Assembly: GCA_001599975.1 (NCBI GenBank)
Contig: BCIO01000007.1
Coordinates: 213,229-277,228 of the forward strand
DNA length: 64,000 bases
Direction of reading: 5' to 3'
Source: Cystobasidiopsis lactophilus
Lineage: Eukaryota; Basidiomycota; Agaricostilbomycetes; Agaricostilbales; Chionosphaeraceae
This document shows positions 1 to 64,000 of the stretch, one piece after another. Under the pieces are notes generated by a model, which worked only from the letters and a program-made list of their open reading frames with translations, had not been told where the DNA came from and searched no databases. The first letter of the stretch is position 1; every line of letters starts with the position of its first letter. The position numbers and the translations under genes are program-made.

Positions 1-1273
1 GGGGTTTTTGTCGAAGCAGGCTGAGACAAACCCAAGCTGCAAAGACTCCAACTTGGGGTGACGCAAGTTGCTTTGTGCATCTGCAAAGAGATGTTTGGCG
101 ATGGCCAGGTTGAAAGGATCGAAGTCATCCTCTCTCCATATTGCCCTGGCGTGCAATGTAATGTCAAAGCCCAGCTGCCCTCTCTTGTCCATCAGGACCA
201 ACGCCTCAGCAAGTGCGTCTTGATTGAGAAGTGTGTCCATGTCGCGTAGGCGTCCCATCACGCCAGAAGTCAAAATAGAAGTGGGCCCGATGTGATTGGG
301 GAACATGTGACGCTGGATGCAGGCCACGGCGCTGAAAACGTCCTCCACAGTTTTGCAGGTCGCCAACCTGGATGCCGTGATATGGCTGACGTGCATTGGC
401 CAGAAGTCGGAAGCAAATCGCTTCAAACAAGTCCAGATACGATCATCCGAGGTGTCCGCCAAGAGTTCGAGGCTAGCGTCATATGGAAATGAGTTGGAGT
501 GAAGTGGGCGAAGCTGGCATTTGTCGACAGCCCTTTCCATTTCTTCGACCCGGGAGTTCCAGTCATTTTGCACTTGCATGCTGTTGGGATTAGCGGCCAG
601 AAGATGGCAAACACCGACAAGGTGCTCCAACGCCTCCCCGAAACTCATCCAGTCGGGGACACTGGGCTCGACTGGGTAGCGGGAGGCGGCCTCGGCGACA
701 ATGTGGCAGAAGACGATAGCGCCGATCCGATTTGGGCGACCCCAGTTTGTATAGGATCCCGCGAGGTCGAAGTCGAGCGACGGTTGAGAGGTGTAGCTGC
801 AGATGAGTTGCTGCACGGCGAGTTGGGGAAGGGCAGCTCCTCGAAGATGGAGGTGATCGACGACATCAACAGTACAGCACACACCTGCCATTCCGATAGC
901 GTGCACGAAAGCGTTTCCTCTTCCGACTCGAGCGATAAGCCATTGGGCAGTCGTTGAAGGCCGGGAGAATATGGACCACAGCCTGTGATTCGCCAGATAA
1001 GCACGCTGCAGCGATTGGAGGAAGAATATCCTTACTTCTTGCAGGTGAGAACAAGTCGAGAGAGCTTCTTGCGGTCAATCAAACTGCGACCTTCCTCGCA
1101 CCAAACGTCCAGCTCAAACTCCTCCTCTGCTTCAAGAAGCAGCACCCGCACGAGCAGCTCCTCGGGCTGTTGGTACGCTTGAGCATGCAACAAGCAGTGT
1201 TGCTTCCTAGAAAGCCTCTTACCATTGAGAGAAGCGAGCATCCTGATTGAGCGTGCGCAGCACCGCTTGCCAT
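1..1273 (-). CDS. F-box protein A (partial, runs off the left edge)
   Basis: Likely substrate-recognition subunit of an SCF-type ubiquitin ligase, inferred from an N-terminal F-box. Exon 1 (1273-1223) encodes a short leader ending SLLSM. After a GT-AG intron, exon 2 starts at 1166 with PEELLVRVLLLEA, giving the F-box core (L/M)PEELLVRVL, followed by DRKKLSRLVLTC. The remainder is a long alpha-helical region without recognised repeats; it includes AQWLIARVGRGNAFVHAIG, which is nearly identical to a stretch of the neighbouring gene at 1820-4387. The two genes are tandem paralogues on the same strand and share the position of the first intron. The gene continues past base 1, so the C-terminus is missing. 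The F-box call rests on the motif plus the paralogue; the target is unknown. Confidence 0.6.
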
Positions 1274-1819
1274 GATAGAGATGAATCCGGTTGCTGGAAG
1301 TCTAGCAGCTTTACACAGATCCCTGTGCGATGTGTGCGAGCGAGTAGCACAAATGTAAAGGGCGTTCGTTCGTGGGGGACAGGTCAACCCGCGCCTTGCT
1401 GGACAAGAGCGGAGGGAACTTGTTTTCGGCACGGTGGCGAAGCGCTCGGAGTGCAAAGTCGTGGGAAGCATTACAAGGTTGAGCAGTCAATGCAGCTCAA
1501 AAGGGCTACTCGATGGAGTGAAAGAGAAGGGTGCCACAAAGAGCCCAAGGCCTAAATGCATCTGCCCCTTCTCTCTTCCACCAGCCAGCGCTCTCGCTAC
1601 TCCGCTTCTGTAGATCCAAAATCTCGAACCGTCCTGGCATTTTAATCAGCATATGACAAAATTGGACAACAGAAACCGACACACGATGAAAGAAGAAAAG
1701 ATTATTGTGCCCGATACAACTTTGGACGCAGGACGTAGCATGTGGACTGATGGAGTTCGATGCCTCGCCTGGCTCAAGTAGTTGTATAGATGCCGCCAGG
1801 CTATGATATCTGGCTCACC
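1274..1819. other. Intergenic, 5' side of F-box gene A and 3' side of F-box gene B
   Basis: I see no convincing gene, RNA or repeat here. It should contain the promoter of the minus-strand F-box gene that starts at 1273 and the 3' end of the F-box gene whose stop is at 1820. Confidence 0.5.
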
Positions 1820-4387
1820 TCAGCGGCGACGAACGGAGGGCGGAAGATTGATCCCAGACTCGGTGGCGAACGTGGAGTAAATTTCGCGCCGAGTTCGACC
1901 ATGTTCACGGTAGGTCGAATAATCGTCAGAATCCTCTTTTAGCAGAATTTGCTTGAGAATCTCGTCTTCGCGGTCTCGGAGGACATCGAGAACATGGCGC
2001 AAAGTCTTGAGAGGAGCGGTCAGTGCAGCAGCCATTTCGATCGATGGATGACGCGAGCATAGGGTTTCTAGTCGATCGCGGTCGAGGCGGTCATAAATTT
2101 CAGTAACGCCTGCGTTACATGAGCGGTATACAGATGGCATGGCGCAAGATCTTACCTGAGATCCAGCGAAGGACATTTCGCAATTGAGCTTCAAGCTGAG
2201 GGGGTGCTACATCGTCAACAGATGCGGAGAGCTGGATCAGGCCATTTCGGGGTCGGAGCAAAGGAGCTTCGCTCTGGCTGCGCCGGCAAAACCGCAAATG
2301 CACTCGATCCAGCAATGAGTCCGGCACGCTAAAGCTGGCGAAGCAAGAGAGGACTTCAAGTTGCCGGAGAGTCATGGAGAACCCAAGAGCGTAATAGTCG
2401 GATAAGTGAGAGGGGGTATCGCGCTGGCACCCTTCTGTGAACACGCAGTGGTCGAACAAGACAGCCAGGACATCTTGATCCTCCAAAAACGTATTCTGTG
2501 CACTTGTGTCAGCAAAGTTTGGTGAGCAGACGAATTCGCGCACGTAAAGCACAGTGTGCAAAAACACGGTTGTCTCATCAACCACTTCTGGCTCGCCCTC
2601 GGGATGCCATTCTGTCCAACGGCGCTGCGTCTCCCCCGTTTCCACTGAGAACGCACGCCTCACTTTCTCGTCATCGATATACTCCCAAAAGTCTTCTGGT
2701 GCCGTGCCGCTCCTCGCGAGAGCTGACGAGAAGCCCCCGTAATCTCGAGAGATATCAAACGGCGAGACGTCACGAGTAGCGACGAGAGAGCGAAGAACAG
2801 CCTTTGAAACAATCTGGGGGAAGCTGGTCATCAACGCCGACAGCATTGCCCCAGAATTGCTGAGGTACATTAAGCTTTGAAGAGCTGGCCAAATCGCTTG
2901 GCGCTTGAAATCGATATCGCGTGTCCTTAGGTAGTCGCACACTTTCGTCGAATCCAGATGGGGTCGACGGATGACTCTGGTAATCATCCCCGGGGTGATG
3001 AGAAACTGGAAGATGGCGTCAGTTAAATCTCCTGGGGACAAACAAGAAAAGACCTCACCGGGACGTCGGCAACCGTAGCAGGTGACACTTTTTTAAAACA
3101 CCCACACACAAATTCATGCTCGTAAATCTCCAAATTATAGCGGTCGGATGCGTCAGGCAGGCCCCAGGCCTGGCGCAGAAGTTCCAAGTCGAAAGCCGTC
3201 AACTCGATTCCTTCGTTTATGGCGTAGTTCACCATGAAGAAAGGATCAAAATTCAACTGGTCTCTTGCGTCCAAAGCCAGCAAAGCTGCCGCGATCACCG
3301 CTTGGTTGTTGAAAGATTTCGAGCTTTCCAGAAAGTCAAGGTGATCACCGGATAAGACGGACGTGTCGCCGAGATGGTTTGGATAGAAAAAGCGTTGAAT
3401 GGTGGCCAGACCTTCGACAACCGCATCCACGTCCCGACAAGTCCTCAGCTTCGCAGCAACGATGGAGTTCTCGAGGACGTGCCAAAAATCGGAGGAAAAA
3501 CGGTGCAAGCAGCTCCAAAGGGGACTGTGATTGCTGAGGGCTAAAGAATCTATGACCCGGTCGAATGATACCGGGACTTCGTAGTCGAGGGCGCGTGTTT
3601 GGAAGGTAGTCGCGGCTCGTTCGATCTGGTCCACCAGCGCATCGCGGTGATTTTGCAGAGATAGACTATTTGGGTTGTCGATGACAAGCTGGCAGACATT
3701 GGGAAGCAGCTCCAAAGCGCCGGTGCAGCCGTGGAAGAAATCCGGGCTGGTGTCCAGTTCATAGCGAGACGACGCTTCGGCGATGACATGAGCGAAGACA
3801 GTGGCGTTGATGCGCTCGGGTTTCCCCCAATCGGGGTACGTGCCCAAACCGAAGGACAGGCGTGGCATCCCGGAAGGTAGCGTCCTCTGCGCGCTGTAGG
3901 AGGACAGAAGATCTTGAACGTGTAGCTTTGGGAGAGCAGCGCCTTGTCGCCAAAGCTGCTTGAGCACCTCGACAGAGCAGAGTGCCCCGGCCAGACCGAT
4001 AGCGTGGACGAAGGCGTTTCCTCGGCCGGCTCGAGCGATGAGCCATTGGGCGGCTGTTGACGATTGGGCAAAAGTCGTCCAGCATCTTTTCAACAAAAAT
4101 TAGACCCCAAACCGCTTGCACTCGATTTGTACAGTACTGACCTTCTGGACGCCAAAGCCAGCCCGGGCAGCTCTTTGCGATCCAGCAGACCCCGGTCATT
4201 TTCACCTCTCACATCCAGCTCAAAGTCCTCCTCCGCTTGCAGCATCAACACGCGCACAAAGAGTTCCTCGGGCTAGGTGTGGTTCAGCATGCCTGAAAAG
4301 TGGTTGGCCATCATGCGAAAGCCTCACCAATGAAAGAAGCGAAGGTCGACTTGCCACTGGCGAGCTCAAACTCGAGTTGTCGCTCAT
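1820..4387 (-). CDS. F-box protein B, tandem paralogue of protein A
   Basis: Probable SCF ubiquitin-ligase adaptor. The start chosen is the ATG at 4387 (MSDNSSLSSPVASRPSLLSL); a first intron, beginning GTGAGG and ending CACCTAG, joins this to PEELFVRVLMLQAEEDFELDV. This gives the F-box core LPEELFVRVL and explains an apparent in-frame stop as intronic. The next exons (about 4096-3060, then 3041-2140 and 2105-1820) give a long helical protein of roughly 750 residues with no leucine-rich or WD repeats I can recognise. It carries the block AQWLIARAGRGNAFVHAIG shared with protein A. The C-terminus is charged, with a coiled-coil-like stretch (LRDREDEILKQILLKEDSDD). The family looks like a lineage-expanded F-box group. 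Internal splice sites are tentative; the F-box assignment is moderate. Confidence 0.6.
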
Positions 4388-4798
4388 GGCTCGTAGCCTC
4401 CTCAGGCCCTGGAGCACTCGAAAGAGCTCTCAAAGTCTTCTCTGGCTGAACGGACGGGCACCGAAGGCGGACGATCACTCCAGAGTTCCCACAAGTGGAA
4501 TTGTCTGCGGGTTCGGCTCGGGTCGGGTCAAATACAGTCTGCGGACGTCGTTTTGCCCTTCGCCCATTAGACCGCCAACCCGCGTTTCTCTCGGCTCTCC
4601 TGCACTCGACCACCCGAACCCTCTCAAAGGGCAGGGCATGCATCAACCCAAAAGAAAATCACAACCGAAATGGATCGGACTGCAACTTCCGCGCATTACG
4701 TCAAATGCTCGAGCGAGTGGCGGCTGGATTGATATTTTTTGCGCCCCTTCTGCCTGCCAGCTGCCCCAAGGACTCGAAGAAACGCATACACACAGAGC
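4388..4798. other. Divergent intergenic region between F-box gene B and the SSU1-like gene
   Basis: This 411-base gap should hold both promoters. I see no repeat or RNA gene, and none of the CGG/CCG inverted repeats found upstream of the catabolic genes. Confidence 0.4.
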
Positions 4799-6481
4799 AT
4801 GCGAAACACCAGCCAGTCCCCTGGACACTTGGAAAATGGTCTTGAAGAGGAGACTCAAGAGGTGAACGATCCGACAAAAGATGAGGTCGCCATCGATGTG
4901 CAGAATGCCCACGCTCTTGGTTTAAAGGTGCCCAAGGGCCGGTGGGAGAAGCGAGCTCTGCTGTTCACACCCAGCTGGTTCAGTATAAACATGGGTCAGC
5001 TTCCGTCTCTTCATGCGGCCATTGAGACCCCTGACCTCAGCCGCAAGAAAGGCACCGGCATTGTCTCGATTCTATTGCACCAGATGCCATACCAATTCCC
5101 AGGTCTGGACATCATCTCCATTGTCCTCTTTGTGGCCAACGTTCTTCTCTTCTCCTTCTTCCTGGCTCTCTCCATCGTACGATACACACTGTGGCCCAAA
5201 GTTTTGTTGGTCATTTTCTATTAGTCCCTGTGTAGCTGACCCTAACCTGCGAGCTCTTGAAGCCACATGATGCTTGTACATCCGAGCCAGGCCTTCTTTT
5301 TAGGAACATTCTCGTAGGTCATTCCTCTGCCGGCCAAACTGCATGCTTGACGCAATGTTGGAAGGATGGGATTTGCTACTCTTGTCAATATGGTTGCTTT
5401 TGTTGGTATACCGGCGTTTGGCCAAGGGTTTGTGGTGCTGGCATGGACCATGTGGTGGATTGATGCCGCCATATCTCTGCTGGTCAACCTGGGCGTGGTA
5501 TGCTAGCTTCTTTAACCCTTTACCCACATCTAAAGCTGGCCCTGGAGCAGCTTTTTGTTCTGTTCACCTATCAGACACAATCCTTGGACACTCTCAATGG
5601 AACCTGGCTTCTTCCTGCGGTATCTCCCATCGTGTCCGCCGCATCGGGCGCCATTCTTGCCGGCTATTTGCCGCCGCACCATGCTCGGCTAACTATCGTG
5701 GTCTCCTACATCCTATGGGGCACCGGTTTCCCTGTTGCGATCCTTTTGATGGCGTCCTACGTCCAGCGCCTCGCCCTCCACCACCTGCCTCCGGCTGCGG
5801 CAATCGTATCATGTTTTCTACCTCTTGGGCCTTGTGGGCAAGGTGCTTTTGGTTTGTTGACGCTCAGCAAAGTCATTCGCAAGCTGGCCGAAGGAGATGG
5901 CGTTTTTCTTGGCGGGGCAAGCTTGAATGCGCCAGCACAGGCGGAGGTTATGGCTTTGACAGTATATGCAGCGACTATTCCCATCGCCCTTGTAATTTGG
6001 GGCTTCGGCTTTTTCTGGCTCGTAATTGCCGGTGCGCCTCCATATCTGTGTGTCCGAAAAGATAAGAGCGCTTGATTCCAACGCTTGCTTTCGACAGTCG
6101 CCGCTGTCGTGAAGGTGGTTTTTCAGGACAAGATGCCCTTCAACATTGGATGGTATGCCCTCTCTTCCTGCTTTTTTGCTGTTTTGTTGCTCAAGTTTTG
6201 CATGAAGGTGGGGGTTCACCTTTCCCCTTGGCGTTTTTATCACTGCAACCTTCTCACTGGGAGAGCAATTGGACTCGATGGTGAGTCTTGTACTGGTCCT
6301 GCCTTTACCTTAAGCTGACCTGAAAAGGTGCGATGTGCAGGCGTTCAGTATTTTGGGCACGATACTGACTGGCGCCTTGGTCCTCTTGTGGCTCTATGTA
6401 GCGATCCGTACGACGCATGGAGCCATGACTGGCATCATGTTTGCAGCGCCCTGTCTTGGAGACTTGGGCAAGGATCTCTGA
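4799..6481 (+). CDS. SSU1/Mae1-type anion exporter (TDT family)
   Basis: Plasma-membrane carrier of the tellurite-resistance/dicarboxylate transporter family, whose fungal members export sulfite (Ssu1) or carry malate (Mae1). The start is the ATG at 4799 (MRNTSQSPGHLENG); a soluble acidic N-terminus is followed by the family signature FTPSWFSINMG, split by an intron from TGIVSILLHQMPYQFPGL. Several hydrophobic segments follow, among them IVLFVANVLLFSFFLALS, LPAVSPIVSAASGAILAGYL and a last helix AFSILGTILTGALVLLWLYVA, with the stop at 6479-6481. At least six short introns interrupt it. The signature plus helix pattern makes the family firm. Sulfite versus dicarboxylate substrate cannot be decided; the PYQF context is closer to Ssu1-like proteins as I remember them. 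Confidence 0.8.
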
Positions 6482-6728
6482 GCCTTCTACCTGACCAGTG
6501 AATCCTGCAATAATACGGGCACTCGTATGAGCTCTCAAATGGTTGAACGACGAGCCCGAAAGTCAGAAAGCGGACGATCACGTCCAAGAAGATTGCCGCG
6601 GTAAAAAGTTGATTACTACTGTGCCACGACCAACGACTGGTAGCGCAAGCCAGAACGGGATAACAGCCGGTAGAGGCCACAGATCAATGCAGTATAAGGA
6701 GATTTACAACGACAGGCCAATTACAATA

Positions 6729-8526
6729 TTAGAGGGGAGCGGGCGATTCAGGTGGCGAGTCGGGGTGCGAGTCGCTGCCTGGGATGGCATCGGTGTCGGT
6801 GGCAAAGATGATAGAGTCGACCAAGGAGGCTTTGGCAGGCTTGTGCTTGGAAGGCTGGCGTGGGAACATTGAGCGGCGGGCGGTTCCGTCGGGAGTGCCG
6901 GGCTGCGTCAGAGGCGTCGCTGGTTCGGAGGACGGTGGCGGCGGAAGGGGGAGCATGTGACCCATTAGGTTGATCTTGGTGCGCATGTAGCGCTCCAGTT
7001 CGGGTGCCACCGTCGTGCTGCCGCCGATCATGCCAACGCCCGAGTCGCGCTCGGCGGCCATCTCCTCCGCCTCCGAGTCGGTCTCCGAAAAGAACTCGCC
7101 CGTGGAGAAATCACTGCCTTCGCCGTCTGCTGAGGAGGCTCGGATGACATCCATTGACGGCTTGGCGCGAAGTGGAGGCCGAGGCTTGCGGCGGCTCTTG
7201 GAGCGCTTCTTGGTCGACTTGTGACCGAGCTGCTTGTAGAAACGAGGTACCATAGGCACACGCTCCACCACCTGGATGCCGTCCTCGCTGGCCTGCTTGA
7301 CCTTTTCCGGGTTGTTGGTCAGCAGCTTGACCTGGCCGACTCCCAGATCCTTCAAGATGCCCGCCGCCAAGTCGTACGTCCTTGAATCAGAAGCGTGGCC
7401 TAAAGCGAGGTTGGCAGAGACGGTGTCGTGTCCCATCTCTTGGAGGTTGTACGCCCGGACCTTTTCGAGCAAGCCAATCCCTCTGCCCTCCTGTCGGAGA
7501 TAAACAATGACGCCCCGCCCAGCTTCACAGGTCGAAATCAAGCGGAAGGCCTCGTCCAGCTGCTCGCCACAGTCGCACCGCTGGGAGCCGATGGTCTCGC
7601 CAGTGAAGCATTCGGAGTGGATTCGGATTAGGGTCGGCTCTTCGGAGGTGTGCGCCGAAAAGTAGGACGGTTTCGACGGCTCTTTCTGAGACGAGGTGAG
7701 GCGGCCAACATAGGCGCCGCGGACGATGCGCTCCTCCGCCGTCTCCCCTGGGTTCCACTCGGCGTCAAGCGACCGCGAGCGAATCCACCTAGGATCAACC
7801 GAGTCTGGTAAGCTTGCTACGTCGCACTCTAGCTGGGCGCGGTCGAAGACGAAGGCGAGGTGCTCTTTGGTGTCTCTGTTGTTTTTGTAAACGTGAAGAA
7901 AGACGTCGCCATATGGGGTCGGCACCCTGGTTCGGGCTTGGCAGAGCATTTGCAAAGAAGAGGAAGGGGGTGTGGGTTTGAGAGAGGCATTGGCGGCGGG
8001 CCGGAGGGTCTTGGAGAGGTTGATGCGGTCGCCGGTGGTAGAGGGGCGGCGAGGTTTCTTGGGCGGCCCACCCTCCCTCTTGGCTGCGGCTCGCTCCAAA
8101 TGCACATGCCGGGGCGCCTGCTTGCTGTGCAGTGCCGACCGGTCGATCTTGCCCCAGCCGGGCGCTGGCACTTCGTCGCATCTCGAATAAAGGCTGGCGT
8201 GGGGGTACATCAAGCCGCCGTGCATGTAGTGGTTCCGGGTGCTGCGGGATAATCTTGTTAGCTGCTGATCATGCACATAAGAACATCCGCGAAGCAGGAG
8301 CGCACCCAGGGCCACTGAGAGCGGCAGCTTGCAGCAATAGACCTTCCAACTTGGGTTTCCGGCCCTCGATCTCGACCTCGCCAGTGACCATCTTGAGGAT
8401 GTCCAGGTCTTTGGGCGTGGCCTGCCCACCGTGTGAGCAGTTTTTGGAGTGAACATGGGCAGCCATGGCCGAGGCTGTGGACGTCGAGACGGAAGAAGCG
8501 TCAGCGGGCTCTTGTCGAAATTTCAT
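6729..8526 (-). CDS. RIB1: GTP cyclohydrolase II, first step of riboflavin synthesis
   Basis: Catalyses GTP to 2,5-diamino-6-ribosylamino-pyrimidinone 5'-phosphate plus formate, the committed step of riboflavin synthesis, in the cytosol. The diagnostic core is present: RIHSECFTGETIGSQRCDCG carries the three zinc cysteines, followed by VIVYLRQEGRGIGL and VKLLTNNPEKV. Exon 1 starts at 8526 (MKFRQEPADASS); a single intron in the 8315-8250 area leads to one long exon. The N-terminal 250 or so residues before the catalytic core are unusually long and basic compared with bacterial RibA but normal for fungal Rib1. The C-terminal tail after VPRFYKQLGHK is long, basic then acidic and serine-rich, with no domain that I recognise. 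The gene is convergent with the SSU1-like gene and divergent from F-box gene C. Confidence 0.9.
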
Positions 8527-8765
8527 GCCCCGTGGAGTTTTCCCTATGTCCGGCCCGCAATGGCGGGGTACGGCGTTGGCGACAGGCAGCGACTCCGACG
8601 TGGCTCAAATCCGTTGTGGAGGCCTACCAGAACAAGAGCCAGAAGACGTGACTGGCCAGCCGAGGCAATCGATGCGCCCAGCTTCGCCAGAGAGCCTTCC
8701 CTCGCTGCTCGCTTGATCCGCCACCGCGACCGTCATTAGTCTTGGCAAAGGGAGTTCGCAAAAGG

Positions 8766-10082
8766 ATGCTGTCTCGCGCTCTGTCCGTCTTGACCTTTGC
8801 GGAGGTCAGACGCAAGCGCAAGAAGCAGAAGGAGTCCAGAGGCCAACTCTCTCCTTTCCAACGACTCCCCTACGATATCCTGTTCCTCATCTTTTCGATG
8901 ATCTTCGAACAAGAAAACCTCAAGAGCTTGGTGGATCCGAAAAGACGGACCAGGGACGATTGGATCACGGCACGTCGAGCCATTGGCAAGGCTGCTAAGC
9001 TTTCTTTGGTCTGCACGACCTTCCGGCTCCCTGCCCTCCAGGCTGGCCTGGCCAACGTCTGGATGCCTACCTCGGTCTACTCCAGAGAGGATGTTTACTC
9101 CGTCAAACCGATCAAGCAAGTCTGGAAGGAGCTCAAGGCCAAACGAGCTCAACTGGATCCATTGATGGACTACCTTGCCGGCAAGGCCGCGTATGTGCGC
9201 CACTTGCACCTCTACTGGGACACGCAGTGGCTCGCTCGCGTGACGCCGGATGGAATATGGGATCAGTTCTTCTCAGCCCCTTTCCAATCGGTCCACCTCT
9301 GGCTCGACATCGCCCACCCAACACGGCATCCTTCCTTCCCTTACTTTGTCCTCAAATCCAACCTCACCAGCCTTTACCTTAACTTTGACACCGATAAGCC
9401 CCTCCAAGAGTCTGTGCTTTGCGCGCTGCTGGCCAAGGTCCTCGAAAACGGGGCGACCGACTTGGCGCACATTGAAGTTTTCGCCACTCAGATGACGGCC
9501 AACGGGTTCAGCATCGAGCAGACGGATATCGCTCGCTTTCCCGAGCTGACAACACTGACTGTTCACTCGACCCACGTCCTCGCGCCGCTCGTCCGACTGA
9601 CCACCGCGCTGCGGACCTGCCACATCGGCATCCTCAAATCGTTGGAAGCGCTCCAACTGTTGCCTGCTGGTCTGAAGCAGCTCACTATCAACAAATTTGC
9701 GCCTTCTGCCCACCTCTCCCTCTCCGCCGTCTTGCCTGCCTTAGGAGCACTTGTCGCCCTCCGCGACCTCCGCCTTCCCTACCGGCTGGGCCTGCCTCAG
9801 GGTGCCTCCCTCTACGTGCTCCTTCCACCCTCCGTCGAACGCCTTTGCTTCACCATGAAGGCTTGGCCCAACGAGCCTCGGCTGCAGATGCTCCTCAACA
9901 CTGGGGACCCGGCCTCACAGTTGAAAACAATATACATTGTGATTTTGATACCGGATGAAGAGGAAGACGAGGTGGCCAGGACGTTTTGGCTCGACGGAGG
10001 CATCATTTGCCATCGGTTGAGCGATCACCCCGTGCGGCTGTTTGGAACCGCTGTCCCACGCTTCCTCAGCGTGCCTTTCTAG
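8766..10082 (+). CDS. F-box protein C (intronless)
   Basis: A 438-residue protein beginning at the ATG at 8766 (MLSRALSVLTFAEVRRKRKK). Residues about 35-50 contain FQRLPYDILFLIFSMIFEQE, a good F-box core (LPYDILFLIF). The rest looks like irregular leucine-rich segments, for example LTTLTVHSTHVLAPLVRL and ALVALRDLRLPYRLGLP, as in many fungal F-box/LRR-like adaptors. It would recruit substrates to an SCF ubiquitin ligase; the substrate is unknown. Unlike most neighbours it has no intron. It is a clear paralogue of the broken gene at 11565-12926: both begin MLSRA and share YLAGK..YVRxL..YWDT and a LRDLRLP block. Confidence is good for the F-box, low for the exact role. Confidence 0.75.
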   Translation: MLSRALSVLTFAEVRRKRKKQKESRGQLSPFQRLPYDILFLIFSMIFEQENLKSLVDPKRRTRDDWITARRAIGKAAKLSLVCTTFRLPALQAGLANVWMPTSVYSREDVYSVKPIKQVWKELKAKRAQLDPLMDYLAGKAAYVRHLHLYWDTQWLARVTPDGIWDQFFSAPFQSVHLWLDIAHPTRHPSFPYFVLKSNLTSLYLNFDTDKPLQESVLCALLAKVLENGATDLAHIEVFATQMTANGFSIEQTDIARFPELTTLTVHSTHVLAPLVRLTTALRTCHIGILKSLEALQLLPAGLKQLTINKFAPSAHLSLSAVLPALGALVALRDLRLPYRLGLPQGASLYVLLPPSVERLCFTMKAWPNEPRLQMLLNTGDPASQLKTIYIVILIPDEEEDEVARTFWLDGGIICHRLSDHPVRLFGTAVPRFLSVPF

Positions 10083-10285
10083 CCCTTCAACGCTTTGCTG
10101 ATGTTCAACGTAAGACTTATTTATCGCAATGGATTTGAAGCGCCTCCCTGATTATGGAGCATTCAGGGAGGCACTGTCAGACAGCCCACTGGTCCACTTC
10201 AGACATGTGTGCTGCCTCAAAGCGTAGTATCTGCTCCACGTGTCACTCGTTGTAAAAGCGAACGACCCGGTTTGCCTCTGTATTT

Positions 10286-11206
10286 TCACATGTGGGACTT
10301 CGACACTTCGGCGAGCATTTGAGAAATGGTGTTCCGATCCATGAGTGCACTTGTACAAACGCTGGTCTGTTTCAGAAAGCATAGATCATATGAACAATGG
10401 CCATTTGCCACCCAGTCATCGCATCTCTTGACCAAAAGCTTTGTTGCCGCTCCTTTAACTGCAACTGCAGTACCATCTAACTGCCGACTTGTCCAATCAT
10501 CGAACTCTACGGCTGCTGATCCTGTAGATCCGCTCGCAGCCTTCCCACTCCCACGCAGAATCTTCCTCGAAATTCTCGTTGCACTCATGACCGAACGGCA
10601 TCACCCTCTTGACCGCTCTCATGTCCGAGGTGGAACAAATGTCGAAGTCAGAGACGTCGACAAAGTCGAGTGGCATGCCATAGCGGTCCATGAAGTCGGC
10701 CACGTTCTGGTGGATGCGGTGGAATGCTTCCACATCAGCATCGGTGTACCGATATCCGTTGTTCGCTTCCATAAAATGACCCTTCCTGAAACGGCCATAC
10801 AATTAGACGCTTTTGAGCTGTCGGAAGGAGTCGGCGGGGAGTTTGGCGAGGATGGACAAGAACGGGGCCTCGGTCGTGGTGTGGAGCGTTTCAATTTCTG
10901 CGAGAACAGGGTCGCCAGTCATAGGTTCGCTGACGTCCATGTTGCTCTCCTCGAAGTTCGGTGGTAAACAGACTTCGCCATTGTCTTTGGCAACCAACGT
11001 TGTGGCCAAAGGCTGCGCAGCCGCCCATTGTAATTCAGAACCGTGTTGGACGCCATGCAGCAGCCAGCCAAATTTACCTGGGAGCGAAGCTCTTCCACTA
11101 AGCTTTCGACCGTGGAGTAGTAGTTGGTAGTGATGTACAATACAGACATCTCGAGAGAGCAGTCGTGGCCCAGGACCACTGGCAAGTCGCCACTTTGCGG
11201 CTTCAA
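10286..11206 (-). CDS. Unrecognised multi-exon protein (tentative)
   Basis: Between the two F-box genes the minus strand has three adjacent open stretches with ordinary-looking protein sequence but no single frame. One (11206-10960) reads MSVLYITTNYYSTVESLVEEL up to a GTAAAT donor; after an intron ending GCGCAG it continues PLATTLVAKDNGEVCLPPNF to about 10800. A second (10790-10550) reads YRYTDADVEAFHRIHQNVAD. A third (10550-10286) reads FDDWTSRQLDGTAVAVKGAA. I could not join the second and third cleanly, so the locus may be a gene with unrecognised introns or a decayed one. I recognise no domain. It sits on the opposite strand between two paralogous F-box genes. Confidence 0.35.
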
Positions 11207-11564
11207 TCATTAAAAACGCGTCGATCTGGTCATGCAATGGGTCTGTCCACTCTCCCGAATTCAGCATTAGAGCAAAACGTTGTCTATGCAGCTTCAGTCA
11301 TGCAACAGCTGCATGATTTTTGGACGCGTATTGGTCGGCGCAAGAAGAGTGATTTTTGATGGTTCAGCTTGAACGGTGACCCCGCAACCTTAACTCTTAG
11401 CGCCTGTCAGTGTCTGATGTCTCTCTGGTTCTCTGCGAGCCCCGCAAGTGACCTTCGGCCTTGATGCCCGCTCTTGGGCCTGACAAATGAATCCGGACTT
11501 TCAAGCTGTTCATCAAGCTGTCGCCCTTGATCAATGACGCTCGAGAGCTACCGAAACATCAAAA

Positions 11565-12926
11565 ATGCTGTCTCGCGCTATCGAATCAATGCGCGTCTCC
11601 AAAGCGAACCGAAAGCCAGCAAACGAGCCACAATGCCCTCTGCCCCTCTCCTCATTTCAGAAGCTGCCCTACGACGTCTTGGCCGAAATCTTCTCGATAT
11701 TCTTTGGTTTTGAGAACCTTGGTGTTCTCGAGCGCCGAGCCGAATCTCCCAGTGACTGGCTTATAGCTCGTACAGCCATCGTCAAGGTGGCACGACTCGC
11801 GGCAGTCTGCCGCTCTCTTCGGATCCCAGTTCTTCAAGCGGGGCTGAACACTGTCTGGGTGCCGACTGCTGGATATTTGCTGGGACCCGGGATGCCAAGG
11901 AGCCATCGAAAAACCCTCAAGAACAGGCTCTCGAGCTTGAGCCCGGTTTTGCATTACCTCGCCGGCAAGGAAGCCTTTGTCCGCCAGCTGAAAGTCTACT
12001 GGGATACGGCCTAGACTTCTCGCATCGACGACTCCGAGAAGAGACGAGCTGTCTGGGTTCGCTTTTTCTCAACTCCATTCAAATCGGTACACCTTTGCCT
12101 GCACATCACCGACGCTGCGCCTGACCTTTCCTTTCCCTCCTTCATGCTCAACTCTAGTGTCCACGCTATCTTCCTCACATCACAGCTCGATAAACCACTG
12201 GAACGGTCTGTGGTGAACAAGCTGTTCGCCAAAATTGCCGGTGGAGCGGAGAACCTCACGCGAGTGGAGGCGGACTTTCCAGGAGGTATTCACTTGGACC
12301 GAATTATTCAAGAGCATGAAAGGCCGAGCTTTCCCCATGTGACGACACTAGCCGTTCAGTCCAGCCAACACTTGGGACCTTTTCTGCGCTCGTCGCCCAC
12401 TTTGCGCGCCTGTTACATAGGCACCTTGGCAACGAGCGCGGCGCTGAAGATGCTGCCGCACAGTCCGACTCAGCTCACAGTCGATAAATTTGCCGACACT
12501 TTGTCTCTCGGCGACGTCTTGCCAGCTTTGAAAGCGATCACAGCGTTGCGCGACCTCCGTCTGCCCTGGGAAGTTGCGCCTTGGACGGACATCCCCGAAG
12601 GTCAAGCCATTCCTGATCCTGTCATCCTTCCATCTTCAGTGCAAAGGTTGTGTTTCACTACCACCATCCATCGGCCCAATCACCTTGGGATCGGCAGCAT
12701 CGACGAAGCGACTTCCGCCCTGCGACCCATTGTCTTTAGAGTGGCAGAGGACAAGCAGCTCGATGTGGTATTTTTCGTAGCACCGGTGCGACGCCAAGAA
12801 GGGGAAGAGCTCGAGGTGCAACGGATTGAGCAAGGCATCGCCTACCGCGGTCTTCAAGACCGGGCGGTCAACCTTTTTGGCTCTCCTTTTCCGCGCTTCT
12901 TGGAGTTCCTTTCTAGCACTGACTAG
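11565..12926 (+). pseudogene. F-box protein D, interrupted by an in-frame TAG
   Basis: Paralogue of the intact F-box gene at 8766-10082. It starts MLSRAIESMRVSK at 11565, with the F-box FQKLPYDVLAEIFSIFFGFE and the same following blocks. At 12012-12014 the frame hits TAG inside the conserved segment VYWDTA*TSR; the intact paralogue reads LYWDTQWLAR at that point, so a tryptophan codon TGG has become TAG. The frame is open on both sides: 149 codons before, then about 300 more to 12926, with the C-terminal part still matching the paralogue (LRDLRLPWEVAP, LCFTT, AVNLFGSPFPRFL). No plausible GT-AG intron removes the stop in my reading. It is either a recent nonsense pseudogene, a truncated F-box-only protein, or a readthrough/sequencing case. 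Confidence 0.7.
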
Positions 12927-13445
12927 GACTATATTGATGGCCAAGACGAGGTGAGTTGTCTGACTGAAAGTTTCCCACCCTGGCTGACGCTTTCGCCCTC
13001 AGCGAGAGGAGCGTTTGAACGATGGACACAAGGTTTTGATTCTTGTACTTATACCTCGCACATTGGCCTAAGTTTTGCTGCCAGCTGCTCGGCACTGTTC
13101 CAACTTGGGTTGCTGCACGATTCCTGTCCGCATCAAATTCTGCTCAGTGGGCCGAAAGCGTCGCGAAATTTAGATTGGGAGCGGATTTGCACAAGGGAGT
13201 AGCGGAGAATTGTAAGGCAGCATATCTAGTGAGGCAGCATATCTATTCGAACCTAACCACGGCACGCCCCAAGAGCTGCCCTTTGCCCTGAAGGAGGTAG
13301 TCGGTGTCAGCGCAAGATGTGAGCAGCATAAGTGGGCGTACAAGTTTTTCCATCAAGGCTGGCCATTCCTTGAAGTCGTATGTCGTTACGCTGATGCACA
13401 TGGAGCACTCTTTTAGCAAGTATAGTGCTGCATGAATGGGCACAT
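12927..13445. other. Intergenic, convergent 3' ends
   Basis: This 519-base gap lies between the broken F-box gene and the end of the alcohol dehydrogenase gene. It contains a short direct repeat (GAGGCAGCATATCTA and AAGGCAGCATATCTA near 13214-13245). I see no gene. Confidence 0.4.
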
Positions 13446-14986
13446 TCACTTGACAATCTTGACTTTGCCTTGGGCAGCCAGCTCCAAGGCTTCATCCGTG
13501 TCTTTTTTCCCAGCGACCAGCGACCCGGTGATGGTCAGAGCTGAATCAAAATCAGCAGGCGGGACCTTGCAGGCGCAATAGGCAGACGCACATCGCAGAA
13601 TGATGTCGTTGGGGTCACCGCCAGCCACGGCTTCGCCATTCGGTGGCATGCCAATGCAAACCATGACCCCTCCGGGGCCGAGCATCAAATGGGTGCCGGC
13701 ATAAGCTCCTCGACTGCCACTGTGAGCAGATATGCCGTTAGAAGACGCCTTGCCTGTAGCAAATGAGCCACAGACCCTGTGACGATGATGGCATCCGCTC
13801 CACCATTGGTGATGCGCTTCACTTCTTCTCGGACACTGGTACACGTGCATTCCGTGAAGTGCGATACCGGCAGGAAAGTCGCGGACTTACTTGGCAGTCG
13901 TCCGGAAATCAAGGAATGCCTCTGCGCCCAGTTTCTTGCACAAGTCCGCTTTCTCGCCTGCATCAATGGCTAGAACACGGATGCCAAGTGCACGAGCATA
14001 TTGAACCGCCTAGATTCCGATGCCGCTGAGCTCGGACAAACCGCAGCAGGAGTGGGGCAGACAAACCATAGATCCAACGCCGCCGCCAGCGCCCGGCACC
14101 ACGAGCCACTGGCCCTCCTTGCAGCCAGACTTCTTGATGGCGGCGTAGGTCCTGAGTGCAGACGGCATCCTGAGACGGAGCGCCCGGCAACGAGGAGAAG
14201 GACATACGTTGCACCAGAGCACATGATTGGGGCAGCAATGTGATCCGGCAGGTCGCCCGGTATGCGAGTGGTGTAGTCGGCAAGCGTGAGGCAGTACTGG
14301 GCATAGGAACCGTTCTTCGCAGAGCCGTACGGGATGGCCTGCGCGCAGGTCGTCTCCAAGCCTGGACTCATGGCAGGCTATGAGCGCGCTTCGCGGCAAG
14401 CCCATGAGCAGCACTGACCCATAGTGCAGACTTTGCAGTTGCCGCAGACGGAGTAGTAGGGCTTGACACCAGCACGGTCGCCAATCTTCCAGACGTTCGC
14501 GTCGACACCCTTTCCGAGAGCGACGACAACGCCGGCTCCTTCGTGACCGACGACATTGACGCCTTCTGCCGATTCCTGTCGGCCAACGGTAAGCACGGCA
14601 AAGTCACAGAAGTGAAGGTCAGGACTGACGAAGCCCCAATCATCGTGCATGCTGAAAAGCGCAGCCATGAGGCTCGAACCACACGCTAGAAAGCAAGCCA
14701 AATATTCACAAATGGTAGTCGCTGGAACACAGGCCGCTGGGAAGGGAGTTATATGTAAGTTTAACGTTGACCGCGTCAAGTCGGGCAGACTTACGTGGCA
14801 GACAGCTTCAAAAGCAGCTGGCCGGGGCCAGGCTTGGGCACGGGGTAGTCATCGCGCAGGTCGAGGCTGAAATTGGGACCTTGGTTCTGATCGCCCAGTC
14901 AGATCTGGACATCAAAGCGGTACCGTCGAGTAACGCACGAGGCAGACAGCGGCTTTGCAGGTCGCAGGGATGGCAGTGGAGCTCAT
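13446..14986 (-). CDS. Zinc alcohol dehydrogenase (MDR family)
   Basis: NAD-dependent oxidation of a primary alcohol to an aldehyde, or the reverse, in the cytosol. The start is the ATG at 14986 ([16 protein letters not shown]). After introns it reads [18 protein letters not shown], then [10 protein letters not shown], the catalytic-zinc cysteine region, then [15 protein letters not shown] (catalytic HE), CGNCKVC and ETTC (structural zinc cysteines), PIMCSGATY, and the cofactor loop GAGGGVGS. The C-terminal exon ends [12 protein letters not shown], stop at 13446. About seven short introns are needed. The gene shares a 153-base divergent promoter with the aldehyde dehydrogenase at 15140, so the pair probably oxidises an alcohol through the aldehyde to the acid. 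The promoter holds a CGG-N11-CCG inverted repeat. Substrate unknown. Confidence 0.85.
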
Positions 14987-15051
14987 GTCGGTGTTCGGCC
15001 GCTTGCGGGAGACAACGGTGACAAGTGACGGGAAAAGACTCGGGAAAAAAG

Positions 15052-15079
15052 CGGTTCCGCTTTTTCCGCCTTTTCCGCC
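15052..15079. promoter_or_regulatory. CGG-N11-CCG inverted repeat in the ADH/ALDH divergent promoter
   Basis: CGG at 15052-15054 and CCG at 15066-15068 flank an 11-base T-rich spacer; a second TTTTCCG follows at about 15071-15077. The site lies in the 153-base gap between the two divergent start codons. It resembles a zinc-cluster factor site and recurs in other catabolic promoters of this window. Confidence 0.45.
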
Positions 15080-15139
15080 CCCTTCGTCCTTTCGCCGACG
15101 ACCGATAGTGCCGCACCCACCATCCAGAGCCACTACAAC

Positions 15140-17202
15140 ATGCCCGAATACGAGACCAGGCACTACATCAACGGAGCCTACGTTGCGTCGAAAGGCGGCG
15201 AGACGTTCGAAGTGTACAATCCCTACGTCAGCCTCTCGTCGGCTCCCCTTCGCGTGCTCTGCTGAGTGGCGCTCCTGCAGACTGAGAAGCTGACTGCCAA
15301 AGTCTCGGCCGCCCAAGGCGCAGATGTCGATGCCGCTGTGGATGCCGCCGTCAAGGCCCAGCCTGCGTGGGCCGCCGTGAGCTCCTCTCGCCCATTGGAG
15401 CTACCGAAGGCGAGTGCAGCAAATGCTGATTAATCGACATAGATCCCCGCCCAAGAAAAGGCTAAGCTCTTCAATAAATTGGCCGACGCGTTCGAGGCCA
15501 GGGCGGAAGAGCTCTCGCTCTTGGAAGCCGTGACGATGGGCGCTCCGCTTGAAACTGGAAAGCCCATGGTCGCTGGCACGGCAGCAGAGGTCTCTCGCTT
15601 TATGGGTGCTCTCTGCTTGACCAGCAAATTTGGCTACACATGTACGTTCGCTTGGTGCCCGTGGTAATTGGCCGCGTCTCACGCCTGGGCCAGCAACCGA
15701 TACGTCTGGCCAGTTCTCGTACACGCTCAAGCAACCGTAGGTGGCAGATCTTTCGCTGCAGACATTGCTCAGTTGCTCGTTCAGTTACGGCGCCATCGGC
15801 GTGATCATCCGTAGGCTCCTCAGACGGTTGCTGTTGCGGGACTGGAGCTGACTAGAAGGCTCGCGGTTCAGCTTGGAACTCGCCCGTCGCCTCACTTGCT
15901 CTGAAGTGCATTCCAGCCCTTGCCGGTGCGCTCGACTTACTTCTCAGCGCAGGCTGATACTCACGCGGAAATTCCAGCCGGAAACACCGTCGTTCTCAAG
16001 AACAGCGAGAAAGCTCCACTGGCAACTCTCGTCGTTGGCAAAATGCTGGTGGATGTCGGATTCCCTCCCGGTGTATTTAACGTCCTCAGGCAAGCAAGAG
16101 CTTTCTCGCGTTTAGAAGCGGCCCTTATTTACACCCTTCACGTCTTCAGCGGCCTTGGCGGCACCGCAGGAGCCGCCTTGGCCTCTCACATGAAGCTTCG
16201 AAAGATTTCGTTTACCGGGAGCACCCGCACTGGCAGGGTCATCATGGTGGCCGCAGCCCAGAGCAATCTCAAGGCCGTCACGCTCGAGCTGGGCGGAAAG
16301 AGCCCTGTGCTGATTTTCGAAGGTTCGTCTCTGCTTCCATTTGTTGATTGTTAGTCTTTCTGAGCGACCCGACTCGCAGACGCTGATCTGGAGAAGGCCG
16401 CCAAGGCTTGCGCTGCTAGCATTCACTGGAATACCGGCCAGATTTGCGCCGCCCACTCTCGCGTCTATGTGCACAGCAGCATCAAGAGCAAGTTCATCCC
16501 ACTGTACACGGCGGTGCTCAAGTCAATGGCCACTACCGGAGACCCGTCGCTGAGCACTACTGGACAAGGCCCTGTGGCTGAGTGAGTCTGGCGAGCTCCG
16601 ATCGCGCACCTAGATTTCGATGCTGAGGAGCATCTCAGCGCTGCCCAATTCAAGTCCATCATGGCGTTCATCGATGAGGCTAAGAAGGAGGCCAAGCTGG
16701 AAACTGGTGGCGAACGCATCGGCAAGGAAGGCTTCTTTGTCGCGCCTACGGGTGAGCGCTTTGTTCGCTTCTTTATCTCCTGCCAGCCCCTGACGGCCGT
16801 TAAGTCTTCTCGGACGTTGCTGTGGACGCTCGAATAAACAAGGAAGAGGTTTTTGGACCCGTGGCCGTCGTGCACACCTTCGAGACTTTGGACGAAGCCA
16901 TCGCCCTCGCCAACGACTCTGAATACGGCCTCTCCGCTGGCGTCTTCACCAGGGACCTCAATCGCGCCCTCAAGGTCGCGGCTCGGCTAGAAAGGTCTGC
17001 CTCATACTTTCGAAACGCTGCCAGGACCGTCTCTGATCCCCCTGTTTGTTTCAGCGGTGGCGTGGGCATCAACAGGTGCTCGACCATTTCGACGGACATG
17101 CCTTTTGGCGGGGTCCGACAGTCTGGTTTGGGCCGCGAGCTCGGCAAAGATGCGCTGGAGCCTTACCTCGAGGTCAAATCGGTCTTGGTCGATATGTCTT
17201 AA
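15140..17202 (+). CDS. Aldehyde dehydrogenase
   Basis: Oxidises an aldehyde to the carboxylic acid with NAD(P). Start ATG at 15140 (MPEYETRHYINGAYV). After introns the ALDH core is plain: FPALPVRSTYF region, IPAGNTVVLKNSEKAP, ISFTGSTRTGRV, the glutamate motif TLELGGKSPVLIFE, the catalytic cysteine in WNTGQICAAHSRV, NKEEVFGPVAVVHTF, and the C-terminal [17 protein letters not shown] join GPVA to AQFKSIM through an intron beginning GTGAGTCTGG and ending CATCTCAG. The catalytic cysteine context (GQICAAHSR rather than GQVCxAxSR) is slightly unusual. About eight introns. It is divergent from the alcohol dehydrogenase at 14986, its probable partner. Not a C-terminal peroxisomal protein (ends VDMS). 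Confidence 0.88.
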
Positions 17203-17393
17203 TCTGTTTGCACTCTAAACGGTCTGCCACGATCATTATTTTGCCCATAGAGCCGTGGCCTTGACAGAAAGTCTCCATTTCAATCGTGACTTGATCTCAA
17301 TCCTGACGTGACCTCAATCGTGACTTGAGGTCGATGTCCCGCAGCATTCCTTTCCGAGCACTTCTGGTCTGCAACTCTAGTGATTGCATCAGG

Positions 17394-18537
17394 TTACAGC
17401 ACAGAACGGTGGATGATCCGGGCGCCGGCTTGGGCAGTGGGGAAGATGAGCGCTTCCGCCACTTGGACATGGCTTGGCCGGCTGGCGATCCAGACCATCT
17501 GCTCTGCAATGTCCTTGCCGGTCAGCGGCACCATGCCAGAGTACACGGCCTTTGCTTGGTCGGCATCTCCACGGAAGCGGTTGACCGAAAATTCGGTCTC
17601 CACCAGGCCTGCAGCCCAGTGTGAGCGGGCATGGCCAAAGACTGAAACATATGTTTACCTGGCATAATCAAGGACACGCGAATGGGGGTGGACACGAGCT
17701 CTTTCATGAGAGTTTGCGTAAAGGCGTGAGCGGCGTACTTGGATGCCGCGTAGACCGAGCCGCCTGCATACGTTTCTTGCCCTGCTACACTTCCGACGTT
17801 GATGATACTGCTCTGCGTGTCAGTGTCCCTGAAATATTAAGGCGTCGCCACGCACTGCCCGCTTTGGCGCTTCTTCATCTCTGCCCGGCGAGCATCAAAA
17901 GGTCTATCGCAGGTGAAAGAGAGGCAATGCAACGCACGTTTTACGACTTGTTGTGTCAGACTGATGAGGCCAAAGACGTTCAACTCTGATCAAACGACCG
18001 CGGGATGAGGAGAGGCAGAGGCACTGGCCATGCAATGGCAGCTTACCGAACATGGCCACCATTTCCTTTTCGTCGAGGTCTCCAATTTCTTCGTTGCCTC
18101 GGCCCATGCCTGCATTGTTGACGAGGACGTCGATGGGCGGTAGAGACCGCAACTGCTCTCCGAACGCCGTGGTCTGCGACAGCTGAGAGCAGTCCATTGC
18201 CAGACAGATGATCTGGCCGCCGTGATCGCTGCCAGCTGAATGACCCACTGGTCAGTCGCGGGCCTGGTGCGGTATAACATCTGCTGAATTTCAGACTCGC
18301 CTTGGCGGTTGGCTGCTCGAGCGAGTTCGGCCACCTCTTGCAACGCCTCTGCTCTGCGGGCCGTCACAATCACATTGGAGCCCGCTGCTGCAAAGGCAAT
18401 GGCCTGGCAACCGCATTCAGCGGAGTTGACCCGGCATGGGGAGCTTGTGAACGCGCCGTGGCTTTGCCAATCCCTGCGCTCGCGCCTGTGACCAGCACCG
18501 TCTTGTCATGCAGCAAGTCGAGGGACAAGAAAGACAT
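17394..18537 (-). CDS. Short-chain dehydrogenase, YdfG/YMR226C-like
   Basis: NADP-dependent oxidoreductase of the classical short-chain family; relatives oxidise 3-hydroxy acids such as L-allo-threonine and serine. Start ATG at 18537 (MSFLSLDLLHDKTVLVTGASAGIGKATA) gives the TGASAGIG cofactor loop. Later exons encode VIVTARRAEALQEVAELA and VDVLVNNAGMG (NNAG motif), then the active-site YxxxK exon, and a C-terminal exon with VETEFSVNRFRGD and QMVWIASRPSHVQVAEALIFPTAQ ending at 17394; the last segment is a hallmark of this subgroup. Five or so introns. It is divergent from the Old Yellow Enzyme gene across 178 bases that hold a CGG-N10-CCG repeat. Subgroup assignment is from recognised sequence pattern, substrate is inference. 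Confidence 0.82.
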
Positions 18538-18620
18538 GTCTGGCGCGCGCTCTGCACAGTGTAATGTACCCGGCCGTTCGCGAAGCGAGGCAACCGCAGG
18601 TGCGGCCTCGCAAGTGAGGG

Positions 18621-18636
18621 CGGCAAAACTTTTCCG
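18621..18636. promoter_or_regulatory. CGG-N10-CCG inverted repeat in the SDR/OYE divergent promoter
   Basis: CGG 18621-18623 and CCG 18634-18636 around CAAAACTTTT. It lies in the 178-base gap between the start codons of the short-chain dehydrogenase and the Old Yellow Enzyme. The spacing matches the perfect palindrome at 42820. Confidence 0.5.
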
Positions 18637-18715
18637 CAGAAATGCTGACCACACCCGCCCTCGTCTGTTCCAGAATTATTTCCATCCTGCCCACTCCTGC
18701 GACCCTTCAAGAGCC

Positions 18716-20143
<1,428 letters not shown>

Positions 20144-20390
20144 AGGCAAGAACTGTCAAGGCAGTAGGAGCTGGAGGCAGGAGCTATGGCAGCTATCAAG
20201 AATGTCGCAGCTAGAGGCAGGAGAAAGCGAAGGGCTTTCGCTTGTATACCGTATCACTACCTATAGTTTGGCAATGCCACCACCAAACCTCGCGTTCATT
20301 ATCAACTTTCCACAAGCCTTCACGACTTGCCACCCTTGACGACTTGCCACGGGATGATGCGCACTCAGCAGCCAGCGCCCCTGCGGAAAT
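20144..20390. repeat. Degenerate short repeats downstream of the OYE gene
   Basis: From about 20141 to 20225 the unit GCAGCTAGAGGCAGGAG recurs in imperfect form (AGAGCTAGAGGCAAGA, GGAGCTGGAGGCAGGAG, GCAGCTAGAGGCAGGAG). The rest of the gap to 20390 shows no gene. The repeat begins at the last codons of the OYE gene, so it may have arisen by local duplication of its 3' end. Confidence 0.45.
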
Positions 20391-20391
20391 G

Positions 20392-20410
20392 CGGAAAAGG
20401 GCCTTTTCCG
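20392..20410. promoter_or_regulatory. Near-perfect palindrome CGGAAAAGGGCCTTTTCCG upstream of SSADH
   Basis: Nine-base arms CGGAAAAGG and CCTTTTCCG around one base, 115 bases before the succinate-semialdehyde dehydrogenase start. An extra CGGAAAT half-site sits immediately upstream (20383-20389). This is the longest arm of the family of sites described here. Confidence 0.55.
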
Positions 20411-20524
20411 GTGCCCCGGAGTTCATCATTGAGCGTCTCGGTGCTCCACAACGAGGCTCACCTCTCCTTGAGGATTGCACGAAGCCCAAAGTCCACAGCA
20501 TACAACACACAGAGACCTATCGCA

Positions 20525-22705
20525 ATGTCCGGAATTCCCAGCCAGGTGCGGCGAGGCACACTGTTCAAAATGTCTGCCAGCTGCTCAGTTGCGTCTTCGA
20601 CAGATCAAAGACCACGGCCTTTGGAAGAGCACCAGCTTGGTCAACGGCGAATGGCTGCCCACCACCAAGTCCGCGTTCCCCGTCTCTGGTGAGTTCTCTC
20701 AGCTCCGACCGACGCTAGAGCGCAAGGCTTATGCACCATGCGTCGCACGCCAGACCCTGCGAACGGCAATGTCCTCAGCCAATGCTCGGACCACGGCCAG
20801 GAGGAAACAGAAAAAGCCATCGAGTATGCGCACGCCGCCTACAAAAAGTGGGACGCTGCCACAGTCAAGGCGCGTGGCGACGTTCTCGCCAAATTGAGAG
20901 ACCTCTGCCTTGAGCACATGTGAGCTGCTTCTTTCACCTGAATACAGCTTGCAAACACTCAACGCGCGCGCACACAGTGATGACATGGGCGCCATCATCT
21001 CGCTCGAGGCGAGTTTGCGATTCACCTCTTGCTCTCACCCTCTCACGGGGTTGCTTCTGTAGAACGGCAAGAGCCTGGCTGAGGCCAAGGGCGAAGTGCA
21101 CATGTCCATCGCCCAGCTCGACTGGATGTCGGGCGAAGCTGTTCGCGGCTATGGCGACTTTATTCCCTCGGCTCTGCCCGGCGTGCGCAACGTTGTCATC
21201 AAGCAAGGTGTCGGTGTGGCTGGCATTGTGGGTCCCGTTCGCCTAGAGCTGCAGGCCCTTTGCTAATCCTCGGTCGGTACAGATCACGCCCTGGAAGTGG
21301 GTGTCTCTCCGATACGAGCCTGCACGATAAGTGTTGATGGTGCTATGCTTGCCACAGCTTTCCTCTCTCCATGATTGTCCGCAAAGTCGCGGCTGCCTTT
21401 GCTGCTGGTTGTGCTGTGGTAGTCAAGGCACCCCGAGAGACGCCTCACTCCTCTCTCGCTTTTGGCGTGCTGGCGGCTCGCGCTGGCTTGCCCAACGGCT
21501 TGTACAACGTCATTGTCACCAACCGGTCCAGCGTCGTCGGCAAGATTCTCTGCGAACACAACCTCGTGCGCAAGATTAGCTTCACCGGCTCGACTCCCGT
21601 TGGCAAAACCCTCATGGCGCAAGCCTCTACCTCGTTGTCCAAGTGCTCTTTTGAATTGGGCGGCAACGCGCCTTTGTGAGCCCACGCTCGCCAGGTCTTG
21701 GAAGTCATATTCATCATGGTCGGTTCAGCATCGTGTTTGATGGTGCCGACGTCTCGAAGGCTGTCGAGTCGGCGGCGGGCGTCAAATTTCGCTGCAGCGG
21801 CCAAGTCTGCATTGCCGCAAACCGCCTGCTCGTACAAGAGGGTATCCATGACCAATTCGTGAAAGAGCTTGCCGAGAAGATCAAGTCATTCAAGATGGGC
21901 CACGGTCTAGGTGCGCTCTTTGAACGCAGACGTGTTGCAGCCAATCTGACCCAGAGCAGACGACGGCGTCACCCACGGACCCTTGATTAACGCCAAGGCG
22001 GTGGACAAGGCCCACGAGCATGTCCTCGACGCGACTCAGAAGGGTGCAAAGCTGGTCGCTGGTGGCAAAAAGATGGGCGGGAATTTCTACGTGAGTGCAT
22101 CCAGTCTTGTTTGGGCCTGCTAAAATGTGCTATAGGAACCCACCATTCTCACGAATGTCAACACTTCGATGCTGATGGCGGATGACGAGACCTTTGGTGC
22201 GCTTTCGCAGCTGCCCATTTCTGCTTCAGTCTCTAACTGAATCTTCTTCGACAGCTCCTGTTGCCGGCATCTTCAAATTCAAGACAGAAGAGGAAGCCAT
22301 TGCTCTCGCGAACGAAACCGAGTATGGCTTGGCCGGATAGTGAGTCTGCCGATTATATGCCTCCGCCTCGCTAACACTCCTCTTCAGCTTCTTCTCCAAG
22401 GACAATGCTCAGGTGTGGCGTGTTGCCGAGGCCATCGAAGTCGGGATGGTCGGCGTCAATGGGTAAGCTTCTCGCAGTCTGTTGGTCTTTTGAGGACGCA
22501 TCTTATTGCGCTATACAGGGCCAGTGTCTCGCAAGCGTGTTCACCTTTTGGGGGTCTGAAACAGAGCGGAGTAGGTGCACAGTGTTATAGTTCGCAACCA
22601 AGCTGACGCGCAATGCTCTGCCTCTCCCAGTTTGGTCGCGAGGGCTCCAAGTACGGAATGGAAGAGTTCCAGAACGTCAAGCTCATCGCCGTCAACATCC
22701 TCTAG
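20525..22705 (+). CDS. UGA2: Succinate-semialdehyde dehydrogenase
   Basis: ALDH-family enzyme oxidising succinate semialdehyde to succinate with NAD(P), the last step of the GABA shunt. Start ATG 20525 (MSGIPSQ), then [19 protein letters not shown] after an intron. Visible blocks: [35 protein letters not shown], the SSADH-type [20 protein letters not shown] (split by introns), [22 protein letters not shown] (catalytic glutamate), [20 protein letters not shown] (catalytic cysteine), [24 protein letters not shown], and [14 protein letters not shown] at the end. About eleven introns. The two-cysteine neighbourhood and PWNFPLSMI favour SSADH over general ALDH. Next to it on the opposite strand is succinyl-CoA:3-ketoacid CoA-transferase, so both feed or use succinate. 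Confidence 0.85.
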
Positions 22706-22938
22706 CCCCTCATTGCAAGCGCTGCTATGGCGAAACCTTGCCACGTAGCCTTTTGGAATGCATTGTCCGCCTGCGCTGCTAAGACCTTTTCCCAACGAGC
22801 GTAACGAGCAGACAACTTGAATGCCATGATTGGTATGCTATGCAGATGTGTCTAGCTCAGGACAACGTTGAGTGCCCTGTGACAATAGGAAGCAAATCTG
22901 GGGAGGCCATGGAATGAGGCTCCCTGCATTTGGTGGCC

Positions 22939-25112
22939 CTACTCCATGCTCTTCAGATTGGGAGATACAACAAAGCTGGCGCCCGTCTTCTGCTTGATCC
23001 CTTCCACATCCACGCCGGGTGCATGCTCGAGCAGCGTTAGGCCGCCTTTCTCACGATCTACTTCGAACACAGCCTGCCGCAGCCGCGTGAGATAATGCAG
23101 CACGACCTGGTCCGCACCTACCAGCTCTGTAATGATAGTTGACACGACTTTGGAGCCGGTGAGCGGCAATGTGCACTGTTCGAGAATTTTGGGCTTGCCG
23201 TTCTTGTCAGTGTGGTCGGTCAGGACAACAATCTTGGTTTGCGAAGGCGAGGAAACCAGGTCCATGGCTCCTGTGACCTGCCATGAGGTTAATCTGACCG
23301 AAACAAGAGCCGGACCCACCTCCCATTCCTTTGACAAGCTGCCCCCGCCAATCAATCTTAATACGCTGCTAATTGACGCCGGTCATACCTTGCCCGGAAT
23401 CATATCTATCGCACAGAATGAGGATTTTGTTGCTATATTGGAGATTGGCTCACAATTCGCCAAATTGCCAGCTGCATCAACTTCTAGAGCTCCGAGCATC
23501 GAAACATCAATGTGACCACCACGGATCATGGCAAAGCTTTCTGAGCTGTCGAAGGTCGAAGCTCCAGGTACCATGGTCACTTGGCAGGCCATTAGTGGAC
23601 GCCACGGGAAACCAAGCGCCATCGTACCTGTCTCTTTGCCAGCGTTCAACAGATCCAAATCCACCTGGTCCTTGGTCGGGTAAGGACCCATGCCGAGCAA
23701 GCTGAGCAAAAGGGTCAGCGAAATGTCAAGACAAGATCTGCACTTAGCTAACCCGTTCTCCGACTGAATCCAGAGTTTCACCGAAGGCTCGAGGTAGTTT
23801 GGGGCCAAAGTGGGTATACCGATGCCCAGATTGACGTAGGACCCGTGGGTGAGCTCCTTGGCCGCGCGCTTGGCAATGCGAACACGGCGCTGTGCGGCTG
23901 AAGATGGGTCGGATTCGGATGGAACGTCTTCGGCTTCGCGCAGTGTCTCAAACTCGAGTCTCTTGGGCAATGTAGCAGGCACGATGCGATCGATGAAGAT
24001 GCCCGGCAGGTGGACTGCGGTGGGGTCGATTTCGCCATTCTCGACAATCTCTTCAGCCTCAACAATCGAGACGGTGGCGGCCTTTGCCATCGGTATTCCG
24101 AAAGCCTTGGTCGTGCCTCTACAAAAGGGCAGACATCATGAGAGGCTCGGCGTGAAAGAAATGAGAATGGCATACCTGAAAACGCAGTTGCCGGCCTTGT
24201 CCACTTTCCAAGCGCGGAGGAAGGCAAAGTCGCCCTTGATGGCCTTCTCTAGGCTGTACAGCCGGCCATCAAACTCTTTGGTCTCGCGCTCGTCGCCGCG
24301 CTCGAGGATGGTGAGCTTGCCCTTCTCGTCCTTGGGTCCGTAGCGCTTTGGAATGTCACCGGTCTGGATGGCAGTGCCTGTCATGGACAGGATTATTATA
24401 TAGTCATCATCAAGCGGACAAAGGCGACAGACCAACGCCAGTCGGGGTGTAGAAGCCTGGGATACCAGCGCCGCCAGCACGAAGCCTTTCCGCCAGCGTC
24501 CCTTGCGGACAGAGCTCGATAGACAGGCTGCCTTCGAGATACTTTTGCTCTAGCGTCTTGTTGTTGCCCACAAAACTCATGATCATTTTGGTGATTTGCC
24601 CAGACTTGACCACTGTTGGGCAAGCCGTCCTCGCATTAGAATGGGAGCCCAGTGGCAGAAGCGCAGAATACGCACGCGGGGCTAGACCGCCACCAGCAGC
24701 CGCACCTGCAGCTTTGTGAGCTCACTGGCTTGACGGCCTGCAACAGCCACTAACCGGCATTGTTGGAAACGCCAGTAATGTCTTGCACCTCTTTACGTTG
24801 GGAAAGGGCGTCAATGAGCGTTTCTTGAAAATTGAGTCGCGATGTCAATGGGTGCCGGGCCGTCAATGGTAAATTTCGCACCTGCCACTCCGCTCCAGCC
24901 AAATCCTGCAGCTGATGTCTAACAGGAGCTTCTTTTCACACAAGAAGGAGCTAACCAGCCGACAAGAGAACGGTGCCCGACTGGATGTCGGCCACCGCGT
25001 CTGCTGCAGACGCAAACAGCTTCTCGGGGCGCCGACGCGATCCTTCTGCGGTCCTTCTCCCCGCCGCAGTCGAATACAGGCGAGCACTCCTCCATAAGAT
25101 GCAGCGCTGCAT
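22939..25112 (-). CDS. Succinyl-CoA:3-ketoacid CoA-transferase, mitochondrial
   Basis: Transfers CoA from succinyl-CoA to acetoacetate or another 3-ketoacid, allowing ketone-body-type acids to be used; in mitochondria. Start ATG at 25112 ([20 protein letters not shown]), an arginine-rich serine-containing leader typical of mitochondrial import, then [20 protein letters not shown]. Two small introns lead to [19 protein letters not shown]. Further blocks: [40 protein letters not shown], then subunit B part [28 protein letters not shown] (the catalytic glutamate motif of the family is in this Q-S-E-N-G), [30 protein letters not shown], and the C-terminal exon ending at 22939. Alpha and beta halves are fused as in eukaryotic SCOT. 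A CGG-N9-CCG repeat lies 63 bases upstream. Confidence 0.9.
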
Positions 25113-25174
25113 GTCGGCCTCCGGCAGTTATTTGTCGAGAGTGAAATTGCCCCAAACTCTGGCTGGAAGCGGGC

Positions 25175-25189
25175 CGGAAAACGATTCCG
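25175..25189. promoter_or_regulatory. CGG-N9-CCG inverted repeat upstream of SCOT
   Basis: CGGAAAACGATTCCG, arms CGGAA and TTCCG, lying 63 bases before the SCOT start (minus strand). An extra ATTTCCG half-site follows at 25197. Confidence 0.5.
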
Positions 25190-25493
25190 TCGCGACATTT
25201 CCGACGACCCTCAAAAAGGTACTGTGCAGTGTGGATGGAGGATGGTCCACATCAATTGCAGATTGCTACATAGACCCAGAGGAGAGTTCAGGGGCGCGAG
25301 GGCCGCATGGGCGGACAGGTGTTGAACACATCGCGCCGTCTAATTGGCGGCAGTTGCGCAGGTTGACTTTGGCCGCCGAAGCTGCTGCAATGCAACAGTA
25401 CGCCGTGCGTGCGATGCAGCCAAGAATCCTGCAGCTCTGAAGATTGAGCCCGTAGGCGGGCCCAAGGCAGCCCATCGTGAGCTCCCAGCTTGT

Positions 25494-26658
25494 TCACTTG
25501 GACTTGACGGAGTCGATCTTGAATGAGTTGCCGAGGAAGGAATCCACAGCCCAGATCGGTACGTAGGGGAAAACCCAGCGATAGAGCCAGGAGCTCTGGG
25601 CACCGCGCAAATGCTAAATCAAAGCACAATGGTCAACGAGACCGACGCTCACCTCGCCCGCATACACGTAAGGAGCCGGTTTAGGTTTGATGAGCTGGGG
25701 GACCACGATCTCCGCAAACTGCTCGCAGTTGGTTGCACCCTCCTTCAAAAGGCGTGCGTCGGCGGATGCTGTCTCCCGTCTCAATTCCCGCAACAACAAC
25801 ATGATGGCGTTGGGCCCACCTTCAAAGGCCTCCGAAAGGTTCGCGTACAGCGATTGCGGGTTGTCTCTGCCGAATTCTTGCTCGGAGCGGGCCCAGTTGC
25901 TCCGGATCGCACCGGGCGCCAGAACACACACGTTGATGCCAAACGGTCGAAGCTCGAGGCGGAGACCGTCAGATAGACCATGGACCGCATACTTTGTCGA
26001 CGCGTAAACTGCCTGCCATGGCGAAGCCCGAGTTCCCGCCACCGAGCCAAGGTTGACAATTGTTCCCTTCTTTTGGGCGACCATGAGCGGCGCAAAACTT
26101 TGAATGGTGGACACAAGGCTAGAGGTAAAATCAGTAACAAGGCGCAAGCGGGGGGAGAGGGATAAGCACCCGAAAACGTTGGTTTCGTAAACTCTTCGCA
26201 CCTCGTCCAAATCCACTTCAACGACTGGTTCGATTGTGCCATATCCCGCGTTACAAACAAGGAGATCCAACTGGCCACCTGAAGATGTCTTGTATTCTTG
26301 CAACAATCGCTTCATGTCGCTTTTGTTGGTGATGTCGCCGACCAGAATGGTAGCTCCCCGGGCCTTGAGGTCGCCCGCTTTGGACTCCACGCCGCGCACA
26401 GTGCCATACACCTGGAAGAGCTCATCAATGAGGGGCCAGGCGTGAAGACGGATGGGCGCGTGCCTTGAAATTCCTTTTCAGCAGCGCTACATATCGCCAC
26501 TTTCAACGGAATGCGCTGCGGGCAGAAAGTTGCGTTACCTACAAACTGCAAGCCAATAGCCGATGCCTGAACGGTCATTCACGATCAAACATGCAAATGT
26601 ATTCAGACAGCGACCACGGACCGCCTTGCGTGCAGCCGGTTATCAGGGCAGCAGGCAT
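25494..26658 (-). CDS. Short-chain dehydrogenase, AYR1-like
   Basis: Classical short-chain reductase similar to 1-acyldihydroxyacetone-phosphate reductase (Ayr1), which acts in lipid droplets/ER. Exon 1 (ATG 26658) is tiny: MPAALITGCTQG. An intron beginning GTCCGTGG and ending CGTTCAG splits the cofactor loop, continuing GIGYWLA, so the loop reads TGCTQGGIG. The junction between this and VYGTVRGVESKAGDLKARGA is less certain (26570-26410). Then LDLLVCNAGYGTIEPV, GTIVNLGSVAGTRASPW, and the active site YASTKYAVHGLSDGL (Y-x-x-x-K), FGINVCVLAPGAI. The last exon encodes QSSWLYRWVFPYVPIWAVDS and ends KSK at 25494. The hydrophobic aromatic C-terminus (WLYRWVFPYVPIW) could be a membrane or droplet anchor. 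Substrate not determined. Confidence 0.78.
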
Positions 26659-27012
26659 GGTACCGATAGCTCGATGTCTGAGCAAAGTGAGGCGAGGCTG
26701 CGAGCAGGATAGGCTCAGAGCGCGGCGGCCAAGTTTAAGACTCCAAAGAACGCGGCCGGATATGCGCCGGGACTGGACCTGGGCGACCTTGTTGTAAGTT
26801 GCTTTTGGAAGCGGCTACAACGTCTGAACCTGTCGCGCACGGCTGTAGTGTTGAGCCTGACTCGGCCGTGACTTGGCAAAAAGCGAGCGGCTCACGGAAA
26901 GGCGGGAAAGCCAAGACGCCGCCCGCTCAGCCGGCCAGGCTCTGCCGAAGGCAGGGCCCTGCTGCCTAAGCAAGCATCATCATTGCCAAACCGCGTGCGG
27001 AGGTCTCAACCC

Positions 27013-27027
27013 CGGAAAACATAGCCG
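27013..27027. promoter_or_regulatory. CGG-N9-CCG inverted repeat upstream of the transporter
   Basis: CGGAAAACATAGCCG in the 458-base divergent gap between the AYR1-like dehydrogenase (start 26658) and the transporter (start 27117). A related CGGAAAGG half-site is at about 26895. The site is 90 bases before the transporter start. Confidence 0.45.
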
Positions 27028-27116
27028 CGTGCCCCACAAAAGCGGCTCCTTTTCCCGACCCCATACCCCAGGTTTTCTTCTAATTCTTGCCTCTCTTCCT
27101 CATCAAGGTACCTGCC

Positions 27117-29063
27117 ATGTCCCAAACGCAGTCGGTGGAGAAGACGGACAGCATGCATCTCGAGGCCAACGCGAATGCGCTGCAACACGCGCACGAGGTC
27201 GCCAACTCGACGCGTACCCTGAACAGACGCCTCGTTGGTTTCCGCCTTTGCTGCTCTTACACCTGGTCTAAATAGCCACACACAGGTTCTCACTATCTTG
27301 TGGGGTTCTATTGGCGCCTTCGGTCTGTTTACGAATTTTGCCACCCTGTTGTTGCAAGGCTGACTTCCGCCTCAGTCACCGGCTGGTCCAACAACATCAT
27401 CGGCACCACCCTCGGCCAGCCCAGCTTCCTGGAATATTTCGATTGGGCCGGCCTCAGCGACCCCACAGGCTTTACGGGCGCAGTCGTTGCCCTGTTCCAC
27501 GTCGGTAAGCTGCAACGCGTGCTTTTTGCGATGCCAATTCTCATGTGCTGTTCTTCTACAGGTGGTGTGGTTGGTCTTGTCGCCCAGTCCTGGGTCAACG
27601 ACAAGTACGGCCGCAAGACTGGCATCCTCTTCACCTCCATCGTCTCCATCATCGGTCAAGCTCTCTCGGGCGGTTGTGCCAAGAACCACGGGATGCTGCT
27701 CTTTGCACGTTTTGTCACTGGTTTTGGTGGATGTACGTTTCCGTTTTTTTTTTCCGTCGGCGAGAGGTCCTGATCAAGCTGCTGCAGGGCCAAGCTGCAT
27801 GTGCTCGATCATCTACTGCTCCGAAATGGCCATTGCAGAGACTCGCGGGTTCCTTGCTGGCGTCGTCGGCTTCTCCATTGGGCTCGGATATGCTGTCACA
27901 TGTGAGCTTGCTGATTCTCCTTCTGCCAAGCAATCTCTCAACGAGCATTACCTTGTAACAGCATGGGCGGGGTGCGGTTTCTATCACGTCGACATCAACA
28001 ACACGTGGCGCGTCCCCATCTTGATGGGCATCTTCTTCCCGCTTTTCTGGATCGCCTTCCTGCCCTTTGTCGACGAATCCCCTCGGTGGCTCGCTACTCA
28101 AGGTCGCTACGAGGAGATGCGCGCAGTTGTTCGACGTATGCACCTCAACGTCGAAGATCCCAGCGACGTGTATGCGGACGCCGAGGCGGCCCAGCTCCAG
28201 GCACAAGCAGAGATGGACAAGACGCTCCCCAGCTCGTGGCTGCACCTCCTTCAAACCAAAGGCAACAGACGCCGTATCGCCTACGTCCTTCTGGCGGTCT
28301 CGGGTCAGATGTGCACCGGCGTTCAGGCCATTTTGGCTTTCGGCCCGTCTCTCTACTCCAGCTTGGGCTATGACACCAGCCAGCAACTCTTCTTCTCTGC
28401 CGGATTCAACACTATCTCTCCCCTTGAATCGCTGATCATGATGTACCTTTGCGATCGCCTTGGCCGCAAGATCATGATTGCCACCTGCCCTCTCGGCTCG
28501 GCCGTCTGCCTCTTCATCTACTCTGGTCTGGTTGCTGTGTACGCCAACTCTGACAACCAAGGTACGGGGTTTCTTTCCTCTATGTTTCGACTCGGTCACT
28601 GAGCCTTTCTGTTCTCAGCCGGCAAGGCCGCCGCAGTCGCCTTCTTGTTCATCTTCTTCGCCGTCTACCTGTTCATCGAAGTCGGTGAGCACACTCTTCC
28701 CTTTGCCTCAGACTCCCACTCAAGTTTGCTGCCCCAGCCGTTTTCGTCTTCATCGGCGAGATCTTCCCCACGAGGACGCGCGCCAAGGGTGTCACCATCG
28801 GCATCGGCGGCATCGCCGTCCATTCCATCTGGACGACCGTTGCGACTCCGAGCGGTCTTGCCGCGTGGGGCTACAAGTTCATCTTCGTCTTCGCCGTGTT
28901 GTCTGTCATCTTTGGCGTCCTCATCGTCATCTTCTTCCCCGAAACCAAGAAGGTGCCTCTGGAGCAGATCGCGAAGATCCTCGGAGAGGAAAATGAAATC
29001 GGTATCGCGCATGGCTATGCCGACAACACTGTCCACAGCGACAAATCCGAGTTGGCGCGTTAA
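27117..29063 (+). CDS. MFS sugar-type transporter
   Basis: Plasma-membrane proton/sugar or facilitated transporter of the major facilitator superfamily (sugar porter group). Start ATG 27117 (MSQTQSVEKTDSMHLEANAN), soluble N-terminus, then LTILWGSIGAF spliced to VTGWSNNIIGTTLGQPSF. Signatures: loop 2-3 NDKYGRKTG, RFVTGFGG before helix 5, loop 6-7 VDESPRWLATQGRYEEMR (PESPRWL-like), loop 8-9 CDRLGRKIMI, and C-terminal IFPTRTRAKGV and FFPETKKVPLEQIAKILG (PETK motif). About eight introns. It lies at the edge of the first oxidoreductase block and has the shared promoter element, so it may import the block's substrate; the sugar-porter relatives carry sugars, quinate or lactose, and specificity cannot be read here. 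Confidence 0.85.
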
Positions 29064-29433
29064 TTTCTATCAGTTTTAGGATGGGTTGCTCGGGATGTAT
29101 GGAATGACATGGCGCCTTGCCAAACACAAGCTTGCAGTTACCTTTCATCCTGAGACCCAACAAAGAACATCGAATTCAAGAGGCCACAGTCCGACTTCGA
29201 CGTCCATATGATGTGGCAGGGATATCATAGCGGTGTAAGAACAAAAGTATGCCAAGTTTATCGCTAAAGTCGCTCCGCGCCGTTTTGTATTGTGCCTAGA
29301 TGTGGCGAACCCTGTTTGCCCCCGGCGCATCCCGTTTCGAATAAGTTCCCCACACAGCCAACCAACCTCGTCCCAGACATGTTCTTCGCACAGGTTTGGG
29401 CCTGAACTTGCACTTTCTTTCGACAGAGAGAGA

Positions 29434-29465
29434 GGGGGGGGGGGGGGGGAGGGGGGGGGGGGGGG
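29434..29465. repeat. Poly-G tract (G16-A-G15)
   Basis: Sixteen G, one A and about fifteen more G on the plus strand, flanked by AG-rich sequence. Such a run can fold as a G-quadruplex and is prone to length errors in sequencing. Confidence 0.9.
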
Positions 29466-29695
29466 AGGAGGGGCAGGTAGACGAGGACAAGATAAATTAG
29501 AGCAGACACTGACCTGAATTATCTATCGACCTGGAACGGGGCAAGTGCACAAAGCTGGGGCCATCCGGACTTGAGAATACACCTTGCAACGTCGGTCAAA
29601 GACACTTATCTGGATCAAAGGCAAGCTACAAGCCTGGCGACGGGCGAAATGGATTGGATTGGGAAACAGACAGAGGAAGGCACAAGCAAAGGGGA

Positions 29696-29752
29696 GGGGG
29701 AAGGGAAGGGAAGGGAAGGGAAGGGAAGGGAAGGGAAGGGAAGGGAAGGGAA
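29696..29752. repeat. GGGAA microsatellite
   Basis: About eleven tandem GGGAA units after a short G-rich lead-in, on the plus strand. It lies close to the poly-G tract, giving a strongly purine-skewed 350-base region. Confidence 0.95.
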
Positions 29753-29879
29753 GAAGCGTGTGCAAGTCTTCAGGATCTGCACAGAGTGTATCGGCTTGCC
29801 CTTTGTCCTTGGCTTGTAGGAAGAATAGGAGAGCGAGACTAGGTAGCATCTCAATTGAGCAGCGACACCTCTAAAAAAA

Positions 29880-30258
29880 CGGAATGGCACTCACGAGGCC
29901 GTCTTGTAGTCGAGTCGAGGACAAGTTGGAGCTGGCTAGATTTGTCGACTAACTGAGCCTGCTCGGACATCTTCTTGAGCCAATGGTCTGACAAGCGCTT
30001 CGAGCTAGGTAGAAGCCTTACCGTGGGCAACGATGCGTAAGGCGTCCCTTCTGGTGCAATTGCGATCTGGAAGAGCTCCTCTTGCAGCAGCAGCGGCTCG
30101 TGCTGCCACGTGGGAAAGCCAGTCGCATTGAAGGAGACCGCGCCTGCCGGCTGCCATGCGCTTGCCTGGCCATCCGTGCCCACCGATCGCTGCAGCAGCG
30201 CAATGTCGTCAAATGCTGCCACCAATCCAAGGCATGAGAGCAAAAGTAGGATCTCCAT
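29880..30258 (-). CDS. Small secretory-pathway protein, possibly EMC10-like
   Basis: Start ATG at 30258 gives a signal-peptide-like N-terminus (MEILLLLSCLGLVAAFDD) followed by IALLQRSVGTDGQ, then AGAVSFNATGFP and EEELFQIAIAPEGTPYASLPT to a GTAAGG donor at about 30021. The order (short hydrophobic leader, beta-rich lumenal stretch with F-N-x-T glycosylation-type site) reminds me of ER membrane complex subunit 10, but the later hallmark (FVPAC) and a C-terminal helix were not found. The following exon is not resolved: reading through the donor gives a weak tail to about 29860. Either an EMC10-like gene with undetected exons or an unrelated secreted protein. Confidence 0.35.
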
Positions 30259-30457
30259 CTCGTCGTCTGGAGGCGAGAAATGCCGATGCCGAGAAATGGA
30301 CGAGGACCAACGTGACCTCGATCGCATGCTGGCCTTTCGGTCTCGGCATCGTATTGGTGAGAGTCAAGCGGATAAAGTTCATTGTACAAGGTAAAGGGAC
30401 GTAAAGGGGAAGAAGCAGCCAAAGCGATGAAGAGCACCAGATTGATCGCCGAGAGAG

Positions 30458-31555
30458 TCACGCCTCAATCAGTTGCATAGCCAAATAGCCTTCAACGAAG
30501 GCCTTGGCCTCTCCTCCCGAAGGCAAAGTGGGCAGTCCCGAAGGCACACCATCGACCTGTGGATCATCCTCCTCTTTGAGCTCCCGTTAACCTCCACGAA
30601 TGTTGCCCAAGATCGCTTGGCGAAGATGCCACCGGAGGTGCGCATCGAGANGGCGCTCGTGGGCGGGCACATCTTCTGGGTGAGGGAGAAACGCATGCCG
30701 AGGAAGGTCTCCGGCCTTGTCCTCTGCCGCCGCTCCGAAATAGACGATACGATAGTCGTCCTCCTTACAGTTTGAATCTTCGAACTTGCCTGTGTCGCCA
30801 TAAACAACTCACGTCGGAGTCAATGGCTAACGCATAAGTGTCGAAGTGGCTGTGGTGGTCCATTTTCATGAAGAGGTCGTTCTGCACCGAGTTGCACGGG
30901 TGGCCAAATGGATATTGGGTGTCTTGAAGCGAATTGGGTCATCTGTCCGATCACCATTTGTAAGACAAAGAAATCAGGATAGCTTCTGAGTGACTCACAG
31001 CATCAGGATTCGTTAGCGGGATGATGTGAGCGGCTTGGTGGGCCAGGGAATCCAGCTTACTTCGCCAAACTTCGCCAGAATTAAGCAGCGCAGGTCACGT
31101 TCTCGGACGCGAGTCGGAAGCCTTTTGGGGATGAGCCGAACTGCCTTGGGGTGGTTGGACTGTTGTTGATGTTGAGGTTTCGCGCGATGAAGGCTTCCGC
31201 CGTAGGCTCAGGGTCGAGGATGTTGTCTAGCAGGACTGTCAGATCAGCCAACAGCTTGCCTGAAAGAGGATAGACCTTACCTTGAGGGTCAACGAGAACA
31301 TATTCGCCGAGCTCCAAATGTCTCTCTCCAGCCAACTCGACATTGTCTTTCACCAGCCTCCACCCGGCTGGTAAGCTCGGAAAGACGATCTCCAAGTATC
31401 TCTTGAAGCGGTTGGCGGGCCACGGGGAGCGCAAGGAGTGAAAGACACCTGTCGTGAGCAATATCATAACGAGCATCAGATTCTGATGCCGCCAGGCGTA
31501 CCCGCGATNGTTTCGCTGTGTGAGTCATCACATACAGATTCCGACTGAGGCCTTG
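30458..31555 (-). pseudogene. HNH_2-domain nuclease-like protein, apparently disrupted
   Basis: Fungal protein with an HNH endonuclease fold of the type seen in predicted basidiomycete proteins. The N-terminal part reads FHSLRSPWPANRFKRYLEIV and WRLVKDNVELAGERHLELGE; the HNH part is RVRERDLRCLI, then GEVWRSKLDSLAHQAAHIIP and, after an intron, HPCNSVQNDLFMKMDHHSHFD. The expected core CLITG and AHIIP, N-S-x-x-N-x-x-x, H-x-x-F-D order is present, but three reading frames are needed: a one-base shift near 31110, another near 31073 (CLI to GEVW lacks one base), and an in-frame TAA near 30588 within NIRGG*RELKEE. N bases occur in the same stretch, so sequencing error is possible. Otherwise it is a decayed gene. 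Confidence 0.6.
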
Positions 31556-31900
31556 CGATGTTTAGCCCGCCATTCTCAAGCGCGAAGGTTGTCAAGCTCC
31601 AATAGGGTGGTCGCCCACTNGCGAGCGCAACTTGNGACCACCACANGTCATTTTGGAGTCGGGAGTCTTCCGAACCTCGGCCCGGCCCAAGTCGCCAGAC
31701 CACTGTCTGCGCTCGCACATCGACTTCACGAACAGCGAATCACTTTGCGAGGCTCTAAGAGGCTGGCATAGATCGTTCGTTACCAGAAATAGCGCCGGGG
31801 CACCTATAAAGCGACTTCCAGCTCAGCTCGACCCACCAAAAAGTGCTTCAACTTTTAGAGTCGTTTTGCAGCCCTGCACCCTTATTCTGAATCGACCAAT
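31556..31900. other. Intergenic, N-containing region before uricase
   Basis: Several ambiguous bases lie at about 31620-31646. It should hold the uricase promoter and perhaps a 5' exon of the HNH gene. I see no gene of its own. Confidence 0.4.
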
Positions 31901-33162
31901 ATGACTGGAGTTAAGCTAACTGCTGCTAGATGTAAGGATCGAGTCTGCAAATGCAAATGCTGGCCCGCTATCTGACTATCACCTCTAGACGGGAAGGATA
32001 AGGTAAAACGTCATGCCAAAGTCCTGCCGTTGATTCCGGCTGATAGCAGTCGTTCTCTATAGGTTCGAGTGTTCAGAGTCGTCAGGGAAGGCCCCGAGCA
32101 AAAGGTCGCCGAGTACACTGTGTGAGCATTGACCCGAAGCCAACACTTCCCGAAATCCGAGTAGGATTTGACGAGTGCCTCAGCTGCGCTCTCTTGGAAG
32201 GCGACATCGAAACCAGCTACACCCAATCTGACAATACCGTGATTGTGGCCACCGATTCCATCAAGAACACTGTCTACATCAAAGCGAAGGAGTCGCCCAA
32301 CGTTTTGCAGCCCGAGACTTTCGCTCTCGAGATTGGCACCCACTTTGTGACCACCTACCCACACATCCACAAGGCTTTCATCGATATCATCCAGCACAAG
32401 TGGACCCGACTGTCTGTTGACGGCAAGCCCCATCCTCACTCTTTCATCCGAGACGGAGAAGACACCCGCGTGATCTCTGCCGAGGTGGATGGCACCGCTG
32501 GAAAAGACAAAATCAGTGCCACTATCACTTCTGGTGAGTCGTGGATCCTTCTCGTCCTCGCGGATCTATATCAAACAGCGATCGCAAAGGCATCTCGAAC
32601 CTGGTGGTGCTCAAAAGCTCAGGCAGCAACTTCGCCAACTTTCTCAGGGACGAATACACCACATTGGCAGGTGAGAAAAGCTCCCGCTGGAAAAAGAGGC
32701 AGCCTCGAATGCAAACTCGCAGAGGTGTCGGACCGCATCTTTTCGACCGCGGTGGATTGCAAATACACCATCAAACTGCCCGCCACCCCCCTCACTGCAG
32801 AGTCTGTGGGCAATTTGGGCGTGCCGTTTGAGCAAATAGCCCAATCGGCGCTCAAGATCACCCTCGACACCTTTGCCACGCATGACAGCGCCAGCGTGCA
32901 GGCGACCATGTACAAGATGTCCGAGAGCATCATCGAGGCCAACAGCGACGTTATTGATGTTTCTTACAGCCTGCCCAACAAGGTGAGATGCTCTCCACAG
33001 ACGAGTTGAGGTCAAGCTAACTCCATCCCTTCCAAGCACTACTTCGCTGTCGATCTGAGCTATTGGAAGGGCACCAAGAACTTGCTTGTTGGCGATGCCG
33101 AGGTCTACATGCCTGTGGCCGCCCCCTCCGGCCTTATCACGGCCACCGTCACTCGCGCTTGA
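31901..33162 (+). CDS. Urate oxidase (uricase)
   Basis: Oxidises uric acid to 5-hydroxyisourate with O2, normally in peroxisomes, in purine degradation. Start ATG 31901 (MTGVKLTAAR). A 14-base micro-exon (ACGGGAAGGATAAG, near 31989) completes YGKDK, joined to VRVFRVVREGPEQKVAEYTV and LLEGDIETSYTQSDNTVIVA. Signature blocks: TVYIKAKE, ALEIGTHFVTTYPHIHKAFI, DGKPHPHSFIRDG, ISNLVVLKSSGSNFANFLRD, DRIFSTAVDCKYTI, and the C-terminal HYFAVDLSYWKGTKNLLVGD. The threonine and lysine of the charge relay (VATDS, YGKDK) are present. Length is normal (about 300 residues). The protein ends TRA, which is not a standard peroxisomal SKL-type signal. Confidence 0.93.
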
Positions 33163-33326
33163 AAGCCATTCAATCCCGTCTCATAGAATTTGCATACTTT
33201 AGTCTACATTCAACCTTATTAATTCGATAGTTCTGTCATAGCGATACACGCATGATGATGATAATGCAAGGATGATCTCGTATCAACGCTAAAAGTGAAA
33301 TGTCTTGGTAGTGGAGGCCAACCCTC

Positions 33327-36300
33327 CTAGGGACCATATCCGTTCGGCTGCGAGTCCGAGTGAAAGCTATTTGGGCCATTCGTGCTGACGGTGGCCATGT
33401 CCACCATCTCGGTGTCAAACGTGGGAATGGTCTCCTTCTTGTACTCTTCATTCGTGACTGTGGCGACGTCGACCATTTCGGTGTCGACCATCGAAGTATC
33501 CTTCTCCTTTGACTCTTCTGGCGGTGGCGGTGGAGCCCCTTCTTCTGGTTCTGGAGGTGGTGGTGGCGGGGCCATGAAGAGGGCGGCGTCCACAGCTTCG
33601 AGAGCCGCCTGGGTTTGGGCGTCCGAGATCAAGGCCGAAGCGACGACGCTGGGCGTGTCCTCAGCTTCGTCTTCGCTCTCTTCATCGTCCTCCTCTTCCG
33701 GTTCCTCCGCTTCCGCTTCGTCGTCGCCGTTCATCTCTTTGAGCACGTCCGCCTCTTCTTGCAAACCGCCGACAAAGTTTTCGTCGCCGTTTGGCTCGAC
33801 AGAAGCCATGGTCGCCGTGCTGGCAGCGGTGCTGGGCGTAGGCGGTTCAGATGTGGTGGCAATAGGGGAGGAAGTTGGGTCAGCAGCCTTGCTCGGGCTG
33901 GCGGACGAGGCGCCAGAGGTGCCGTTTGGCTTGGACTTGGACGAGCTGGCCTTAACGCCCGGAGGGAGGACGCCAGGTTTCAGACCCTTCCTCGTCAACA
34001 GTTTGGTGATGAACGACTTGACAAAGCTCTTGATGCGCGCCTCTTGCTCCGGCGTAACCGACTTGTAGACCGCCGCCTGGAAGCTATCGCGCTTCTTCTC
34101 CTTGTCCACAAGCAAGGTGGTGAGCTGTTGAGGACCATGTTAAGTCTCTTATTCCTCAAGACGAGAAAGGCGACGCAGTTGCTCACCTCTTTGGCTCGAC
34201 TCTTGAACTGATCGCGGGTTAAACAGCCTTGGGTGTACTTGCTGACCAACCGGACGACGATGGGCGAGTAGAGCTTGACGAGGCGCTTCTCCTTGGCGAC
34301 AAGGTCCTTCTCCGCCGTCTTCTTGGCCTTCGCTTCCGCCTTAGCCTTCCGCCGCGCCTCACGGGCGGCCCGCTTCGCCGTCTGGTCCTGCTCTGCCAAG
34401 GCTTCCGCCTGCTTCGCCTCCAAAGCCGCTTTGATGGCGTTCGCCTTGTCCATCTGCGCCTTGGTGCGCTCGACAATGTCGGTAACCGAAGCGGTGGTGC
34501 GCTTGGCGACGTAGGCCGCCTCGATCTTGTCCGCCTCGGCTTGGGTGGGCAAGGCCCATCTCGAATCGCGCGACTTGACATGGTAGTAGTAGATGCGGTG
34601 GTCCGGGCTGTGGCCCACGTTCCAGCCGTCCGGCAAGCCGGCGGCTTTGGCCCGTTGCAAGGGCGTCAGCTTGGTGTCCTCCTTCGAGCCTTCTGGCCGC
34701 ACAAAGTTGGTGTTGATGACGTTCTGCACCATCTCGTCCAGATGCAAGCGCTTGTTGGCGAACAGCGACTCGCCAATCTCCTCGCGCAGCCGCTTCAAGT
34801 TGACCTTGCCGTCCTCGTCAGTGGCGTTCTGTGCGCAGACGCATCATTCAACATGACTACAGGGGACATGAGGGGAGAGCGTCACTCACCTCGAGAGCCC
34901 TGGGAATCCGGTAGCCCAGATCCAAGTCGCCCCAGCTGTCCAAGAGCTGCTGGGCGAGCACCCGAACCTCGGCCTCCTTGGAGTGATCGACGACGCGGAT
35001 GAGCTGCTCCTCGATGTTTGTACTGGTGATCTTGTTGCGGGTGATGACGGGCCACTTGCCAAGGCACTGTAGGACGGGCAGGATGATGCCAAGGTGATCG
35101 TCGAAGTGCTCGTCGACGAGCATGGCCATGAGTGAGAAGCCGCGGAGGCGCATGAGCTGTGACTGGACAGCCACATCGTTGGTCTTGATAATGCGCTCCA
35201 TGAGCATGGAGAGAATACGCTTGTTGGTAGCTGCTTGGCGCAAGGCTGAAGCCACCTTGGGCGCATCGTCCAGCACGATCGGTTTCAGGTCCGGCTGTGA
35301 GCATAGAGAGCTGAGTGAACATCGCTTATGAGTATAAAAAGGCAGCCGCCACGCACAATGTAATCCTCGCCGAGCTTGAGGCCCTTCTTCTTGATGCTAC
35401 CTTTGAGGCCGAGCGCTTCGACTTCCTCCGTGATGCCCAGTGCTGTAAGGGGCGATGACCTCTATTCAGAAATCAGAGTACTGAAAACAGGGAAGGAGAC
35501 CCACCATCGAGGTAGAGGTCGTCCATGTTGCCGAGGTCGGTTTGGGTCTTGCCACCGATGTAGCCAATGCAGTTCGGCTCGCCGCAATAACAGTCTTGCG
35601 CTTCGTGTCTGTGCATAAGCACGCCAAATGAGACCGTCGTGATCGTTGGGCAGGAGGAAAGCCACGCACCCATATCGATCGACGTTATAATTAAAGGTTA
35701 GTTCCTCGCCGTAGACGATGCGGCGCTTGGTGAAGATGGCCATGCGCATCTTCTTGCCGACGACCCACTTGGAGACGTAGCAATTGGGGTTGCAAGAGTG
35801 GTTCAAAAAGCGACCGCGCCCGCCCTTCTTGGTGGCATCGATGTACTGTTGGCCGAGGCGAATAATGAATCAATTCTTCTGCCAAGTTGATCAAGGTAGG
35901 GCTCGAACGAACCTCGTCTTTCTGCAGGGCCATAAAGTAGAAGTGCTTGATGCCAGAGCCGGAGTATTGCTGCATGCGGCGGACAAAGTTGTTCTGCGCG
36001 ATGATCTCGCCCACGTACTCGGTCACCAGCGTATCTCTGTTCGCCACCCAATTTTCTTGAGCCACTGGAGAAGAGCAACAGTGGGGGAAAAGAGACAAAC
36101 GGTGCCAGCTCAGACAAGGCCATCATGCCGTAGCCCTTGCGCTCGGTTTGGATGATCCGGGTCGGTGCGTATTGCTTCCGCTGCATCCTGTGGCGATTGT
36201 CCCGAAGGTGCTAAGACCTCCACAAAATGTCTAAACACAAGCAACTAGGCAACGCACCTCTGGTTCTGGCAGTGGGAGCCGCATCGGCACTCGCCGGGCG

Positions 36301-36868
36301 GGCATTCGACCTGGGTGAGCCGGTTGATGCAGTCGCTGTCCTCGCCGCACGCCTGCTTCTTCGGGTTTCCGCCTGTGTGACCAAGCTCCCAGCAATAAGA
36401 CCATGCTTAAAGTCGTATTGCGAGGGACGGGCGCACCGGGTTCGTATTTGCAGTCGCAGGCGAACGAGTCCTCTTGCTGGCGGGCCGCACCGATGTGCTT
36501 GTTCTGAAATATGTTCTCCGAGATCTCGATGAAGCTGTCCATGGCCTGCGTACTGCCATCAGCTAGCTGCTAGTGACCAGGGCAGGCGGGCGGCGCACCT
36601 CGCGCTCGGCCTCTTTGAGGTGGGTAACGAGCTGGGCCTCGAAGCGAAACTGCTCCCGCTTGGCCGGCGACTTCCTGGGCGGGCCAGAGTTGGAGGTCAC
36701 AGGCTTGCGCTCTGCCTCGGGGGACTTGGTCGGGCTGCGGAGCACAAGCGAGGGCGACGGCTTGGGCTCGGCGAGGACGAGCGGCTTCGACTTGACCAAA
36801 GACGCTTCGAACTCGTCGCCGTAGAGCAGCTTGGCCAGCGCCACGTCGTCCTTGTCCTCCTCCTTCAT
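33327..36868 (-). CDS. SET2: SET2 histone H3-K36 methyltransferase
   Basis: Nuclear enzyme methylating histone H3 lysine 36 during RNA polymerase II elongation. Domains along the minus strand: cysteine-rich AWS/pre-SET (about 36490-36180, with ECPPGE and [15 protein letters not shown]), SET ([49 protein letters not shown]), post-[17 protein letters not shown], an elongation-factor-like helical domain (35320-34880), a WW domain ([20 protein letters not shown], about 34650-34560), a lysine/alanine-rich coiled coil, and the SRI domain ([20 protein letters not shown]) that binds the phosphorylated Pol II tail. The acidic C-terminal tail ends at 33327. I chose the ATG at 36868 (MKEEDKDD); an upstream exon before about 36910 is possible. 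This is the full Set2 architecture. Confidence 0.93.
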
Positions 36869-37169
36869 CTCGTCTCTAACAGCACGCAGCAGCTCGGGGC
36901 TTATTGGCGCTGGGGCATGCAACAACACAAGGGCAATAAAGTTCGCGCAAGGTGGTTGGAGCACAGAGACCCTTGTTCCCCAGTGTGCCGGGGCTTTGGT
37001 GGCGCTTGCTGGAAATTTGGGTTGCTGTCGATGCAGGTTTGAGGATTGTAGTAGCTCAACGCAGCTGCCTGAGCCGGAGGGGCGGAGGCAGGGAGGGGGA
37101 GAAAGCTTCGCAAAAATTCCACCACTGCCAACCGACCCCACAAGACCATGTCCCCGAACGAATTCAACA

Positions 37170-38773
37170 TCAGCTGTTGGCCGCCCGCCGCTTCTTTTTG
37201 GGCGCGGGAAAGACCAAGGGGATCTTGAGCTCGGCCATGGCGGCCTTTGCTTTCCCCCGCCGCACCATATTGCCCTCGCTGTCCTCGACCAGGTTGGACG
37301 CCGCGCCGTCTCCCGGTGGGTAGGCGATCGTGCAGCCCAAGCTCTTGTCTGGGAGGCAAAGGATCAAGCTAAGTCGCGTATCATGGACTACGGTAGGTTT
37401 GGCACACTCACAAATCTCACGAATGCTGCAAAAATGGCTTCAGCCTACATCCCAGGACGTAATGGAGAAGCAACACTCACGCTTTGGGATTCATGTTCAG
37501 ATCGTTCGCAATCTCTGACACCGACACCGAGAACTGGTCGAAGTGCAAGGCGATGACCAGCGCCTCGGCCCGCGCCTTGCTCTTCATGAAGTCCGTCAGC
37601 TTCTTTCTGTAAGACCAGCACAAGGTCAATGTCAATAAGGTCTTGGCATAAAGGGGAAGGGCGGCCTACACTTTGGGGTCCCTGGTAGCCTCGGTGAAGC
37701 GCTCCAACAAGATCGCCTTGCCTTGCGGCCTGATGCCGGCGAGCGACTTCTCGAGCATCCTAGAGTCCTTAGCCAGCGCGATGGTGAACAAGCAGTTGAG
37801 GTAGATGAGCAGTCGGAGCTTGTTCTTGGGCCGCTTCTTGAACGGGTGCTGGGTGTTGTTGAAGAGCTCTTGGAGGCGCTTGTTGACGAACTCGACGTGC
37901 CAGTTGGGGAGCATCTGCACCCGGTCTGCTTGGCTGGCGGCGTTCATCAGCTCGTCCGCTGGCATGTGGTCCAGCACGTTGTCCTCGGTCAGGTCGGACA
38001 GCTTGTACACCTCGGCTGCGTCGATGGCGGCCTTGTCTGCTGGAGGGTTCGGGTTGGCTAAGGCGTCCAACGCTTGCAGGTCCTCACTGGTGGGCATGGT
38101 AGCCAGATTGGCGGCCAAAGAAGCCATGAGCTCGGGCTGGTAAGACTGCAAGTCCTTGCCCTCGACATCGAGCTTGTTGCGCTCTTTGGCGCGGATGTTG
38201 CCCTTGACTTTTTTGGTGCCAAAGGCCATGCCTAAATCGGCTCTCTGGACGCTCATGGTGCCCGCAGCAGGAGCCTCGTTGGTGGCGGAAACGCCGTAGT
38301 GGGCTTTGAGGGCGGGTTGGACGATGTGCAGAGGGGCGGGCAGGAGCGTGGCTATCTTCAACCGCTTATCCACAACGGCCACCATGTACCTGATACTCTT
38401 TCATTAGCGCAAATAGCCAAAGGAATGACGCCGCCACACACTCGCAGCTGTAGCTTTTGTCCACCGTCGTCGGCTGCTCCAGCTCGTCCTCGCCGCTCAG
38501 CCTAGCGCCGACGTGGTTGTGCGACTGCCAATAAGCCTTCTTGTCCTCGCCCATGACCAAGGACGACCGCTTCTTGCTGGCGCCGCCGCTTGAGTAAAGC
38601 TGGAACAAAGTCGACGTCGGCACTTCGAGCGCATTGGCCGACATCAGCAGCGCTTCCGGGCCAGCCTTGGGCGTCTCCTGCAGGGTGCAAGCGACCAGCG
38701 TAGGTGCAGTACTGCCACTGGCGCCAGACTCATGGCTTGTCTTGCGCTTCTTGGAAGGCAAGTCGACCTGCAT
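37170..38773 (-). CDS. RPA49: RNA polymerase I subunit A49
   Basis: Subunit of RNA polymerase I that with A34.5 supports initiation and elongation on rDNA in the nucleolus. Start ATG 38773 (MQVDLPSKKRKTSHESGASG), then VPTSTLFQLYSSGG, ARLSGEDELEQPTTVDKSYS; next exon YMVAVVDKRLKIATLLPAPLH and the linker-region MAFGTKKVKGNIRAKERNKL. The C-terminal tandem winged-helix part includes LPNWHVEFVNKRLQELFNN, NKLRLLIYLNCLFTIALAKD and SLGCTIAYPPGDGAASNLVE, ending PKKKRRAANS at 37170. Fits the A49 domain order with family-typical length of about 450 residues. The downstream SET2 gene follows on the same strand within a few hundred bases, and the NIPA-type gene upstream ends only 80 bases before its start. 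Confidence 0.88.
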
Positions 38774-38852
38774 ATTTTTTTGGTGTTCGCAGACAAAACA
38801 AAATTTTGTGCGGAGTCATGTGGAATCAAGCAGCATGCAAGGTTTGGTAAAT

Positions 38853-40368
38853 TCAGCCTCTATAGCGTCTGGCTGTTGAGCTCTCATATAGCGTCAACAG
38901 CCGAACCCCAGCGAAGACCGAAAGGCAGCCAGCGATGAACAGCAGCACTTCCCTGGCGGTGGCGTACTGTGCGTGCAAGTTCTTTCTATGAGAAAGGTCG
39001 ACGGTCTCAAGGTAAGAACGAACGCACCCGAAAGTCCCCAAAGACGACGCTCGAGGCCACAATGGCGGCCAGGGTGAAGAAGACAAAGTTCGTCGGCACC
39101 ACTTCCTGTAAGTCACTATCCTAAAATCCATTAGGCAGTAAAAGGGGAAGAAGAGACTTACCCTGCTGTCAAACCGTTGGAGGGCTTTGTTGAGGAAGTT
39201 GACTTGGAGAATGGCGGAGGAAATTAGCACGGCGAGGATGAAGTAGGTGACCGGTACGGTGAATCTGCAAGGCCGCAAATACTAATACTATCGAGCCCTG
39301 TATAACACGGCTAAAGAAGGACACCGCTTACACTTTTAGAAACATATCGGATAGAAAGCTGGAGAGCGCTTTCGTTGACAGAACGGTGTAGGAGCCTGGT
39401 GCCATTTCCCCTTTAGTTTCTCAATGGTGGAGAAAGAGCGAACGTCACACACCAGCCAACGCACACAGCCCAATGTCGACAAGGATGAAGCGCTCGCCGT
39501 AGGGGCCACGAGAAAGAATGGCCAGGGCTCTACAAGCGACGTCACTCTCATCAAGCGCATCGCGCACGAAGAAAAGGAGATGCACTTACAGTGCTGATGG
39601 CAGACTAAGACTAAGATATAGAATACAGGGCCATTTGCCTAAGAGGTAGAGAAAGCGGTCCGGGTCGAGCTGTTGTTAAGGATCAAGACGAAATGCCAGA
39701 AGGCATACAGGAGAGGACGTTACCAACCTGCTCTTGTCTAGAGGAAGAAGATGCCACGACTAGCACAACTCCAAGCACAGCCAGGCCAACTCCCCACTGT
39801 AGGCGCATCGCCTTCACTCGGGACACCTCTCGATCATAGGAGAGCACACCACCTACTAGATCCTTTGCGGCGAACTTTTCTTTGAGCATGTAAGGCGCAA
39901 TAAAGCAGTTGGCGATCAGCGCCACCACGCCCAACGGAGCGACCAGCGAAGCCGGCGCGAACCCGTAGCTGGTAAAGTTGCCCAGCTCGCCAATGGTCAT
40001 CAAGCCGATGCCGGCCCACCACAGCTTATTGGTCAAGAACACTTTGCCTTCATGCGGGAAGGCGGGGGAGCTGGTCGCCTGGCCATTGGGAGGCGACTCG
40101 GACGAAGGGGACTAATTTAGAAGGATCAGCGCGTTCGTTCTTCTCTCAGCCTCTCGGTAGGAGCCAGGGACCCACATTAGCCTCTAGTAACGGTTCTCGC
40201 TCTCCATTTTCAGCTCGAGCGTGTAAATTGCTGCATTGAAAGCGACTAGCGTAAGCAAAAGCTGCCGCCTTCCACGACAAATGTAGCCGCACTTCTCGCT
40301 CTTGCTCCGAATCCGGGTATGCGCCAGCTTCTGGACGTTCAAAGCTAGGGCAATGACCAAGTTGCCGG
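38853..40368 (-). CDS. NIPA-like magnesium transporter (DUF803)
   Basis: Multi-pass membrane protein of the NIPA family, whose members transport Mg2+. The first exon I can place begins at a CAG acceptor at 40368 with GNLVIALALNVQKLAHTRIR, the family's first helix; the true start codon lies in an exon further upstream that I could not find. Next exons give NGEREPLLEAN, then LTNKLWWAGIGLMTIGELGN and FTSYGFAPASLVAPLGVVAL (the GEGGNF/YGFAPAS-type signature), a glutamine-rich break, AILSRGPYGERFILVDIGLC, SYTVLSTKALSSFLSD, VTYFILAVLISSAILQVNFL, NKALQRFDS and NFVFFTLAAIVASSVVFGD. The stop is at 38853. About nine helices fit the family. Partial only at its 5' end. Confidence 0.82.
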
Positions 40369-40870
40369 CTGTTTGTCACTCCGAATCAGCCTCCTGCGAC
40401 CTCTGCGGTGAGTCCTTTTGTGGCGCTCGCCTGTGCAGATGGCAACGCCCCAGCTTGAACTTTCGGTCAGATTTTGGCTAGGTAGCTTGACGGATCAGCC
40501 GACCCACAGAGTTCTGGCGTGACTGGTCATGGCATCTTGTCCGCCTGCATCGCTGTCTCGTCTGGAGAGAATGCAAGGCATCAAAAAGGCGAAAATTGCC
40601 CGCGCTCCCACGTGGTTACAAGGGCGATCTCTTTGGCGGCAATCTCGCCTCAGAACGCCACCAAATACAGCAGAGCGTTGCACCAGCTGTTCTCTGGGTT
40701 ATCATATCCTCTTATGCCAAGCTCAAGCTCAAGATACCACAGGTTCATTGACACAGTATCCGATGTTTGAATTGCAGAGTACGGTGCCGTCGCCAACAGC
40801 CAAACCGGTGGGTGCAGACACAACCTCTCAGAGGATGCTCTTCAGCAGATCCTGGAGAGCTGTAGTTCTG
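40369..40870. other. Intergenic, possible 5' exon of the NIPA gene
   Basis: About 500 bases between the NIPA-like gene and the 3' end of the monooxygenase. The missing first exon of the NIPA gene is expected here on the minus strand. A long plus-strand open frame crossing it is not supported as a gene. Confidence 0.35.
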
Positions 40871-42738
40871 CTAAGAAGCTGTGTTGCACAGTTTGAAAAG
40901 GGGACACGAACTGGTGCGGGAAGTGGGGTGGGCGACGGCAGCGGTCGCGGCGATCACGGCAGCAAGGCTGAGCGCTCGTCGACCAAAGAAAGCGAGGCTG
41001 GCGTAGACAGGCCAGAGAAGGGAGCCGCCTTCGAGGTCGAAGTCGCCGAACTTGGGAATCAGCGTCTCGAGCCAGTACGAAGAGGCGTATCCGGGGTAGG
41101 ACGCGGTGTTGCGGCCCCACTCGTTCAGGTACCAGTTGGAGCAGCCGGCCTCCCACACCATGTCCTTGAGACCGATCTGGACTTTGGCGGCGTTGAGATC
41201 TTCGGCAATCGGCTTGACAGTGATTTTAGAGGCGCGGCCGGCCACCAGCGGGTCAATGAGGGCACGCCGAATGTACTCGCACTGGACCTCTGCCGTGTAA
41301 ATTACCGAGTTGTGGGCCGGGAAAGAGTTGGGTCCAACTGTGCTCAGGAAGTGAGACCCCAAAGCACGCGGAAAAGAAAAAGGGGGCGACCAACAGACGA
41401 TGCCACTGCAGGAACAGCAGCTTAAGTAAAGGGCTATTCCAAAGACACGGATGCGCTTACAAGTTGGGAAAGTGGGACACAAAGGTGCCGTGGTACGCCT
41501 GGGCACCGCGGGTCTCCTTCCAATGCGCGGAAAGCGATTTGCCGTCGTCGCCAACGATTTGCAACGGCGTGAGGAATTCTTGCACCTTGTAGCCAGTGGC
41601 GAGGACAAGGGCGTCGACTTCGCGGCGCTGCCCGGAAGTCGAGATCACAGTCTTGCCCTCGATGCGGTCGATACCTTCAGGAATGAGCTCGATGTTGGGC
41701 GCGTGCAAGCTGGCGAGGTATCCGGGGTCAAAGACGCGCCGTTTGCAGCCGAGAGGGTAGTTGGGCGTCAAGATCTTGTGGTACTTTTCCGGAGCAGTGG
41801 CCTTCATGTACGCCAACGATTCGCCCTCGACCTTGGAGCGGACGACCTGGGCCTTGGGGCTGGCCAAGTACGTCGTAAGAAGCGCATCGGTGTCTACGAA
41901 GAGCCAAAAGCGGTAGAAGCGCATAACGCCAGGCACCCAGTTGAAGATGAAGCGCTGGAGCGGCGTGTAGAAGTGGTTCGGCCGAGGATGGTACCACTGC
42001 GGGGAGCGAGCAAACTGCGTAATCTGGGCGCCGGATTCCACCATGGAAGGGATGAACTGCGAGGCCGAGCAGCCGTTGCCAACGACCGCAACGCGCTTGT
42101 TGCTGTAGTCGTAGTCGTGGTTCCAGCGCGCCGAGTGCCAGATCTCGCCTTCAAAGGTTTCATGGCCGGGAATGTTGCAGTCTTTGGGAATGGAGATGGC
42201 GCCGACGCAAGAGATGAAGACGTCGCACTGGCGGGTGTACGACTCTTCGGTCCGGAGATCTTTGAAACGAACGACCCAGTGCTGCTTCATCGAGTCCCAG
42301 AAGGCACCCAAGCAGGAAACGCTGCACAGGATGTGGGGGCGCAACTCGAGCTGCAAATGACACTCTGAATTGAATTCCACCAGTAAGGCAGCCAGCAGCG
42401 CTTACCTTGTCGATCGTCGAGTTCATATAGCGCTCGATTTCAGGCTGATCGGCTAGCTCTTGGGTCCACTCGGGGTTGAGGTTGAACGAGAAGGAGTAAA
42501 GGTGCGAGTAGACGTCGCAGCCGCACTTCGGGTACGTGTTCAAGTGCCAGACGCCGCCTGGATTGGCCGCCTGCTCGTAAATTTGAAAGCTGTCGACCTT
42601 GGCGACGTGCTTGAGGTTGTAACCCATGGCTGCAGGAAAACCCGCGGTCAGTGGCGGCAGCGGTCTGCTTTGCAGAAGGGGCAACCTACAGATGCCACTG
42701 GGGCCGGCGCCGATAACGATCACGCTTGGAGAGGGCAT
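40871..42738 (-). CDS. Flavin monooxygenase, Baeyer-Villiger type
   Basis: FAD/NADPH enzyme predicted to insert oxygen next to a ketone, giving an ester or lactone. Start ATG 42738 (MPSPSVIVIGAGPSGI), the FAD loop GAGPSG, spliced to SMGYNLKHVAKVDSFQIYEQ. Then GGVWHLNTYPKCGCDVYSH, the Baeyer-Villiger fingerprint FEGEIWHSARW (F-x-G-x-x-x-H-x-x-x-W), and the NADPH loop VAVVGNGCSASQ. Later ALVLATGYKVQEFLTP and, in the last exon, GPNSFPAHNSVIYTAEVQCE. The C-terminus has a hydrophobic stretch (LSLAAVIAATAAVA) that might anchor it in a membrane. Four exons. It is divergent from an alcohol dehydrogenase across 227 bases that hold a perfect CGG/CCG palindrome; the ketone could come from that dehydrogenase. 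Substrate unknown. Confidence 0.85.
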
Positions 42739-42819
42739 AGTGGTCTTGCAGGTGGCGACGACGCAGGTGGCGACGACGCTGTTCGAGCAGAAGCCATTTT
42801 CCCCACCCCCAGAGCGGAT

Positions 42820-42835
42820 CGGAAAAGCTTTTCCG
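42820..42835. promoter_or_regulatory. Perfect 16-bp palindrome in the BVMO/ADH divergent promoter
   Basis: CGGAAAAGCTTTTCCG reads the same on both strands (CGG-N10-CCG). It lies in the 227-base gap between the divergent start codons at 42738 and 42966. Confidence 0.6.
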
Positions 42836-42965
42836 GAATCCGGCCGGCCTCTAAGCCCTTGTGCGTGCTGCAGCGGTCCGGCAGCGCGCTTTATCCGACC
42901 CGGGGTCCTCCGGCTGCATTTGCACGACGTCGAGGTTGGCTCGGGGTTGCAGCAGAAAGACGACA

Positions 42966-44999
42966 ATGGCCGAACAAGGAGCAACAATGCAAGCGCTGGT
43001 GCTCAAGGGCGCACACAAGATCGTGGTGCAGGACATGCCGATGCCTGTGGTCAAGGCAAGCTGGTCGCAACGGTTGTTTGGCCCACTGACTGTGGATCGC
43101 AGGAGCCAACCGACGCCGTCGTCGAGGTTGGTTATACCGCATCAACGATTGTGCTTTGTCTGACAAACTCGCAGGTCGAGCACACTGGACTGTGCGGTTC
43201 GGTACGCTGCAGAGACGTTTGACAACGATTTGCGCTCTCAACTTTGCTGCTTGACTCGGCCCGCAGGATTTGCACTGGTATAGAGGACACCAGGTGTGGG
43301 ATGGCCGCGACATTGTGAGTTGCAGACGTGCCCCGCAGCCGCGCGCCCCTCTCAGAAGGTGGTCTGCTAGATCCTTGGACACGTTGGTCAAACCCGGCAA
43401 GCACCATTGGAATCGACTTGCTGATCTGACCCCGTCCAGGAATTCGTGGGCCGAGTCTCCGCCATTGGCAGCGCCGTCACCCAATTCAAAATGGGCGACC
43501 GCGTGGTGGCTCCTTTTACCTGGTCTGTCGCTTTGAAACCGCCGCCACTACGGTCCGAGGATTCAAACGTTCATTCCCAGTCAATGCGGCGCTTGCTTCT
43601 ACTGCGAGCGTGGAGCAAGCTCGCGATGCGACGTGGGCCCTTCTCCCGGTCGCATGACCGTCCGGCTCTCACGGTGCCATGTCCTTCGATCAGAGCGTCA
43701 AAGTGTATGGCACAGCCGCCTTTGTCGGCGTTCAGTGCGAGTACGCCTTTGTCGCCATGGCAGATTCCACCCTGGTGCACGCTCCGCCTGGTGTGTCGCC
43801 ACAGACTTTGATATTGATGGGTGCGTGGGGTGTTCTCGCCTTCTGCCCTCTGTTTTCTCATCTCGTTGCAACAGCCGACATCTTTCCAACCGGATTTTGG
43901 ACCGCTCGCAATGCCTTCCGGTTGCTGGGCGAGGAAACGAAACGCAGCGAGTCGGTCTGCTTGGTGGCAAGTCTTCAGCCCCTTGGCTTCCAAAGCCACC
44001 AGCTGACACGTCCTCGACCTCATTCCAGATAGGCTGTGGTCCCGTCGGTCTCTGTGTACGCCCAGCGACATTGCAGGTTAGACAAGGAGCTCACCAGCTT
44101 CATCTAGGCCATCACCGCTGCGACGCACTACTTCGGCAAGGTGTACGCCATGGACTTTGTTCAGAGCCGTAGAGGTCAGTCATTGCACTTTTGCTGCGCC
44201 CTGGCCCGGCTGACACGGCCAACAGATCAAGCCAAGCGTCATGGTGCCATTCCCGTGACCCCGCAGGATCTGGAAAAGACCATTATGGAAGCCACGAACA
44301 ATCGCGGAGCCGACGCCTGCCTTGAGGTGGTCGGCAACGCTGCGGCTTTGGACACCGCTTTCAAGTTGGTTCGGCCTTTTGGCGTAAGTGGCGGCTCATG
44401 ACTGCGCGTATCTCTTTGCTGATATCGTGCCGACCTGAAGGCTGTCTCATCGTGTGGTTCGTCCTTTATTCTGCGACAGCGCCACGACGCCGCGACGCCG
44501 CGACGCCGCCGAGCCTAAACCTTTTCGTCGCAGGTGTACATGCCGGAGCAAGCCACGAGGGCGAGCCTTCGATCACGCGTCAAATGCTCTACAACAAGAA
44601 CATCCGTTTGCGTATGTCTTTACCTCTGCGCTACGCAGGCCTTTTCCTCACCAAGCGTAGAAATGGGACGTTGCCCCGTTCGGGCAGTTTTCGACGAGGC
44701 GCTGGCCATGCTGCAAGAGCACGATGAGCTGTTCCAGTCCTTTGTCGAGCATATTGTGCCTCTTTCCAAAGGGCCCGAATTTTGTGAGCAAGGTGCTTGC
44801 GCGCCTCCGCCTTGACTGACGCGCTTTGGCAGACAAAGATTTTGAGGCACAAAAAATGTAAGCTCGTCGTGCAACTGCGCCGAACAACAAGCTGATTCTG
44901 AATACGCTTTCAGCATGAAGACGGTGGGTGCCTCTTTGAGGCGTCAGATGATTCAGTGCCCACTCACCAGTTTGGCAGATTTTCGTTCCTGGTTCTTAG
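42966..44999 (+). CDS. Zinc alcohol dehydrogenase, FDH-like MDR
   Basis: Medium-chain dehydrogenase of the group that includes formaldehyde- and secondary-alcohol-type enzymes; likely oxidises an alcohol to a ketone or aldehyde. Start ATG 42966 (MAEQGATMQALVLKGAHKIV). Spliced blocks: VEHTGLCGSDLHWYRGH (catalytic zinc cysteine and D-L-H), ILGHEFVGRVSAIGS (H-E), DRVVAPFTW, then QCGACFYCERGASSRCD with four structural-zinc cysteines, QCEYAFVAMADSTLVHAP, GCGPVGLC cofactor loop, DQAKRHGAIPVTPQDLEKTI, RGADACLEVVGNAAALDTAF. The 3' end uses tiny exons (a 10-base ATGAAGACG-type exon near 44914) to finish KTIFVPGS at 44999. About a dozen introns. Divergent partner of the Baeyer-Villiger monooxygenase. 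Confidence 0.82.
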
Positions 45000-45179
45000 C
45001 GCTACCTGGGGCCCGGCTTGTATATTCACGGCAGCCATCCGATCATCGTCGGAATGCAATGTCTGAGCTGGCGAGCGCTACACTTTCAACGGTGTCGCAG
45101 GCTGTGCAAGATGGACTACGGGAGCAACCAAGCTCAAGGTTGCAGAAGCGCCTTAAGGGTAAAGCTTGGCAGGCGAGCT

Positions 45180-46377
45180 CTATGGCTGCTTGAGCTTGAG
45201 AAGTTTGGACAAGAACTCGTCGCGCTGTTTGGCGAGATCCACTGGGCCGAGTTGTTTCAGCTCTTCCTTGACACTCTCGACAAGTTTTTGCCGCCATTCT
45301 TCGGACGCGCTTGCTGGGTCAAAGGCGTGTTCTCGCATATCGGCCGCCCACAGACCGGCTGCCTTGCCGACGTGCGCCAGATGGTGCTTAAAGCCCTCGA
45401 TACCGTTGCCGCCACCGCCGAGGACCCTGGAGGTATAACGTTCAGCCTCGAGTGCCTTTTAGTAATCGGGACAGGGTACTTTGTAAGGAACGGGCCTTGC
45501 AACGCCCATCTGAGCGCAATGCTGTTACTGACCACGGCGTCTAGGAGGTGGTCTGGGCAATGGCTCGGCAGAGAAAGTAATTGGTGTGCTAACCAATGTC
45601 AGCGGCGCTGACCACGCCACGTGCCACCAGGCTGTACGCTTCGTGGACTAGCGCGGCTTGAAGGCGGTTCGCAACGAAACCGGGGCATTCGTTCTGCAAG
45701 ACGACGGGCATTTTGCCGAGCTGGGTATAGAAATCGACGGCGGCCGTGATTGCTTGCTGCGAAGTTTCGCTATGTGGAACCACTTCCACGAGCGGCAGAA
45801 GATGCGGCGGATTGAAGGGATGGCCAACGAGAACGCGCGCTGGGTTCACGCGGCAGCCAGACACAAACTGGGAGCTGGGAAGGCCGGAAGACGAAGATGC
45901 CAAGATAGTGTCCTTCACAGTGTTGGCATCAAGCATGGCAAAGGTTGTGGTCTTGTATTCCTTGGCTTCTGGCCCATTCTGCGGTCGGCAGGTCAGGGCC
46001 AGCTGGCATGTGATAGACCGCGAATGCGATGGACCAACCTCTTGGACAAAGTCGACCGTGTTCAGGTGCGACTCGATTGAGTCCACAAAACTGAGTCGGT
46101 CCCAAGGTATAGACTGAGAGGTGCTGGGCGCAGCGCCAACTTGCTGAAGAGCCGGCCAGGCTTGCTCGACGTAGGCCCGAAGGCGCTTTTCAGCACCCAC
46201 AGCAGGGTCTGCGCGTCATCAGAGCGTGCACACCGCTTGCAAGTGAAACTTGCCTGTTGCACAGACGGCGTGCCCTTTGGCCAGCAACAGCGCCGTCCAG
46301 CTCGCGCCGATGACTCCGGTGCCAATCACGGCCACCCGAGCCTCTTTCAGCCCCGCGCGGGCAAGCGTAGCAGACAT
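45180..46377 (-). CDS. 3-hydroxyacyl-CoA dehydrogenase / L-gulonate dehydrogenase-like
   Basis: NAD-dependent oxidation of a 3-hydroxy group, on an acyl-CoA or on L-gulonate (lambda-crystallin type). Start ATG 46377 (MSATLARAGLKEARVAVIGT), with the Rossmann loop VIGTGVIGASWTALLLAKG. Next exons: VEQAWPALQQVGAAPSTSQ, SIESHLNTVDFVQE, LASSSSGLPSSQF, the catalytic region ARVLVGHPFNPPHLLPLVEV (H-P-F-N-P), VVLQNECPGFVANRLQAALV (N-R-L-Q at the dimer interface), then a C-terminal exon of charged helices ending LLKLKQP. Length about 320 residues, as in the single-domain family. It is divergent (155 bases) from the lactonase gene, so the two share a promoter. In this neighbourhood a role in oxidising a ring-opened hydroxy acid is plausible. 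Confidence 0.82.
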
Positions 46378-46450
46378 GGGATTGCCGAGGGTGTGGGAGC
46401 GTAGGCAGCAAAAAATTGCAGAGAAGTGCTCCAAGGGCGCGGGGTCGGGC

Positions 46451-46465
46451 CGGAAGCCTTTTCCG
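46451..46465. promoter_or_regulatory. CGG-N9-CCG inverted repeat in the HAD/lactonase divergent promoter
   Basis: CGGAAGCCTTTTCCG, arms CGGAA and TTCCG, between the divergent start codons at 46377 and 46533. Confidence 0.55.
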
Positions 46466-46532
46466 CCCCGCCTGCCAGCCGTGCGACGACCTGCGTCAAC
46501 CAACCAGGCCCTTGACAGCTAGCGACGGCACG

Positions 46533-48340
46533 ATGACCGGCGTGACGAGCGATGTAGGGCCGAAGAGGCATACCGCGCGACCTCTGCACCCCTCAGAAGT
46601 CTGCCCGTACGTCGGCGCCGCACATCCACAGTCGTGCGTTGACGTCGGCCTCTCAGAGTCGGCACCAAAGTGTGGATGCTCTCGTTGGGCTACATGGAAT
46701 GCGACGACGCCTACTTGCTGCCTGGCGCCAACGGCTGGAGGGAATCATTAGATGCGGCAAACCCTCCTCGCCGGCATCGTGAGTGCAAGCTGATTCGCAC
46801 CGTGTGTGTGTGTGTCTGCTAACAACCTGCCAGGCACCCTGCCCATGTATTGCTTGCTCATCGAGCACCCTGCGGAGGGCCTTATTCTCTGGGAAACGGG
46901 CGCAGGCAAGGCATGTTGCCTTTGATTTCGCGCGCATCTTTCGACTACTTGTCTCAACATCAGCCCGTTTAGGATTATCCAAAGCTGTAAAAGCGCTCCC
47001 GCAATCAAGCCTTCTGCGACGCTAAATTATGGTTGCGCTTCTTGCCAGATGGGGCGACGAGCGGATGGACGTCTTTCCGCGGGTGAACTACGATCCAAAG
47101 CAAGAGCTCGAGGCCGCGATCGCTTCCACCGGCCATTCCATCAAGGATGTGGCGGCCGTTGTCTTAGGCAAGCTATGCTGTCTCTTGCAGGCCTCTCTTT
47201 GCTGACCGACTGACCGCCTGGACAGGGCATCTTCATTTGGATCATGCGTGAGCCACTTGTACCACATCATGTGCCGGATGAAGACGTTTTGCTCATCAGC
47301 GGAGGGCTGGGGTTGTTTGCTGGAACCAACATCCCCGTTTACTGCCACGAAAAGGAGCTCAAGACCGCCCTTTTCTCCTGCGCTACTGCAAGTCCTCTTT
47401 CGTCTGACTACGCCCGCAGTCTCCTTAGATGCGCTACAGGGTCGGGACTACGGGTACGTGCGATCGTTGCCGTTGGCCGTCAGCTGCCAATGGGCTCTGT
47501 CTCGACAGACTCTATTTGGATCACTACATGCGGTTTGTGAGGCTTTGTGGCTGCATATGTAGCCTTTTGTGCGCTGATGACTTGGCAGGACATCAATTGG
47601 AAAACCTTTAACGTCTCCGAATTGGACTTTGGCCAAGGTAGAAGCGAATGGTGATCAGGAAGGACAAGCGCTAAACGATGGAATCATGCAGGGCTCACGC
47701 TCCATCATTTGCCCGGTCATTCGGGTGGGCGCCGTCCCTCCATATCTGTCATCCTAGCAAACTGAAACTGCTTGTCTTGCGCGGTCCTAGACGGCCTCTG
47801 TGGACTGCAAATCAAGTAGGTCGGCCCACTGACCGCCAGATGCCCCCCAGCTGACAGTCTGCAGCTGTGGGATCGCCTCTGTTGGCCAGATGTATAGCAG
47901 CTGTCTGACCCAGTGCTTCAGTGGCACACCAGGGCACATGTAAGCCTTTCACTGGAAAGAAAAAAACGCAAAGAGTAGAGACTGAATTCGCATTGCAGAC
48001 ATCTTCACGAGCGACCTTTACCACATTAAGGAGAACTGGGAGAGCGTGAGCGACCTCTCTATACCGCCGATGCTATTACGGACCCTTCTGCCTCCAGGGA
48101 TCCACCCAAGGCTGGCTGCTCCGAGATTATAAGTGCGTGGTTGACGACTAATTGCACTCCCTGGCTGACGCCTGCTTCAGCGCTTGGCAGGATTCGCACG
48201 CCAAAGTCGAGAGGCTAGTCCGTCGGACAGGAGCCAAGGTCGTTAGTGAGTCGTTGCCTTTGCAGCCTATTCGACGTCCGCCTGAACTGCTTCCTGCTCA
48301 AGTGGGCCACGACAACGAGCAAGTCACCGTCCCATTCTGA
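46533..48340 (+). CDS. Metallo-beta-lactamase-fold lactonase
   Basis: Zinc hydrolase resembling N-acyl-homoserine lactonases; predicted to open a lactone ring. Start ATG 46533 (MTGVTSDVGPKR), a first intron then VWMLSLGYMECDDAYLLPGA. Later exons: TLPMYCLLIEHPAEGLILWE with TGAGK, VNYDPKQELEAAIASTGHSI, and the metal motif GHLHLDHAGGLG (H-x-H-x-D-H, split by an intron after DHA). Then IPVYCHEKELKTA, LTLHHLPGHS (third metal histidine), GTYIFTSDLYHIKENWE (bridging aspartate), and a last exon with MGHDNEQ (final histidine). Stop at 48338-48340. About twelve very small exons. All metal ligands are present, so the enzyme should be active. It fits downstream of the Baeyer-Villiger monooxygenase, which makes lactones or esters. 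Confidence 0.8.
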
Positions 48341-48528
48341 GGTCTCCGCGCTGATTTGCTCGCTACAGCGTTTGCAACCAGATTTGGGCTGAGCAAAAAG
48401 GTGAACCGTTGTCGTAACTCCCACACTGAGACTATAAATTGCCATGTCACGACGTCTTGAACTCGCTTGCTTGTCGGCACCACCGGCGCGGATGAATCTA
48501 ACTCAGCAAATTGTGGAGAAGCTGGGGC

Positions 48529-48543
48529 CGGGAGCTTTTTCCG
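48529..48543. promoter_or_regulatory. CGG-N9-CCG inverted repeat upstream of the AtuA-like gene
   Basis: CGGGAGCTTTTTCCG, 84 bases before the start codon at 48627. The right arm (TTTTTCCG) matches the other sites; the left is CGGGA rather than CGGAA. Confidence 0.45.
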
Positions 48544-48626
48544 CTCGCCCGGACGGCCGGACTTCGTTAGCCGGCCAGCATTTGTGCTGCTGCCCGTCCT
48601 CGTTCCCCAGCGCCCATCTGTCCAAC

Positions 48627-51096
48627 ATGAACGACATTTCTAACCACACCGCTAAGCCGGCTATCCGCATTGGAGGCTGCTCCGGCAGCGTTACCGACCG
48701 GCGCCAAGCCCTGGCTGCTTTTGCCAACTCGACTGAAGTCGAGGCCATTGCGGGTGACTGGATGAGCGAGGTGAGTTTCCTACAGAGCCAATGCGTGCGC
48801 GCGCTGAGGATGCGGCAACCTTGCGACAGTACAACATGACCAGCCGTGGTGGAGACAAATTCTTGGGCGGCGCGACGGCCTGGGAGCCCACCTTTGTTGA
48901 AGCTCTGGAGCCGGCCTTAAAAGGTTTGGACGCCAACCGCAAGAAGCTGGTTTGCAATGCCGGCGCCTCGGACACGGCAGCCCTCGCCAAACTGGTGACG
49001 GGCATGATCCGTAAAAAGGGCCTCAACCTTAAGGTGGCCTGGGTGGAAGGCGACGAGGTCTTCAAGCAGGTCTCTGGTGCAGACCCCAGCACTTTCCTCA
49101 GCTTGACGACCGACAAGAATCTGAGCTCGTGGGGTTACACCCCCATCTATGCTCAAGCCTACCTCGGGTGGGTCGCCTCCCTTGGCATCAGTAAAGGCAA
49201 TCCTCCAGCTGGCTACTCTACAGGGCTTTCGGCATCGTCGCTGCTCTGAAGGAGGGCGCCGACATTGTGCTGTGCGGACGCGTGGCAGATGCTTCCCCTT
49301 TTATTGGCTTGGCTGCCTGGTGGCACAGCTGGAAGAGAGAAGATCACAATGCGCTGGCCGGCGCCTTTGTCGGTGGGCATATTGGCGAATGCGTGAGTCG
49401 TCCCGCCTTGGCCTTGCCGCGAGCTTCACCTAACATCTCTCCAGTCAAACTATGTCACTGGTGGCAACTGGAGGTAAGTGCAGCTGCGGAAGTCCTCTGC
49501 AGGTTGCCTCATGTTCGCGCCGGCAGTGGATTCAAGTCGCTTGCTGGAGCTTGGGTGGACATCGGATACCCGATCGTGGAAATCGCCAGCGATGGCACCT
49601 TTGTCACCGCGCTTCAATCCGGCAAGCAGGGCTTAGTCAACCAGCAGACAGTAACTTCCCAGCTGGTCTACGAAATTCAAGTGGGCCGCGCTGTCCGTCT
49701 TGTTGAGCAATCCGCTGACTGCCTTATAAGGGGCCGCTGTACTACCATTCTGATGTTGTTGCGGACCTGACCAACATTTCATTGGAAACCGTGGGCAAGA
49801 ACCGGGTCCGATTGACTGGCGTCCGCGGTGTGCCGCCTCCCCCGACCACCAAGGTTGGCGTCACGGCGCAAGGCGGCTTCCAGGCCGAGCTCGCCTACTA
49901 TCTTTGTGGCCTGGAGTATGTGGTTTCAAGGCCTACACGAGACACAAATCTGATCTGATGAGCTTGGCAGCATCAAGGAAAAGGCGCAAATGATCGAGGA
50001 CCAATGCCGCAACGTTCTTGCCGGCAAGCAATTCAGTTGCCTGAAGTTCACCACCACTGGCTCTTGCGCTCCCGATCCTCAAACCCAGGGTTGGTGGGCA
50101 TGTTTTTGAGCGACTTTCCAAGCTCAGGCAGTCTTGTGCGCAGATGAGGCCACTGTGGAATTCCGCATCTTTGCCCAGGCACCTAACGCCGACACCCTCA
50201 AGTTTGCCAGCGCAAGTCAATCGCTGCAGCCCCTTTTGGCTCTGCGCTCACCTCGTGGCCCCCTGCAGTTCTTCCGCCCTATCACGGACCAGATCATGCA
50301 ATCTTGTGCGTTTGTTGTGGTATTTGTCGCTTGATTGGCTGCTCATGGAATACCTCAAGACCCGGGCGCTACCTTCGGCGTGGACTCGCGCAAAGCGTCT
50401 CCGATGCCGGTGAGCACAGTTGCCCAACAAGACCGCCCGTCAATCTGACCACCTGCCCGCCAGTTCTACGAGTACTTTGTCAGCACTCTTAGCCAAAGCG
50501 TCATGCAGCACCGCGTTTTCGTCGAGGACAAGGCCCCGATTGACATTCCGCCCCCAAGCATCACAGAAGACTTCAAGCGGATTCAGACGAGCTATGACCC
50601 CCGCGATCCGAAGCCTCTCGACTCTTACGGGCCGACCAAGCTCGTTCCGCTCGGCCTGATTGTCCACGCTCGCTCCGGCGACAAGGGCAGCGACGCCAAC
50701 GTCGGCTTCTATGTCCGCCACGCGGATGAGTGGACTTGGTTGCGTGATTTGTAGGCTTCCAGCTTGAGTGTTTTTCGGTTGAAGCAGCTGACGGGGTCAT
50801 CGATGTCCAGGTTGACCGTGGACAAAATCAAGTCGCTGCTCGGCAAGGACTACAAAGGAGAGCGCATCGACCGGTTCGAGCTGGCAAACATCTTTGCCGT
50901 ACATTTCTTGTTGAAGAACCACCTTGACCGCGGCGTTGCTAGCACTTCCACCTACGACTACCTGGGCAAAAATGGTAGGCCGTCACATGCACTTGCACCT
51001 TAACAGCTTTCGCTGATACTCTACACAGTCGCTGAATACCTCCGCGCCAAGCATGTCGAAGTCCCGATCAAGTTCCTTGAGCGTGGCAGCATCTGA
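48627..51096 (+). CDS. AtuA-like protein (DUF1446)
   Basis: Homologue of AtuA, a protein of unknown chemistry needed for acyclic terpene utilisation in Pseudomonas. Start ATG 48627 (MNDISNHTAKPAIRIGGCSG), with RIGGCSGSVTDRRQALAAFA and VEAIAGDWMSE, then NMTSRGGDKFLGGATAWEPT, KLVCNAGASDTAALAKLV, FKQVSGADPSTFLSL. The middle has CGRVADASPFIGLAAWWHSW and NYVTGGNW-type sequence. The C-terminal part is the small AtuA-associated domain: LIVHARSGDKGSDANVGFYV, GERIDRFELANIFAVHFLL, and VPIKFLERGSI at the end. About ten introns. Both domains are fused in one polypeptide of roughly 600 residues. It sits between the lactonase and a Zn2Cys6 regulator. Confidence 0.85.
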
Positions 51097-51248
51097 CCGG
51101 AGCAGCCGGGAGCCCTATCTTTTCAACTTTGTGCAATGTCAAGCTCTTTGAAAATACACATTTTGTGGAGGGTGCTTTGATCTTTGTCAACACATTTTTG
51201 TGCTTTGGTTCTTTGTACACGTTTGTACAGGACAGGAAATATGCACCA

Positions 51249-54095
51249 TTATTGGACAGGATTGAAGTAGCTAAAGTCGAAAATGTCCGCCAAGCTAGGC
51301 TTGTCCCAGTCCACCGCGGCAGAGGGGAACAGCAGTCCGTCTAGAGACCCCATGCCAAATGCGTCCAATTCGTGCTGTTGTGGCTGGGGGGCAGGTGGCC
51401 AGGGCGGCTGCTGCGGCTGCTGTGCGGCGGGATCGAGCTGTGCGGAACCGTTGAGCTCGTCGAAAAGAGGCATCGGCGCTGCCGTATTGATCGTGGTCAT
51501 GGGAAAGATGCCATCGCCGCTCAGCTGAAAGAGCTCCTTGCTCAAAGCAGCAAAGTCTTCTGAGGTGGTGCCAAAGTCGGCTGGCTGCTCGTTGGCAGAC
51601 CGGGGATCTGTCGACGAAGAACCGCGCATAAGCTCTGTTCCTCTCGCAGCTCTGACCAAATGGACCCACGGGCCAAAGTGTCGGGGCCGCCGTCCTGCCG
51701 GCGCTGAAAGATGGCGCCAGCTTCGGACGAGGCATCAGAGGGATCCAGAATGATGCCCCACCGCTTCATGAGCAGCACGACCATCAGATAGGAGCGCCGT
51801 GCATGCACATGGGTGGTGGCAACGGCGGCAAGGCCCGCCAAGCAGGTGAGGAGGCCTTTGCGGGCCTCGTAGTAAAGCAGCCGCGAGGATTCAGCGGACT
51901 CGATGATGCCCAGCATGCAGGCGTAGACAACAAAGACGTGCATGGTGGCGGCGGTGAAGATTTGGTGGGTGGCCACCACCGACACTCTCCGAAATCCGTA
52001 TTTGATGCGATACCAGTCGACGAGGACCGATGTTTGGTTGGCTGCGTTAGCGCACAGGCGGAACGGTCGATTGTCGATTGGCGCTTGTTTGTCCAGATCG
52101 CAAGTAAATGGCCGGTGAAGAATGATAACAGTCACATAGTACTGCAAGCTGTCGGCACCAATGTCAGGGCGGTGCACGAAAGTAACGGAGCAAAGCGTAC
52201 TGCAGCAATAGAACAGCGGGAGTGGCCACGGTGCTGTCCACGCTGCCGCCCAAGTCCAAGCGGACCCACTTGGGCAGACCAGTGTACCATTCCTCCAACT
52301 CTATCGCCGTGTCGTCTGTCCACTGCTTGAGTTGAGATGTGGTCCGCTCAAATGCAGTCTTGGCTGAATAGAGGACGTCGACGATCGAGTCGGTGATTCT
52401 TAAGAGATCGATAAGACTGCAGAGAAAGTCGCGGCGTCTCTGGGCATCGACGATACCAGTGGAGCTGGATGCAAACAGCTCGACGCTTTGGGGCATGGGC
52501 ATCGTAACAGCCACCAGGCGGGACAGCGAAGGCCGGCCAACGTAGAGCGCCCACAGCCTTTAGACGAGTCCGATGTCAGGCAGGCACAAAGAGACGATCC
52601 CGCGGGTGAAAAACGCACTTTTCGTAGCAGTAGAAACTGGGGGACCGATCAGCTCGTAGCCCTTGAGAGAGCAACTATAGAAAAGCAACTCACCCCCACC
52701 AAGTCGTCATGCGCACCAAATACTGCTCTTGGGTGATGTGGTCGGACGTGAGCCAAGGCGAAACGTCTGTGTTGAGCCCAAGATCAAGGGCGCACGAGGA
52801 GGCCATGCCCATGTAAGCATAGCCGCGGGCGTCGCGCCCACAAAGCACTTCGCGCGAGGCGAGGATGACGAGGGCCTGCACCGTTGTTTCTTGAGGCGAA
52901 TCAATCTCGGCATCCAAGCAGATGCGAGCGCGGGCGGCAAAGGCGTCGCCCGCGGTGTCCGGGGCGTCTTGACAAGCCATGGCTTGGATGGCGCTTTCGC
53001 TGAGCGGGGCGGCACACGCAAGCATGGCGTAAAAGAGGGCGAGGCTGAAGTGCTGGCAGTCACTGGCAGAGGCGCGCTCGTCGCTGTAGCGTACCCAATG
53101 GCGGTAGAAGACGTCTTGCTGGACAATGAAGAAGAACGAGTTGCACCAGGTGAAGTAGAGGGAGAGGATCTCTTCTTGGAGGCTCTGGTCGTCGCACACG
53201 GCGTGGCTGCCGAGGCCAGCAGCGACGAGCGCGGCCTTGCAGCGGGCGTTAAGGTCCCTCGAAGCGGCGCGGCTCGAGTTTTGCTGAAAGTGAAGACCGC
53301 CGTAGCTGAGGCTGCGGGCCGAGGTGGCGCCGTACCATCGGAGGCGGCCGCCGTCGGCGAGCGTCATGCGGCCATCGCGGCGGGTCAGCTGCTGGGCAAG
53401 CGAGTCGGCGTCGACTCCGCCGGGGGTTGCGCGGCCGGCGTGGATCGAAGCCAGCGCGGTGGTCGGCATCGGGCTGAGGATGTCGCGCTCGGTGAGAGGC
53501 TGTGCAGGAGGGGCAGGGTCCTTGCTGGACGAGTTGGTGGGCGAAGTGCCGCGGTCGACGTTGCCGTTCGGGCTGTTAAAGGGGGGGTCGGTGGCAAAGC
53601 GAATCGACGGGCGGCTGCCGTTGGGCGCGCCCGGTACGTCGCGCAGAGAAGCCAAGCCGACCAGCGCTGAATCTCAATGAGCGGGGCCCTAGCAGCAGCA
53701 GGGGCCGGCTCACCATCTGCATGGCGATCGCCGTCGGCGGGCTGCTCGAGGCCGACAGAGGTGTCCGGAAAGGCCACGGGCGCGTTGCGGGCGGTTGAAA
53801 GCTGGAGTGCTTGCTGCAGCCGGGCACAGCGGTCCTCGAGCATGCGCAGGGCATCTTCCGGGGGCTTGCGGCCGTGCGCACCCGTCTTGCGCCGGTCGTT
53901 GTCGACCAGCGCACACGGCATGCCCTTGATCAGGCAGTTCTGACATGGCTCTTTGCCGTCGCATTTGGCCTTGCGGCGCCGGCACTCGAGGCAGGCGACC
54001 GACACCCGCACTCGTTTCCGGGCGGGCGGCCCGTCATTCCCGGGCGCCGCTCCTGTGTCCGAAGGTCCCGCTTCGGCGTCGCTGGACATGGACAT
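51249..54095 (-). CDS. Zn2Cys6 transcription factor, likely cluster regulator
   Basis: Fungal-specific binuclear zinc-cluster transcription factor. Start ATG 54095 (MSMSSDAEAGPSDTG); the DNA-binding cluster at residues about 35-61 is CLECRRRKAKCDGKEPC with QNCLIKGMPC, six cysteines in the C-x2-C-x6-C-x5-C-x2-C-x6-C pattern, preceded by the basic ARKRVRVSVA. A short coiled coil follows (EDALRMLEDRCARLQQALQL). The middle exon holds the fungal_trans homology region (LSLYFTWCNSFFFIVQQDVF, MACQDAPDTAGDAFAARARI, ASSCALDLGLNTDVSPWL). The C-terminus is glutamine/proline-rich and ends IFDFSYFNPVQ at 51249, as in activation domains. Four or more introns. Being the only regulator in a run of catabolic genes, it is the best candidate to bind the CGG/CCG sites found in their promoters. 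Confidence 0.85.
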
Positions 54096-54383
54096 TGCCT
54101 GGCAGCGTCGGCGTCCGTCTGAGAATGTCGGACAGGCCGCAGGTAGGTGGCGCTGGCCACGGATTTCGGAAAAGTTTTCTCAGTCGGCCCTCAGGGCGGA
54201 TTTCCCCGCATTTGTGGGAGTCGAAGTTTGCGGCGGCCCCAACCTTGGTTTCAACCTGTAAACATGGCGTTTGTATTCCTGCCGGAGAAAGCCAGTGAGA
54301 CACAGCCGTTCTTTGGGCCCTGACAATCGTTGCAAAACCACCAGCATACGCTAGCCAGCCAGGGTACTACTAGTGTGCCTCTC

Positions 54384-55698
54384 CTACTTGAGCATCTCTG
54401 GCATGGGGCCCGGAGGGCAGTACAGCGCGTCGTCTATCCAGGTCATGTTGGTTTGTTGAAGGTGCTGCGCGAGTGTCAGCAAAGCAACAACCACCAAGGT
54501 TCCCACGTACACCACGGTCAGCCTGCCCCCATAAACGTCAGCCGTGCGCATCCGACACAGAGAAAGGCAAGAGCGCACCATCACAATCTCTGCATTGATG
54601 GCCCTGCTGGCGGGGGAAGCCAAGAAGGCAATAATCTCGCCAATGTCATCTGGGTCGGAAAACTGCTGGATGTAATCGCCCGAGGGAGCCAGCGGAGCAC
54701 CCTTCAGGTCTGGGTTTTCGCCGCCGTTGACTGTGGCCCGTATTGGGAAGAGGTTGTAGACGAAGGGAATGAAAGGCCGTACCTGTGCCCAAAGCCACAG
54801 AGTTTTGCCACAAATGCGTGTTCACCACGCCGGGACCCACGCAATTGACACGGATGTTGTACTGGGCCAGCTCGATGGCGCCGCGGCGAGCAATGCCCAA
54901 GACAGCATGCTTCGCCGCCGTGTATGCCGGCGAGCCACACGTGGCGATCGAAGCGATGGAAGCCTGCAGTAGTGTACCAGAGATTCTTTAGCAAGCAGCA
55001 GAGATGCTGGAGGCGGAAGAGCGAACGGTCACTACGAACGCGCCAGACGGCTTGGGCTTGGCCCCGGACGTGCGCGCCATGGCGTGGCCGCCATACTTGA
55101 GAGCCAAGAATGGACCAACGACCACTGCATCAGGGAGCCGTCAGCCCATGGCAAAAGGGAGAAACCAGAAATAACCGACTCGTGTTAGTCGTGCGCAACT
55201 TCGCGCGCAAGGCTAACCTTTGAGAGACGGTCGTGGGCAACGAGAGAAAGATTCACAATGTCCTCAGGGTTCGTGTTCCACATGAGCTTGTTGTCCACAA
55301 AGCCCGCATTGGCCACAAAGACATCGACGCGTTGGTGCTCTTTCAGGATCAACTCGAACAGGTCCTTGGTGCCTTGCTCGCTGGTTACATCCAGGACCAG
55401 CGTGTACAGCTTGCACTTTGGAGCAACGGCAGCCACGGCTTCGGCAAGAGCAGGAAAGTGACGGCTTTGCAAGTCGGTGGCATAAATCACGTCCATGCCG
55501 CCCTCAGCAAGCTGCAAACACCGCGAGACCGATCATACAAACCGCAGACCAAGTCGACGAGCACACTTGCCTTCAGCACACTGGAGCGGCCGATGCCTTG
55601 TAAGGTGCCCGCTCTGCGACTGATGAGCGCAATCGCCGGGAGACCTTTCAGAAGACGCACCCAGTGACAACGCCCACTAATCCCTGCATCTTCGACAT
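54384..55698 (-). CDS. Short-chain dehydrogenase with short cofactor loop
   Basis: Classical short-chain NAD(P) oxidoreductase. Start ATG 55698 (MSKMQGLVGVVTG). A first intron (GTGCGTC to ACAAG) joins this to GIGRSSVLK, giving T-G-I-G rather than the usual T-G-x-x-x-G-I-G, then a GC-AG intron to LAEGGMDVIYATDLQSRHFP. Later: VDVFVANAGFVDNKLMW (NAG motif), GPFLALKYGGHAMA, CGSPAYTAAKHAVLGIARRG (Y-x-x-x-K active site), NIRVNCVGPGVVNTHLW and IIAFLASPASRAINAEI. The 3' end is uncertain: the reading to 54384 gives an unusual hydrophobic tail instead of the common VDGG ending. It is divergent from the SnoaL-like gene at 55869. Substrate unknown. Confidence 0.72.
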
Positions 55699-55868
55699 GG
55701 TTTGTTCGCAGCTTGGACGCGGCAGGCAAGATATGAATCGAGCTTAGGTTCGGCAGACAGGGCAAGCGGGGAAAGGCGGACCGGCAAAGCGGAAATGCGG
55801 GCTCACGCCGCCCGTCATTAACTTTGAAAGCAAGTAGCTACTAGCACCTTGACCAGGCATCGACTCCA

Positions 55869-56493
55869 ATGGCTTCCGAAGACCGCGCCGCCAAGCTTGA
55901 GAAGCAGGTCGCCGAGCTTTCCAATTCGCTCGAATACTTTCGCATCAAAGGTGAACGACTTCGGGCAGCATTCCCTGCAGAGTACTCAATCCGCCCGCCG
56001 CAGATGAAGTGGTCAATCGTTTGAACTCTTACGCCTACACGCTGGACGCAGCCGACTGGACCAGCTACGAGGCGAACTTTACCACGGACTGCTTAGTCGT
56101 CATGTCGTTTTCGTCGCACAGTGGCCAAGCCGGCCTCGGCGAATGGATGAACACGGCCTTGAAGGATGTCCAAGAGGGCTTGCACCTGTCGTCAAACTTT
56201 AACATCACCGAGTTCGACAACAGCGACTACGCCGCCTGCCGCAGCCTGACCGTGCACTCCAAGCTATTCTCGGCCTGCCGCTTTTCGTCCGAACAGTGCG
56301 TCCTGAGGTTCCTACTCTGCACGCATTTTCAGCAGACTGACGTGCGCGCAGATCCAACTGCCTCACTCTTGGCGGGAACTATACATGGAAAATGCGGCGT
56401 GAGGCAGAACGCGGCGAGTGGCTCATCAGCCACTGCGAGTTTAAGCCCGTGTGGTCCCGGGGCGATGCCCAGCTTCTCGCCAAGGCAGAGTAG
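55869..56493 (+). CDS. SnoaL-like domain protein
   Basis: Small protein of the NTF2/SnoaL fold; relatives act as cyclases, hydrolases or isomerases on small hydrophobic molecules, others have no known activity. Start ATG 55869 (MASEDRAAKLEKQVAELSNS), a short N-terminal helix, then an intron and DEVVNRLNSYAYTLDAADWT, SYEANFTTDCLVVMSF, the region LHLSSNFNITEFDNSDYAAC, and a last exon NYTWKMRREAERGEWLISHC ending LLAKAE at 56493. The layout (about 170 residues with W-x-x-Y-x-x-x-F-T-x-D) is typical. A half-site CGGAAAT lies in the shared upstream gap at 55790. It closes the second catabolic block. Confidence 0.72.
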
Positions 56494-57240
56494 GCTCGCT
56501 TTAGAAAAATACCGTACAAGTTGCAATGTGCCACGTCGAAGATGGTTGTCGGCCGACAGTCATCCGTCAACTCTCTTGGGATCGGTAAAGCGCACCAAAG
56601 ATTCCAGCACCAGGCAGATGGCCGTGTTTCTGCCCGTTTCTACGGCCTGGAACATGAGGAGAGGCTGCCCCGGCGGCTCCGAAAGCGGCACAACTAGGCA
56701 GAAGCTCTTGTCGGGCCTACTCTGACCGCGAAACGCTCTTGCGCCTAGTCCCAGGCACTGTGATTTCAGCTCCTCTGCTCGCTGCATTGTCTGCTTCCAC
56801 AGGTGGGCCTTTGATGTCTGGACCATTTGCTTTGCCAAACACCTCGCCGCGCCTGTTGCCATACCATGCGCGAGGCGTAGGAGAATCGTGAACTTAACAA
56901 TCTAAGAGACGCAGAGGCGGTGCTTGAGTCTTCAAGCCTGTACAAAGCGAAGGCAGCAATCAATAGCGCAGAAAAAGCAGTCCCAGATGCAGAAAAGCAT
57001 AGAGGAGCAATGTCGCTTCAGTCGCAGGGCAGTGGCAAATTTCGCTCAGACCAGGTTTCTTATGCAGTGGGCAGTCATCAGGCCTTTGAAGCATCCAGTC
57101 CAAGCAGTGCAGAGTTGGCTGGAGCAGAGCAGGCCGTATCCAGAGCTCCACGGCTCCACCTTTGGCTCCATTCACACGTGCCACTGACACGGGCGTCATC
57201 GAGTTCCGCCAAGGTTGTCGAGCAACAGCCCCGACAGGTC
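56494..57240. other. Intergenic between SnoaL-like gene and PCT1
   Basis: About 750 bases before the PCT1 start. A 100-codon minus-strand frame (56560-56862) has plausible composition (for example SFCLVVPLSEPPGQPLLMF) but no recognised domain or splice support, so I leave it as a note, not a gene. Confidence 0.3.
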
Positions 57241-59230
57241 ATGAAGTCTGCGCTGCCGAACAACATCATCAAGCGGAGGCGGACGGCCAAGAAGGAGGAC
57301 AGCCACACCAGCTCCCGCGAGGCTTCAGAGGAGTGAGCCGCCTCGTCTTCGTTCCCGGGTTGCCTTGACAGGAGATTGACGTGCGCCCAGGTCCAATGCA
57401 GAGGTGATTCACGCTCTTCAATTCAGGCCGTGTCGCCAGCAGCTCACACTGGCGCAGACGGATGTTGTGGTGGACGACGACGAGTCGCTGCGAGGCGTGC
57501 CGAGGGCGGCGGATGCGTTTGAGGGCGATTTCGTGCGGCCAGCAGCCAGGAAGCCGTCCAGGACATCGACCGTCAGGGCCTCCATGTCCACAGTGACGGA
57601 GCGTCCCGACATGCACGAGCTCGACTCTGGCGCTTCGACGACCTGTGAGTCTTGCTCCTTGCCCGGTTTGATCCTGTCAACTGTCGTCCTCAGCTCATTT
57701 GGCAACTCGCAGACGACGGCGACATCTCTTCAGCACCAACTACTGGGCCGTCCAAGAAGGCAGCAGCCGCCAGCTCGCATGAGAGCATCAACGCCCCGTC
57801 CTTGAGCGAGCCGCACAAGGCCACCCACTCCCAATCGCACTACAACGCGATCCCCCGCTCTAGGGCCGCCAACGCCGGTGCGCTCTCGTCCTCTGCCCTG
57901 TCTAGCACCTCCACTGCCAGCCCGCCCTCGTCGTCCTCCCCTTCCTCGCCCATCGTTGCCGAGTCCTCTTCCCCGACCAAGCCGCCGCCCACCACCATGC
58001 TCCCGCCCGCCCCTGCCTTCCACCACCCCGCGCCGCACGGCATGATCTCCAAGATCAAGGCTGAAGAGCTGCAGGAGGGCGTGAGAAACATGATTGCCGG
58101 CCAGAGCGAGGTCGATGGCGCCGCCCGCCAGTACAAGATCAACCCGCCACCCGTCGGAAGGCCCGTTCGCATCTATGCCGATGGTGCGCTTTCCTTGATT
58201 CCTTTGGTGTTTGATCGGGGTCGTTGCGCTCACAACGCTTCCGTGAAAAGGCGTGTATGACCTGTTCCATTACGCACATGCTGTAGGTGGCGTTCACCTT
58301 TAGTACAATGGGCGCTTCTCACCGCTATAGTACTATCCTACAGCTTCAACTTCGCCAGGTCGGTGGATTTCTCTTAGTGTTACAGAGCAAAGCGGTAATT
58401 TTCCAGATGACTCTCGGCAGGCCAAGCTCTTCTTCCCCGAAGTGACGCTCCTGGTCGGTGTGTGCTCCGACGAACTGGTCCTCAAGTACAAGGCGCACCC
58501 AGTCCTCAACTCGGAAGAACGCTACGAAAGCGTTCGCAACTGCAAGTGGTGAGTGCCGGCTTACTTTTGCCATCGGGACATACGCTGAAACCCTGTGGCA
58601 TTCACAGGGTCGACGAGGTGATCGAAGACGCGCCGTGGGAAGTGACCGAAAACTTTATGGAGAAGCACCAGATCGACTACATCGCGCACGGTGCATTTGA
58701 TTCCATCGCCGCTCTTGCCGCGCAAAGCCTGAAATGCCCCATGCCAGACGAGGAGCCGTACGTCAGTCTGGACTCGGACGACGTGTACAAGTATGCCAAG
58801 TCTGTCGGTGAGCTGTCCTTGGATCTATTTTCTCGCGATCACCATTTTGATTAGGTTAGCGTTGCAGGCAAGTTCTTACCCACCCGTCGCACTTCCGGCA
58901 TTTCGACCTCCGAGCTGCTTTCCCGTATCGTTGAAGGCTATCGAGATGGAGATTGTGTGTGGCCTTCGTCTTCTTCACAACTTTGGCGAGCGGTGAGGCT
59001 AAACCGTTTGCACAGACGACAACAAGCTGGAGAAGATCGGGCGGTCCGACATCATGTCGCGAGCAGCATCTGAAGCAGGCAGCCAGCGTTCAAGGGTCAC
59101 GGCCGCTGACGAGGTCATGTCCTCCAGCGTGGAAGGCTTGCCGGCCGCCAACCGCCTCTCGCTCCTCTCCACGCCTGAAAAGTCGCACCTCAACGGCTCC
59201 TCGGGACTTGATGTGGAGATGGACAGCTAG
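57241..59230 (+). CDS. PCT1: Choline-phosphate cytidylyltransferase
   Basis: Makes CDP-choline from CTP and phosphocholine, the regulatory step of the Kennedy pathway; nuclear/ER membrane. The start chosen is ATG 57241 ([20 protein letters not shown]), a basic NLS-like leader, spliced twice into an acidic, serine-rich N-terminus and then [12 protein letters not shown]. The catalytic core is [10 protein letters not shown], a 15-base micro-exon LQLRQ (58344-58358), [60 protein letters not shown], then [20 protein letters not shown] (RTxGISTS signature). The C-terminus ends DVEMDS at 59230. The normally conserved H-x-G-H motif reads H-Y-A-H here, which needs checking. The long low-complexity N-terminus resembles other fungal Pct1. 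Confidence 0.9.
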
Positions 59231-59563
59231 TTTAGGGGTTTTCAGGGACTGTAACCGCGCACTTGCAGAAGTTGCATTTCACATGCTGTCCCAAAATTCA
59301 TTTCGCCGCGTCAATTCTCCGCGTTCGACCACTCGATCCTCAGATAAGCTTGCTCTCTATGACTCACAACGTCTCAAAATGTGTCATGAGCTCGCGAGCA
59401 TGCGTGATTGAGCCGCCGTTGTGCCAACATGCGCTTCCGCTCTTAACGGCGTTCGATTCGGTGACCGTGAAATGTCCGTTCGGTTGTGGCTACCTGACCG
59501 TTTGTCTGCTCTTGTTCTGCTACAACTACCTTTTCGTGCTGCTTTCTCACTTTTGCCTTCAAA

Positions 59564-61346
59564 ATGGCTGCCTTCTACATCGAGAAGCCTCTACCGCCAC
59601 CGCCATCCAAATCTTTCAAGCTCTCTGCATTCGGCTTTCGAAAGGCCTCAACGTCCAGTCACCCTCTCCCTTCCAAGCTCAGAAAGATCCTTGGGCCCAA
59701 CTCCTGTTCGAATGTGCCGACTGTTCGCGTTGGGTTTGTGTCGGAAGCCATCGCTGCTATCGATGGCGGCCGTTTTGACTCCATCAAGGACATTTGACAC
59801 CAAGCTCATCGTCAGCAGAAACTCTTTACTGACACAGGCACAAGACTGTAAGTGCCAATTGCAGAGCGCAACGCGAGCGGTGGCTGACTTGCTTCCTTCA
59901 CCAGTCGGCAAGAAGTTTATGACACCAGCTCGGGCCGTCTTAAAATATCCCACAAGCTTCAAGGGATTATACGAGTTCGAAGGTTCGGTCGTTCGACTGG
60001 CAGGGTTCCAAGGGAATCAACTAGTCCGAACGGACTCGGGCGAGCGAATTTGGGTCACTGGCAGAATCGCCTTCAACTTGAAGAAGGTGGACCGGGAATT
60101 GGATTGCGAAGAGAACTCGGAAGAGTTGTCTGCAATGGTCCAACTTGGCAAAATTCTGGATGCGCTCTGTGAGCGCATTTCCCTTCCATTCTCTCCCTTT
60201 CGTGCCGTTTTCTAAGATCCCTCACAGGTCACTTCTTTGTTTTCGGAAAGCGTCTACACGCCTCGCTGAAAGCCCTTCATCGCGCGACCCAAATCCAATA
60301 CGATAGCTTCGAGTACGGTTGGCGGATGGGCTTGAAATACAGCGCCCTAAAGCTTTTGGACGACCTGGAAAAGACTTACAGGGAAACCAAGCGAGGAAGC
60401 ACTGTAATTTCTCATTCCGTGAGTTCTCAGAGTCCTCCCTCCTATTAGACATTAGCTGACCTTGAGCACCAGATGGGTGGAATCGTGGCACTATACGCAC
60501 TAGCGATCGCTGAGAACCCTTTGGTCTTCACTGGACTCATCTGCTGTGGGACGCCCTTCGACGGCAGCGTCGGCGTGCTCAAGTATCTCAAGGAGGGCGA
60601 TGGGCTCAATGACGCTGAAACATGTGAGCGCTCAAGTTTTCCGCTTGGTGTCTTGAATATGGTTTGAAAATACCTCCCAGGGTTCTCTTGGTATCACCGT
60701 TCTACTTGCTGCCGAAAAGCCGGACCGGCCTCGAAACTTTGGACGGCAAGGCCATCGACATTGATTACTATAATCCGAACGCCTGGTTCGAGCACAAGCT
60801 CTCGCCTGTTTGCATCGAATTGGGCTTGGAGAAAGCCTTTGGCGGCGCTATGGTCACCGAGTCTGCCCAGCCGACCGTCGCCACCGACGAGGACTGCCCT
60901 CCCACCCCGTCTTCGTATGCTAGCAGCACAAGCACAGTCTTCCAACGGCTGTCACGACGACTGAGCAAGGCCAAAGAGTCTCACGACAAGCTAGCGCAAT
61001 GTTTTGATCCAAGCAACAAATCGCTTTATCCCAAGATCGTCCTCGTCGTCGGCGATTCCTTGCCGACTCCCATTGCTGCCAGAATGGAGAATCTCGCTGC
61101 TCTAAAGGGCAACGAGTATGCAACGAGAAGGCACATGGCTGGTGACGGCACGATCACCGTGGAATCCGCTCTGACTTTGCCGGGCAATTGGGGCGAGCTG
61201 GTGGCCTCGGTCCATTTAACGAACCGATGTAAGTTGCTCGCTTAGTTGGGTTCATATACCTTGTTTATGCTTCTGTTGCAGCCCATGTCCCCATCATGTC
61301 GGATCTGGCGGCCATGTCAGCCGCCTTGGATGACCTGAAGCCTTGA
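59564..61346 (+). CDS. LCAT-like alpha/beta hydrolase (predicted phospholipase/acyltransferase)
   Basis: Alpha/beta-hydrolase with lecithin-cholesterol-acyltransferase-like layout. Start ATG 59564 ([20 protein letters not shown]); an intron (GTTTGTG to CATCAAG) joins VPTVRVG to [19 protein letters not shown]. Later: [40 protein letters not shown], then [20 protein letters not shown], and the nucleophile motif [20 protein letters not shown] (S in HSMGG, at the exon border). An insertion rich in Ser/Thr ([20 protein letters not shown]) precedes [20 protein letters not shown] with the likely catalytic aspartate, and the last exon [18 protein letters not shown] carries the likely histidine. Stop at 61344-61346. 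No signal peptide is seen. Substrate: probably a phospholipid or ester. Confidence 0.72.
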
Positions 61347-61439
61347 GAGATCCTCATCCGAAGCCCTCGGTTTGGCCATACCACTAGAGCAAATGTATCT
61401 ACTAGATGGTTCTTATCTATTGAGAAATGGGCTCGCAGC

Positions 61440-61495
61440 ATTTGTACAAAGTCGAAAGTCTTAGGCACTTGTACAAAGTCGAAAGTCTTAGGTCC
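61440..61495. repeat. Tandem direct repeat near the 3' ends
   Basis: TTGTACAAAGTCGAAAGTCT followed by TAGGCAC occurs twice in tandem (unit about 27 bases) in the gap between the LCAT-like gene and eIF2-gamma. The two genes are convergent here, so the repeat lies in their shared 3' region. Confidence 0.8.
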
Positions 61496-61548
61496 GAAAA
61501 CGAAATCGAAAATGTTGCATAGAACAGAGAGGAAAAGATGTTGTGCTT

Positions 61549-63400
61549 TCAAATCTCCAAAGTCTTTCCGCTGACAACCGAACCCCACCCTGTAGCGGCC
61601 AATCCCTCGTGTGAGTCCCGTGCGACCAATGCTGCAAAATAAGGAGGAAGGCAGAAACACACCGATCAACCGCCAATGCTTGTCGATTCTCCTGCTCAAT
61701 GCCACCTTCTCGCCGATATCCGTGCAACTGGGGGTGATGAGGGAGATCTTGCAGAGGTCGCCTTTCGTCGCGAGGACCTTGCCACCGGTTGAGGTTGAAC
61801 CGATGTTGACCATAATGATTCTGTGAGAACAATCGTTTTGGTTGATATACAGCTGAGATGCTGTGGAGTTCATGCAACACTCACTCTGTAAGAGAAAGTG
61901 GTGAGTCGAAGCAAGGAAATGAAGGACGGATAAAAGCCTCACCTCCTCGGGTCAACTTTGCCACCTTTGTTTGCTTCTTGTCATCCGTCTTGACACCCAA
62001 CAGCCGCCGCAAGAGGTAGAAGTTCACTTCAAGCTCGGTGTAGATGTCTGGCAGCTTGCCGACTGAGCCCAACACTTGGCCGACCAATCGGTCCGCACGG
62101 CACAACGAAGGGCTGCTAGACCTTTTTAGTTCGGTTTCGCAACCACGAAATGAGGACGAAAACGTACTCGATGATGGTGCCGACACCTATTAAGCCACCG
62201 GGCACGGCGAACTGGAGCTCATTCTTCTCCGCCAACAAGCTGGCCACCCTCGAGTAAATGGGCTGGCACTTGGTCCGCCCCTCCGAGTCCTTGGTAATGA
62301 TGCCCGGCCGGACCTCGATCTCCTGGCCGAGCCGCAGAACGCCGTTGAGAATGGAGCCACCGGCGACGCCGCCCTTGAGCTCGTGCACCTCGGCTCCCGG
62401 CTTGTTGACGTCGAAGGAGCGGATGACGATCAGCTTAGGGTCGGAGGCAAAGTCGCGCAAGGGGACGGGGATGTGGGAGCAGATGTATTCGTTGATGGCG
62501 TCGATGTTGTACTTGAGCTGGGCGGAAATGGGGATGATGGGCGCCGAGTCGGCGACGGTGCCCTTGACGAACTTGAGGATGGACTGCTGGTGCTCCTCCG
62601 CTTGCTGTTCGCGGATCAAGTCGACCTTGTTTCTGTGCGAATTGCAACTCCTATTCAGACAAAAGATGATCTTTTAAGTGGAGAACAAAAAACGCACTGA
62701 AGAATGAGGATGTGCTGGAGCTTCATGATCTCGATGGCGGCCAAGTGCTCTGAGGTTTGAGGTTGTGGGCAGGTTTCGTTGCCGGCGACGAGGAGGAGGG
62801 CGGCGTCCATGACCGCGGCGCCGTTCAGCATAGTGGCCATCAAAATGTCGTGCCCCGGGCAGTCCACGAACGAGACATGTCTGTGGCCACCGTGAATGAT
62901 GAGCCTCGTGTTCGCAAAAGTGCTGATCGAGTCAAGAGTGCAAACCTTAAGAGCCTGAGGGTGCCACCGCAGCCCGGTTGCTCGCACGGCGGGTTGTCCT
63001 CCTTGGAGGACGGGAATGACTTGTAGCAGCCAGGCCGGATGCACGCCTGGTTGTCACACTTGAAAATCTTGGCGTTGGCGTAGCCAAGCTTGATGGTGAT
63101 GTTGCGCTCGAGCTCGTTTTTGAAGCGGACCGTCTGGACGCCAGAGATGGCCTTTACGACGGTCGATTTGCCGTGCGCGACGTGACCAATAGTGCCTGGT
63201 GCATGTCTACAGGTCAGCCTCCGGGTGCAGCAGGGGGCCGGGGGGGACGCACCGATGTTGATGGTAGCCTGCTTCGAGATGACTTGGGGCGAGAGCGGCG
63301 TCAATTGGGAGACGTCAATGTCAATCGTTGGCGCCTTGGGCAGCTCTTGCTCGTCGACGTCCGACTCTGCGTCGCTGTGCAGATCCTCGCGGTCTGCCAT
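61549..63400 (-). CDS. GCD11: Translation initiation factor eIF2 gamma subunit
   Basis: GTP-binding core of eIF2, which delivers initiator Met-tRNA to the 40S subunit. Start ATG 63400 ([20 protein letters not shown]), then STINIGT-like QATINIG and the G1 loop [20 protein letters not shown]. The zinc-knuckle region [20 protein letters not shown] and CEQPGCGG follows, then the G3 motif [21 protein letters not shown]4 NKVDLI, and [20 protein letters not shown]. Domain [22 protein letters not shown]. The C-terminal part: [20 protein letters not shown] and [11 protein letters not shown], spliced by an intron ending GCCGCTACAG to [12 protein letters not shown], stop at 61549. Several introns. All GTPase and tRNA-binding landmarks are present. 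Confidence 0.94.
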
Positions 63401-64000
63401 GATTTGCTGCTGCTCGATGGATTTGGTCGCAGCAGCGCGAGATTTTTTGACTCGGGTGGGCGACCGCTGTTGGCGGCCTCCCGCACTTCTGGCTTTGCTC
63501 TAGTCTGCCTCTATATGCTTTGTGACATGACTCGAAGGCTCTGGGCTCGCCCAAGTGCTGGGTCGCACGCTTGAACTGGCCTCTCTCGAGCCCGCCCACT
63601 TCCTCCCTGCTTGCCAGCCGAGGCTACTTTTCCCAGTTAACCGTTGCTCTTGTGGCGTTTCTTCTTTCATGTACGCCTGGGAGACAAGCCTGAAGACCCG
63701 TTAGCGCGGTTGTCTTGTTACAGGGGCATTAGACATGTCCCAATTTCAATGGAGCTGCGTCGAAGCGACTGGGCGAGACGTTGCGCACGATGGAGCTGAT
63801 ACGAAACAGAGTAGCCAAAAATGGTCTGAAGAAGCGTACTGGGAGAAGTCTGGCGCGATACGATGAGTCCGACTCATCTTAACTCACAAATTTGCCACCA
63901 TCCTGACACGCCGCTGGACGAGGGCAAAGTTGCTGTGCCGTTGTGTGGCTCACCTGCTGCAATGCTCATACTTACCTTGTGGTTATGCGCGGGCTCAAGC
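63401..64000. other. Promoter region of eIF2-gamma and right edge
   Basis: No gene recognised. At 63862-63878 there is a near-perfect palindrome GATGAGTC-C-GACTCATC, made of two facing TGAGTC half-sites. The right edge gives no partial gene I can identify. Confidence 0.4.

Follow-up and report, generated by a model that had tools for sequence, protein, structure and literature searches.

A CGGAAAA half-site with a variably spaced CCG partner marks the promoters of two catabolic gene blocks near a Zn2Cys6 gene

Results

Gene content of the two blocks

The window analysed here, a 64-kb stretch of DNA, contained two blocks of genes encoding predicted catabolic enzymes, with a Zn2Cys6 transcription factor gene at the edge of block 2 (Table 1). 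By gene models, the interval between the blocks extended from 29063 to 40871 (11.8 kb), in agreement with the spacing of about 12 kb given in a preliminary description. An SSU1-like protein (Pfam SLAC1) was encoded at about 4.8–6.1 kb in the window, and a tRNA scan found none.

Block 1 comprised alcohol and aldehyde dehydrogenases, short-chain dehydrogenases, an ene-reductase, a CoA-transferase and a transporter. In block 2, the best matches of the BVMO-like protein among solved structures were phenylacetone, steroid and cyclohexanone monooxygenases. Its start was set at 42738, where the nucleotide-binding motif begins; another model ran farther upstream. Type I Baeyer–Villiger monooxygenases carry the signature FxGxxxHxxxW(P/D), and the corresponding motif was recognised by eye in the model (FEGEIWHSARWN), with N instead of P/D at the last position. 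The gene previously labelled 'HAD' proved to be a 3-hydroxyacyl-CoA dehydrogenase (Pfam 3HCDH_N), and the route proposed below would include it, along with the CoA-transferase and the AtuA family protein.

Zn2Cys6 proteins are recognised by the pattern C-X2-C-X6-C-X5-12-C-X2-C-X6-8-C near the N terminus. The protein encoded at 51249–54095 showed this pattern at residues 35–61 (canonical C6; Pfam Zn_clus 1.7e-9, 38.1 bits vs. a cut-off of 21), together with the fungal-specific middle homology domain (Pfam Fungal_trans 3e-16). Gal4-type regulators also have a coiled-coil dimerisation segment that follows a linker; here, a segment 21 residues past the last Cys, LRMLEDRCARLQQAL, looked heptad-like as judged by eye. 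Among solved structures, PUT3 matched the DNA-binding domain best (E 2e-6), with the alignment confined to the zinc cluster (residues 32–68). A Pfam scan of 28 protein queries from the window yielded this protein as the sole Zn2Cys6 match.

Table 1. Genes and promoter elements of the two blocks, in window coordinates.
Feature	Position	Strand	Basis or context
ADH1, zinc alcohol dehydrogenase	13446–14986	-	Gene model; Pfam ADH_N, ADH_zinc_N
Site 1, CGG-N11-CCG	15052–15068	.	Between ADH1 (-) and ALDH (+); 65 and 71 bp to ATGs
ALDH, aldehyde dehydrogenase	15140–17202	+	Gene model; Pfam
SDR1, short-chain dehydrogenase	17394–18537	-	Incomplete model; Pfam
Site 2, N10	18621–18636	.	Between SDR1 (-) and OYE (+); 83 and 79 bp to ATGs
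OYE, old yellow enzyme family ene-reductase	18716–20077	+	Pfam Oxidored_FMN; best solved match 5v4p, NADPH dehydrogenase 3, 3e-77
Site 3, N13	20392–20410	.	5' of second aldehyde dehydrogenase (SSADH-like); 114 bp to ATG
Second aldehyde dehydrogenase, named SSADH in the preliminary description (subfamily putative)	20525–22705	+	Gene model; Pfam
SCOT-type CoA-transferase	22939–25112	-	Pfam CoA_trans; start inferred
Site 4, N9	25175–25189	.	5' of SCOT (-); 62 bp to inferred ATG 25112
SDR2, short-chain dehydrogenase	25494–26658	-	Pfam
Site 5, N9	27013–27027	.	Between SDR2 (-) and MFS transporter (+); 89 bp to MFS ATG, 354 bp to SDR2 ATG
MFS sugar-type transporter	27117–29063	+	Pfam Sugar_tr
BVMO-like flavin monooxygenase	40871–42738	-	Pfam FMO-like; best solved match phenylacetone monooxygenase 1w4x, 5e-43
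Site 6, N10, perfect palindrome	42820–42835	.	Between BVMO (-) and ADH2 (+); 81 and 130 bp to ATGs
ADH2, zinc alcohol dehydrogenase	42966–44900	+	Exons partly hand-joined, end approximate; Pfam
3-Hydroxyacyl-CoA dehydrogenase, lambda-crystallin type	45589–46377	-	Pfam 3HCDH_N; incomplete model, hand-joined pieces searched
Site 7, N9	46451–46465	.	Between 3-hydroxyacyl-CoA dehydrogenase (-) and lactonase (+); 73 and 67 bp to ATGs
MBL-fold lactonase, AiiA/GcL-like	46533–48390	+	Exons hand-assembled, end approximate
Site 8, N9	48529–48543	.	5' of AtuA; 83 bp to ATG
AtuA family protein	48627–51096	+	Pfam AtuA 5e-144
Zn2Cys6 transcription factor, candidate regulator	51249–54095	-	Pfam Zn_clus and Fungal_trans
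Ninth element, CGGAAAAGTTTTCT	54167–54180	.	Half-site without CCG partner, 5' gap of the Zn2Cys6 gene; 71 bp to ATG 54095

Composition and placement of the promoter element

The preliminary description had listed eight inverted CGG-N-CCG repeats with A-rich then T-rich inner flanks in the 5' gaps of the two blocks. All eight were present letter for letter with the spacer lengths given, and the perfect palindrome at site 6 was confirmed on the sequence; site 3 was nearly so, with perfect 9-bp arms and an odd base at the centre. The bare inverted repeat was rejected as a signal over the entire window: CGG-N9-13-CCG is uninformative because it occurred in 110 copies in the window (23, 20, 26, 17 and 24 for N9 to N13), with similar numbers at other spacings (11 to 32 copies per spacing over all N0-20). 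The constant part was instead one half-site, CGGAAAA (= TTTTCCG), found in 8/8 sites, and the opposite arm was often barely more than CCG. The motif that did carry information, CGGAAAA-N5-9-CCG (CCG at N9-13), occurred at precisely eight places in 64 kb, the same eight as described. Counted over both strands, there were 10 matches, with two palindromes counted twice, compared with a mean of 0.73 and a maximum of 3 in shuffled sequences (n = 100).

A CCG at N9-13 accompanied 10 of the 12 gap copies of CGGAAAA (8/9 gaps) and none of the 7 copies elsewhere. From the CCG frequency, a partner was expected by chance for 13.7% of copies, as against the 10/12 observed in the gaps (p 1e-7, both arms of each palindrome being entered separately). 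A further TTTTCCG half-site adjoined site 1 (15071–15077), and a weaker element, CGGGAAAAGGAGCCG, was seen near site 5 on the minus strand (27043–27057).

The distance from each element to the closest inferred start codon downstream was 62–114 bp. For the four divergent gaps that were short, the site centres were 3, 2, 24.5 and 3 bp off the midpoint (random placement, p 0.0012), a test made without the fifth, long divergent gap (SDR2|MFS), in which the site was 132.5 bp off. For site 6, the ADH2 start at 42966 was used; an alternative lies at 42987.

The ninth element, a half-site at 54167 in the gap of the Zn2Cys6 gene itself, had been overlooked in the preliminary description. It shared 12 identical bp with part of the SDR1|OYE site; a 12-bp match to some site was also found in 46 of 2000 random intergenic segments, all from one place (31115). 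The 170-bp SDR3|SnoaL gap near the regulator was considered as a possible tenth site; it lacked CGGAAAA and contained just CGGAAA with a direct CGG (only CGGAAATGCGG at 55790). This gap and the SSADH gap had one 12-mer in common.

Enrichment relative to control gaps

In a ranking that used neither the described motif nor the division into catabolic and control gaps, with gap boundaries drawn by the analyst, CGGAAAA ranked first among all 7-mers, both in a set of 18 gaps, where it was present in nine (p 2.5e-9, uncorrected for the 8192 7-mers), and in a set of 22 (p 1e-8). It was present in 9/10 catabolic or regulator gaps and in 0/8 control gaps (Fisher p 2e-4); this test was not blind, because the ten gaps were picked by gene function with the earlier site list already known. 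In dinucleotide shuffles of the ten gaps (n = 400), no 7-mer reached 9 gaps, the largest number being 7, seen once. Likewise, the A/T-flanked palindrome score was reached in 8 real gaps vs. at most 2 gaps per shuffle (n = 400).

The claim that the element is absent upstream of other genes was borne out within the window. CGGAAAA was missing from the eight control gaps, which included the 299-bp RIB1|F-box divergent gap, and no copy lay in the 17,662 bp that were intergenic by the models and outside the ten gaps; this figure takes in unmodelled coding sequence, and several of the control boundaries are approximate. It was also absent from an initial 12-gap control set, two gaps of which were arbitrary stretches at 29–31 kb; the RPA49 and SET2 gaps of that set were left out of the eight-gap set because their starts were uncertain.

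Discussion

A candidate regulon and its putative regulator

Inverted CGG triplets are the form expected for targets of Zn2Cys6 dimers. Within the window, the element was found at the putative targets but not at their neighbours, as would be expected of a single Zn2Cys6 regulon. Our preferred reading, probable though well short of certain, is that these elements act as operators in a single pathway-specific regulon of a dimeric Zn2Cys6 factor serving an oxidative ketone- or lactone-type route, the most likely factor being the one encoded at 51249–54095. From the sequence, binding of the element by this factor is plausible, and the half-site in its own promoter suggests that it may also control its own gene. 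A dimer, most likely of this protein, would place its first zinc cluster on the constant CGGAAAA and its second on the CCG 9–13 bp away, and from 62–114 bp upstream of the nearest start codon it would switch on transcription, in both directions where genes diverge. The earlier proposal of one regulon in two blocks was sustained in part: within the window, both blocks share a non-random element that the tested intervening and flanking genes lack. Fixed spacing is typical of many Zn2Cys6 dimers, and the varying spacing observed here (9, 9, 9, 9, 10, 10, 11, 13) weakens the one-factor reading because a rigid dimer should not tolerate it. Other points against it were the half-site at 54167 without CCG, the SDR3|SnoaL gap beside the regulator without the element, and the SDR2 start 354 bp from its site.

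There is a smaller but real chance that the elements are operators of a broader Zn2Cys6 factor encoded elsewhere, with the neighbouring factor being a target or unrelated. Fungal genomes encode many Zn2Cys6 factors, the neighbour's gap carries a half-site without CCG, as a target or a weakly autoregulated gene might, and no such element is present in the SDR3|SnoaL gap close by; however, the gene at 51249–54095 lies at the edge of block 2 and has a half-site in its own gap, and none of the other proteins among the 28 queries gave a Zn2Cys6 match. It is unlikely that CGGAAAA is a single asymmetric half-site of a monomeric or non-zinc-cluster factor, with CCG being a frequent by-product of GC-rich promoters. 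The half-site was constant in nine gaps while the spacing and the second arm varied, the ninth site lacked CCG, and Pho7 of fission yeast shows that CGG pairs are not obligatory for a Zn2Cys6 factor (PMC5559640), but the excess of CCG partners over the chance expectation in gap copies and their absence from copies elsewhere, with one perfect and one nearly perfect palindrome, argue against this reading. A general core-promoter element, apparent because short divergent promoters are compact, would fit the tight, centred placement but is disfavoured, and very improbable, given its absence from all eight control gaps (the RIB1|F-box divergent gap among them), from the SDR3|SnoaL gap and from the further 17,662 bp that the models left between genes.

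Comparison with known systems

The PUT3 site is CGG(N10)CCG, with inverted CGG triplets and a contacted spacer (PMC5729217). The Saccharomyces PUT3 proline regulon resembles the regulon proposed here in its inverted triplets and in providing the best match to the DNA-binding domain; however, N10 was found in only 2/8 sites, the other six having N9, N11 or N13, so that a PUT3-type fixed spacing does not apply, and the targets are not proline genes. In the Gal4-type family, CGG triplet pairs are direct, inverted or everted, with spacing variable across the family (PMC11534201). Gal4-type pathway regulons share the Zn2Cys6 and middle homology domains, the CGG pairs and the presence of one element at several catabolic promoters, whereas here the spacing varies within one site set, one half is extended to CGGAAAA and the blocks are 11.8 kb apart. 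The Aspergillus AmyR sites, CGGN8(C/A)GG and CGGAAATTTAA, include a similar CGGAAA half-site with an A-rich flank (PMC5468973), but the second AmyR triplet is direct, not inverted, and the pathway is different. For AtrR, CGG-Nx-CCG pairs of many spacings are described without a determined site (PMC5215518), and they settled nothing for the present comparison.

In terms of pathway rather than regulator, the carveol/carvone route of Rhodococcus erythropolis DCL14 proceeds via carveol dehydrogenase, a putative carvone reductase, a BVMO and a lactone hydrolase (PMC7794910); SDR/ADH, OYE, BVMO and lactonase here would give a matching series of reactions. The likeness is one of chemistry, the DCL14 route is bacterial, and the substrate here is a guess. 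The genes of the two blocks could serve to break down a ketone, cyclic or branched, or a terpenoid-like compound, which would be handled by alcohol/ketone oxidoreductases and the ene-reductase, converted to a lactone by Baeyer–Villiger oxidation, opened by the lactonase, oxidised to acids by ADH/ALDH and passed to CoA-linked steps.

Among the titles and abstract openings of the literature matches listed, there was no description of this motif with this gene set, and those joining CGGAAAA, Zn2Cys6 and promoter were apparently unrelated, judging from their listing entries.

Implications

This would be an ordinary kind of fungal gene control acting on an as yet unnamed pathway; what is unusual is that a single half-site stays constant while the distance to its partner varies. 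We tentatively suggest, as a possibility weaker than the regulon itself, that the operator consists of a rigid 7-bp half-site and a triplet at a flexible 9–13 bp, centred in compact bidirectional promoters, where a single dimer would serve two divergent catabolic genes, and that it coordinates an undescribed, split fungal (probably basidiomycete) pathway of ketone or terpenoid degradation. The element and its candidate regulator link some twelve enzyme genes across the two blocks and so delimit the genes likely to belong to a fungal BVMO/lactonase catabolic pathway. The promoters may provide an inducible, bidirectional set, and the constant half-site with its flexible partner poses a specific problem of DNA recognition by zinc-cluster dimers.

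Shared Element in the Catabolic Promoters

The preliminary description had reported CGG-N(9–13)-CCG repeats in eight 5′ gaps of two catabolic gene blocks and proposed a Zn2Cys6 regulon; all eight sites (table) were read as described. Across the whole window, the bare CGG/CCG triplet pair was common, with no excess at N9–13. At every site the constant arm was CGGAAAA and the partner arm was variable, being a full mirror at the BVMO–ADH2 and SSADH sites and approximately a bare CCG with little beyond at the SDR2–MFS, AtuA and ADH1–ALDH sites; the spacings were 9, 9, 9, 9, 10, 10, 11 and 13. CGGAAAA occurred 19 times in the window (100 shuffles: mean 9.7, largest 17). The ten gaps of the catabolic and regulator genes, 2,341 bp in total, held 12 of these copies, spread over nine gaps; the remaining seven were all exonic or intronic by the gene models. 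A CCG at N9–13 accompanied 10 of the 12 gap copies (13.7% expected for each) and 0/7 of the others, and in the window this combination was found at the eight sites only. Since two palindromes are counted by both arms and one extra half stands in tandem, the 12 gap copies amount to nine separate elements.

When every 7-mer in the 5′ gaps was scored without using the previously described motif, CGGAAAA ranked first over both 22 gaps (p = 1e-8) and 18 gaps (p = 2.5e-9); these p values are uncorrected for the 8192 7-mers ranked. No comparable word emerged from the eight control gaps by themselves (best 7-mer p = 1.5e-4), and none of the 7-mers attained nine gaps when the ten gaps were dinucleotide-shuffled 400 times. 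CGGAAAA was present in 9/10 catabolic/regulator gaps versus 0/12 controls, two of which were arbitrary stretches (p = 2e-5), and versus 0/8 in the corrected control set (p = 2e-4). The proposed regulon is well supported within the window.

Start codons of all genes were inferred from gene models and N-terminal family motifs, transcripts not being used. The sites lay 62–114 bp upstream of the nearest start; in the four short divergent pairs the other gene's start was 71–130 bp away. The site centre lay no more than 3 bp from the point midway between the two starts in ADH1–ALDH, SDR1–OYE and HADH–lactonase and 24.5 bp from it in BVMO–ADH2; joint central placement in these four gaps gave p = 0.0012 (ADH2 start taken as 42966 in both cases; SDR2–MFS left out). 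The SDR2–MFS site was asymmetric, 354 and 89 bp from the starts, and its gap held two extra weaker matches, CGGGAAAGCCAAGACGCCG at 26903 and CGGGAAAAGGAGCCG at 27043 (minus strand).

Coordinates of the elements and other features in the window (first coordinate for the eight sites)
Feature	Position	Remark
ADH1–ALDH site	15052	
SDR1–OYE site	18621	
SSADH (second aldehyde dehydrogenase) site	20392	
CoA-transferase site	25175	
SDR2–MFS site	27013	two weaker matches within 26903–27057
BVMO–ADH2 site	42820	
HADH–lactonase site	46451	
AtuA site	48529	
Ninth element	54167–54180	5′ gap of Zn2Cys6 gene
Zn2Cys6 gene	51249–54095	minus strand
SDR3–SnoaL gap	55699–55868	divergent; adjoins regulator
Partial match	31115–31126	outside both blocks
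NIPA-type magnesium transporter	39332–40000 (ends approximate)	between RPA49/SET2 and block 2; Pfam Mg_trans_NIPA; absent from preliminary description
Adjoining gene pair	8742–12926	similar sequence; F-box-like by eye
Region w/o confident gene model	29300–31900	GGAAG-type simple repeat ~29.7 kb

Candidate Regulator and Pathway Genes

The Zn2Cys6 gene product, in which Pfam recognises a C6 zinc cluster together with a fungal middle domain, is probably the regulator of these sites. Its zinc cluster best matched PUT3 among solved structures (2e-6), followed by LEU3, HAP1 and PPR1, all named among factors typically recognising CGG triplet pairs in an excerpt of PMC5559640. After a linker of 21 residues comes LRMLEDRCARLQQAL, heptad-like by eye; half-site spacing is generally set by linkers, according to part of PMC6080790.

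The ninth element, a CGGAAAA half-site missing from the earlier list, suggests self-control of this gene. It reads CGGAAAAGTTTT then CTCAG, sharing 12 bp with the SDR1–OYE element, which runs on into GCCG. This identity carries moderate weight because 46/2000 random intergenic 250-bp segments also matched one of the sites over 12 bp, all from a single place, 31115. The sequence there, CGGAAGCCTTTT, matches the HADH–lactonase site over 12 bp without its TTTTCCG end. The SDR3–SnoaL gap contained no CGGAAAA; it has the 12-mer GCGGAAATGCGG in common with the SSADH gap near 20383.

The window is intron-rich, fungal and 56.6% G+C, with N bases at ~30.6 and 31.5–31.6 kb. As a guess, its base composition and density of introns would suit a basidiomycete yeast such as Apiotrichum (A. 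mycotoxinivorans has 57.57% G+C according to PMC7416605). Genes were modelled with a small spliced-gene finder and named by Pfam (28 protein queries in total); two scanned pieces of the adjoining gene pair gave no Pfam match. The BVMO best matched solved phenylacetone, steroid and cyclohexanone monooxygenases, and the lactonase, a partly pieced-together query, has a metallo-beta-lactamase fold with matches including AiiA and GcL. The ene-reductase is OYE-type and the hydroxyacyl-CoA dehydrogenase (HADH) lambda-crystallin-type; two zinc ADHs, two ALDHs, SDRs, a CoA-transferase, AtuA and a transporter complete the set. The bacterial carveol/carvone route, as outlined in a section of PMC7794910, uses in turn a dehydrogenase, a putative carvone reductase, a BVMO and a lactone hydrolase; any substrate named for the pathway in the window would be a guess.

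The element illustrates well a type of control that is already known, and the points worth experiment are its flexible partner spacing and its central position in short divergent promoters.
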